A stretch of DNA of 64,000 bases from assembly GCF_008831285.2 (NCBI RefSeq), contig NC_045146.1, positions 13,881,149 through 13,945,148 of the forward strand, written 5' to 3'. The stretch comes from Nymphaea colorata. Lineage: Eukaryota; Streptophyta; Magnoliopsida; Nymphaeales; Nymphaeaceae. Below, piece after piece: positions 1 to 64,000 of the stretch; positions within the stretch are counted from its first letter, which is position 1, and the number at the start of each line of letters is the position of its first letter. The position numbers were made by a program, and so were the translations under genes. A model generated the notes under the pieces. It made no database searches. It was not told where the DNA came from and saw only the letters and a list, made by a program, of their open reading frames with translations.

Positions 1-776
1 TCGCCGGTGAGTGACGCCCACGCAACGGACGCCATGCTGGGGGCCGCAATCGACAGGAAGGAAGCGGGCCGCAGCTGTGCCGGGAACGAGTCGTTGTAAG
101 GCAGGCGCTGGTATAAGGTCACGAACACCACCACGTAGTGCACGATGCCCACGGCGAACAAGAAGAGGCTGAGTTCCAGCAAGGCCAGCCGGGCGGCGGC
201 CTGGGCGGCGACAAAGTTGCCGATGAGGGAGATGTGGGTGGATGGGTTGGCGACGGTGGAGAGGAAGCGCTTGCCCTTGGTGAACCACTGGCCATAGATC
301 TTCACCTCCAGTAGAAGTATGGGCATGGTGAAAGCACACCAAAAGGCCCTGGAGATGGCGGAGTTCAAGTGGCCCCAATTGAGGAATTTGATTCCCTCCC
401 AGCCGCTGCCCCTCCATCGGTCGTATCTGTTGGGAAGGAGGCATTGGAGGAGCAAGATAGCGGCAATCCATGGGGCGAAGAAGTAGTTGACCCGCCACCG
501 GTCGAGGAACTCGGCCTTGACGACGTCGAAGTAGAAGATGCATTTGAAGAGGTAGGCAAGGGAGGAAGAAGAGAGGACGAGAGCAGCCAGCAGCCAGAAG
601 GACTTCTCGACGATAGAGTTGAAGATGGGAGGCCATGGATCGGAGAAAGAGGCGGAGTTCAGCGTCCTCCAGAGGACAGCTTGGCTCGCAAGGGCCATGG
701 AGACGCGGAAGAGGTCTGCGTGGAACCTTGCCAAGAAGGGAGAGATGGGCTGATCGCTCTCGTGCTGCCCGGTCAT
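1..776 (-). CDS. SLAC1-homologue (SLAH1/4-like) S-type anion channel, copy 1, 3' end outside window
   Basis: Minus strand, ATG at 776-774, open without a stop to the window edge (258 codons). The conceptual protein opens with FLARFHADLFRVSMAL and contains KIYGQWFTKGKRFLSTVANP and FVTLYQRLP, signatures of the SLAC1/TehA family of plasma-membrane anion channels. In Arabidopsis, SLAH1 is silent alone and joins SLAH3 to load chloride into the xylem; that role is known for the family, not shown here. Hydrophobic helices corresponding to about the first seven of ten are visible. The long N-terminal domain of SLAC1/SLAH3 is absent, which places it in the SLAH1/SLAH4 subgroup. It is clearly diverged from the two plus-strand copies (for example in the loop after residue 115) but shows no frameshift. 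By analogy with those copies, the single intron and last exon should lie just outside the window. Confidence 0.93.
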   Translation of the reverse strand, partial: MTGQHESDQPISPFLARFHADLFRVSMALASQAVLWRTLNSASFSDPWPPIFNSIVEKSFWLLAALVLSSSSLAYLFKCIFYFDVVKAEFLDRWRVNYFFAPWIAAILLLQCLLPNRYDRWRGSGWEGIKFLNWGHLNSAISRAFWCAFTMPILLLEVKIYGQWFTKGKRFLSTVANPSTHISLIGNFVAAQAAARLALLELSLFLFAVGIVHYVVVFVTLYQRLPYNDSFPAQLRPASFLSIAAPSMASVAWASLTG

Positions 777-815
777 GCTGATTCTTGATGCTAAAAATGG
801 AGGAGGCTCTGGTTG

Positions 816-823
816 TATTTATA
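816..823 (-). promoter_or_regulatory. TATA box of SLAH copy 1
   Basis: On the minus strand TATAAATA lies 40 nt upstream of the ATG at 776, implying a very short 5' leader. The two plus-strand SLAH genes have a TATA box at nearly the same distance, supporting the assignment. Confidence 0.6.
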
Positions 824-829
824 AACTCC

Positions 830-3800
830 CGGAGAAGAGTCAAGAGAGAGACGTACAGCATTTAGATTTATCTTCGCTTGCTTTGTTTCCTGCGCGCCTT
901 CCTTTCTTTCCTCCGCCAGTCGTGCCTGTTTGCTTCAGAATTTAATATTTAGTTGAGTCTAAGATTGAAGACGCTTGCAATGGGCAGACAAGTCAAAAAT
1001 CAAGGTGGCCAGAGTCCAACGTCGACAGTGTTTACTGGTTGCATATGGTACTTTTTTAACTGTTTCCTGCCCAAGGATCAATGGATGTTCATCTTTCTGT
1101 CTCTCTCTCACCAAATAGTGGGCAGCGCAGTCGGGTTGGGTGGCATATTGTAGCCAGATCCTTAGTTCCAATCTTGAGAAATGGTGTTGCAGAGTATTGA
1201 TCTTTAATTAGATGCTAAGTGGACTGGTTTTTGTCTGCTTCCCCTCTTTCTTTCTCTTGAAAAGATATGCCGGCATATTATGGTCTCACATTGACTCCGC
1301 AGCTGGATCGCCGAAAGGGGACAAAAGTTAGTTTTCTCATTCAAACTATGGAACTAAATATGCAACTTGTCTTGATCTGATCCTCACAACCTTCAACTTG
1401 TTTGTGTCCAAAGTTAAGTCCACTAAATTTATGAAAGAGAACTGAAAAAGAGAACAAAAGCCCGGTAAAATGATAAACAATAGCAATTATATGCGGTTTG
1501 GTTTCAAATCTAACGAGAGTTCATAGATCTCACTTGACTTGACATGATCATTCAAGATCAAAAAAAAAAAAGGAAAAAGACGGAGAAAAAAGGGATATTC
1601 TATTTTGCTTATTGATCTGTGCAGGAAATTTGGTCATAGGACGCAACCGACTCTAGGTTTTGACATTGTAGGTCTAATGCAAGCGATGTGGAAATTGACA
1701 AGCTCAAGGAGTTGAGCCTCCTTTGAATTAATTAAAATGATGTGTCTTCTCTGGGTGCTTAGCAGCTCATACCCCATCGCTAGTCATATATCATATCATG
1801 CATGACCTACTCTCGCAACAGGTGCTTTCTGGTGAAATTTTAATCGCAATATTTTTCATTTCGCAGTCCCATGTTTAATGTTGTATTCTAAAAAGCAGTT
1901 TCAAGTTTTCCAAAATTGCATCTCAAGACTCTAATTGGAGATCCACTAATTAGAGACTCTAGAGTCATGGTTGGAGTAGGTGAAATGTCCAAACGAATAA
2001 CCTTTTCGACTATACTATATGGCATGCCTAAACAAATAACCAGCTCGGCTCAAATCTTTAAATCAATGTATCAAAATCGGTGTGCATGGCAAATTGATTC
2101 CATTCAGTGACTCATTCAAGAATGAGAAAGTCAATTTGCATACGCATTTCATTTGGATTTCAATTCATGCTAATCAATAAGTCAACCGATTTGCCAAATC
2201 AACAGCTTGGCCGATTCAATTAATCTAAAACCATCTTATGTTATGGTGCATATCTGCCCGCATGAGCACGTATGTCTTCTTTACATTTTCAAAATGAATT
2301 TATTTAAAATAGAATATTTAAAACCAAAAAAATATTTTATTTGTGGCCAGTACGCACTGGGGTGCAGAGATAAGAATTTTTCTTAGGGTATTTTTCAAAA
2401 TTTTTACTTATATTTTTTTTTGAAAAAATTGGAAATTATGACAGGTGTTTTATTTCATTGTTTTTCGAAATATGCCCTATCATTTAAGCTTCCATTTCGA
2501 GTTTTACAGCAATAATACTGGAACTTGCGTCTGCACGTCTGTTTTTGGCACCTCCAATGAAATAACAAAAAGAAGCTGCTTTCTTTCGAATTACAAAGAA
2601 AACAATGGATCACGGTTGAAGCCAAAAAGCCATTAAATTTTTTTTATTATTTTCATTATATCAGGCTGCGAGAGCACGTGAAGTACAATGCCGTAAGGAG
2701 AAGACTTGGAGTCTGACGTTGAGCACTTTTTGGGTCCCATCTCTCACCAATCTCAGTGGTGACAGGAACAGGCCATCCCTATCCTGCGAACCACATCATG
2801 GTGACCTGACAATCGCACCCGATCCAACCTCTTTTAGATCCACCACCCTATTGGATCTCCAAATATTCATTCATTGAGTACTCAATAATATTGAGATCAA
2901 TCTAGTTGCATCTCATACAAGGGGGTTGGGGTAATGAATGGAACAGTGGCTAGTAGACGGTTAAAGTTCATTTTAAAAGGAACATTGGCATGCAGACTCA
3001 AGTGTGGTAGGGGTGATACTTGAAGATGCTGAAAGCTGTATTTAGGGGATGAGAGTTTAGTTGAAGGGTGACACTTGAAGATGCTGAAAACAGACTCTGT
3101 ATTTAAGGGGATGAGAGTTTGGTTGAAAGCTTCATCTCCCTTTTTTGGCGGTAATCTCTGTTCAACCAAAATCCTTAGTTTGGAAACAATCCATTTCCTT
3201 ACTTTTACTTTTGAAGTCACCAATAACAACTAAAACTGCCATTTTCTTTGTTAAATCCACGTAACTGTGCTTTTTATTTTTCTTTTCTTTTCATTAGAAC
3301 TATTTAAGCAAGGAAGGGTCTACCATGAAAAACACAACCTACTGATCTTCACCAAGACTTTCTTAATGAGTTGAATCCATTGACTGTAGGAAGGCCCAAT
3401 GCGCTCAGTTTGAATATTTTCCAGTACTGGCAGCTTTAATGTACTTTCTCCGATAACTACGTAAACCAAACTATGCGGGACTATCGAGAACCTCACAAAA
3501 GTAACCTGTCATTGAGCAATGATGTAAAGTCTTCAAATGTCCCCCTTTCGCCCAGTTAGGACAACTTTAATTTCTTCCACCTTGGAGTTCCTTACTTCAA
3601 GGCTTAAAGCTGACCCACCAAGGGATGTAAACGATTCAAATTCGGGTTCAATCTTGCATTTACAGCAATCAAAGTAATCGATTTGAATGTAATCAGATTA
3701 GAACTTTATCTCTCCTTCCATTGGCAGGAGATTTGATAATGTTAATACGAAAATAAAGAAACATTGGAAGGCTAGTGTGGACAATGGCTCCACACCACTC

Positions 3801-4011
3801 CAACCTCAACTTTTGCAATCAAATTCATGCCTTGCTGACATAAGATTTGACATTTATATGTATTGGTTAGAACCTTTATAAGATAAAGGTCAATCTCGGA
3901 TTTGAGATTTGTAGATCAAATTGCATACCAGATTTGATCTCAAATAGTAATTGAATCTGTAAAGTTTCAAGATATGGTAATCAGATATATCTGATCCATT
4001 CACATTCCTAA
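830..4011. other. Intergenic DNA left of the TRIM cluster
   Basis: AT-rich DNA with homopolymer runs (an A run near 1560) and only short random ORFs of at most about 110 codons that match nothing I recognise. The first few hundred bases are presumably the upstream region of SLAH copy 1. The only internal structure I see is the imperfect tandem duplication at 3012-3127, listed separately. Confidence 0.6.
3012..3127. repeat. Imperfect two-copy tandem repeat
   Basis: Copy one (3012-3065, 54 bp) and copy two (3067-3127, 61 bp) both begin GGTGA.ACTTGAAGATGCTG and end in GAGAGTTT.GTTGAA. Copy two has a 7-bp extension in the middle. This is a local duplication with no evident coding role. Confidence 0.75.
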
Positions 4012-4535
4012 TATAACAACTCGACCTACTCCCGGGTTCGGACCCTTGGTTCAACGGATTCCAACCTGCCCCATAGCAATTTCGGTTCGAATCAAGACAA
4101 TCATCTCATTAATGACCTTCTTTTATAAGCCGTTGAAGATCTCTCATAATCTTCGAGTGTTGGAACTACTCTGATACCACTATAACAATACATGTTACAA
4201 TCAACTCTCTTTAGGGCACACGTGGGGCACACGCGCAGACACTGGAACTAAATTTCTAGAGTGTTATAATCCATTGCTCTCATGGCACATGTGTCAGCGC
4301 GTGTGGAACCTTAGGTCTGAGTGTTGAAACTGCTTTGATACCACTATAACAACCGAACCCACTCCCCGAGCTCAGGCCCCTGGTTCGATGGATCCCAACC
4401 TACCCCCTAGTAGTTTCGGTTCTGACTCTAAAATGATTAAGAACCAAGACAATCATTTCATTAATGACCTCTCTTTATAAGCCCTTCAAAATCTCTCATA
4501 ATCTTTGATATGAGACTAAATTTCTCAGGTGTAGA
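4012..4535 (-). mobile_element. Rearranged TRIM (miniature LTR retrotransposon) cluster with two primer-binding sites
   Basis: Read on the minus strand, the element runs as follows: an LTR ending in GTTGTTATA (about 4533 down to 4345); a primer-binding site TGGTATCAAAGC (4343-4332, one base from the canonical initiator Met-tRNA complement); a short internal part with an LTR-start-like motif; a second PBS TGGTATCAGAGT (4179-4168); and a second, shortened LTR ending at 4012. The LTR parts match the complete TRIM at 42123-42580 and the solo LTR at 59985-60174. The order LTR-PBS-internal-PBS-LTR is not that of a simple element and suggests recombination between elements or a nested insertion followed by deletion. 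The borders are diverged and I could not find a clean target duplication. Confidence 0.75.
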
Positions 4536-7190
4536 CCCATCTATCTGGTTACAAAAAGCCGTTGTCTGCCATTAGTGTGACATATGAATCACCGAGCCAA
4601 GTCATTGATGAACTCATTGGAAGATGTCCTTCTCCATGACATATGCTTTATTGCCTTCACTAAAAAAATTTCAAAAACGAAGAGCTGACTCAGACCTATA
4701 AATGCACCTTAATGAATAGGATCTAAGATATGAATAACTTGGCATAAATGAACTCAGCACTAGCTAAGGTCTACCTAGCACATGTAAGCTGTATTATTAT
4801 ATGAAACACTATGTTGTCATTTGCTTGATGCCACCATGATATGAGCTAAAAAGGGTCAAACCCCAGCTGAACGATAACCGATCTAATTCTTTATTGTCTG
4901 ATTGGAAGCAATTATAAGATCCTCCAAACAAAAATTTTGGATCTGGCGAAATCCATTGACATGGAGTCGAGCCAACATTTGGAACTCGATATGGCAATAG
5001 AGAAAACGATGAAATGCTCGCAAACAAACTTCTTATATGTCTCAAGCAAGTGGGAAAAAGATGTAGATAAACATTGCCCAATCAAATTCCAAGCCATGCT
5101 GCCAGATCCAATTCAACTGATCCAACTCTTTAACTATCACTATCCAGATGCAACTCTTTATAAGTCTCAATATGGTCCTGATGTGGATCTGGATTTTTAT
5201 ATTCTGAAAAACGACGGGTTTGGATAAGCATTCCGTTCAGTTCAATCTGCTTGCACACTCAGTAAGCACTTGGGGCATGCACCCGGATTAGATGCTGACC
5301 TGCAGGACCACTATTTTTATAATTTTTAATTAACGTTGGCGATTGAATCACTGCCAATATGGCAGAACTGGAACTGGAATGTACAGGCAATATCAAATTG
5401 TGTATCTTTATTTTATTTTCAAAAACAAAAACTGATATTTTAGACAAATATCACAAGGAAATCCAAATTTTATATTACAACGAAAGCCTTTTTGGTAAAA
5501 TCAACGAAAAAATTCGTATAATAATCATTAAATAATAATTATTTAGAACCCGGAAGGTGACACTACCAAATGGGTGCCAAAAATTCAAGGTTTTCACTAA
5601 GTACGAAACGTGAACATGACATGGACTCTTTTTCATTGTCTAATCACCTAAGGACGTCTCTTTCACATCTTAGTATATAGAAAATTATATTTTTTTATCT
5701 CTCTTTCTATTCTCTGTTATCTTGTATATTTCAATATTTTGTTTTGTTTTTGCCGTTTATTTTTATATATCTAAGCGTTTTTTTGTCCTCAAATTTATTA
5801 TGCACTCTTATTTTATAGGATCTATCTCTTTTTCTATCTTTCTGTTCTATGAGACGGATTGGATGTCCATATATTATATAGGGATTTGGCTCTCGACTAT
5901 CACTAGCTAATACCATCGGCCTCTTTTAGTGGATGAAGAAAAAAGGGGATGCTGGTTTTCCAAGGGAAGTGCTATAAGTAATCAAATTCAACAAGGAAGT
6001 TTAAAGGAGCCTTTTTATTTTTTTTATAATTCCCTATGTTGTCTTGTGAAAATGACGTTCGAAAATTTGCGATGTTTTTCTTGTCATTTTTCGTATTTTC
6101 AGGAGGTTCCTGCACACGGATCTTCAATTCTCCGACTTTGAAACAGACTCTTCTGTTAAATTATGGAGGAAATCCCTTTCATTCCTCCTTTTTTTGTTTC
6201 ATCTTAACTTTCTTGTCTCTGTAGAGCGAAGAAAAGAGATTGAAATGCAGTGTGGGAGGACTTCAATTTCATTACGCATCTTGGTGTTTGTGAGGATTGC
6301 TTTTGTGGCATAATATTTCCTTTGCCTTCCTTTGAGTTCATCTCTGAGTTAACGACAAATCCATCTCTGCTTTATATTAAAAGGGTTTAAGCGTTTCAAA
6401 TCAGTTTTCGAGGAGAAATTGCCAATTACAATTACTCTTCTTTCAATAAAGTGACGCGACCCTCTACTGAAGAGAGAAAAGAGCAAAGAAAATGGCATAC
6501 AGAAATCTTCAAAACCGTAAACACTCATTTGGCTATATGCATGAATACAGCAAAGCTGCTAACCATGGTTAAACTAAAAAAGAACTCCAAAGTGCAAATT
6601 TTAATGGAATGATCAATTGCAATTTGGCAACTTGATCACTTGAGGGAAAAGGAAAAAAACCAAAGAACCTTATTTCTTTTCTGTGTGCGACGCCAAGCCA
6701 AGGAAAAGAGTTGCAAGACAAAGATCGGCCACCGTTGAAATTGATAATATTCGAGAAAAATTAGTTGTGGTAATGGCCTCTCTTCGGAGCGGTGGAAAAA
6801 AGACCACTCGCCCTAAAAAATATGGCCTTGATGATACATGCCCAATCTGGGCAGAGCTTAGGGTCCCATTACTTACTTCCCAACAGTAGGTACGCGAAGA
6901 AGCTTCATATTAATTTGAACATGGCGGCGGGTTGTATTTTTAACAAGGCCTAAATTCCAGTTGAGTCTACTACGCTTGATTTGGTCCTTAACCCACCTCA
7001 AAGGGTGCAAAATGGCCAAGCTCAGACTCAAGTCGAGTTTGGGGCAACACCTAGGAATTACTGAACAACCCAAGGCTTCTGCTGTTCATTATTTGCACCA
7101 ACGGCACCTTGCATAGTAAACATCTAACAAGCTTAAGAAAGCATAGTTACCTGTTCGAGCTCGGCCCACTTTCTCTGCCAAGCCTGGGAT
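4536..7190. other. Intergenic DNA
   Basis: No recognised gene. ORFs at 4937-5227 (96 codons), 5929-6141 and 6683-6889 on the plus strand were read and have no family signature. T-rich tracts occur around 5680-5830 and 6010-6040. If any of this is transcribed, the sequence does not show it. Confidence 0.5.
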
Positions 7191-7194
7191 GCTC

Positions 7195-7430
7195 TAGGGT
7201 GGAGCCAGCCGGAAACTTTTGGGTTAGGGCGCCGGTGTTTTAAATTTTAATCTTCAACAGGGCACCGTATATAAATAAGTAGAAATTGATAACATGGCGG
7301 GATTTTGCTGTTCGTCTCTTTCAAAAAAGTAGTCTTGTCCACAAGTCCACACCAACATGTAAATAAGGCAATTTGTGTAGGGCAGCATGAAGAACGGCCC
7401 ACAGCACCCCCCGTGGCTCCGCCAGTGACC
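7195..7430. mobile_element. Possible small MITE-like element with GGNGGAGCCA ends
   Basis: The left part reads TAGGGTGGAGCCAGCC (from 7195) and the right part CCGTGGCTCCGCCAGTGACC (to 7430), so a GGNGGAGCCA/TGGCTCCGCC motif is inverted at the two ends of a stretch of about 230 bp. Such ends are common on small non-autonomous plant elements. The arms are short and no target duplication was found. It lies in the 3' flank of RH57. Confidence 0.35.
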
Positions 7431-7711
7431 ATAATCCTTGCCTGGTACTGCGGTCACTTTCAAGTTTCAAGCAGAATATAGTCCGCACTCTAACACGACA
7501 GAGCGGAGATTTAGGTAGGCAAATCTACCAAATCGCTTGCGAAGCACCAGGTTTCGTTCTACCAGGCAATTTTCATAACCACAGCCACCTCCACCTTCCA
7601 TGAAGAGAAAAAAGAAAAGAAAAAGGAGGGGAAAACCTATTCAGAAAAATGTCATTATCAATTTACAGAACCACTAACAACAAATAATTAGTGCAGAAAC
7701 AAAGGTCCATG

Positions 7712-7734
7712 CACACACACACACACACACACAC
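7712..7734. repeat. (CA)n microsatellite
   Basis: Uninterrupted CA dinucleotide run of about 11-12 units downstream of the RH57 stop codon. Confidence 0.95.
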
Positions 7735-8113
7735 GGAGATCCAGTTCACACTTCATCGTAATAAATATGTGCAGCTTTAGAATGAACAATATCAAAATTG
7801 AAGCACCACATGTCCAATGTTTACATCATCATCTAAATGCAGAATCAGTCGTGGATGGTGAAAGCCATCAACCCTAAACCAGTTACCACACCACACCCAC
7901 TCTGTCGCAGTAAAACCCTGTTCGGTAACGACCAATTTCAAGCCACTCAACTTTTTGCGATGAAGAACAAATGTTAGCATCACTGTGACCTTCATGAAGC
8001 ATCAGGATATTTCAGATTGTCTGCAGCAGACGTATGGTGCCCTCGTCAAGGAATGGAACTAACCAGGTTTGTTAGTCAATCATAACAGCAATTCCACTTG
8101 TCAGTTTGAAATG

Positions 8114-11100
8114 CTAGTAGGGGACGGCAGCTATGGAATCTCGCTGTGGTCTGTGTTTTCTCTTCCTTAGCTTTGGCAAGGTTAGGATCCATGAAGGGAT
8201 TTCACAACCTGAAGCCACCATCACATTTGCAATATTCCGCAAGAAGGGAAGATCGGCTTCTGTATACAATGTGACGGCCTCACCTCTCCTCCCAGCTCTG
8301 CCGGATCGACCTAAGGCGAAGGCACAAATTAATATGTAAGCAGCAGAGAGGGCTACTGACACCTTAGAGTCACAAGTTCATGAAAAGAAAAACAGAAACA
8401 CCAAAAACAGTATCTAAAGCAGTTGAAAGCATGTTAATTTGTTAAGTTTGACTAGATTGACTAGATGAGTGATCCAAAGGTTCACTTAAAAGATGGCAAA
8501 AGATTTTGCATGTTTTTATTATCATTGTCATTATGAGAATCTGATGTGTTCCAATCATGAATTTGAATAACAATTAGACCGAAACAAAGTGGACCACAGA
8601 CAGAAATACCTATCCGATGTATGTATGCTGCAGCCGACTCTGGAAAGTCATAGTTGATCACACAGTTGACACCCTTAAAATCCATGCCACGAGCAACCAC
8701 ATCTGTTGCAATTAAAATCCATACCTTGCCCTCACGGAAGCTATCCACTGCATCTTCACGCTGAGAAAACCCGAGGAAGAAATTTGTGATGAGGAAGGTG
8801 GACAACCACAACTTACCAAATTGAGAGATGAAGCCTTTGATTGGAATTACCTCTGCTTGTGTCAGATCAGCATGAATAACACCAGTCCTAATGTTAGCAA
8901 ATTCCAATTCCCTGTAAAGCTCCTTTGCCCGTTCCTTGCTTTGAACAAATAAGAGAATAGGTGGGTTGAGACTCTGCCATCCATACAATAAAGGAATGAG
9001 CACGTGAGGAAGAACCAGAACAACAAAAGGTATCCCCCCAACACTTGAACACAAAACTGGAAAAACGTAGGATTTTGAAATTACTCCAGATAAGCAGGAT
9101 ATAACACAAACATTTGGTGACCACCTGCTACGTTTTCCTTTACACAGGTGAACAGAAAATGAAATTTCAGTACATTCAGGCCATTTTACCAAAATGGAGT
9201 AACACAGGGGGAACAATTCTTATACAAGTAATCAAAGTCATACGGCCTGAAGGTCATTACTAACAGACTTTCCCCAAATATCTTTCCAAATAGCAGCAGA
9301 GGACTTATTGAACTACAAGGGAAATCAGGAGTCCTGGATTAGAATCCTAAACCAACTGGTGGTCCAGTAAACTGAATTTAAGAGGCTGACCAACTTTGAC
9401 ACAATGATGGATAGCCAAGAGAGAAAGGTACTAACATCCTTATAAGTTACCATGAATAGGACCAATTCTACACGACGAGGAAAATTAGTTGTGCAGCATG
9501 TCAGCAGCCTAACAGGAAACTGATTGGGTAATTTGACTGCATTTATGAGTTACAAATGCACAATTGAATCCCCATTTATGCAACAAGCATGCAATGTTAG
9601 TAATGTCAAACTAAGATAAGTGTACCAACATACCTCTGCAAAGAACTGTCTAATTGCCACAAGCTTTCCTTCTTCATTCCCAGCAAATATTAGCTTCTGC
9701 TGTATCAAGTTTGATGCTGAGTTCCTAGTTAAAGAAAAGAAATTAGAACCCGTGTTCACTCAATCATTGAGGTTAAACAGCCAAAATACTCACTTTCTGC
9801 CCACAATAATTCGAACAGCATCATGCATAATTGTGCGTGCAAGCTCTTCAACAGAATCAGGTAGTGTTGCACTGAACAAAGCACGAACAATTGAAGGATT
9901 TGAGCATGCACCAACCACTGCATCAATTTGTTCCAGAAACCCAAGTTCAAAAAGCTTATCGGATTCATCCAGGACAAGATACTCAACCCTGCAGATGGAA
10001 CAATAGACAATCAGACTTTATAGTTACAAATGTGCCAAGATGCTGGACTGTGGCCTAGATACCTTGGCTAAGGAACCTACACAGTCCAAACAAAAAAAAA
10101 TGTTATTTTTTAAATTTTAACTCTTAAAGGTAATCACTTTTTGCATGCTATATCCTAATATGCTGATTGAATACATTGACTAAGGTATAATTTTTTTTCA
10201 AAACCACCATATTCATATGGACCCTTTTCCTCTTTATCTTTTTCCATTTTTTTTTCTCTTGCACAGGGTTGCCTAGGCCTTGCACAGAACCTTTTAATGG
10301 GTCTGCCATCAACGCCTGCCTAGCTCTTTGAAGTTTTAACTACATATCGATCAGTACAGCATCGTTAGCAAAGGTGTGACATCACTTTCAGGTCAACGGA
10401 GGGCATTCTCATTGGAGATCAAATTACAAGAAGCATCAACAAATACAGCATATGTTTGCTTTCCCTGCCTTTCTTTTTTTCTTTTTTTGTTAACTAAAGC
10501 TGAAACCATCTTGAGATGGACAAGTACGAACCTTTACAAATATCTGTTTTTCTTTAAAAAAAAAAAAGAAAAAAGGGAAAATAAAGGAAAAACTAAAAAA
10601 TTTGAAAAGTCACAGCAGTTTGAAAAAGATCTCAAGAAAGCCACACCATAAAAGCACAAATGGTATTTTTGACAATCGTACAAGCACCTCAAACAGCTCC
10701 TTCAAATTCATGAAATTGTTGCAAAATTTTATAGTACACAAGTTCTACTCAGCCAAACTTGACCGACTCTAGTTACACTATTGCTTGTCCTCCTTGTCCA
10801 GGCAAACATAATGCATGGTCTTCATAAACATTCTCATGATCAGAATGTATCACTGTTCTGCATTATTTTCTTCAGCCAGTATAAAATGAAACACAGACAG
10901 TTCAGAAACTCATAGGCAACTGTATCACTTTATGCTTAAAAAACAAAAACCGTTGCAAATTACAAGTGCCACCAATGGGTACCTGCTCAGGTCAAGCTTT
11001 CTCTTGGTAATGGCATGCTCCAACCGTAGGGGTGTAGATACAAGGATATCACATGGCATATTCTTGAAATCCCCACATTTAGACAATTCCTTAGTCATCA

Positions 11101-11762
11101 AGCGGATGAAAAATTTTTTTCTTCCTTTGGCAAATTTCTTGCATTCCCTGGTTGTCTGAGCAGCTAATTCTCTTGTAGGACAAAGTATTACAGCACGGAC
11201 CCCATCCTCTGATCCTTTCTGAACAAAGAAATTACACACAGCAGTCTAAATAACAGGCATTCAAAGATCAGAAAAGACTTCTATCTAACAGTAAAAAGTG
11301 ATTTGGACAAGTAAACACAACAAACAAATGAAAGATTAAAAAGCAAATTAGTACCTTCAATTTCATCAGAATAGGACAAAGAAAAGCTAAAGTTTTCCCT
11401 GAACCAGTAGGCGCACAAGCAAAGCATTCACGCCCCTGACAGTAAACAGACCATGAGAGAACCCGAATAGAAGATGATTGAACAGGGAATATAAAGAAAG
11501 AACTCAGTTCGTTAGATCAAAAGTTCATACTGAGAGGAGTACTGGAATAGCCTGCCTTTGAATAGGTGTGGGCTCTTTAAAACCAAGCTCTGACAAATTT
11601 TGGAGTAAGCGTGGTTTACATTTGTACCTGTAAAATTATCAATGTTGACATTCAACAAACTATGAATTACAACAACATGGCAGATGACAAACTGTTTGTA
11701 AGCAAATCATGGAACTGGAAAAATAGTCAGGTGAGAGGCATGCACCACCACATTCAAGGATT

Positions 11763-11793
<31 letters not shown>

Positions 11794-14276
11794 GGAGAGA
11801 GAGAGAGAGAAAGGAGGACCACATAGCTCCCGCGTTTGTTGAAAAAATCTTTTAATATTTAGATAAACAAACTGTGGCTCTGATGTTGAACACTACAATA
11901 AAGAATTCGGCAAAAAAAAGGATAAATTAAACATAAGCACCACAAAATAAATAATACAAATTTAAATTTCATCAAGTTTCCAGAAGCCCTCCCAGAATCA
12001 AAATCCTGAAGACTAATCAATAAACCAAAAGAAAATTACTTTACAAAGGGCCACCACCAGCAATACAGTGAACATCTTAGAGAAAGAAAGGAGTGATACT
12101 ATAATCAGTGCATGCTCTCACCTTTTGCAATACACTTTATTATACAGAAACATTGATCAGTTTCATCCGTTTAGTGAACAAAGATATCAGATGTACACTT
12201 TAATCATGCAGTTGATAGTATTACTGTATTATATCAAATATTATCAGGTCAAAAATTGCTAGAAGCAATTAAAGAAGAAAGATATAACTGCTGATGAGAA
12301 TCCTGACGTCCAAAATCAAGTACCTCGTACTCAATTCTGCAAAATCATTAAGTGGTGATGGAATATTTTGGCCAGCAACATGGATTCCATATTTCTTTCG
12401 TGCAAGAGCTGCCATCTAAATTATAGAAAAGGGAACAAAAAAAACATTAAAGTCCAAACACAAATTGCAAACATTTCAATCATTAACCTAGGTGCTTGTA
12501 CACTTCCATTCTCGACAAAATAAAACAACCAAAGAAAAAAGAACCACCTCAATCTGTCTATTGAGCTCTTTGATCTTTGAATTGGACTTCTTCTCTGTTA
12601 ACTTTCTCTTACCAAGATCCATCATTTCAGGTTCTGAACTCTTGAATACATGAAAACTATCCACGGTTTCTAGCAAAAATTAAGTAGAAATATTGATTAG
12701 ACTACAGTCTACAGCAGAGGTCCTTGAAATCGCCAATGTGCAGCCAAGTCATCAGATGTCAGTAAAAGATATCGGCAAAAGAAATTCTTCCCACAGTAAG
12801 TTGCCAAGAAAATGATTCCAATAACAACACTAAATGTTTGATTTGGAAACATAAAATATTTCAAGAAAGTAATAGTGCTCCAACAGGTTGCAGCCTCCTG
12901 TCTATTAGCGTGTCTATTCCAGAAACCTCCAATTCTGCACTCTAGCTGGAATGCTAATGCATTTTTCAGTCAGTATCTGCTGGATGCCCCATGAATGTAT
13001 AGATCAGTCATATACATATCCTTGCAAACTCCAGTCCAAGCTAAAATGATCTGTGGCTGCATATCATCTGGATAACTCAGGTGTTCTACACATCAGTTTC
13101 AGCCCATGAACATGTTGGTCTTTTAACCAGATATACCCCTGCTTACTTTCATAGCATGTGGCACTTCTTTACCGACTTACCTTTAATTTAACATTCGTCA
13201 GTTGGTTAGCTATCTGCATCCAAACAGCCAAAAATGGGCCTGTAACATGTTTAGGATGACAAAAGATACATGAGTTCTTCTCCTTGACATAATCTTTTAC
13301 CTGTTTTTTCACTAAAGGAACACTACTTTTTTCATATGCATGTGAAACTACGTTGTTTTTACATGTTAGTTAGTCAGCTGCACCGCAAAATCGACACAAC
13401 AAAAACCACACCGACTTCCTACATTGTCCACACCAGAAACACTTCTCAATATAGTTGATGCCAAGGACAAGAAGCACAGAGAAGAAAGAAAAAGCCTCTA
13501 GATTGTACTTCTATGTTTTCTAAAAGTAGACTCAATACCAGCAGTGATGAAGACATGTAAAGGAAAAATGGAAGTATGATTTCCCAGACAAGATACAGAT
13601 GGCAAATGAATCATACGAACAGACTCACCAGATTCAGCTCTTTGTTTCCCCTTTTTTCTAGATTCCAGCCTGGCTATGGGCTCCTCCTTCAGAGCTTCCA
13701 CTATCGAATTTGGCTCTTCTACATGCTTTTTCTGCAGACCAAAAAAAAAAGACATAGATGTTTTAGAAAGAAACTTAGATAAAGTAAAGATCTGATCGTG
13801 TTGATTGATTTCGACAGTCCAGCCATAAAATACATAACAATCAGATAAGACATCACCTATCTCCGAAACATTTTGGCATTTTCATACCCATCATTTCCAG
13901 TAACACAACAAAACGTCCATCTTCAGAAATATTCAAAAGTGGAGAGGTATAGGAACCATGATGAAATTCACAATGACATGGTCAAGTTTGACTGGAAAAA
14001 CTTGAAACTATGAGACGTTAAGGTCATTTGTGCATACACTTGTAATGAGACCTTTTCACTGATTTTCAATGGTTTCAAAAAAGCAGTGTGAAGACTTATC
14101 AATTCAGCAATTTAGTATCTCACGGGAGACCTTATTATTCATTCAGTTAAAAAAGTAGAAGCATTCAAGAGGGAGAAACAACAACAACAAACACTAACTG
14201 TGAACTTGGCGATGTCTTTGGCAAACTTCTTTCGATCGAATCGGGTGCCAGCAAAGAGGATAGAATCGATCCCCAT
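8114..14276 (-). CDS. RH57: DEAD-box ATP-dependent RNA helicase RH57 (Rok1/DDX52 family)
   Basis: Minus strand, 12 coding exons: 14276-14199, 13731-13629, 12669-12548, 12415-12324, 11627-11531, 11435-11355, 11218-10983, 9988-9794, 9724-9634, 8973-8851, 8760-8610, 8310-8114 (stop 8116-8114). All 11 introns are GT-AG and every junction keeps frame, giving 521 residues; plant RH57 proteins are about 540. Helicase motifs in order: Q motif GFKEPTPIQ (147-155), Walker A APTGSGKT (172-179), PTREL (205-209), TPLR (253-256), DESD in place of DEAD (277-280), SAT (309-311), [15 protein letters not shown] from 424, and [11 protein letters not shown] (454-464). The basic C-terminal tail KHRPQRDS also matches RH57. 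The yeast homologue Rok1 acts in 18S rRNA maturation in the nucleolus, so a role in small-subunit biogenesis is the likely function. The ATG was chosen because the N-terminus ([18 protein letters not shown]) aligns with other RH57 proteins. The large introns at 12670-13628 and 9989-10982 hold nothing recognisable. Confidence 0.95.
11761..11812. repeat. TA microsatellite followed by GA run, in an RH57 intron
   Basis: A TA run of about 26 bp is followed by a short GA run within the intron between coding exons 4 and 5 of RH57. It does not overlap splice sites. Confidence 0.9.
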
Positions 14277-14959
14277 GTCTCTAGTAGAATCTATTTCTTT
14301 TCTTGTTCTTCTTCTTCTTGCTTTGCCAATTTCTCACGCCCGTATCTCTGCATGATTTGTATATGTTAGCAGGAATGATTATGTGAAAAGGCAAAGCATG
14401 AAGGAAAACTAGGGTCAGAGTTGGATCTGAATCCTAGATCTAAACCAGTCGTCAAGCCCATCTGCAACCAAAGTGCTGCTTTTCAAATTCAAACTTGGAT
14501 CCAGATTTTGATTCCCAAGTCCATAGAAGTAATGCGTTTATAAGTAGCTCTAAAACAGGTATTGAATGACAGTGAACTGGCCTCAATCTGGTGTATGTCT
14601 GAAAATGGAGGACAGTGAATTGGAATCCACAGCAGCCTCATACCCAACTCTCATCTTGATATAAACAGAATGGAGTAAGGTTCAATCCAGAAACAAGAAG
14701 CAAAGCAGGAGAAGCAAACAAAGATATCTGTTCGTGAAAACAAGCTTGCCACAATAATATGTAAAGTACACGACAAATGAGAATCTCCATCATAAATTAT
14801 ATTAACCAATAACAAGACCTCCATTACTTGCAGTGTTGCAATGTTTGTTGAAATAATAATATTTTTCAGTTATCATCAAAAGCTCCAAACTAAAATCAGA
14901 CAGCGTTTAAGCAGGACGACATACAAATACATTCTATCTACATTTAAGCAGGACGACAT
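14277..14959 (-). promoter_or_regulatory. Upstream region / 5' UTR of RH57
   Basis: Directly upstream of the RH57 ATG the minus strand is purine-rich (repeated AAGAAG), typical of a 5' leader. No clear TATA box is visible near it, so the start site may be further up or lie behind a leader intron. Two copies of a short motif, TTAAGCAGGACGACATACAA, occur at about 14907 and 14944, the second touching the left edge of the large duplication. Confidence 0.4.
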
Positions 14960-14999
14960 ACAAACACATTCATGTCATTGATATTTGACGACTCTGTTA

Positions 15000-15860
15000 A
15001 AGTCGACATAATATAACGCCCAAAAAACCTATGCAACATGTAATGCCTGCAGAATCAAACGCCGAACTCAAAAATATATGGAAAAAGAAAAGCTTAAAAA
15101 CCATAATTCATGGATCATCCGCAGCCTCAGCAGCAGCTGCAAATTTAGCAACTCCACTCCTGTATTACGCTTTTTTATTTCAGGCGTGCCACTTGCTCGA
15201 CCCCGGAAGAAAACGAATGCTGCTGAAGAATTGGCGGAATAGAGAAAAGGGGGCTGGAAAAAACAAAAGAAAAACGGAGTGCGACAGAGAACAGAAAGAA
15301 AGCATGAGAGAAATATGACCTGAGACGGGAACACGCAGGAAGCAAGAGGGTCGTCTAGCTTCAGTCCACTGGTTCGAACTTGGCAGAAGATGAATGCTGC
15401 TGAAGTGCTGACGGTGAACACACTGATGAGGGGATGCGATTTCTGGAACCCTGCAAGAGGAAGACGATCGGATGGGCCGTGATTAAAAAGTGGAAGCGCC
15501 GGGTCATGGGCGGCATGGAGAAAAGGGAGCCGGGGAAAGCGAGAGAGAAAGAGAGAGAGCCAAAAGAGAGAGAGATAAAACAGGAGAGAAATAGCTGTAC
15601 GTTTCACCGGCGGCCGGCGGTATATGCCCAAAAGACGCACCGAGAGTGGAAGAGAAATGAACCTCCTGCTTCGCTGAAACGGGAATTCGCGCTCGCGGGA
15701 GAGAGAGATGCGCCTGCTTGAAGCCCTAACGGCAAAAAGAACAAATTACAAACCAGCGCCTAATAAAAAGGCTGATACTACAAAACCGCTCGAGTTTTGG
15801 CACTCACCAAAGAGCACCTCAACCTTTGCATGTAATTCTCAAATAACCGCTTCCTTTTAA
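15000..15860. other. RH57-flank segment, copy in L1, no clear gene
   Basis: Between RH57 and block A. The minus strand is rich in CT runs (about 15540-15580 and 15690-15710 on the plus strand as GA runs) and carries the telobox-like AGCCCTAA near 15722. A 190-codon minus-strand ORF spans 15640-15068, but its reading frame is broken by indels in the L2 copy, so I do not call it a gene. The segment could contain the distal promoter or an untranslated first exon of RH57. Confidence 0.5.
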
Positions 15861-15944
15861 AAATTATTGTAATAATTAAAATAAACTACAAAATTGCCTT
15901 AAAACAAAAAAAGGTTGACCCCTGGACAGTCCCTTTCTCTTTTC

Positions 15945-16470
15945 CCTTTCCTGCAATTCTCTGCAGAGCTTCATTGGCAAGACTACTAAGGGATGAAGGA
16001 CAAGAAGAAGAGCTCCAGCAAGAAGCTGCTCGTCGTGCCTCACTCAGTGGCAATGGAGGGGAGCACCTCAAAGCAAAACCTGTTTGAGAGCACTTGGATG
16101 TAGCGGAAGAAGCTCGATGTCGTTGGGGAGAAGTGAGATTAAGTAGCACCGGTTGGGCTAGATCTAAGGCAGTCAAGAAGGCGAGTTATTGCTTCCTGAC
16201 TGTCCGCTTCATCGTTTCCCTTTCTTTCTCCATGTTCTTTTTCCCGGCATGGCAAATCCTTCATTGGGTTTTTCATTCTTGAATTTTGTGCGTACAAAAC
16301 CTTCCACTTCATGGAAGAGCTTCAAGTGATCTACCTGCTTATGGAAGTTACTGCAGCCTGGACGCTGTTGAACAAGATTTGAAACAATAAATCGACATTT
16401 CCAAAATGGACAGTAATGGATAAAATGATTGACAAGGAGATGCCTGACCTTTCCTCTTTTACATAAACTT
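15945..16470. other. Conserved segment present in A and B, coding-like but broken
   Basis: Nearly identical to 25430-25960. One plus-strand frame reads LARLLRDEGQEEELQQEAAR and, after one in-frame stop, continues EHLDVAEEARCRWGEVRLSS. The family is not one I recognise. It may be a captured gene fragment; block C lacks it. Confidence 0.4.
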
Positions 16471-16879
16471 ACAGAAACCAGATTGCTTCAAGCTCGACGA
16501 AGCAGAATACTTGAAGAAAAAAAAGAAGGCTGCTTCTTATTTATTTCAATGAAACAATGTTTTCCAAAATACAACCAGGATTGGTATCCGCACAAAGACG
16601 GTGAAGGCAAACCCTCATTCAATGTGGAGGAGATTTATCGAGGAGGGACCATGGAAGCGTCCGGGCTCTACCTCGTTGGCACCGGTGGGAATCAGACAGC
16701 CGCTATCAACCCTCACCGGACGGCAAGCGTCTTGCCGGCCTTTTTTTATATATAATATTTTATATAAACTAAATTTCTTTCTGAAAATTTGAGGGGTAGC
16801 CGTGCTGCTATCTGCCGGTCCCCTAGCTCTGCCCTCGACGGCTCGACTCACCTTGGTAAGAAGACCTCACACCATCCGG

Positions 16880-17340
16880 TGGATGTATACGGAGCAGTTC
16901 AGGTCTCATTTAGATGAATCGACAGGTGTGTTTAGAAGAAAGGATTTGGTGGCTTCTCAGTTAGTAACTGGCCCATCCTTGGCGTATCTCAAATCTGTGT
17001 TGAAATCGCGTAGATTAAAAGGAAAGCTCTTGATTAGAATCCTCAAGACGTCAATTCTCTTCAAAAAGAAAAGTGAAACTACTGATATACAGGACGAAGA
17101 AAAGAAAGAGGAGTTGAATAGAAGTTTCGGCTTTCAGTGGATCTCTCCAACTCACATAAAATGAAGTTAACAACGTTTATGTCATTTCTAACAACGATGA
17201 TATTCGAAAGAGTGCATTCGAACAATGTTGGAGGGCAGGAGCAGACTGAGGATATTTTTATACATTCGCTTTCTATATCTTCTTGTTTGCCCGCTGCAGA
17301 CTTCTGTCTTGTTAACTCCTTTGTTTCTTGATTTTATTTC
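16880..17340. other. Segment unique to block A
   Basis: A runs through this 460-bp stretch, whereas B jumps from AAGACCTCAC (26179) directly to the sequence matching 17341. It overlaps a 120-codon plus-strand ORF (16802-17164) with the charged stretch KSRRLKGKLLIRILKTS. No family is recognised. It is either a deletion in B or an insertion in A. Confidence 0.5.
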
Positions 17341-18039
17341 TAATGTATATTCTTTGATTCTATTCTGGATTCTCAGTCAATAAAAGCAGGAGGTGTAACC
17401 TCCAGTGGACTGGCTTTCAGTCAGTCTAATCGTTTGGCTTCAAATTTTCTTTGTTAATAACAAGCATCTCAACTCTGGTGTGCTCCTAAAGAGATTGGCA
17501 AGAAATTTAGGAATAAGCATGTGCCTGAGTATTGGAGACTACGTTCACGCACGGTCATTTGGTTGATTTTGAAAATTCCGAATCGGGAGATGAAGAGCTG
17601 TATGCAATTCTTAAGTATTGAATATTCAAGATCGTGAAAAATGGAAAACATAACAATATTATGATACGAAATATTTTTCCAAATTCTTAATTCTTTGATG
17701 CTTGTTATAATATAAACTTACGTATGTATTTTTTTTTTTATTTCTGTATAAAAGAGGTTTTTATTTTCTGGATTGTAAAACTTTATCCCTCAGCACATGA
17801 TTTTCCAGACATTAGTTAACAGCTGTAGACAAATCTTCAGAAACATCCTCATGTTTATGGCATAGTTAATGGTATGCCTTAGATTACATATATGGATCAA
17901 CCCTACAAATTAAACATTATGTAAAAACCAAGTTTAATGTTCAATTAGTTTCCGAAACCTCATTTGTATGTTTGAATAACGAGGCAAAAACCGACCTCTT
18001 GGTACACTTTCAGGGCATGGAAAATCATCGAATGGAGGA

Positions 18040-18040
<1 letters not shown>

Positions 18041-18089
<49 letters not shown>
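18041..18089. repeat. Compound (TA)n(TG)n microsatellite
   Basis: A short TA run followed by about 16 TG units in block A. The matching place in B (27088-27125) is a pure TA run, so the repeat has changed type between the two blocks. Confidence 0.9.
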
Positions 18090-18092
<3 letters not shown>

Positions 18093-18604
18093 ATCATACA
18101 TGCAGATTAAACAATTAAATCTAACAAAAGTGTAAATTGTTCATACATGTGCATAACTAAATTGGTGTCTGCTGCATCAAAATCCATGTGAGAGCTGAAA
18201 TGGAAAATACCAAAATGATTAAAGAACCATTATTGCCTTTTGACAAATGATCTGATTAAACCAAAGTACTCCAACTGGTTGATTAGAAATGCATCTTTGC
18301 ATTATTGGTATCGACAAATCTACCTTTGTCTTTCAGCTGAGTAAGTTAAGGGGCTCATAATTAAATTTGTTTTCATTTCAAACAAAATGGCAAAAGTACC
18401 GTAAAAAGAAACAGTGGAAAGGAGTGATTGAATAGAAGGGAGAAATAAGTTCTTGACATAGAAATGATTAACTTGTGTTAAGGGAGTTAGAATGTTAGGA
18501 ATGAATTTGAGAGTCACAATAATGCAGGGATGCACGCGTCTTTGAAGCTGCAGTCAATATCGGCTCCGTTTCAGGTTAAAAAATTAATTTAAATGTTTCA
18601 TAAA

Positions 18605-18636
<32 letters not shown>

Positions 18637-20004
18637 GCTTTTATTGTTCAGCAAAGAGCAGAAATTTAATTGATACAAAAATCTGGCTCTTTCTCTGGAT
18701 GGCAATTTTTTCGAAACTCGCTTTGAAAAAAATTGAATTTTTTAAAGCAGTTTTTGAAACTTGTGCATGTATGTAGGTGATAAGACCAAAGCAAACGTTT
18801 TCTGTGAATTTGAGAATTCGTAAAGCCTGTTTGAAGAAAGGAATAAAAACTTAGATGACATCATATCAAGAAATTTTTATGACGCCAGCGATGGTGTTTA
18901 ATAAATTGGAGGATCTCCTTCATATTGGAAAACGAATGTCTCCAAAGGAAATGAGCAAGCGACGGTTCTTTCTCTTTCGTCATCTTTTCTACGTCAGAAG
19001 ATTAAAAAAGAGGAGAGGTTAGATCTGTCGCAGATTTTCTTCACAGTAAGGGTCTTCGTTATCAGACAAATTTATCATAACCTGTTCTAGCAGCATTGAT
19101 CAAATCAAATCTGACAAGTTCAATTAGTTTAATCCTAAAAAAAATTAACTTGGGAAACCGGAAGAGAACTTCAAGTCTAGAAACTTTTATATAAAATTAG
19201 AGACCTGGTTTCAACAGCCAGACCTGAATTTGACTATGATTTCAAAAAACGGGTCTCACGTTTATGAACAGTAATAGCGAGCATTTTCTATGAAAGATGC
19301 CAGATTGAGACAATATTCTTCCTTTTTCCATGATCATGGCGTGAGACGTGAGAAGGCAAGCTAAGTTTGATTGGGTATGTAAGTTAATTAGCAGTACCAA
19401 ACATTGATCAACTTAATTAGAAGGCCTTCGTTGAAAAGAACATGGAAATATTGGAAAGACATCGTGTTACTGGAATATGCCTTTGAAGAACACATTGTTG
19501 ATTTGATCTACTCGCGAAATGTCCACTTAATTGCCTCAACATGCCTAATCTCATTTATAAAGATGTATTAATTGCTTGAAAAGTGTTGGCGTATTTTTAA
19601 AAAATATTTTCAAATTTTTCAGTTGGACCTCTCTAGGGATGTCAACCATTCAATCAGATGTACTCTCTACCAACTTGGATTTGCTGGATGCCCACATATT
19701 TGGATTTGAATTTCGATTCAAATATGAGAAGATGTCACGTCATATTTGAATCTGATTTTTAATTTCACAATCCCAATACTATTTGCACCTAATTTTTCCT
19801 TTTGCACCTGAATCCGAATCCGATTTTTACATAGATAACCACATTTTAGCTGCATCATGACATGTTAAGGACCAACTTTCAAAATGAATGCATGGTTATT
19901 TCTTAAATCTAAATACAATCTAGTTTCTTAGTCAGATGTTCATTTTTTTTTCTAAATATGTATGAAGCCGTTGCTTGAATATCAATTCGAATCAAATCCG
20001 GTCA

Positions 20005-20160
20005 AAGACCAAAGCAGGGTCCCCTTAGAAAAAAATAACAATTTACATGTAAATTAAAGAAAATATCATGTATAAAATTTTGGAAATTGATATTTCGGCC
20101 TTTGTCAAAATTTTGAAACTATAATTTGATCACCTCATGAAAAAATCCTGGTTTTGTCCA
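20005..20160. repeat. Dispersed repeat of the kind also seen at 61041-61200, block A copy
   Basis: Shows the order (GGGTCCCC), ATGTAAATTAAAGAAAATAT, TTTCGGCCTTTGTCAAAATT, AACTATAATTTGATCACCTC, AAAAATCCTGGTTTTGTCC. The same order is found at 29045-29200 (B), 46190-46400 (C) and, more diverged, at 61041-61200. It is probably a small non-autonomous element or an old fragment of one. Confidence 0.45.
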
Positions 20161-20773
20161 CGACATTCGTAACAACATGCGGTGAAATCATAAATAATAC
20201 AATGGCGTGTTAGGTTGAGCTTTGTACTGCTTAGATATGTTTGAGCATTCCAGACAACAGATATGGGCAGTTAATTAAGGGGCCGGCCCAAAACTGTGGA
20301 GCTCACTATAAAGAACAGGAAGAGGAAGATACGAAAATGACCATTAATATTTTGGTAGCGAGCTCTAGCTGCGCATCCGTGTTCACAACTGGTAGAATGA
20401 AAGAACCAAGTTAAGGAGAAAGATGTCAACATGAACAGTAATAGCTAGTTTCAGCTTTGCTTATAGATATTAAAAAAAAATGATAAGAGTATTAACAGTC
20501 ACGTTTTTTCTATGTCTAGATCTGATTTTATCATCACTTGACAATACAAAGGCCGTTAGTTATTAAAATTTTACAAATCGATCTACTGGATCTTGCTTCA
20601 CTATTTTTTCTAAATTATACAGTTTTTTATTTTTTATTTTATTTAAAACTCATAGTTTTATATCTTAATATACTTCCATTGGATTAAATTTGTAGAGAAA
20701 AACTTAAAAAGTAATGGACGGGATGAGGATCCGTATCCGGTCATTGGATGGTCGGTTAACTAATCTCTTTGTG

Positions 20774-20805
<32 letters not shown>

Positions 20806-21279
20806 AACATTTTAAATAAAACATGAACATGGTACTAAACATGTTAACAAATAGTAATTTAATTAGTAATATAAATCAACCATACTTTAGTATCGATAGT
20901 TTTCATAAAAAGTACTGATTTTTTATCATTAGAAATTTGATAGTACTAAAATAGCTGTTAACTTTTTGATGAATAAAATTACGTTTGGACTTAATATATG
21001 GTTCCTCTAATTTTTAATTATTTTAGGGGGTTTGGTGTTTTGGCCTTTACCCAAGTGGTTTGATACACACTCTCTCACACACATATATATCTATCGGTGG
21101 CTTGGTTTTGGGACCGGATTTTACATGACCCATTTCCTCTTTAAGATCTGCCACTTTTAAAGTGAAAGTTTCTTAATTTCAGACCTTATGAACTATTAAC
21201 ATCCAAGTCGAAATTAATGATTATGGTAAACATGAAAAGAAAAAGAAGAAGAAGAAGAAAGAGAGAGAAAGAAGGAAAG

Positions 21280-21281
<2 letters not shown>

Positions 21282-21341
<60 letters not shown>
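21282..21341. repeat. Compound (AT)n(GA)n microsatellite
   Basis: About 17 AT units followed by about 13 GA units. The equivalent in B is at 30321-30365 (AT only), with separate CT and CA runs near 30475-30503. Confidence 0.95.
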
Positions 21342-22174
21342 TCAAGTCTATGGAGAAGTGAGTATAACTTGTGACAAAAACGGCATATACTTTCTATTAA
21401 GTTCTAGAAGAGGTCCAAAGTGCCCAAAAAGTCATCTTCAAAAACAGGTACATGTTTGAAAATGGTGTTGTAGAATAGATGAGGCACACGGAACAGTAAA
21501 TTCTAGAATAGATGCGGTACACTACATGGTTTTACGGCTTTTCAAGAGAGTAATTGCAGTTTCACATCCGAGCTTTCTCTTCCAACCTGCTCAAAAGCAT
21601 AATGGATAGTGTGTGAAACCTCAAAGCAGATGCTACACTTGGTTTCTCAGCACATGGCTTGACTTCAATAGAACCCAGCCTTGAGATTCATGTGAAGCAC
21701 AGTTGGTACATTATTTACGAACCCAATCTACGTGGAAACACACTCGGTACATTATATATGTAACGAATTTTCGTTTTTTGTATTCAAAGTGAACAACTCT
21801 ACTGCTTAAAACCAGTGAAAACCCAAAAATCCCTATTCCAAACACAATGACAATTGACAAACTCTTACAAGCATGCACATTTTATACATTGGACAACGGA
21901 ATGTTAATTTAATATGTAGTTTGGTCCGTTGATTGGTCCGTGATATGGTTATTTTCCTAAGGTACCAAATTTTGGTTTTTGTGGCGCCTTCCCCGGCGAA
22001 ATGTTGCCATGATGGGACTAGTGGCGGATCACCAAGTTTTTTTTTGCCGAAGGGTACTTTGAGCCACCGACCTAGGTCTGGTGTGGGCACCACATATGGC
22101 TGGACCACGTTCAGTTTCATTGCAATGCCAAACCAACACACATGTAGCTTTGCTATTTATCGTCATACCACACG

Positions 22175-22604
22175 TACGGGTGAACAACGAGTCGAGCTAC
22201 TCGAGCTCAACTTGTTAAAGGTCGACTTGTGACGAGTTCGAGCTGAGTCATTTGCTTAAAGAGTCAAACTCGAGTTCATAAGTCGATTCGTTCAAATAAT
22301 CGAGTTGAGTTCGAGCTCAACACGTAACTGCCGAGTAGAGTTCGACCCTTAATCGAGTTTGTCGAGCCTTAATTGAGTCGAGCTTGAGCTCAACATATAA
22401 CGATAAACATTAATTCTATTCAAACGAGTTTGTTGAACCGTAATTGAGTCAAACTCAAGCTCAACACGTAACTGTCGAGTCAAGTTCGAGTTGCTTTCGT
22501 CGAGTTATTCCCGAGCTTGAGCCGAGTCCAGCCCGAGGTTTCATTAGTTGAGCCAAGCTCGCGCTGACTGAACTCGGGCTCGACTAAGCTCGTGTTCACC
22601 TCTA
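22175..22604. mobile_element. hAT-like MITE, block A copy
   Basis: Terminal inverted repeats are TACGGGTGAACAACGAG at the left and CGTGTTCACCTCTA at the right (consensus TAGGGGTGAACA). Flanking 8-bp sequences are ACCACACG (22167-22174) and ACCACACC (22605-22612), a target duplication of hAT length. The interior is built of GAGCTCGAG-like motifs. This copy has the fewest internal repeat units of the three, about one. Confidence 0.8.
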
Positions 22605-23591
22605 ACCACACCAGCACACATGTAGCTTCGTTACTAGGTAGGACAGGCCACCGGTGTCATGCTTGTGACCATGGTTCAATGATCATGATTAACCATCACT
22701 CCTTCAAGCAAGCTAAAGCTGCATCTGCAACCTCAATTCTAGAAGGTACGCACAGAGGTCTAAGTCTGCTGGTCTCAACATTGTGCCAAAGAAAAACGTG
22801 GAGCCAAGTTTAGACTCGATCGGACGAACCACAGTGAGGAGGATGGCATGGAGAACTTTCCAACTCAACTAGTCATGTTATGGAATCAATCTTCAAAGTC
22901 AATCTGTGGTGTGTCGCCCTGGGTAAGAAACTTCAAAAACTTGTTAGTGGTTGTGTTAGAAATTTCTAGCAATTTGTGTGCCAGAAAGATCACAGTGCTT
23001 AAATCTTCTTGCTGCTAGAACCGTCTCTATCTACTTTGTTCGTTGTCTCTTCAGTTGGTCGTTTTGACCAGATTACATCTTCAAGTAACTTTTAAAACAG
23101 TTCAGCTTTTGGAAGGTCAACATTCAAAGTGCAGCACTTGAAAGGTGCTAGAATATATTCTCCTGCCGTTAGAAGAGGCAAGGGCGGAAATATTTCATGC
23201 ACATGTGCATATATTTGCTCGGGTATATCAACAATGTACGCATATAGGGTGCAAGACCGGAGATGTAAGAGCATATATTGAAGCTTTTGATAATCCAAGA
23301 AAAAACAATGTGTATTTGTTTGTTTTATGCTTGGTTGTCTTGCTTCATCAATATAGTTTCTACTTGGCAGGAATTGAAGTGGATGGTAGTGGGTTGAGAT
23401 CCACCATACTACACTCCCCTCAGTTTTAGCTAGACTGGGCCTGACTTTATTTTGTTCAGTTCCTTCGACGTATTTTTTTCTTATCTATTTACTAAACGAT
23501 TGCCAAAACCAGCGAATTTCTCAATATAGAGAAAACATTTAACATGCAGCGCGTCTCCATCTGCTTGCTGTAAGGGTTGAAATTTAAAACG

Positions 23592-23628
<37 letters not shown>

Positions 23629-23793
23629 CGTCTGTGGTGTGTGTGTGTTTGTATGTTTTGTGGATTTCTTTTTTAGTTGATGAAATCCTCTGGCCTCTCA
23701 CAGTACACGCCTTGAAGCATTTGCATCAACTGTTCTATTTAATAACATCTACCTAATGTATTGCAGCGACTGGATGGAACTCAAGATTATTAG

Positions 23794-23796
<3 letters not shown>
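22605..23796. other. Block A, MITE right flank to TA array
   Basis: A 73-codon plus-strand ORF (22592-22813) recurs in B (31693-31914) and C (48773-49018) with a few changes, but its start lies inside or just beyond the MITE edge and I see no domain in it. The rest is AT-rich DNA without a recognised gene. A TA run with TG extension lies at about 23594-23632. Confidence 0.4.

Positions 23797-23866
<70 letters not shown>
23796..23866. repeat. Long (AT)n microsatellite
   Basis: Uninterrupted AT run of about 35 units. The matching run in B (33205-33231) is much shorter, and C lacks the region. Confidence 0.95.
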
Positions 23867-23867
<1 letters not shown>

Positions 23868-26800
23868 AAATATGAGTATCAATATTAACAAAATAGTTGA
23901 AGGCCATCACTAAAAACATTACCCAAAGAAGCGCCACACTAAAAATAGTTTATGGTGTAGAAACAGTTTATTATGTTTTTAACGATGGTTTATGTCACAT
24001 ATTTAGCTATAATTTCTAAATATCTAGTCATCCGAAAATATTTTTCAAATAAAAAAATTCAGTATATATTTATATGTATTCAGCATGCATCGACTCTTCG
24101 TATATATACATAAAAGAAAAATAAAAATTACGATATACACGGTTGGTATATGTCAAATCAACTTGAATCGGGTCCCAGGGCACGGGGGTGAGATTTCAGT
24201 GAAACTGGGAGCAACAACTACAATGGATGTGACGACAGGTCGAAATTAAGCAGTATGTGAGGCCGCGCCGTGACGACTAACTGTTTGGTGAAACGACTCA
24301 GCACCTTCTTCCTGGCCCCTTTGTATTTGACACCGCTATATTATAGTGTACGTACGTGCATGCATGCGGTGTTGAATACCAACAAGTTTGATGGAAGTAA
24401 AAGTCGCATATCTGCCCGGTCCATATTTTGCACTCCTGTATCCTTCGGCTTCTTTGTTTAATTTTAAACCAGTCCGAACAATGTAGTCAATCGGAGACAA
24501 CTTTTACAAACACGTCTTTTCTTTGACAAATTTTCTGCCCGACTTCGGCGGTTGTCTTCGTATGTCTTAAATTCTTTCTTTTATTGCTTCATTCAATTAT
24601 AATTGGTCTACAACATAATCTGATTCAGAAGTACTCTGCATATATGCGATTTTTCTATTCCATTCCTTGTTTCTTTGCCCATATGCAGGTGTTAATCGGT
24701 AATAGGAAACAAAAAATCAACAACTAATAACTTGGAAAAAACACACCTTAAAGTTTGAGGGTCATAAAAAAAGCACACTTAACTCTTGGATTTTGTCAAA
24801 AATATACTCAAGTTTTACACCATTAATAAAAAATCATTAACTTTAGGTTATTACTAACTAACTTAGGGTAGTGTCATGTGAAAAGAAAAAACTAAAATGC
24901 CATCAACAAAGATAATTTTCAAGTTTATTAGTCTGCATTGGCCAGCTTTATCTAAGTCTCAACTAATATCTTATTAATATTTAAAATGGACATAAAAAAC
25001 AAAACTTGCTATATTTTTGATGTCATATTTTAGAACTATGGGGAAACTTAGGTGTGTTTCGTAAATTTTTTCCCTATTAATTGGCAAATTCAACCTCAAG
25101 GCTTCATTCGGAACGCTTAAACGAACAAAGGAATTCAATACTTCTTTATCAGAAACAAATTCCAAAAGCAACTTCTCACTTTTTTTCGTTTTGAAGGAAA
25201 GAGTCGCATACCCTCACAGCCGATTGCAGAACTTTTGTGCACTTGCGTTTTAAAGTTTACTTCTTCCACATATTTTCACAGTTTTAACATTATATAAATT
25301 TGGTCGTCCTGACATTTCAAAACTCAGAAAACAAATTTTGATAGATCAACTTATGCGAATATGTATTAAAATTATTATAATAATAAAATAAACTGCGAAA
25401 TTTCCTTCTCAAACAAATTTTCTTTTCCCTTTCCTGCAATTCTCTGCAGAGCTTCATTGGCAAGACTACTAAGGGATGAAGGACAAGAAGAAGAGCTCCA
25501 GCAAGAAGCTGCTCGTCGTGCCTCACTCAGTGGCAATGGAGGGGAGCACCTCAAAGCAAAACCTGTTTGAGAGCACTTGGATGTAGCGGAAGAAGCTCGA
25601 TGTCGTTGGGGAGAAGTGAGATTAAGTAGCACCGGTTGGGCTAGATCTAAGGCAGTCAAGAAGGCGAGTTATTGCTTCCTGACTGTCCGCTTCATCGTTT
25701 CACTTTCTTTCTCCATGTTCTTTTTCCCGGCATGGCAAATCCTTCATTGGGTTTTTCATTCTTGAATTTTGTGCGTACAAAACCTTCCACTTCATGGAAG
25801 AGCTTCAAGTGATCTACCTGCTTATGGAAGTTACTGCAGCCTGCACGCTGTTGAACAAGATTTGAAACAATAAATCGACATTTCCAGAATGGATAGTAAT
25901 TTATAAAATGATTGACAAGGAGATGCCTGATCTTTACTCATTTACATAAACTTACAGAAACCAGATTGATCCTTGCGGCGCACTGACTCACCTCATTGGC
26001 ACCGTGGGAATCAGACGGCCGCTATCAACCCTCACCGGACGGCAAGCGTCTTGCCGGTTTTTTTTTTTTTATATAATATTTTATATATACTAAATTTCTT
26101 TCTGAAAATTTGAGGCGCAGCCATGCCATGTGCCGGTCCCCTAGCTCTGCCCTCGACTCACCTTGGTAAGAAGACCTCACAGCATCTAATATATATTCTT
26201 TGATTCTGAATTCTCGGTCAATAAAAGAAGGAGATGTAACCTCCAGTGGACTGGCTTTCCGTCAGTCTAATCGTTTGGCTTTAAATTTTCTTTGTTAATA
26301 AAAAGAATCTCAACTCTGGTGTGCTCCAACAATTTGGAAACAGATTGGCAAGAAATTTAGCAATAAGCTTGTGCCTGAGTATTGGAGACCATATTCACGC
26401 GGCTGATTTGGAAAATCTGCGAATCGGGAGCCGAAGAGTTGTATGTAATTCTTAAATATCGAATATTCAAGATCGTGAAAAATTGAAGACATAACAATAT
26501 TCTGATACGAAATATTTTTCCGAAGTTTCCAAGGGCCAAGATGAATTTTTCCAGAGAGTTGGCAGAGGGCATTCAATTTTCCAAAATTCTTACGAAGGAC
26601 AAGATTTTCAAAATGAACAAGGGGTCTTCAACTTTCCAAACTCTTACAAGCGCCAGCTTGAAATTTTTAATTTTATCAACATGAAATTTTATTTCATTTT
26701 TTTTTTCAAAATTGTGGGGTAGGGGCGGTTAAAAACTTAATTCTTTGATGCTTGTCTTAATATAAACTTACGTATGTAATTTTTTTTATGTCTGTATAAA

Positions 26801-27084
26801 AGAGGTTTTTATTTTCTGGATTGTAAATGTCTCTAACTTTATCCGCACATGATTTTCCAGGCATTAATTAACAGCTATAGACATATTTTCAGAAACATTC
26901 TCCTGAAAAACTCGCACCTCTAACTGAAACATCCTCATGTTAATGGCATAGTTAATGGTATGCCCTACATTGCATATGAATGCAACCCTAAAAATTAAAC
27001 ATTATGTAAAACCAAGTTTAATGTTCAATTGGTTTCCGAAACCTCATTTGTATGTTTGAATAACGAGGCAAAAACCGACCACTT

Positions 27085-27127
<43 letters not shown>

Positions 27128-27444
27128 CAGTTTGTTTAATCTTGTTACACTTGTACTAATATATCGTGTACACATATACACACATAATTACATATATATA
27201 ACTTATATTTCAGAATGATCATACATGCAGATTAAACAATTAAATCTAACAAAAGTGTAAATTGTTCATACATGTGCATAACTAAATTGGTGTCTGCTGC
27301 ATCAAAATCCATGTGAGAGCTGAAATGGAAAATACCAAAATGATTAAAGAACCATTATTGCCTTTTGACAAATGATCTGATTAAACCAAAGTACTCCAAC
27401 TGGTTGATTAGAAATGCATCTTTGCATTATTGGTATCGACAAAT

Positions 27445-27729
27445 CTACCTTTGTCTTTCAGCTGAGTAAGTTAAGGGGCTCATAATTAAATTTGTTTTCA
27501 TTTCAAACAAAATGGCAAAAGTACCGTAAAAAGAAACAGTGGAAAGAAGTGATTGAATAGAAGGGAGAAATAAGTTCTTGACATAGAAATGATTAACTTG
27601 TGTTAAGGGAGTTAGAATGTTAGGAATGAATTTGAGAGTCACAATAATGCAGGGATGCACGCGTCTTTGAAGCTGCAGTCAATATCGGCTCCGTTTCAGG
27701 TTAAAAAATTAATTTAAATGTTTCATAAA

Positions 27730-27761
<32 letters not shown>

Positions 27762-28174
27762 GCTTTTATTGTTCAGCAAAGAGCAGAAATTTAATTGATA
27801 CAAAAATCTGGCTCTTTCTCTGGATGGCAATTTTTTCGAAACTCGCTTTGAAAAAAATTGAATTTTTTTAAGCAGTTTTTGAAACTTGTGCATGTATGTA
27901 GGTGATAAGACCAAAGCAAACGTTTTCTGTGAATTTGAGAATTCGTAAAGCCTGTTTGAAGAAAGGAATAAAAACTTAGATGACATCATATCAAGAAATT
28001 TTTATGACGCCAGCGATGGTGTTTAATAAATTGGAGGATCTCCTTCATATTGGAAAACGAATGTCTCCAAAGGAAATGAGCAAGCGACGGTTCTTTCTCT
28101 TTCGTCATCTTTTCTACGTCAGAAGATTAAAAAAGAGGATAAGTTGGATCTGTCGCAGATTTTCTTCACAGTAA
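27445..28174. other. Segment strongly conserved in A, B and C
   Basis: Corresponds to 18320-19050 and 44626-45218. It contains a 71-codon minus-strand ORF and a 64-67-codon plus-strand ORF (27980-28174; 45015-45218 in C). C has 9 extra bases relative to A and B, keeping frame, while the A copy is interrupted near its end. The plus-strand ORF stops at a splice-donor-like GTAAGG. No family is recognised; it could be an exon relic. Confidence 0.4.
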
Positions 28175-30316
28175 GGGTCTTCGTTATCAGTAATTTGTCA
28201 TAACCTGTCCTAGCAGCTTTGATCAAATCAAATCTGACAAGTTCAATTAGTTTAAACCTAATAAAATTTAACTTGGGAAACCGGAAGAGAACTTCAAGTC
28301 TAGAAAATTTTATATAAAATTAGAGAGACCTCAGTTACAACAGCCAGACCTGAATTTGACTATGATTTCAAAAAACGAGTCTCACATTTATGAACAGTAA
28401 TAGCGAGCATTTTCTATGAAAGATGCCAGATTGAGACAATATTCTTCCTTTTTCCATGATCATGGCGTGAGACGTGAGAAGGCAAGCTAAGTTTGATTGG
28501 GTATGTAAGTTAATTAGCAGTACCAAACATTGATCAACTTAATTAGAAGGCCTTCGTTGAAAAGAACATGGAAATATTAGAAAGACATCGTGTTACTGGA
28601 ATATGCCTTTGAAGAACACATTGTTGATTTGATCTACTCGCGAAATATCCACTTAATTGTGTCAACATGCGTATTTTTAAAAAATATTTTCAAATTATTC
28701 AGTCGGACCTAGCTAGGGATGTCGATTGATTAGATTCAATCAGATGTACTCTCTACCAACTTGGATTTTCTGGATGCCCACATATTTGGATTTGAATTCC
28801 GATTCAAATATGAATGAAGGGAAGATGTCATGTCAAATTTGAATTTAATTTTTAAATTCACAATCCAAATTTCATTTGCACCGGACTTTTCCTTTTACAT
28901 CTGAAACGTACGCATGGATATTAGAAGTATGCATGGTTATTTCCTAAATCTAAATACTATCTAGTTTCTTAATCAGATATTAATTTTTTTTCTAAATCTG
29001 TATCAAACGGTTGGTTGAATATTCAATTCGAGTCCAAAATGCCCCTTAACAAGAAATAACAATTTACATGTAAAATTAAAAAAAATATATATCCTATATA
29101 AAGTTTTGGAAAGTGATATGTGGAGCCTTATCAAAATTTTAAAACTATAATTTGGTTCCCTCATGAAAAATTCCTAGTTTTGTCTGTGACATTCGGGTAA
29201 CATGCGTAACAACATGCCGAGAAGTCATAAATACAATGGCGTGTTAGGTTGAGCCTTGTACTTATGTTTTGAGCATTCCAGACAACAGATATGGGCAGTC
29301 AAATATGCCCTTAATTAAGGGGCCGGCCCAAAACTATCGAGCTCATTATAAATTATAAAGAACACAAAAAAAGGAAGAGGAAGATACGAAAATGACCATT
29401 ATAAATTATAGTCTGCGCATCCGCGTTCACAACTGGTAGAATGAAAGAACCAACATGAACAGTAACAGCTAGTTTCGGCCTTTGCATATAGATATTAAAA
29501 AAATGATAAGAGTAATAACAATCACGTTTTTTCTATGTCTAGATCTGATTTTATCATAACTTGACAATACAAAGGCCGTTAATTATTAAAATTTTACAAA
29601 TCGATCTACTGGATCTTTCTTCACTATTTTTCTAAATTATAGAGTTTTTTAATTTTTTTCTTTAAAACTTATTGTTTGATACCTTAATATACTTCCATTA
29701 GATTACATTTGTAGACAAAAACTTAAAAAGTAATGGAAGGGATGATGCCAGAACCGTATACGGTCACTAGATGGTCGGTTAGCTAATCTCTCTCCGCACA
29801 CACACACACACAAACATTTTAAGTAAAACATGAACATAGTACTAAACATATTAACCAATACTAATTTAATTAGTAATATAAATTAACCATACCATACTTT
29901 AACACAAATAGTTTTCATAAAAAGTATTGAATTTTTTATCATTAGAAATTTGATAGTTCTATAATAGCTGTCAAATTTTTGATGAATAAAATTAGATTCA
30001 ATTTTTAAAGTAGTCGACTTAATATTTGGTTCCTCTATTCAATCTTTAATTATTTTGGGTGGTTTGGTGTTTTGGTCTTTACGTAAGTGGTTTGATACAC
30101 ACTCTCTCACACACACACATATCTATAGGTGGCTTGGTTTTGGGACCGGATTTTACATGCCCATTTTCCTCTTTAAGATCTGCCAATTTTAAAAAGTTTC
30201 TTAATTTCAGACCTTATGATCTATTAACATCCAAGCCGAAATAATGATTATGGTAAAAATGAAAAGAAGAAGAAGAAGAAGAGAAGAGAGAGAGAAGGAA
30301 AAAAAATATGAAAAAA

Positions 30317-30320
<4 letters not shown>

Positions 30321-30365
<45 letters not shown>
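30321..30365. repeat. (AT)n microsatellite
   Basis: About 22 AT units in block B at the place of the compound repeat 21282-21341 of block A. Confidence 0.95.
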
Positions 30366-30367
<2 letters not shown>

Positions 30368-31152
30368 AGCTGAAATCTTCCAGTCATCTTAAACTCTGTC
30401 CAATCACAGCTACCTAATGCATGCCGGAAAGTTAGCAGGATTCAAACCTAAATAAAAAAAAATCTATAGATCGATCTCTCTCTCTCTCTCACACACACAC
30501 ACAGAGTCTAGTCTGTGGAGAAATGAGTATAACTTGTGACCAAAAACAGCATATACTTTCTGATTAAGTTCTAGAAGAGGTCCAAAGTGCCCAAAAGGTC
30601 ATCTTCAAAACAGGTACATGTTTGAAAATGGTGCTGTAGTGGTTTCTCAGCATGTGGCTTGACTTCAATAGAACCCAGCCTTGAGATTCATGTGAAGCAT
30701 ATGAAATGCACTTTTTGTTCCCCAATCTACGTGGAAACACAGTCGGTACGTTATATATGTAATGAATTTCCATTTATTGTATTCAAAGTGAACAACTCTA
30801 CTGCGTAAAACCAGTGCAAACCCAAAAATCCTTATTCCAAACACAATGACATTTGACAAACTATTATAAGCATGCACATTTTATACATTGGACAAAGGAT
30901 TGTTAATTTTTATATATAGTTTGGCCCGTTGATTGGTCCGTGATATGGTTTAATTTATTTTCCTAAGGTACCAAATTTTGATATTCATGGCATCTTCCCC
31001 GGCGAAATGTTGCCATGATGGGACTAGAGGTGGATCACCAAGTTTTTTTTTTTTTTTTTTTATTGAGGGGGACATTGAGTCACCGACTTAAGTCTGGCAT
31101 GGGCACCTGACCAGCACACATGTAGCTTCACTATTTATCGTCATACCACAAT

Positions 31153-31705
31153 TAGGGATGAACAACGAGTCAAGCTACTCAAGCTTGATTCGTTAAAGCT
31201 CGGGTCATGACGAGTTCGAGCCTAGTCATTTGCTTAAAGAGTGGAGTTTGAGTTCATAAGTCGACTTTTTCAAATAATCGAGTTGAGTTCGAGTTCAACA
31301 CGTAACTGCCGAGTCGAACTCGATCCTTAATCGAGTTTTTCGAGCCTTAATCAAGTCGATATTCAAACGAGTTTACGAGTTTGTCGAGCCTTAATCGAGT
31401 AAAGCTCAAGCTCAACACGTAACTATGAATATCAATTCTATTCAAACAAGTTTGTTGAGCTTTAATCGAGTCGAGCTCGAGCTCAACACGTAACGATGAA
31501 TACCAATTCTATTCAAACGAGTTTGTCGAGCCTTAATCAAGTTGAGTTCGAGCTCAACACATAACGATGAATATCAATTCTATTCAAATGAGTTTGTCGA
31601 GCCTTAATTGAGTCGATCTCGAGCTCAACATGTAACTGCCGAGTCGAGCTCGAGCTACTTCCGTCGAGCTATTCTCGAGCTCGACTCAGCTCATGTTCAC
31701 CCCTA
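31153..31705. mobile_element. hAT-like MITE, block B copy
   Basis: Starts TAGGGATGAACAACGAGTCA and ends CATGTTCACCCCTA. The right flank is ACCACACC (31706-31713); the left flank is ACCACAAT (31145-31152), a mutated copy of the target duplication. Inside, a unit of about 70 bp marked by ATTCAAACGAG recurs about four times (near 31361, 31441, 31511 and 31582), making this copy longer than the one in A. Confidence 0.85.
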
Positions 31706-32991
31706 ACCACACCAGCACACATGTAGCTCCGCCACTAGGTGGGACAGGCCACTGGTGTCATGCGGGTGACCATGGTTCAATGATCATGATGAACCTTCGC
31801 TCCTTCAAGCAAGCTAACGCTGCATCTCCAACCACAATTCTAGAAGGTACGCACAGAGGTCTAAGTCTGCTGGTCTCAGCATTGTGCCAAAGAAAAGTGT
31901 GGAGCCAAGTTTAGACTCAAACCGAGGTGGAAGGCATGGAGAATTTTCTAAATCAACAATAACTGGTAGTCATGTTATGAAATCAATGTTCCAAGTCAAT
32001 CTGTTGTGTGTCGCCTTGGGTAGGGAACTTGAAAAACTTGTTAGCGGTTGTGTTAGAAATTTCTAGCTGAAGGTACTATAAATTATAGACTTTTAGAAGC
32101 CATCAATATGTATAAAAGTCAATAATTCTGAGATATGTATATATAAATAAGAAATTTGTGTGCCAGAAAGATCACTTTTCCTGCTTTTCTTCCCTTGTAG
32201 ACGCCCTTTTATCAATATGAGAGAGTGTACAACTCCCCCGGACCCCCACTGGGTCCGAAAGTACACAGGCTGCTAGTAGTTCTTAAATCTTCATGCTGCT
32301 AGAACCGTCTCTACCTACTTTGTTCATATTGTCTCTTCAATTTATGTTAGTTGTTTTGACCAGATTACACCTTGAGCTAACTTTTAAAACAGTTCAGCTT
32401 TTGGAAGGTCAACATTCAAAGTGCAGGACTTGAAAGGTGCGTAGAATATATTCTCCTGCCATTAGAAGAGGAAACGGCGGAAATATTTCATGCACATATG
32501 CATATATTTACTCGGGTAATATCAGCAATGTACGCATATATGATGCAAGACCGGAGACGCAAGAGCAATCATATATTGAAGCTTTTGATAATCCAAGAAA
32601 AAAAAAAAAACTATACATATTTGTTTGTTATATGCTTGGTTGTCTTGCCTCATATATAGTTTCTACTTGTCAGGAATTGAAGTGGATGGTAGTGGCTTCA
32701 GATCCACCATACTTCACTGCCCTCAGTTTTAGCTAGACTGGGCTGTTCATATTGAAGTTGCTTTTGTAAGATTTGCTTTCCTTGAGCTCTTGTAAAATTG
32801 CAATAAGAAGTGCATTAATTTTATTTCATTTAGTTCCTTCGACGTATTTTTTTCTTATCTATTTTCTAAAAACGATTGCCAAAACGAGCGACCACAACAA
32901 AAGTACAACCCATGTATTTTTTCTAATGAAATGTACATGCTTAACTAAATATGTAAAAGAAAGTGCATCCACGCTATCTTTTTTATAACGT

Positions 32992-33062
<71 letters not shown>

Positions 33063-34525
33063 GTGGATTTCTATGATGAAATCCTATAGCCTCTCACAAT
33101 ACATGCCTTGAAGCAATTGCATCAAGTGTTCTATTTAATAACATCTACCCAATGTATTGCAGTGGACGGTCGTGGCTGGATGGAACTCAAGATTGTTAGG
33201 GGAATATATATATATATATATATATATATATTGAAATCTGACAATATTATCGAATAAAAAAATAGTTGAAGACCATCACTAAAAACATTACGCAAAGAAG
33301 CGCCACACTAGAAATAGTTTATGGTATAGAGACGGTTTATTATGTTTTTAATGATGGTTTATGTCACAATTTTAGCTATAATTTTTAAATATTTAGACAT
33401 CCGGCAATATTTTTCAAATAAAAATATATTATCTGAGTATATTAACATTGCTAAAGGTTTATGATAATTTTACTGACTATTTATAGTTCTTTTATCAACA
33501 ATCTTTTAAATATTAACCATGCAGCAAGCCAGCAACTATTCAGCTTGCATTGACTTTTGATATATATATATACATAAAAGAAAAGAAAAATTATGATATA
33601 AATGGTTGGTTTATGTCAAATCAACTTGAATTGGGTCCCAGGGCCCGGGGGTCAGATTTCAGTGAAACTGGGAGCAACAACTACAACGGACGTGACGACA
33701 AGTCGAAATTAGGAAGTGTGAGACCGCGCCGTGACGACCAACTGTTTGGTGAAACGACTCAGCACCTCCTTCCTGGCTCCTTTGCATTTGACACCGTAAT
33801 TTTATATTGTATGTACGTGCATGCATGCGGTGTTGAATACCAACAAGTTTGATGGAAGTAAAAGTCGCATATCTGCCCGGTCCATATTTTGGACTCCTGT
33901 ATCCTTCGGCTTCTTTGTTTAATTTTAAACCAGTCCGAACAATGGAGTCAATCGGAGACAACTTTTACAAACATGTCTTTTCTTTGACAAATTTTCTTGG
34001 AGTTTTCTTTTTCTATTTTTCTGCCCGACTTCGGCGGTTGTCTTCGTATGTCTTAAATTCTTTTTTTTCTTGCTTCATTCAATTATAATTGGTCTACAAC
34101 ATGATGTGATTCAGAAGTACTCTGCATATATGCGATTTTTCTATTCCATTCCTTGTTTCTTTGCCCATATGCCGGTGTTAATTGGTAATAGGAAACAAAA
34201 AGTCAGCAACTAATAACTTGGAAAAACACACCTTAAAGTTTGAGGGTCATAAAGAAAGCACACTTAACTCTGGGATTTTGTCAAAAATATACTCAAGTTT
34301 TACACCATTAATAAAAAATCATTAACTATAGGTTATTACTAACTAACTTAGGGTAGTGTCATGTGAAAAGAAAAAACTAAAATGCCATCAACAAAGATAA
34401 TTTTCAAGTTTATTAGTCTGCATTGGCCAGCTTTATCTAAGTCTCAACCAATATCTTATTAATATTTAAAATGGACATAAAAAACAAAACTTGCTACATT
34501 TTAGATGTTATATTTTAGCTGGAGG

Positions 34526-34528
<3 letters not shown>

Positions 34529-34605
<77 letters not shown>
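34529..34605. repeat. (TA)n microsatellite in place of other sequence
   Basis: About 38 TA units. Block A has no repeat here (TTTTAG joins AACTATGG directly), while block C carries about 370 bp of different sequence at the same point (50641-51015). Confidence 0.95.
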
Positions 34606-34607
<2 letters not shown>

Positions 34608-34936
34608 AGAACTATGGGAAAACTTAGGTGTGTTTCGTAAATTTCCTTATTAATTGACAAATTCAACCTCAAGGCTTCATTTGGAACGCTTAAACGAACA
34701 AAGGAATTCAATACTTCTTTATCAGAAACAGATTGCAAAAGCAACTTCTCACTTTTTTTCGTTTTGAAAGAAAGAGTCGCATATCCTCACAGCCGATTGC
34801 AGAACTTTTGTGCACTTGCGTTTTAAAGTTTACTTCTTCCACATATTTTCACAGTTTTAACATTATATAAATTTGGTCGTCGTGACATTTCAAAACTCAG
34901 AAAACAAATTTTGATAGATCAACTTATGCGAATATG

Positions 34937-35181
34937 TATAAAAAAAAAAGACTTTTAGACCGTCAAAAGTTTGTATAAATTGAATTCTTGATTCTTAAAA
35001 AAATCCTTCTACACATCTAGACAAAGAATGCTTTCCAAAGCCAGTTTCCACACCCTAAAAGGTAGAAGTCACAAAAGAAATGTTTGAAACCTTGATTCCA
35101 TATGCCCTCACATTCAATATGATACCGTCTTGCGTCTTCATCAGCACACACATATATATATATATATAACCACACGACTTC

Positions 35182-35218
<37 letters not shown>

Positions 35219-35437
35219 AAAGTAAAGAAGCTAAGATCATTCTAAAAAGAAGACAAGGACTGGTGAACAGTGCAGCGCTTGGACTATAGCCACCTTCATT
35301 TGACTCCCATCCTTCGTATTCGAAAACAATGTATTATTCCACGTGGCACAATCCAATACGTGTGAACGGTTGAAAGGAAACACGGCTGAAGATGATTGAC
35401 CTTTCTCTCTCTCTCTCTCTCTCTTCAAATTTCCCTC
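34937..35437 (+). promoter_or_regulatory. Upstream region of SLAH copy 2
   Basis: Non-coding DNA between block B and the gene, with two short TA runs (35150-35168 and 35183-35207), a PuCACGTGG-like element (CCACGTGG near 35339) that resembles an ABRE/G-box, and a CT tract at 35402-35424 just before the TATA box. The same arrangement precedes copy 3. ABA control would be plausible from the CACGTG core but is inference. Confidence 0.5.
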
Positions 35438-35445
35438 TATATATA
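35438..35445 (+). promoter_or_regulatory. TATA box of SLAH copy 2
   Basis: TATATATA preceded by a CT-rich tract and 43 nt upstream of the ATG at 35488, the same arrangement as for copy 3. Confidence 0.65.
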
Positions 35446-35487
35446 CATTCAAAAGGCTCCCCACTTACTAGCACGAACAAAAAGGCC

Positions 35488-36755
35488 ATGGCGAGGATGC
35501 AGCAGGAGACTGGTCACCCTCCTTCTCCCTTCTTGGCGAGGTTCCATGCAGATCTCTTCCGCGTCTCCATGGCCCTCGCTGGCCAAGCCCTCCTTTGGAG
35601 GACCCTCAGCTCCGGCTCCTTCTCCGATCCATGGCCTCCCCTCTTCAACTCTATCGTCGAGAAATCCTTCTGGCTGCTGGCCGCCCTCGTCCTCTCTTCC
35701 TCCTCCCTCGCCTACCTCTTCAAATCCATCTTCCACTTCCACGTCGTCAAGGCCGAGTTCCTCGACCGGTGGAGGGTCAACTACCTCTTCGCCCCATGGA
35801 TCGCCGCCATCTTGCTCCTCCAGTGCCTGCTTCCTTTTAGATACGTCCATGAGAGGAGCAGCGGCAGCGGCAGCGGCTTGGGAGGGAGCAAATTCTTCAA
35901 CTGGGGCCACCTGGCGCCGCCCATTTCAAGGGCCCTCTGGTGCGCCTTCACGGCGGCGGTATTGCTGCTGGAGGTCAAGATATACGGCCAGTGGTTCACC
36001 AAGGGCAAGCGCTTCCTCTCCACCGTCGCCAACCCCTCCACCCACCTCTCCATCATCGCCAACTTCGCCTCCGCCCAGGCCGCCGCCCGGCTAAACTGGA
36101 TGGAACCCGCCTTATTCTTGTTCTCCGTGGGTATCGTACATTACCTGGTGGTGTTCGTTACGTTGTACCAGCGGCTTCCGTGCAACGCTTCTTCGCCTGC
36201 ACGGTTGCAGCCGGCGATCTTCCTGTCGATCGCGGCCCCCAGCATGGCTTCCGTGGCATGGGCCTCCATCTCCGGCCACTTCGACACCGCCTGCAAGATG
36301 CTCCATTTCCTCTCCATCTTCCTCTTCTTAATGCTGGTAAGTTCGGTAAAAACCTTCAAACTGTACATCATCCAACTTTCATGATAGTAACCAAACTTTT
36401 CACTTGATTGCAGATTGTGAGGCCAACTCTTTTCGCAAAAGCAATGAAGAAATTCAATTCTGCGTGGTGGGCATACGTGTTCCCTGTCACGACGCTTGCA
36501 CTCTCATCAGCTGAGTATTCGGTGGATGTGGGTTCCGCGGTAGCCCATGGAATCCGAAGGGCCATGTCCTTGATCTCGCTGGCCATGACGCTCGCCTTGA
36601 TTCTGCTCACACTCGTTTACAGGAAAGCCGTGTTCGATGATGACACGTCTCTCTTTCCTAAGCAGACAAAAGTTCTGCCAATCTCTTCACCAACAGCCAG
36701 TCCGGCCATGGAGAAGCATGTTCCCGACCAAACCACCCTGGAAGTCGGAAGATGA
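35488..36755 (+). CDS. SLAC1-homologue (SLAH1/4-like) S-type anion channel, copy 2
   Basis: Two exons, 35488-36336 and 36414-36755, with a 77-bp intron (GTAAGT...TTGCAG); 396 residues, close to Arabidopsis SLAH1. Ten hydrophobic segments are visible at roughly residues 22-38, 59-78, 96-116, 146-164, 184-201, 206-227, 242-261, 271-286, 300-317 and 336-352, as expected for the SLAC1/TehA fold with five hairpins around a pore. Family signatures are KIYGQWFTKGKRFLSTVANP (164-183) and FVTLYQRLP (223-231). There is no long cytosolic N-terminus, so kinase activation as in SLAC1 is not expected. The likely role is a plasma-membrane chloride/nitrate channel subunit, by analogy with SLAH1. I chose the ATG in the GGCCATGGCG context; an in-frame ATG at 35392 lies upstream of the TATA box. 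Exon 1 is very GC-rich and rich in C-ending codons. Confidence 0.95.
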
Positions 36756-39700
36756 TAAGAAAACAGAAGGTTGATAGGAAAAAAAGAATCAAACAGTAGG
36801 CCATTCTTACGTCTAGGGACCAACTTTTATCTCCTAAACTTCAGCAACATCTCACTTTTTTCTTGAGCATTTTTTGACACCACCCAGTCTTTTTTCCTGA
36901 CAAGTTCTAAAATTTGGACGAGACTCAGGACAATTAGAAACTCCGCCACCCTTCCCAGAGTTGATTTCTAACAGTTCTTCGTTGAAGGTCGAATCGTTTC
37001 TTCAACTTGACAGCAAAGGCACTGTATTAATACTGCCATTGAATTGAATATTACTGAGATTTAAACCTGGGTTCAGATGTAGCGGTAAACACAGGCATTG
37101 TCTAGCAGTGATCAAGAAGCCCGTGGACTTAAACTGAGAAAGATGATGTCTGTCCCTGTTATTAAGGAAAACCGTTGGTCCAAAAAGCTGGAAAATTTTT
37201 GAAAAGAGATGCAGTACGTTCTTTTCATTAAATGAAAAAGTTTAGGAGAACGGTACAATTAGAAGGTCTCCTCTCAGATATCCTTGCATGTATTTTGCCT
37301 ACATGGTGCACATGTATATAATATAGTCTGCAATTCAAAGTATATCAACATTTACCGTTCAGGTACAAGCACACTACTATACTTATTTTTATAAAGCACA
37401 ATTTCAGAGATTGGCTTATTTGTTGGTTCGTCAGTCAGCTTCTGTTTCTCAACAAGAAATTGCTACTTGAATAGTAAAGTTCAAACTGATCCAAGTAAAA
37501 TATGAAACATTTGATCATCTACCAAAGTATTTCTTTTTCTGTTTTCTACATTGATATTGGTGAAAGTTTTATAGAAGCAACAGTGCTGCTGTTCTCAACA
37601 GAAAATATAACAAGGAAGTTTTATAGAAGCAAAACCAAAAATCCAGGATCAACCAAGGGAATATGATGATGGAGAGAAACACCCATTTTGCTATTCTCAG
37701 AATTAGTACATTGATGATGTTCACACTGAAGTCAATACCATGTGGAATATGAAAAGCATTTCAGGACAAGAAACATATAAAATGGGCCATCATCCTTCTC
37801 CCAAACTGACATTAGAAGGCCAACTACGAAAGACTTTCCACAAAATCAGAGATATAAGACGGCCAAAGGCCGTATCATCTAGTTAATGATCCAACCATCT
37901 ATACTCGAGTACGCCTCTAATTGAAAATCGATCAATCAAGCCTATAGTATTTAGGGCGATTCACCTGAACATTACTGCATTGCTATTAGGGGAATACTAT
38001 ATGGATGAGTGTGTGGACGGTGTTGGGGCCTGAACTCCCACCTTGATGGTAGATTGGGTTGCGTGTGCACCACCAAAGGAGTGACGGGGTATTTTTAATT
38101 TTTTTTATAAAATAATGAATATTTTAGATTTTTTTCACTTTTTCACAATCCTTTTTTGTCCTTCTAAAAGGTTTTTTTTTTCGATTTTATTTTAATAGAG
38201 GTATTTTGGACATTGCATACCTTCGTGCATAATTTTTTGTGCAATGGAGTGGGCACATAACAAGCTTTTGCCCTCACAGGGAGGAGGCGGGTTATGCACG
38301 CACTGCTCTGGTTAATGCAAGAGGTGAAGAAAATGGCTAAAGAATCCCTGCTCTATAAAAAAATTTAGGCCCCCCACCCCTCATAAGCGCAAAGAAGGAA
38401 AACAAAAAAAAAATGGCTAAAATGTTTTTTTTAATTGACCAAAATACCCTTTACAGAAGCCTGTGTAAAGAGTCGTCCATTTTGAGCTCTCGCTCCTTTT
38501 GCAAACCCTAATCAATGTTATAATACTCACACAGATTTTAAGTTAAAATCTTTCTAAAACCTAGGGCAAGTTTGTTTTATCCTACTCAAGATCTAAATGA
38601 TATTCAATTACTCAGATAATTTATAGTATGATACTCTAGTTCTTCATCTGATTACTCCTGGTAAAGGTATCAGGAATGGTTTCTCGCTTTCACTGTTAAC
38701 CTTAACATATAACCTTCTCCCTTTGGTGGGGTGAGGTTTTTAAATTTAATCATCTCCTTTTCATTGGAAATAAGTTTAATAATTTAGTATTGCGATTTCT
38801 GACCTGCCTCATTGGGAACTCAGAAGTTTGTTATAAGATTACTATTCATGATGCCTATATATGTTGCAAAAATGAGTAGTAGGTGAATGGTTTGTAAAAA
38901 CGGGATACAGGCGGACGCTCCGTTGTATTCATGGAGCTAGTTTATATTGTTAAATTCAAATTAAACTTATGGAATGGGTGTGCCATTTGGTATTTCAAGC
39001 TTTTTTTTTTCCAAACCGCAAAAGTATATCGAAATGTTTGAAAATTCAAGTTAAAAAAAGTGATGAACAAAATGTTTGGGATGGACTTTTTATGACGATC
39101 AATGTAAGATTGTGAATACTAAAACCTGTATAGAATCTGATCTAAACGTCAATTTAATTTTAAGTGCTCTACATTTAGATATGGTATCTAATGGATATAT
39201 TTGTAAAGAAAAAAAAAAGTTGATAGGACCAAACAATTCTTAGGCCACAACTAACGGCATGTTATTTAAGTTTGTGGGGTGTGTCTAGAGAAATTGATCT
39301 TATAAACTTCTCATTAGATGACAATGTAGATAGCTGAGTCTTATCTGGTTCCTCATTTAATGTTCAATAGTGAACAATCCAACAATACAAACGATAACTG
39401 ATCCATAGTTAGAGTGTCTGATCTTAAAACATGTGTTAAGTATTTTCAAAAATGAATTAACAAGTCAGATCTTAAAAAAGAGTAATAGATTAATGTGAGT
39501 ATGATTCTATAAGCATAAAGAACTAAAGACATCACTATTCTTGAAATCGATCTTTACAAAATCTGTACATGCAAATCACACACAGACCTTCATACTTTTT
39601 ACCAAACAGTAGTTTCAGACAATGACCTCCATTTATGCAATGTTGGATCTGTGAAAAGCGAAAAGAAAATGGGAAGAGAACCATAAAAAGTATCAAATGA

Positions 39701-42117
39701 ACAGATGGTCGGACCCTTTCAGGCGATAATTATATCACAGCCGGAAGCGAATGTTATAAAGCATTAGGTTGGAAGAGGCGTCATCAGGGGACCTTTCCTT
39801 TGCTAGTCATCCATAGAAGGCGACTTCTATGTAATGTTTGGTTCCTTACAACTTGATGTTGGGTGTGGTCTGCAACTACAAGCAGAGTTACTCATATTCT
39901 TTGCGATGAGGCTTCCTGTGAAAAACGTTGTCCTTAATTTGCTTGATGGTCGCAACCACTATGTGAAAGACTTTATCATGATCATGCAATCACTGATATT
40001 ATGATCATGTAATCACTGATTTCATTTCTTCCTCCTTGCCTTTCTAACGTCTTGCAAGGTGGCCAGCTTTGTTACTATTAGATATGTTTTTCTATATAAA
40101 TATACATATATCAACAGCCATCGCCCATCCAAATGTCTTCTCACGCAACCCCATTACATTGAACTGCATGAGGGCTAGATAACAGATGACAGAAGGATTT
40201 GAACCGATATCATTTTATCTGTCTTTCTCCTTATTAAATATTTAGTAATGGATTTATTAATATATATGTTAAGCGACACTTCGTTCCATTAAATATCAGA
40301 AGAAAAAGCTACAGTAAGGAGAAATAGGCACGCACACCCGAAACTTGTCTGCTATAGTTATTATATACTTTTAACTATTTCTCCTATAAATGTCAAAAAA
40401 AAAAAATTCCGAGAGAGAGATGTATTTATAAGTAAATATGAGTCATCTAATCATATCATAATAGACTGTTGAGAGAAAGAGAATGTTCAACGTACAAGAT
40501 ACAAAATTAGCCAACCGAAATCGATTATTCAACATTTTAATCATGCTTTGCACCAAATCTGTTGACTAATTCAGGGCCCGTGACGGTGACAACAGTCGTA
40601 ATTGTGCAATTCCAGGAAGGGGAACAAACGATGGTGAATGAGAAACCATTTCAATAGACCGCGGTGAAGACCTTGTAGGATGCAACCGATTGCATATGGT
40701 TGACCTGTCAACCTCTTTTATAGTTATTATGCTCTTCCATGGAGTCTGTACGCTGTGCTCCAAACAAAAATTTAGAACGGTGCACGTGAAAATACATCTA
40801 ATTTCGTAGTCTCTGTTAGCCCAGCTAAATAATATTTGATCAGGCTGGTTTTGATGAAGAAAAATGAGAATAAACAGAAGAGAAAAGATTTAACTTGGTT
40901 TACACCACCAAAGGCATCTGCCAACCTTAGAGATAAATTGCACGCCAATAGCAGATATATAGATTTCTTCGTTACAATGATAAGCAAGAGGATCAGATAC
41001 AAGATGGATCTATTTCTGAATTATTTGGATAACAGCCCCTTGATTTCTTGACTTGCTTTGCTGCCATTTTGATCGCATAACTGCTTTATTGCAGGCCCAA
41101 GTTAGTATAGTTTCTATTGATTTTTAGGAGAAAATCAGCCTTAGCCATAGCTGTAACAGTTTCATCCATAACAATCTTATCTTGGGAACTGATTACATTT
41201 GAAACCAGGAATTTTGAAGGATGTTAAGAGTGCCATGTCTTCTTGCACCATCTTTTTCTCTGCATCAATTATGAAATATGTTTCATCTTTCAAACGCGAT
41301 GTCTGATCGAGAAAACTGAGCCTCTCATGGTTGGTTCAGCAGGTGATCAAATGTCTCCTTATGATCAATAATGAAGGTACTTAGTTTGATCCCAAAGTCC
41401 CATTAATTGTTTGAATTTGATCAACCTTTTCGGTAGGAGGCAAACAGCGGCGTTGGGGAAGCCAGTACCTATCATTATGATCTAACATGGCACCTGGAAT
41501 AACCTGTGAACTCAATTACAAGACCTGCCTGTGTAAATGGATATGATATTGCTATTACTGAACTTATTTTGAATCCATTCATTTGGATCTGGTAAAGAAA
41601 TTCATATCCCATTGCTAATCAAATACAGATTCAAATAGGGTATTCGATTTCATAACTCAATCTGAATCTGCTATCTGGCTGCATTCCAAGGAAAATATGT
41701 CCTGGTTTGGATATAAACATCGGACCTTATGCTAGTCAAATATTTGATTTAAAAGGTAGCTAGCGTACAAATCTGGCTACACATAATCCAATCAAGTTGA
41801 ATTCAGTAAAGGCAGAACCCACGGCCTAATTCCAAACGTACAGTTTGCCTCTCTACATGCACCAAGAGACTGTTCTGCAACCTTTTCTTTTTCAAAACCA
41901 TCTAAATCGAAATTGACATAATTGGTGGAAAAAAAATTCAACATTTCAATGCATTTATTTTCTGATGAAATTTGGGTGGGGGATTTAGAAACTAAGAAAA
42001 AAAAACAGAGACTAACAAAAGACCGGCTGGCTTATGTAGAATACAAGGAAACATTGTTGCAGGTGTCGGCTTGTCGCGGACTGGCTGTATGTACAGCTAA
42101 TCAGAAGGGGATGCAGC
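36756..42117. other. 3' flank of SLAH copy 2, no gene
   Basis: About 5.4 kb that matches 53206-58550 almost throughout. It contains poly-T tracts (38100-38180, 39000) and short direct repeats of ATCATGTAATCACTGAT near 39975-40020. ORFs such as 40566-40763 and 41922-42143 change frame between the L1 and L2 copies, so I read them as chance. The first few hundred bases are presumably the SLAH 3' UTR. Confidence 0.6.
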
Positions 42118-42122
42118 ATGAG

Positions 42123-42580
42123 TGTAACACCTCAGAAGTTTAGTCTCGTATCGAAGATTGTGAGGAATCTTCAAGGGCTTATAATGGGAGGCTATTAATG
42201 AGATGATTGTCCTGGTTCCTAGCCTTTTTAGGATTGGAACCGAAATTGCTAGGGGGCGGGTTGGGATCCGTCGAACCAGGGGCCCGAACCCGGGAGTGGG
42301 TCGGGTTGTTATAGTGGTATCAGAGCAGTTTCAACACTCGGACCTGGGGTCCCACACGCGCGGACGCGTGTGCTTTAAGGGGGGTGGATTGTAACACCCC
42401 AGAAGTTTAGTCCCGTATCGAAGATTGTGAGGAATCTTCAAGGGCTTATAATGGGAGGCTATTAATGAGATGATTGTTCTGGTTCCTAGCCTTTTTAGGA
42501 TTGGAACCGAAATTGCTAGGGGGCGGGTTGGGATCCGTCGAACCAGGGGCCCGAACCCGGGAGTGGGTCGGGTTGTTATA
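42123..42580 (+). mobile_element. Complete TRIM (miniature LTR retrotransposon)
   Basis: Two LTRs of 191 bp each (42123-42313 and 42390-42580) begin TGTAACACC and end GTTGTTATA. They differ at three positions that I can see. Between them are the primer-binding site TGGTATCAGAGC (42315-42326, complementary to the 3' end of initiator Met-tRNA), a 51-bp interior, and a polypurine tract AAGGGGGGTGGA (42378-42389). The 5-bp target duplication ATGAG flanks it (42118-42122 and 42581-42585). Total length is 458 bp with no coding capacity, so it must be moved by a larger element. The few LTR differences indicate a recent insertion. Confidence 0.95.
42315..42326 (+). promoter_or_regulatory. Primer-binding site of the TRIM
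   Basis: TGGTATCAGAGC, one base after the left LTR. This is the standard plant sequence paired by initiator Met-tRNA to start reverse transcription. Confidence 0.95.
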
Positions 42581-42585
42581 ATGAG

Positions 42586-43174
42586 ACGTCAAAGCATGGC
42601 AAGGTGGGGCAATGTGTGGACAAATTGTGTGAGTCAATGGGCAGCTTCAACACATTATGCAATTTGGAATGCTCTCTGGGTCAAATGGTGTGGGCAGAAA
42701 ATGACATGTTTGGGATGTGCTCACATGGTCAGACCAACAAGGTACTACTCTCCCAAGTCCAATGGAAAGTACCTGAACCTTTGGACCAAACATACAACCA
42801 AGGAGGTTGTCCATATCTAGGGTTACATGTGAGTTAGTGCTAATTTTCCTTGTGAACGCATACGCTGCATTCACAACTGCAGTGCCATCACGCGGCCAAG
42901 AAGACTAATGTTTAGGGCAAGTTATGGCTTCGGCTGACGACTTATTTGATATATTAAAAACATGGCATGGGAAACCAGAGCAACTTTTTCTAAATGACAT
43001 GCTTTCTTGGTGCCTTGAGTATGTTGTTATCTCAGCAGTCGTTAGTTTTTTCAGGTTGATGACTTGCTGAATGATGCAATACTGCTACTCATGAGTGTGG
43101 ACAAGGAAAGAAGCCCACGATAACGGGATTCACTTGCTAACGACTTCTCTTGCAATTATTTTGATGATTGTCAT
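42586..43174. other. Right end of L1, no gene
   Basis: Matches 58555-59192. A 77-codon plus-strand ORF (42604-42837) overlaps a stretch kept in L2, but the frame is interrupted there. No domain is recognised. It ends at the L1/L2 junction. Confidence 0.5.
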
Positions 43175-43950
43175 ACAAACACATTCAGGTACTTTCGAAT
43201 TTGACGACTCTGTTAAAGTCGACATAATACATAACGCCCAAAAAAGCTATGCAACTTGCAGAATCAAAAGCCGAACCCAAAAATATATAAAAAAAGAAAA
43301 GCTTAAGAACCATAATTCATGGATCATCGGCAGCCTCAGCAGCAGCTGCAAATTTAGCAACTCCTCTGCTGTATTACGCTTTTTTATTTCGGGCGTGCCA
43401 CTTGCTCGACAATGCTGCGGAAGAATTGGCGGAATGGAGAAGAGGGGGCTGGAAAAAACAAGAGAAAAACAGAGTCCCAGAGAGAACAGAAAGAAAGCAG
43501 GTGAGAAATATGACCTGAAACGGGAACACGCAGGAAGCAAGAGGGTCGTTTAACTTCAGTCCACTGGCCCGAACTTGGCAGAAGATGAATGCTGCTGAAG
43601 TGCTGACAGTGAACACACTGATGAGGGGATGTCATGGGCGGAATGGAGAAAAGGGTGCCGGGGAAAGCGAGAGAGAAAGAGAGAGAGATAAAACAGGAGA
43701 GAAATAGATGTACCTTTCACCGGCGGCCGGCGGTATATGCCCAAAAGACTCACCGAGAGTGGAAGAGAAATGAACCTCCTGCTTCGCTGAAACGGGAATT
43801 CGCGGGAGAGATCCGCCTGCTTGAAGCCCTAACGGCAAAAAGAACAAATTACAAATCAGCGCCTAATAAATAAGGCCGATACTACAAAACCGCTGAAGTT
43901 TTGACAGTCATCAAAGAGCACCTCAACCTTTCCATGTAATTCTCAAATAA
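43175..43950. other. RH57-flank segment, copy in L2
   Basis: Duplicate of about 14960-15860 with several deletions (for example the part equivalent to 15435-15500 is missing). The GA/CT runs and the AGCCCTAA motif (near 43826) are retained. There is no RH57 coding sequence beside it, so any promoter activity here is detached from its gene. Confidence 0.6.
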
Positions 43951-46193
43951 CCGTTGCAATAATAAAATAAACTACGCAATTGCTTTCTCAAACAAATTTT
44001 CTTAAAAAAAAAAACAAAAAAAGATCGACCTGCGGTCTCGGCAAAAATCGTCAAAAATCGATGACATAACAATACTATCATAACGAAATAATTTTCCAAA
44101 GTTTCCAAGGTCCAAGTTCAGAGCATTAGAAGGGCCACTCAGTTTTCAAAAATTCTTACGAGGATCAAAGCAATAGTAACCTTCCTTTATCAGTTAGCTG
44201 CCACATTAAAATAGTTGGCTTACTATAGACCAAGCAAGCATCGTTCCTTACAAGAGGCATTAGTCACAATAAAATTGACAAATCTGTGCATCTCACCCTT
44301 AATTAAATGTTTAATTTATCTTGCACTCTTTTTCATGTTAAACTTATATCGATATATCGAATACATATATACACACATAATTACATATATATAACATATA
44401 TTTCAGAATGATCATATATGCAGATTAAACAAAGTAAATCCAAGAAAAGTGTAAATTGTTCATACATGTGCATAACTAGCATCAAAATCCATGTGAAAGC
44501 TGAAAAGGAAAATACCAAAATGATGAAAGAACCATTATTGCCTTTTGAAAAATGATCTGATTAAAATCAAAGTACTCCAATTGGTCGATCAGAAATGCAT
44601 CTTTGCATTATTGGTGTCGACAAATCTACCTTTGTCTTTCAGCTGAGTAAGTTATGGGGCTCATAATTAAATTGGTTTTCATTTCAAACAAAATGACAAA
44701 AGTACCATAAAAAGAAACAGTGGAAAGAAGTGATTGAATAGAAGGGAGAAATAAGTTCTTGGCATAGAAATGATTAACTTGTGTTAAAGGAGTTAGAATG
44801 TTAGGAATGAATTTGAGAGTCACAATAATGCAGGGATGCACGCGTCTTTGGCACTGCAGTCAATATCGGCTCCGTTAAATTAATTTAAATGTTCGATGAA
44901 AGTAAAAAATGTTGGCCTTTATTGTTCAGCAAGGAGCATAAACTTTCTGACTTTTGGTAAATTTGAGAATCTGAGAATTCGTAAACCCAGCTTGAAGAAA
45001 CGAATAAAACTTAGATGACATCATATCAAGAAATTTTTATGACGCCAGCGATGGTGTTTAATAAATTGGAGGATCTCCTTCAGACTGGAAAACGAATGTC
45101 TCCAAAGGAAATGGGCAAAGATTGGAAGCGACGTTTCTTTCTCTTTCGTCATCTTTTCTACGTCAGAAGATTAAAAAAGAGGAGAAGTTGGATCTGTCGC
45201 AGATTTTCTTCACGGTAAGGGTCTTCGTTATCTGATTAATTTATCATTACCTGTTCTAGCAGCTTTGATCAATCAAACCGACAAGTTCAATTAGTTTAAT
45301 CCTAAAAAAATTTAACTTGGGAAACCGGAAGAGAACTTCAAGTCTAGAAAAAATTGTATAAAATTAGAAAGACCTCATTTTCAACAGCCAGACCAGAATT
45401 TGACTATGATTTCAGAAAACATGTCTCACATTTATGAACAGTAGTAGCCAGCATTTTCTATGAAAGATGTCAGATTGAGACAATAATCTTCCTTTTTCCA
45501 TGATCATGGCATGAGACGTGAGAAGGCAAGCTAAGTTTGATTGGGCACGTAAGTTAATTAGCAGTACCAAACATTGATCAACTTAATTAGAAGGTCTTTG
45601 TTTGAAAAGAACACGGAAATATTGGAAAGTCATCGTGTTATCGGAGTATGCCTTTGAAGAACACACTGTTGATTTGATCTAGTCGCGAAATGTCCACTTA
45701 ATTACGTCAACATGCCTAATCTCATTTATAGGGATGTATTAATTGCTTGAAAAGGGTTGGCATATTTTAAACAATATTTTCAAAATTTTGAGTCAAGTCT
45801 AGCTAGGAATGTCAATGGATTCGCTTCAATCAGATGTACTCTCTACGAACTTGGATTTGTTGGATGCCCACATATTTGGATTTGAATTCCGGTTCAAATA
45901 TGATTGAAGAGAAGATGTCATGTCATAGTTTAATCTGATTTTTAAATTCACAATCCAAAATTCATTTGCACCTGAGTTTTCCTTTTACGTCTGAATCCGA
46001 ATCAGATTTTTACATAAATAACCAAATTTTAGCTGCATCACGATATGTTAAGGACAGACTTTCAAAACGTATGCATGGATATTAGAAGTATGCAAGGTTA
46101 TTTCCTAAATCTAAATACGATCTAGTTTCTTAATCAGATGTTAATTTTTTTTTACGTCTGTATGAAGCAGTTGGTTGAATATTCAATTCGAGT

Positions 46194-46331
46194 CCAATCC
46201 GGTCAAAGGCCGAAGAGAGAGGGGGGGGGGCGTCCAAGGAAGAGGCCGAAGAGGAGGGGGCATCCAAGGCAGGGGCCCCTCCAATCCGGTCAAAGGCCGA
46301 AGAGGGGGGGCGTCCAAGGCAGGGGCCCTTA
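46194..46331. repeat. G-rich minisatellite unique to block C
   Basis: The segment CCGGTCAAAGGCCGAAGA, a G run, then TCCAAGGCAGGGGCCC occurs as one complete and two partial units. One G run is 10 bases long (46221-46230). A and B have only a single short equivalent (near 20000 and 29030), so the expansion is specific to C. It lies at the edge of a dispersed repeat. Confidence 0.85.
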
Positions 46332-47529
46332 ATATGTCGGGCCTTATCAAAATTTTGAAACTATAATTTGATTCCTCCATAAAAAATTCCTAATTCTGTC
46401 CATGACATTAGGGTGACATCCGTAACAACATGCCGAGAAGTCATAAATACAATGGCGTGTTAGGTTGAGCTTTGTACTTATGTTTTGAGCATTCCAGACA
46501 ACAGATATGGGCAGTCAAATATGCCCTTAATTAAGGGGCCGGCCCAAAACTATCGAGCTCATTATAAATTATAAAGAACAAAAAAAAAAAAAGGAAGAGG
46601 AAGATACGAAAATGACCATTATAAATTATAAATTATAGTCTGCGCATCCGCGTTCACAACTGGTAGAATGAAAGAACCATTATCAACATGAACAGTAATA
46701 GCTAGTTTCAGCCTTTGCATATAGATATTAAAAAAATGATAAGAGTAATAACAGTCACGTTTTTTCTATGTCTAGATCTGATTTTATCATAACTTGACAA
46801 TACAAAGGCCGTTAATTATTAAAATTTTACAAATCGATCTACTGGATCTTTCTTCACTATTTTTCTAAATTATAGAGTTTTTAAATTTTTTTTCTTTAAA
46901 ACTTATTGTTTGATACCTTAATATACTTCCATTAGATTACATTTGTAGAGAAAAACTTAAAAAGTAATGGAAGGGATGATGCTAGAACCGTATACGGTCA
47001 CTAGATGGTCGGTTAGCTAATCTCTCTCCGCACGCGCACGCACACACACACACACAAACATTTTAAGTAAAACATGAACATAGTACTAAACATATTAACC
47101 AATACTAATTTAATTAGTAATATAAATTAACCATACCATACTTTAATACAAATAGTTTTCATAAAAAGTATTGAATTTTTTATCATTAGAAATTTGATAG
47201 TACTATAATAGCTGTCAACTTTTTGATGAATAAAATTAGAATCAAACTTTAAAGTAGTGGACTTAATATATGCTTCCTCTAATCTTTAATTATTTTAGGT
47301 GGTTTGGTCTTTACGTAAGTGGTTTGATTCACACTCTCTCGCACACACATTTTCCTCCTTAAGATCTGCCAATTTTAAAAAGTTTCTTAATTTCAGACCT
47401 TATGATCTATTAAAATCCAAGTCGAAATAATGATTATGGTAAAAGAGAAAGGAGAAGAAGAAGAGAGAGAGAGAGAGAGAGACAAACACGTGTTTCCATT
47501 AAAACCTAAATAGAGAAATCTATAGATCC

Positions 47530-47565
<36 letters not shown>

Positions 47566-48247
47566 GAGTCTAGTCTGTGGAGAAGTGAGTATAACTTGTG
47601 ACCAAAAACAGCAAATACTTTCTGCAAAGTGCCCAAAAAGTCATCTTCAAAACAGGTACATGTTTGAAAATGGTGCTGTAGAATAGATGAGGAACACGGT
47701 ACACTCATTTCATATGTTGTAGAATAGTGTGTGAAACCTCAAAGCCGATGCTAAACTTGGTTTCACTTTCTCAGCATGTGGCTTGACTTCAATAGAACCC
47801 AACCTTGAGATTCATGTGAAGCATATGAAATGCGCTTTTTGTTCCCCAATGTACGTGGAAACACAGTTGGTACGTTATATATGTAATGAATTTCTATTTA
47901 TTGTATTCAAAGTGAACAACTCTACTGTGTTTGGAACCTATTCCAAACACAATGACAATTGACAAACTATTATAAGCATGCACATTTTATACATTGGACA
48001 AAGGATTGCTAATTTTATATATAGTTTGGCCCGTTGATTGGTCGGTGATATGGTTTAAATTATTTTTCCTAAGGTACCAAATTTTGATTGTTGTTGCGTC
48101 TTCCCCGGCAAAAATGTTGCCTGAGGGGCACTTTGATTCACTGACTTAAGTCGGCATGGGCACCACATATGGCTGGACCAGGTTCAGCTTCATCGCAATG
48201 CCAAACCAACACACATGTAGCTTCGCTGTTTATCGTCATACCACACC

Positions 48248-48809
48248 TAGGGATGAACAACGGTGATGAGTTCGAGTCGAGTCATTTGCTTAAAGAGTCG
48301 AGCTTGAGTTCATAAGTCGACTCATTTAAATAAGCGAGTTGAGTTTGAGCTCAACACTTAATTGTTGAGTCGAGCTTCAGCCTTAATCGAGTTTGTCGAG
48401 CCTTAATGAAGTTGATATATTCAAACAAGTTTACGAGTTTGTCATGCCCCAATTGAGTTGAGCTCGTGCTCAACAAGTAATGATGAATATCAATTCTATA
48501 ATCAAGTCGAGCTCGAGCTCGAGCTCAAGCTCAACACGTAACGATAAATATCAATTCTATTCAAACGAGTTTATCGAGCCTTAATCGAGTTGATCCAACA
48601 CATAACGATGAATATCAATTCTATTCAAACAAGTTTGTCGAACCTCAATCGAGTCGAGCTTGAGCTCAACACGTAACTGCCGACTCGCGCTCGAGCTGCT
48701 TCCGTCGAGCTATTCTCGAGCTCAATTCGAGTCAAACTCAATGTTTCATTAGTCGAGCCGAGCTCAAGTTGATTGAACTCATGCTCGACTCAGTTTTTGT
48801 TCACCCCTA
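48248..48809. mobile_element. hAT-like MITE, block C copy
   Basis: Starts TAGGGATGAACAACGG and ends TTTGTTCACCCCTA, flanked by ACCACACC (48240-48247) and ACCACATC (48810-48817). It contains about three of the 70-bp internal units (ATTCAAAC near 48421, 48561 and 48622). This copy gives the clearest 8-bp target duplication. Confidence 0.85.
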
Positions 48810-50640
48810 ACCACATCAGCAGACATGTAACTTCGCTACTAGGTGGGACAGGACACCGGTGTCATGCGGGTGACCATGGTTCAATGATCATGATTAACCA
48901 TCGCTCCTTCAAGCAAGCTAACGCTGCATCTCCAACCACAATTCTAGAAGGTACGCACAGAGGTCTAAGTCTGCTGGTCTCACCATTGTGCCAAAGAAAA
49001 GTCTGGAGCCAAGTTTAGACTCATACCGAGGTGGAAGGCATGGAGAATTTTCTAAATCAACAATAACTAGTAGTCATGTTATGAAATCAATGTTCCAAGT
49101 CAATCTGTTGTGTGTCGCCTTGGGTAAGAAACTTGAAAAACTTGTTAGCGGTTGTGTTAGAAATTTCTAGCTGAGGGTACTATAAATTATAGACTTTTGA
49201 AGCCACCAATATGTATATAAGTCAATAATTCTGAGATATGAGTATATAAATAAGCAATTTGTGTGCTAGAAAGATCACTTTTCCTGCTTTTCTACTCTTG
49301 TAGACGCCCTTTTATCAATATGAGAGTGTGTACAACTCCCCCACTAGGTCCCAATGTACACAGGCTGCTAGTAGTTCTTAAATATTCACGCTGCTAGAAC
49401 CGTCTCTACCTACTTTGTTCATATTGTCTCTTCAATTTGTGTCAGTCGTTTTGACCAGATTACACCTTGAACTAGCTTTTAAAACAGTTCAGCTATTGGA
49501 AGGTCAACATTCAAAGAGCAGGACTTGAAAGCTGCGTAGAATATATTATCCTGCCATTAGAAGTGGCAATGGCGGAAATATTTCATGCACATATGCATGT
49601 ATTTGCTAGGGCAATATCAGCAATGTACGCATATATGATGCAAGACCGGAGATGTAAGAGCAATTATATATTGAAGCTTTTGATAATCCAAGAAAAAACT
49701 ATATATATTGTTTGTCATATGCTTCGCTGTCTTGCTTCATAGAATCATATATAGTTTCTACTTGGCAGGAATTGAAGTAGTTGGTAGTGGGTTGAGATCC
49801 ACCATACTACACTCCCCTCAGTTTAGCTAGACTGGGCTGTTCATATTGAAGTTGCTTTTCTAAGATTTGCTTTCCTTGAGCTCTGGAAAAATTGCAATAA
49901 GAAATGCATTAATTTTATTTTATATTATATGTACGTGCATGCATGCGGTGTTGAATACCAACAAGTTTGATGGAAGTAAAAGTCGCATATCTGCCCGGTC
50001 CATATTTTGGACTCCTGTATCCTTCGGCTTCTTTGTTTAATTTTAAACCAGTCTGAACAATGGAGTCAATCGGAGACAACTTTTACCAACATGTCTTTTC
50101 TTTGACAAATTTTTCTTCGATTTTTCTTTTTCCAATTTTCTTCCAGACCTCGGCGGTTGTCTACAAATGTCTTAACTGTTTGGACAAATTCTTTCTTTTC
50201 TCGCTTAATTTAATTATAATTGGTCTACAACATACTGCGATTCAGAAGTACTCAGCATATATGCGATTTTTCTATTCAATTCCTTGTTCCTTTGCCCATG
50301 TGCAGGTGTTAATTGGTAAAAGGAAAAAAAAAATCAGCTACTAAGAACTTGGAAAAACACACATTAAAGTTTGAGGGTCATTAAAAAAGCATACTTAACT
50401 TTTGGATTTTGTCAAAAATATACTCAAGTTTTACACCATTAATGAAAAATCATTAACTTTAGGTTATTACTAACTTAGGGTAGTGTCATGTGAAAAGAAA
50501 AAACTAAAATGCTATCAACAAAGATAATTTTCATGTTTATTAGTCTGCATTGGCCAGCTTTATCTGAGTCTCAACTAATATCTTATTAATATTTAAAATG
50601 GACATAGGAAACAAAAACTTGCTATATTTTACATGTTATG

Positions 50641-51015
50641 TTTTAGCTGGAGGTTCAAATGGTAAGGATCCAACAAGTAACAATCCATCCGGTAGAATTA
50701 ATACGAAAGGTCTCGTTGATGTACCAATGTTACAAAGATTGGCCTAAATCATATCACTTGGCATGCCCCTTGGATTTAGTGGACAATGCAGGAGCACGCG
50801 CCATTTTTTATTAGTTTTAAATATTTAAAGAGCTTTTTTGTTTATATAAATTATTATACATTTCTTCATTTTTTTTAAAAAATAATGAATGTTCTAATAT
50901 TTCCCCAATTCACAATCGATTCAACTGATCAATTGCTCAATTAGTCGGTTCTCCAAAATAAACAGCTCGGCCAATTTGAGTCAAAAGGCGATTTCATATA
51001 TCTATATATATATAT
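50641..51015. other. Sequence present only in block C
   Basis: Starts CTGGAGGTTCAAATGG and ends in a short TA run. B has the first bases (CTGGAGG) and then a pure TA run; A has none of it. Whether C keeps an ancestral sequence or received an insertion cannot be told from this window. Confidence 0.6.
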
Positions 51016-51345
51016 AAACTATAGGAAATCTTATTTGTGTTTCGGAAATTTCCTGATTAATTGACAAATTCAACCTTAAGGCTTCATTTGGAACGCTTAA
51101 ACGAACAAAGGAATTCAATATTTCTTTATCATAAACAAACTCCAAAAGGAACTTCTCGCTTTTTTTCGTTTTGAAAGGAAGAGTCGCATATCGTCGCAGC
51201 CGATTGCAGAACTTTTGTACACTTACGTCTTAAAGTTAACTTCTTCCACATATTTTCACAGTTTTAAGATTATATAAATTTGGTCGTCGTCACATTTCAA
51301 AACTTAGAAAACAAATTTTGATAGATCAACTTATGCGAATATGTA

Positions 51346-51893
51346 TAAAAATAAATATTTTGACATTTAGACCGTCAAAACTTTATATAAATTGAATTCT
51401 TGATCCTTAAAAAAAAAATCCTTTCTACACATCCAGACAAACAATTCTTTCCAAAGCCGGCTTCCACACCCTAAAAGGTAGAAGTCTCAAAAGAAATGCT
51501 TGAAACCTTGATTCCATATGCCCTCACATTCAAGTCTTGCGTCTTCATCAGCATCACACACACATATACATATATATGTATATATATACCTCACTACCAC
51601 CAAAGCTGCCTAATAAACTTGTGGCCTTTAATCTTGCATGCATCGATGCACATGTTGTGAGATATATATCAAAGAGGAAGAGAGGATCATTCTAGAAAGA
51701 AAAAGAAGGCAAGGACTGGTGAACTGTGCGGCGCTTGGACTATAGCCACCTTCATTTGACTCCCATCCTTCGCATTCGAAAACAATGTATTCTTCCACGT
51801 GGCACAATCCAATGCGTGTGAACTGTTGAAAGCAAACACGGCTGAAGATGATTGACCTTTCTTTGTCTCTCTCTCTCTCTTCAAATTTCCCTC
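51346..51893 (+). promoter_or_regulatory. Upstream region of SLAH copy 3
   Basis: Matches 34937-35437, including the CCACGTGG element near 51797 and a CT tract at about 51866-51880. It contains about 75 bp (51590-51670) not found at copy 2, which has a TA run there instead. This is the only sizeable promoter difference seen between the two genes. Confidence 0.5.
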
Positions 51894-51901
51894 TATATAT
51901 A
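51894..51901 (+). promoter_or_regulatory. TATA box of SLAH copy 3
   Basis: TATATATA, 43 nt upstream of the ATG at 51944, with the same surroundings as in copy 2. Confidence 0.65.
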
Positions 51902-51943
51902 CATTCAAAAGGCTCCCCACTTACTAGCACGAACAAAAAGGCC

Positions 51944-53205
51944 ATGGCGAGGATGCAGCAGGAGACTGGTCACCCTCCTTCTCCCTTCTTGGCGAGGTTC
52001 CATGCAGATCTCTTCCGCGTCTCCATGGCCCTCGCTGGCCAAGCCCTCCTTTGGAGGACCCTCAGCTCCGGCTCCTTCTCCGATCCATGGCCTCCCCTCT
52101 TCAACTCTATCGTCGAGAAATCCTTCTGGCTGCTGGCCGCCCTCGTCCTCTCTTCCTCCTCCCTCGCCTACCTCTTCAAATCCATCTTCCACTTCCACGT
52201 CGTCAAGGCCGAGTTCCTCGACCGGTGGAGGGTCAACTACCTCTTCGCCCCATGGATCGCCGCCATCTTGCTCCTCCAGTGCCTGCTTCCTTTTAGATAC
52301 GACCATGAGAGGAGCAGCGGCAGCGGCTTGGGAGGGAGCAAGTTCATCAACTGGGGCCACCTGGCGCCGCTCATTTCAAGAGCCCTCTGGTGCGCTTGCA
52401 CGGCGGCGGTATTGCTGCTGGAGGTCAAGATCTACGGCCAATGGTTCACCAAGGGCAAGCGCTTCCTCTCCACCGTCGCCAACCCCTCCACCCACCTCTC
52501 CCTCATCGGCAACTTCGCCTCCGCCCAGGCCGCGGCCCGGCTAAACTGGATGGAACCCGCCCTATTCTTGTTCTCCGTGGGTATCGTACATTACCTGGTG
52601 GTGTTCGTTACGTTGTACCAGCGGCTTCCGTGCAACGCTTCTTCGCCTGCACGGTTGCAGCCGGCGATCTTCCTGTCGATCGCGGCCCCCAGCATGGCTT
52701 CCGTGGCTTGGGCCTCCATCTCCGGTCACTTCGACACCGCCTGCAAGATGTTCCATTTCCTCTCCATTTTCCTCTTCTTGATGCTGGTAAGTTCGCTAAA
52801 AACCTTCAGACTGTACATCATCCAACTTTCATGATAGTAACCAAACTTTTCCCTTGATCACAGATTGTGAGGCCAACTCTTTTCGCAAAAGCAATGAAGA
52901 AATTCAATTCTGCGTGGTGGGCATACGTGTTCCCTGTCACGACGCTTGCACTCTCATCAGCTGAGTATTCGTTGGAAGTGGGTTCTGCGGTAGCCCATGG
53001 AATCCGAAGGGCCATGTCCTTGATCTCGCTGGCCATGACGCTCGCCTTGATTCTGCTCACACTCGTTTACAGGAAGGCCGTGTTCGTTGATGACACGTCT
53101 CTCTTTCCTAAGCAGACAAAAGTGCTGCCAATCTCTTCGCCAACAGCCAGTCCGGCCATGGAGGAGCATGTTCCCGACCAAACCACCCTGGAAGTCGGGA
53201 GATGA
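51944..53205 (+). CDS. SLAC1-homologue (SLAH1/4-like) S-type anion channel, copy 3
   Basis: Two exons, 51944-52786 and 52864-53205, with a 77-bp intron as in copy 2; 394 residues. It differs from copy 2 by a 2-residue deletion in the Ser-Gly repeat of the loop near residue 127 and by 11 substitutions. In copy-2 numbering these are V120D, F137I, P145L, F154C, I189L, A191G, L272F, V320L, D321E, D358V and K384E. Most lie in loops and in the C-terminal tail; F154C and A191G fall in or beside predicted helices. Both genes are intact and should give functional proteins. The function expected is the same as for copy 2. Confidence 0.95.
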
Positions 53206-56200
53206 TAAGAAAACAGAAGGTTGATAGGAAAAAAAGAATCAAACAGTAGGCCATTCTTACGTCTAGGGACCAACTTTTATCTCCTAAACTTCAGCAACAT
53301 CTCACTTTTTTCTTGAGCATTTTTTGACACCACCCATTCTTTTGTCCTGACAAGTTTTAAAATTTGGACGAGACTCAGGATAATTAGAAACTCCGCCACC
53401 CTTCCCAGAGTTGATTTCTGACAGTTCCTCGTGGAAGGTTGAATCGCTTCTTCAACTTTACAGCAAAGGCAAGGTATTAATACTGCCATTGAATTGAATA
53501 TTACTCGGATTTAAACCTGAGTTCAGATGTAGCGGTCAACATAGGTATTCTCTAGCAGTGATCAAGAAGCCCATGGACTTAAACTGAGAAAGATGATACC
53601 TGTCCCTGTTATTAAGGAGAACCGTTGGTCCAAAAAGCTGGAAAATTTTTGAAAAGAGATGCAGTACGTTCTTTTTATTAAATGAAAAAGTTCAGGAGAA
53701 CTGTACAATTAGAAGGTCTCCTCTCAGATATCCTTGCATGTATTTTGCCTACATGGTGCACATGTATATAATATAGTCTGCAGTTCAAAGTATCTCTACA
53801 TATACCGTTCAGGTACAAGCACACTACTAGACTGATTTTTATAAAACACAAGAGTTCAGAGATGGGCTTATTTGTTGGTTCGTCAGTCAGCTTCTGTTTC
53901 TCAACAAGAAATTGCTACTTGAATAGTAAAGTTCAAACTGATGCAAGTAAAATATGAAACATTTGATCATCTACCAAAGTATTTCTTTTTCTGTTTTCTA
54001 CATTGATATTGGTGAAAGTTTTATAGAAGCAACAGTGCTGCTGTTCTCAACAGAAAATATAACAAGGAAGTTTTATAGAAGCAAAACCAAAAATCCAGGA
54101 TCAACCAAGGGAATATGATGATGGAGAGAAACACCCATTTTGCTATTCTCAGAATTAGTACATTGATGATGTTCACACTGAAGTCAATACCATGTGGAAT
54201 ATGAAAAGCATTTCAGGACAAGAAACATATAAAATGGGCCATCATCCTTCTCCCAAACTGACATTAGAAGGCCAACTAAGAAAGACATTCCACAACATCA
54301 GAAATATAAGACGGCCAAAGGCCGCATCATCTAATTAATGATCCAACCATCTATACTTGAGTACGGCTCTAATTGAAAATTGATCAATTAAGACTAGTAT
54401 TTAGGGCGATTCACCTGAACATTACTGTATTGCTATTAGAAGAATACTATATGGATGAGTGTGTGGACGGTGTTGGGCCCTGAACTCCCACCTTCAGGGT
54501 AGAATAGATTGGGTTGCGTGTACACCACCAAAGGAATGATGGGGTATTTTTTAAGCTTTTTTATAAAATAATGAATATTTTAGACTTTTTTACTTTCTCA
54601 CAATCGATTTATTTTATTTTAATAAAGTTATTTTGGTCATTGCATACCTTTGTGCACATTTTTTTGAGCATTGGAGTGGGCACATAACAAGCTTCATGGG
54701 GAGGAAGCGGGTTATGCACGCACTGCTGCTGCTGGTGCATGCACTAGGTGAAAAAATGACTAAAAAATCCCTTCTCTACAAAAAGAATTTAGGCCCCCTT
54801 CATAAGCGCAAAGAAGGAAAACAAAAATTAAATGGCTAATTTTTTTGAAATGATGAAAATACCCTTTACAGCAGCCAGTGTAAAGGGTCGTCCATTATGA
54901 GCTCTCGCTTCTTTTGCAAACCCTAATCAATCTTCTAATATCTACACAGATTTCAAGTTAAAATCTTTCTAAGACCCAGGGCAATTTTGTTTTATGGTAC
55001 TCAGGATCTAGATGATATTCAATTACTCAGATAATTTGTAGTATAATACTGTAGTCTTTCATCTGATTACTCCTAGTAAAGGTGCCAGGAATGGTTTCTG
55101 GCTTTACCTGTTAACCTCAACATATAACCTTCTCCTTTTGGTGGGGCGAGGTTTTTAAATTTCGATTTCTTACCTGCCTCACTGAGAACTCAGAACTTTG
55201 TTAGAAGATAACTCTTCATCATGACTATATATGTTGCGAAAATGAGTAGTGGGTGGATGGTTTGTAAAAATGGGATGCAGACGGACGTTCCGTTATATTC
55301 ATGGAGCTAGTTTATATTGTTACATTCAAATTAAACTTATAGTTTGGGTGTGCCATTTGGTATTTCAAGTTTTTTTTTTTTTTTCAAACCGCAAAGGTAG
55401 ATCGAAATGTTTTAAAATGCAAGTTAAAAAAATGATGAACAAAATGTTTGGAATGGATTTTTTATGACGACTGAACAAAGATTGTGAATATTAAAACCTG
55501 TATAGAATCTGATCTAAACGTCAATTTAATTTTTAGCCCTCTACATTTAGATATGGTATCCAATGGCTATATTTGTAAAGAAAAAAGAAAGTTGATAGAA
55601 CCAAACAATTCTTAGGCCACAACTAACAGCATGTTATTTAAGTTTGTGGGGTGTGTCTCTAGAGAAATTAAACTTATAGACTTCGCATTAGATGACAATG
55701 TAGATAGCTGAGTCTGATCTGGTTCTTCATTGAATGTTCAATAGTGAACAATCCAAAAATAAAAACGATAACTGATCAATAGTTAGAGTTTGAAGATAAT
55801 GTTAAATCAGCGTCTGACCTTAATATATGTGCTTATCTATTTTGAAAAATTAATTAACAAGTCAGATCTTAAAAAACATTAATAGATCAATGTGAATATG
55901 ATTCTATAAGCATAAAGAACTAAAGAATCACTATTCTTGAAATTGATCTTTATAAATCTGTACATGCAAATCACACACAGACCTTCATGCTTTTTACCAG
56001 ACGGTAGTTTTCAGGCAATCACATTCATTTATGCAATTGGATCTGTGAAAAAAGATAAGGAAATGGGAAGAGAACCATAAAAAGTATCAAATCAACAGAT
56101 GGTCGGACCCTTTCAGGCGACAATTATATCACAGCCGGAAACGAATGTTATAAGGCATTAGGTAGGAAGAGGCGACTTCTTTGGAAAGTTTGGTTCCTTA

Positions 56201-58554
56201 CAACTTGATGTTGCGTGTGGTTTGCAATTGCAAAGAACAGTATCATTTATAGAGGGCAGTTAGTGCACATCACAAGCAGAGTTACTCATATTCTTTGCGA
56301 TGTGACGTCCTTAATTTGCTTGATGGTCGCAACCACTATGTTAAGACTTTATCATGATCATGTAATCACTGATATTATGATCATGTAATCACTGCTTTCA
56401 TTTCTTTATCCTTGCCCTTCTAACGTCTTGTAAGGTGGCTAGCTATGTTAATATTAGATGTATATACATATAAATTCTAACGTCTTGTAAGGTGGCTAGC
56501 TATGTTAATATTATATATATATATATATATATCAACAGCCATCGTCCATCCAAATGTCTCCCTCACGCAACCCGATTACATTGGACTGCATGAGAGCTAG
56601 ATAACGGACAACAGAAGGATTTGAACCGATACCATTTTCTCTGTCTTTCTCCTTATTAAATATTTAATATTAATATACATGTTAAGCGAGACTTCGTTCA
56701 TTAAATATTAGAAGAAAAGGCTTCAGTAAAGAGAAATAGGCATGCACACCCAGAAACTTGACTACTGTAGTTATTATATACTTTAACTATTTCTCCTATC
56801 ACTTTTTCATTAAATGTCAAAAAAAATTCGGAGAGAGAGAGAGATGGTATTCAAAGTCATCATGCATTTAAAAGTAAATACGTGCCGTCTAATCATCATA
56901 ATAGACTGTTGAGAGGGAAAGAGCCCTCATGAGAGAGAGATCCTTATATTCAACGTACTAGATACAAAAATTAGCCGACCGAAATTATGTAAATTGATTA
57001 TTCAACATGTTAATCATGCTTTGCACCAAATCTGCTCACTAATTCAGGGCCCGTAACAGCAGCAATAGTTGTGCAATTCCAGGAAGGGGAACAAACGATG
57101 ATGCATGAGAAACCATTTCAATAGCCGCGTTGAAGACCTTGTAGGCTGCAACCGATTGCATATGGTTGACCTGTCCCCTTCGTTCGCACCCTCCGCATTG
57201 ACTAGTTTGTAGTTATTATGCTCTTCCATGGAGTCTGTACGCTGTGCTCCAAACAAAAATTTAGAACGATGCATGTGAATATACATCTAATTTCGTAGTC
57301 TCTGTAGCTCAACTAAAGAGAAAAGATTTAACTTGGTTTACACCACCAAAGACATCTACCAACCTTAGAGATCAATAGCACGCCAATAGCACATATATAG
57401 ATTCCTTCGTTACAATGATAAGCAAGAGGATCAGATACAAGATGGATTTATTTCTGAATCATTTGGATAACAGCCTCTTGATTTCTTGACTTGCTTTGCT
57501 GCCATTTTGATCGCATAACTGCTTTATTACATGCCCAAGTTAGTTTCCATTGATTTTTGGGAGAAAATCTGCCTTAGCCATAGCAGTAACAGTTTCATCC
57601 ATAACAATCTTATCTTGGGTACTGATTACATTTGAATGCAGGAATTTTGAAGGATGTTAAGAGTGCTATGTCTTCTAGCACCATCTTTTTCTCTGCATCA
57701 ATTATGAAATATGTTTCATCTTTCAAACGCGCATGTCTGATCGAGAAAACTGAGCCTCTTATGGTTGGTTCAGCAGGTGATCAAATGTCTCCTTATGATC
57801 AATAATGAAGGTACTGTAGTTTGATCCCAAAGACGCATTAATTGTTTGAATTTGATCAACCTACTTGGTAGGAGGCAAACAGCGGCGTTGGGGAAGCCAT
57901 TGCCCATCATTATGATCTAACATGGCACCTGGAATAACCTGTGAACTCAATTACAAGACCTGCCTGTGTAAATGGATATGATATTGCTATTACTGAACTT
58001 ATTTTGAATCCATTCAGTTGGATCTGGTAAAGAAATTAATATCCCATTGCTAATCAAGTACAGATTCAAATAGGGTATTTAATTTCATAACTCAATCTGA
58101 ATCTGCTATCTGGCTGGATTCCAAGGAAAATATGTCCTGGTTTGGATATAAACATCGGACCTTATGCTAGCCAAATCTTTGATTTAAAAAGTAGCTAGCG
58201 TACAAATCTGGTTATACAGAATCTAATCAAGTTGAATTCAGTAAAGGCTGAACCAACGGCCTAATTCCAAGCGTACAGTTTGCCTCTCTACATGCACCAA
58301 GATACTGTTTTGCAACCTTTTCTTTTTCAAAACCATCTAAACTGAAGTTGATATAATTGGTGGAAAAGAACTCAACATTTCAATGCATTTATTTTCCGAT
58401 GAAAATTGGGTGGGGGATCACCCCATTTATTAGAAAGAATTAAAGAATAGAAACAAGAAAACACGGACTAACAAAAGGACCGGCTGGCTTGTGTACAATA
58501 CAAGGAAATATTGTTGCACGTGTCAGCTTGTCTCGGACCCGCTGTATGTACAGC
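53206..58554. other. 3' flank of SLAH copy 3, no gene
   Basis: Duplicate of 36756-42117 with small indels. It contains the local duplication at 56418-56513. ORFs in this part are not kept in frame in the L1 copy. Confidence 0.6.
56418..56513. repeat. Local direct repeat of 39 bp, only in L2
   Basis: TTCTAACGTCTTGTAAGG... (56418-56456) is repeated at 56475-56513 with 18 bp between. L1 has one copy near 40045. Confidence 0.85.
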
Positions 58555-59192
58555 TAAAGCATGGCAAGGTGGGGCAATGTGTGGACAAATTGTGTGAATC
58601 AATGGGCAGCTTGAACATATTATGCAATTTGGAATACTCTCTGGGTCAAATGGTGTGGGCAGAAAATGACATGTTTGGGATGTGCTCGACATGGTCATAC
58701 CAACAAGGCACTACTCTCCCAAGTCCAATGGAAAGTACCTGAACCTTTGGACTAAATATACAACGAAGGAGGTTGTCCATATGTACGGGTACATGTGAGT
58801 AAGTGCTAATTTTCCTTGTGAACGCATAGGCTGCATATAATTGCAGTACCAACATGCGGCCAAGAGGACAAATGTTTATGGCAAGCTATGGCTTTTGTGC
58901 CTGCTATGACTCTAATAGATGAGCACAGAGCCGTGATCTAGTTGACAACTGACTTCGGCTGAAGACTTATTTGAGATATTAAAAACATGGCACGAGAGCA
59001 ACTTTTTCTAAATAACATGCTTTCTTGGTGCCTTGAGTATGTTGTTATGTCTGCAGTCGTTAGTTTTTTCAGGTTGATGACTTGCTGAGTGATGCAGTAC
59101 AGCTATTCATGAGTGTGGACAAGGAAAGAAGCCCACGATAATGGGATTCAGTTGCTAACGACTTCTCTTGCAATTATTTTGATGATTGTCAT

Positions 59193-59984
59193 GAGCTGCT
59201 AACTCTCCCAAGAGTCCAACCTCATCCTTAAGAGTATGTTTGATAAATGAAACAATGTATAATTGTTTTATAAATATGGTTCATTCATGGAATACCTTAA
59301 AAAGTATTACTATGAATCTACCCCAACTTTTGGAGTAGATTCATAGAATAGTTACAAACAGTTCCATTTGCCAAATAGACCTTAAATGAGAACTACCAAA
59401 TTAGCAGTATGGAAGAAAGGTGTGACTTATTTGCGTGAAGTGCAAGGGTTTTTTTTTTCAAATGAATCCGACATTAGTTGGCTTACAAAGAAATATTTAA
59501 AACACATCAAAATATCATTTGTAATATGTTTGAAGAAGAATAATTTTACAATAAGCAGATAGGAACAACCAGACTAACCTAACTATCAGATAATTTAGTT
59601 TGTTTCTTATGGCATGTTGACGTATTCCAAAAGCAAAGAAAACTCTTTCTTTTTTTATGTTCTGCAGACATGATGCAGACCGGTTCAATTACTTAGTTCA
59701 AGTACCCCAAGTACTCCCCTACTAGCTCATCCAACACACCTTCCGGGGTGAGTCCCTTACTCCTAGGACACTTAATGTCTGCTCTATAGGTCTAGAGAAG
59801 AAGAAGCTCCTTGCTTTGGCATGCATCTCAAGGTATTGGATCTTTGGGTGAGTTAACAATATTTCATCCTACTAGTCAAAGCCTCAACTTTCTCCTCATC
59901 CTAAGAGTACTAAGTCGGTTTTTTGTGTTTGTTTCTAGTACGCTTCAACTTACATGTTGGTGACTTTCATGTTGCAGCACATGG
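59193..59984. other. Unique intergenic DNA right of the duplication
   Basis: Begins directly after the L2 end. AT-rich, with no ORF or repeat that I recognise. Confidence 0.6.
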
Positions 59985-60174
59985 TGTAATACCCCAGAAG
60001 TTTAGTCTCGTATCAAAGATTGTGAGGGATCTTTAAGGACTTATAAAGGGAGGCTTTAATGAGTTGATTGTCTTGGTTTCTAGCCTTTTTAAGATTAGAA
60101 CCGAAACTATTAGGGGGCAGGTTGGGATCCATCGAACCAGGGGCCCGAGCCCGGTAGTGGGTCGGGTTGTTATA
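59985..60174 (+). mobile_element. Solo LTR of the TRIM family
   Basis: About 190 bp, begins TGTAATACCCCAGAAG and ends GTTGTTATA, matching the LTRs at 42123-42580 but more diverged. It is flanked by a perfect 5-bp target duplication CATGG (59980-59984 and 60175-60179). There is no PBS or second LTR, so it arose by recombination between the two LTRs of a complete element. Confidence 0.92.
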
Positions 60175-60179
60175 CATGG

Positions 60180-61040
60180 AACTGAGTTTCCTTGTATTTA
60201 AATTGAAGACTAGCTACTTACCAGCTTATCACTTGAACCTCATATCCTAATCAATATACTTAAAAGATAGATGAGTGCCTTCTAGTCCAACTATCAATCA
60301 ATGCATTTAGATTATCGAATCAAATGAGGGAAAAGGTGCTCCCACTTCAGCAGGAGTGGGGAAGACCAGTCACGGATGCCCAAGCAATTGGATGAGTGAA
60401 ATTGAGATGAAGACGATACAATATAAAACTGGTTAGGTGCACGCACATGAGTGTGTAATGATTAAAATGTCTTAGATAAAGTAACAAATTAAGGTTTTAG
60501 AAGGATAAGAAAGGAATTACAAAAAAAATGAAAGTCTAAAATGTATATACATTTATAAAAAAAATCAATCTAAAATACTCAAACCTTCTTTCTACACAAC
60601 AAAAGGGCACGACATTAAACTTCATCGGCCATGCTCGGCTTTGGAACATGTAGTCATTGTTTCAAAAGAATTGAACATTTTAAGGGTTTTGGTTTACTTT
60701 TCATTTTTTGTCTTTTATAAAAAAAAAGGGTTGTTTGTTTTGACTCACTAGCAAGCTTGGGCATTCGACCGAGAGGGCCGTGCAAGATTGTAGTCGCTTT
60801 TTTATGGGTATTGGAGAGGAGTGAGGTGCACACACAACGGATATACGCCCAAAAAAAGAAAAAAAAATAAAAGGAGATGTTAAGGTATTTTAGGGATTTT
60901 TCAGAAAATTTTGTTTTTTAAAAGTTTTTCATTGCTTTTTTTCTCACTCTAAAAAGCTCCTTTTCTTTTCTAATCAGGGGTATTATGATCATTACATCAC
61001 TCAATACATAATTTTTTATATACCAACGGTGCATATAATC
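60180..61040. other. Intergenic DNA, no gene
   Basis: AT-rich. Segments near 60430-60590 and 60830-61030 loosely resemble each other in inverted orientation and resemble 38040-38250 (GGTATTTT..., ATAATTTTTT motifs), but too weakly to define an element. Confidence 0.4.
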
Positions 61041-61200
61041 GAGGACGGAGCCCAAAGGGGGCGGGCAGGTTCCTGGCCCCAGCTCAAATTTAATATATAT
61101 TAAAATTTTATTTATCTTATATAAATAAATTTAAAAATAATATTTCAACCCTTGTTAAATTTTAAAGACTATACTGGGTCCCCATATGAAAAACTTCCAC
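61041..61200. repeat. Dispersed repeat, diverged copy
   Basis: Starts GAGGACGGAGCCCAAAGG and continues GGGCGGGCAGGTTCCTGGCC, a TTTAATATATATT run, then TTGTTAAATTTTAAAGACTA. This order is the same as at 20005-20160 and its B and C counterparts. The GGACGGAGCC start resembles the end motif at 7195. Confidence 0.4.
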
Positions 61201-61404
61201 CCCACATATAACCAACTTTGATTGGAGAGTGTGAGACCATCATAAATTTTATTCTATCTCAATCCTAAATAACAACATGACAAATGCAAAGGCAACTAAG
61301 ACGAGTGCGGGCATAGCAAATAAATTATTTAGCTGACGGATAGTCATCAGAGGTTCATGCTGGGACCAAGGCGCATCTGGCTCGCTATTGTAATGCGTGT
61401 CTGT

Positions 61405-61620
61405 CAGTTGGGCCCGGTCTGATTAAACTAAAAATATTTTTTTAATATAAAATCATATATAAATGTAATTAATTATAATAAAATATTATATATATATATA
61501 TATATATATTAATAAAATAAATATTAAAAAAACTATCGAACCCACCTGAACTTATCGGGCCCATGCCTGAGTTGGGCCGGTGCCCAGGCGTACTGTGTGA
61601 GCAGCCTAAACATGCCCACA
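61405..61620 (+). repeat. Dispersed repeat, plus orientation
   Basis: GGGCCCGGTCTGATTAAACT, then an A/T-rich part with ATGTAATTAATTATAATAAA, then a TA run and GC-rich GGGCC motifs. The reverse complement of 62515-62740 follows the same order, so these are two inverted copies of one element about 1 kb apart. Confidence 0.6.
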
Positions 61621-62514
61621 CCTAACTCCGCCACTAATTTGGACCTAATTGGTTTCCTTTGTGACTAATTTGTAAGTGATATAATCACTAGATGTGTCTT
61701 CATCACAAGTCATTGTAATTGAGATGCCACCGACTTTTCTCTCATTCGTAGTGTGAATATGTGCCTGTTTTTCCTTTTCAAAGTACACTACTTTATTGAA
61801 GTCAGGCCGTGTGAACGGACCATTAGAAATGTAGCTGGTGAAAATCAGGGAAAAATGTTTTTTGATGACCATGATTAGGAAAGATGTTGAAACTAAAACG
61901 GGAGGAAAGCTAGTTGAAACTTACGATTCTGGCGGCCAGCATCCCATCAGTAGTCTATTGCTTTCAGCACCTAGGAATAATCTAGTTGGAATCATTTTCG
62001 TTTCTTGTATAGAAGGACCAGGGAAAACGAAAGCGAAAGAGCCCACATACTTGAAGGAGCAATAATTTAGAAGGAGGAATTATTATTCTTCATTCTTAGT
62101 CGCTGCTTCCAATTTCATACTTTTTTTCGTATTACTGTACGTAGGATGACAATTGTACGTGTGCCTTCCGCGCTAATGAGATTCCGAAAGAAAGAACAGA
62201 TGAATCTCTTTCTCCAACCATGAAGCACCGTTTCAATGTGGATATTCAAATTTCCATATTTGATTAGTTCATGCAATTATATTTGGGTTTATTTGGATTA
62301 GTTTTCCCTGCCTTTTTAGCAATGGTTTGACTGGGTGAAGAGGATGATTTTAAAGAGAGCAGTAAAAATTTCAATGATACATATTATATATTTTACTAGT
62401 GAAGTAGGCCTGTGGTCTTTTAATAGAAAGCCCAATATATATCTGAAACATAATAAAATGCATTCGTGGGATGCAGCTAGAGCTTTTCTCTGCTACAAAA
62501 AATGACAGTGCTTT
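61621..62514. other. Between the inverted repeat copies, no recognised gene
   Basis: A 75-codon plus-strand ORF (61838-62065) and an overlapping 75-codon minus-strand ORF (61645-61872) were read. Base composition is less AT-rich than the surroundings around 61880-62060, but no domain or homology is recognised. Confidence 0.4.
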
Positions 62515-62740
62515 TCTCTTTATTATTTTTTTATATATAAATATAATATTTTATTACGATTAATTACATTTACACATTATTTTGTATTAAGAAAATATTT
62601 TTTTAATTTAATCAGGCCTGGCCTGAGATTGGGCTCGGTTTGGAATAGTCAAGCCAGCTCGGGCTTGGGTTTCAGGTGTTGGGCCAGACCAGGCTGGGCC
62701 CGGCTCCCGATTCCCAGGCTTACCGATATCGATCTGTGTC
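62515..62740 (-). repeat. Dispersed repeat, minus orientation
   Basis: Inverted partner of 61405-61620. On the minus strand it reads GGCCTGATTAAATTAAAAAA and later ATGTAATTAATCGTAATAAA, with a GC-rich GGGCC part upstream. Confidence 0.6.
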
Positions 62741-64000
62741 AAGTTAGGTGAATGTGTCACAAGAAAAGGCATAGAGAAATTCAATTGAAAAGAAAAGCGG
62801 TACAACTGGAGCCTACCTAATAAAGTGATTTTGATTACATTTTTCATAAGAAACTTAGGGGCATTTGGTTGACAGCCCAAAACCAGGTTCTGGTTTTGCC
62901 TCCAAGACCAGGTTTTTAGTGTGGTAAGATGACTGTGCTCACAAGACCCTGGTTTTTACAAGGGGAGTGAATATCATAAAAAAAAAAAACTGTGTTTTGG
63001 GTGTGCCACCCAAACACAAGAGCCATTGTTTAGAAATCCATTGAAAAACTTACAAAACTGAGTTGTTTTGAAGGTGTCATTGCAGCAATATCAGACGATT
63101 CCAATCTTAGTTGCTTGGGACTGAGTCGAAACAGGGCTAGTTATTCAGCTTCATTGTTGTGCTCAAGAGGCTTGGTGGGTGTAGTCATTCCCAAGTTTTC
63201 CTTTTTCAAGTGGTCTCTGGTTCCAAAGAAAAGGGGAAATTGACGTCTTTTACCATGCAACAAACTTGAATTTTTGCGTCTGATATTCCAACAAAGAGCC
63301 AGGCTATTCCACAATGAAATTGAGTGAAACACAAGCAACAGAGAAGAAAAAGGTCCATAAACGTACAAATGGATCATGGTGCTCTCCCTTGGGCAGAATT
63401 CAGAATTCGAGGCTCTGAAACAAACACTTATGTTCGGACTGCCACTAGAGATCCGTTATTTCCCTTAATTTCCTAGTGAAGAAGCCAAGAGAAGGAAAGG
63501 GACACCACAGGAATTCCCCGAGCCACCCTGCTCTTCTTCTTCAGACCTGTAGCTGGAGTTTCTTGGCGGCAAGGGCCTCTGCTTCCAAGGTCGGCTCCCA
63601 CAAGATTGTTGTCTCGGCTAACAATGATGTGACCACATATGGATCCATGTTTGATGCCGGGCGCCGGTCCTCCAAATAGCCTGTAGTATGATGTTTTAGC
63701 TCTGGGTCTATATAGATTTCTTACTAACAGCAGTAGCAGCAGAGACAAGCAAAAACAACAAAAATATAGATTTTGTCTGTATCAAGTAAGAGCAAAAGCG
63801 GTAGTGTGGAAACTAAAGACTTACCACGACAGGGGAGAGGCCCTAGTTGACTGACACCTAGGTGTAAGTTCGAAGTTCAAACCTCACCAGGGCTACTTGC
63901 AGGAAATAACTATGTTATACTTGCCTAAGTAGAGGCTTCAAAGGATTAAAAGGCCTACCGTAGAGTTTTACATTGTTCGGTTTGAACATAATTGGACAGG
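62741..64000. other. Right end of the window, no recognised gene
   Basis: A 91-codon minus-strand ORF (63748-63473) and a 78-codon one (63377-63141) have no family signature. Near 63870 there is AGTTCGAAGTTCAAACC, which resembles a pol III B box, but no tRNA fold was found. The region may hold part of a gene that continues beyond the window. Confidence 0.4.

Follow-up and report, generated by a model that had tools for sequence, protein, structure and literature searches.

The window analysed here, a stretch of 64,000 nucleotides from Nymphaea colorata, contains two head-to-tail outer units of 28.2 and 16.0 kb, which abut in the self-BLAST of the window (14957-43174 and 43172-59192), and each unit carries one SLAH1-type gene, g8 in unit 1 and g9 in unit 2 (Table 1). 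At the junction (43172-43174) the sequence found at the end of unit 2 (59192) is joined to the sequence found at the start of unit 1 (14957), which is the arrangement of a tandem duplication, and a second block of the region is organised likewise. As judged by eye from the junction sequences, the two outer breakpoints apparently have only three bases (CAT) in common, so a long repeat was probably not required for the first duplication. The window and 50 kb on each side (164 kb) contain 0 Ns, so no junction coincides with a scaffold gap. The tails of the two units, behind inner copies B and C, have diverged by 6.7% (528/7836 columns) since the outer duplication. An earlier note made from the sequence had proposed a nested head-to-tail duplication with these unit sizes, and the self-alignment it recommended, run as self-BLAST, recovered both the outer and the inner repeats; together with the end alignments and the junction sequences it bears out the nested structure, and the outer ends and junction given in that note (14960, 43174 and 59192) agree with ours within a few bases.

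Table 1. Features of the analysed window (positions in window coordinates).
Feature	Position	Strand	Basis
Right end of block X2, which begins 18.4 kb before the window and repeats X1	1-5153		region self-comparison
Gene g7, exon 1, cut at the left window edge	1-776	minus	tblastn
Outer unit 1: head, inner copies A and B, gene g8, tail	14957-43174		self-BLAST, junction sequences
Inner copy A, well-aligned part, no channel gene	15935-25371		self-BLAST, end alignments, tblastn
Inner copy B, patchwork of A-like and C-like tracts	25367-34944		self-BLAST, alignments, site counts
Part of B resembling A (counterpart A 18091-19520), with the 9-bp indel	27216-28646		HMM segmentation, site counts
C-like tract of B, matches C 46403-47218	29187-29974		HMM segmentation, site counts
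Second C-like tract of B, matches C 47556-47927	30494-30803		HMM segmentation, site counts
A-like tract ending B, matches A 24352-25375	33813-34948		HMM segmentation, outgroup, site counts
Identical stretch of 436 bp shared with 51866-52301, covering TATA-like site, 5' leader and some 358 coding bases	35410-35845	plus	permutation, identity rechecked
Gene g8, SLAH1-type, 396 aa, exons 35488-36336 and 36414-36755	35488-36755	plus	gene model, Pfam, structure match
335-bp non-coding tract identical to 53944-54278	37492-37826		permutation, identity rechecked
Outer unit 2: head, C (inner equivalent), gene g9, tail	43172-59192		self-BLAST, junction sequences
C, single inner equivalent in unit 2	43997-51358		self-BLAST, alignments
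Gene g9, SLAH1-type, 394 aa, exons 51944-52786 and 52864-53205	51944-53205	plus	gene model, Pfam, structure match

Both g8 and g9 are composed of two exons separated by a 77-bp GT-AG intron, and their exon-1 frames match PF03595 (SLAC1) with E values of 3.2e-28 and 1.2e-28 (99.3 and 100.6 bits against a Pfam cut-off of 27.9). These gene models and domain matches confirm a complete channel gene in each outer unit, as had been proposed. A putative promoter with the TATA-like sequence CTATATATACA lies about 50 bp before each start codon, at 35437 and 51893. In a structure comparison covering g8 and g9 only, the best solved relative of g8 was SLAH1 (PDB 9m7s, 261 bits), followed by the best SLAC1 (228) and SLAH3 (194), and g9 gave 255, 234 and 195 bits for SLAH1, SLAC1 and SLAH3, in line with the SLAH1-like identity first suggested for them. 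The seven other genes of the cluster described below are 55-75% identical to g8, the Pfam search having been run on the exon-1 frames of g8 and g9. Only 9-14 residues precede the FLARF motif in 9/9 models, whereas the match to AtSLAC1 starts at residue 182 in the alignment, and a much shorter cytosolic N-terminus is the criterion for the SLAH1/4 group according to PMC3509319. The Phe equivalent to AtSLAC1 F450 (WWxYxF) is retained in 9/9 models. At the sites of AtSLAC1 F266 and F276, whose role is described in PMC9076830, g9 has Tyr and Leu in the alignment, as SLAH1 does, and g8 has the same two residues. Between the two genes there are 11 nonsynonymous and 16 synonymous changes (dS 0.058), and their dN/dS of 0.22 indicates that purifying selection acts on the pair; this low ratio suggests that both genes are in use.

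The g8-g9 pair is one end of a larger cluster, which the earlier note does not mention, nor does it mention the second block duplication that ends at 5153. When the genome was searched at the protein level with exon 1 of g8, 17 rows came back, all of which were scored as candidates, and nine SLAH1-type exon-1 matches lie on contig 9 within 161 kb (13,772,817-13,933,934). Of the other rows, two belong to a degraded contig-10 copy and six to three genes at a greater distance, a set from which remoter family members could be missing; by the best solved structure for their exon pieces, one of these three genes is SLAC1-type and the other two are SLAH3-type. Each of the nine genes in the cluster gives an open two-exon model, with g1 on the plus strand, g2-g7 on the minus strand and g8-g9 on the plus strand, and in the tree they form one branch apart from the two SLAH3-type pieces of the genome. 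Rooted with these pieces, the tree pairs g2 with g5, g3 with g6, g4 with g7 and g8 with g9, and some deeper forks are weak. The first three pairs are accounted for by the second head-to-tail block, in which X1 (g2-g4, -44448 to -18415 in window coordinates) is followed by X2 (g5-g7, -18412 to 5153). The copies of block X differ by 6.4% (1203/18746 aligned columns) with dS of 0.033-0.044 for g2-g5, g3-g6 and g4-g7, similar to the 6.7% and dS of 0.058 of the g8/g9 block, and dS is at least 0.58 in each of the remaining 32 gene pairs. The g2/g5 pair has a long branch in the tree, its stem measuring about 0.69 changes per column, and the dN/dS between the two is 0.63; both read YGQSFT where the other seven read YGQWFT, and the C-terminus of g5 is shorter (359 aa vs 406). 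Their frames are open and conserved residues have changed, so g2 and g5 may be under relaxed constraint or may have taken on a new role.

Several further elements were observed in the region. An extra exon-2-like SLAH1 fragment, which appeared in two analyses, lies near g2 (about -49865 to -49584, tblastn E 7e-17), in another tandem repeat whose copies are offset by about 5-6 kb (-49903 to -38837), and no exon 1 was found beside it in the region examined. Pieces of a DEAD-box helicase gene (8114-11245, minus strand; PF00270 and PF00271 on two ORFs) lie between the two halves of the cluster, which have opposite orientations. Short repeats occurring in either orientation at 42120-42583, 59985-60174 and 4012-4532, and again some 97 kb into the region, probably represent a mobile element family; one array (42120-42583) breaks up the tail of unit 1 and has no counterpart in that of unit 2.

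Within unit 1, 15935-25371 matches 25418-34944 in the self-BLAST. The end alignments show that copy A runs to about 25366 and that B starts directly after it, because the short stretch at the A/B junction matches the head sequence before 15935 in A; an inner tandem duplication of about 9.5 kb, with B from about 25367, is thus present as the earlier note had described it. The copied DNA is the roughly 9.5 kb upstream of the gene, and its end lies some 540 bp short of the start codon of g8. A tblastn search of the window with the g8 protein (E up to 1) matched only g7 (cut), g8 and g9, so copy A has no channel gene and the inner duplication added none. Amplification of the channel gene therefore holds for the outer duplication, with one complete gene per unit, but not for the inner one, which is gene-free. 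The idea that the inner duplication happened on account of a protein-coding gene was considered and dropped after a non-exhaustive scan of ten ORFs, three of which lie in head or inner parts (15068-15742, 16429-16752 and 33929-34210) and had no Pfam match at E 0.01. No Rfam family matched the window at the gathering threshold. A dispersed repeat seems to make up part of the inner unit, since a DNA search of the genome with 45015-46500 gave many weak matches elsewhere, mostly to the stretch near 45815-46155. Tandem repeats of 64-71 bp occur at 31375-31636 in B and at 48460-48654 in C, with a copy number that differs between B and C, and some middle stretches, which hold this repeat and AT repeats, align poorly.

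No single tree accommodates the three inner copies, because along B tracts resembling A alternate with tracts resembling C. Sites shared by A+B, A+C and B+C, counted on A coordinates in the first of three alignments, were 63, 7 and 7 at 18091-19520 and 53, 12 and 18 at 24352-25375, which group A with B. They were 1, 6 and 36 at 20161-20961, 6, 2 and 25 at 21329-21804 and 1, 0 and 15 at 22701-22925, which group B with C, and 13, 11 and 13 at 22994-23440, which is a star. Depending on the tract, B differs by 1.3% from A, by 1.2% from C or by 7.3% from both, and since the divergence is so patchy, no one percentage describes the repeats. In the star tract the three copies are equally distant (7.3, 7.9 and 7.3%), and there A, B and C seem to have roughly the age of the outer duplication; where two copies differ by about 1%, the likeness indicates that sequence has been exchanged since the duplication. 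A homogeneity test on fixed windows of 200 columns found 0/2000 permutations as extreme in each of the three alignments, the tracts themselves having been chosen after the HMM segmentation was seen, and a cumulative test gave 0/10000 shuffles, also when neighbouring like sites were merged. Columns near a gap were dropped from these tests (within 5 bases for the homogeneity test, within 3 for the segmentation and the cumulative test), as was the part before A 18091, where C is mostly missing. Local rate differences do not explain the mosaic, because they would shift all counts together and leave the proportions unchanged; the nearest relative of B thus switches along its length beyond both chance and local differences in rate.

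The order of the duplications has to be read against this mosaic. The earlier note placed the inner duplication after the outer one because A and B have a 9-bp indel in common, and this indel is indeed present, the bases being those at C 45117-45125. The order drawn from it is not supported in this simple form, since nothing polarises the indel, it lies within one A-like tract, and other tracts of B group with C. Indels of at least 4 bp are mixed; several separate A and B from C, and many in the middle separate A from B and C, so the same logic would there give the opposite grouping. Only the last tract (A 24352-25375) could be rooted, since the contig-10 outgroup reaches no other, and in it A and B are sisters (14 sites vs 1 and 0, 754 columns), which agrees with the order of the earlier note. 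This contig-10 copy (23820515-23820952) is a degraded, dispersed copy of the 5' part of g8/g9 with about 1.2 kb of upstream sequence, and its match contains one TGA and one TAG.

Exchange between copies is also visible in and around the genes. The identical 436-bp tract that spans the start of g8 and g9 was matched in 0/5000 permutations over the whole tail and in 2/5000 within exons, and in the codon-alignment version of the test the identical coding run was matched in 7/5000. The identical 335-bp tract downstream of the gene was matched in 0/5000 permutations over non-coding columns. Homogenisation of g8 and g9 as wholes was rejected (16/288 silent sites against the non-coding value, Fisher p 0.25), and because their silent divergence is not significantly below the non-coding divergence, conversion is visible in tracts and not over whole genes. 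In block X, permutations often equalled the longest run of identical coding bases in g2-g5 (1040/5000) and g4-g7 (1112/5000), and the result for g3-g6 is marginal (231/5000); with two of the three pairs ordinary and one marginal, conversion is not shown elsewhere in the cluster.

Taken together, our results indicate that gene conversion or repeated unequal exchange came after duplication, and conversion seems likelier than one unequal crossover because several switches are needed. The probable history is that an SLAH1/4-group cluster grew by repeated segmental tandem duplication and that its copies then exchanged sequence by interlocus gene conversion. Two separate head-to-tail block duplications, of g2-g4 to g5-g7 and of g8 to g9, and an inner gene-free duplication upstream of g8 are evident from the sequence; the three inner copies probably arose within a short time, and interlocus conversion between copies probably followed.

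Three other readings were weighed against this history. The order of the earlier note, outer first and inner later, with the likeness of B and C in the middle due to later conversion from C to B or the reverse, is a possible but rather unlikely account. It would explain the closeness of A and B at either end (1.3% and 3.2%, with 98.2% identity over 551 bp at the start), their common 9-bp state and their sister relationship in the sole rooted tract (14:1:0), but the equal distance of A, B and C at 22994-23440 is unlike a young A/B split, unless an unsampled copy acted as donor. An assembly artefact, in which diverged haplotypes were placed in tandem or the consensus was mixed between copies to give a false duplication or mosaic, is least credible of all. 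Long identical tracts are places where polishing could err, but the stretch of 164 kb has 0 Ns, the head-to-tail junctions are clean, a divergence of 6-9% with many indels is large for alleles, and g8 and g9 differ at 11 nonsynonymous and 16 synonymous positions.

Adaptive dosage amplification, in which the duplications were fixed by selection for more SLAH1-type product, appears improbable. All nine frames are open and the g8-g9 pair, with its dN/dS of 0.22, is under purifying selection, which speaks for this reading, but the inner duplication adds no gene, and g2 and g5 are diverging from each other with a dN/dS of 0.63. Duplication followed by conversion remains the reading we prefer, and it carries a caution for other loci: in a tandem array the order of duplications is not readable from one indel, because a single copy yields contrary answers from one tract to the next.

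Regarding function, PMC6801462 describes Arabidopsis SLAH1 as not conducting alone and as opening SLAH3 for chloride in the heteromer, and PMC4973733 reports lower shoot chloride at low supply upon SLAH1 knockdown and higher shoot chloride at high supply upon overexpression. By analogy, the cluster products are predicted to be plasma-membrane anion-channel subunits of the Arabidopsis kind, which would be silent alone, open SLAH3 and act in xylem chloride loading. It is conceivable, as a long shot, that nine linked regulatory, non-conducting SLAH1-type subunits, multiplied while the related types remained at one SLAC1-type and two SLAH3-type genes, are interchangeable modulators which tune chloride versus nitrate flow by their combination, with conversion keeping g8 and g9 alike while g2 and g5 drift to a new role. 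A genome in which nine SLAH1-type genes stand against two of SLAH3-type would be suited to asking whether chloride loading is set by the proportion of silent to conducting subunits.

Concerted evolution is seen in tandem arrays whose copies undergo gene conversion, and the locus is of this ordinary kind, a tandem array with patchy concerted evolution. It has the head-to-tail copies, the identical tracts in diverged sequence and the mosaic copies of such arrays, and nothing categorical sets it apart, homogenisation here being patchy. No such cluster was reported in the titles and abstract openings of the literature searched; the word "anion" does not occur in the Nymphaea colorata genome paper (PMC7015852), nor do "anion" and "SLAH" in the N. 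minuta paper (PMC13254204). As compared to the SLAH1/4 group, represented by Arabidopsis SLAH1 and SLAH4, the genes have the same SLAC1 domain, SLAH1 as best match, short N-terminus and Tyr/Leu at the F266/F276 sites, whereas nine are linked here and PMC3509319 gives two group members in Arabidopsis. Tandem duplication in this group is also known from BnSLAH4-5/BnSLAH4-6 of Brassica napus (PMC8125795); that case is one pair, whereas at the Nymphaea locus blocks were duplicated, a gene-free duplication is nested inside, and copies are patchworks.
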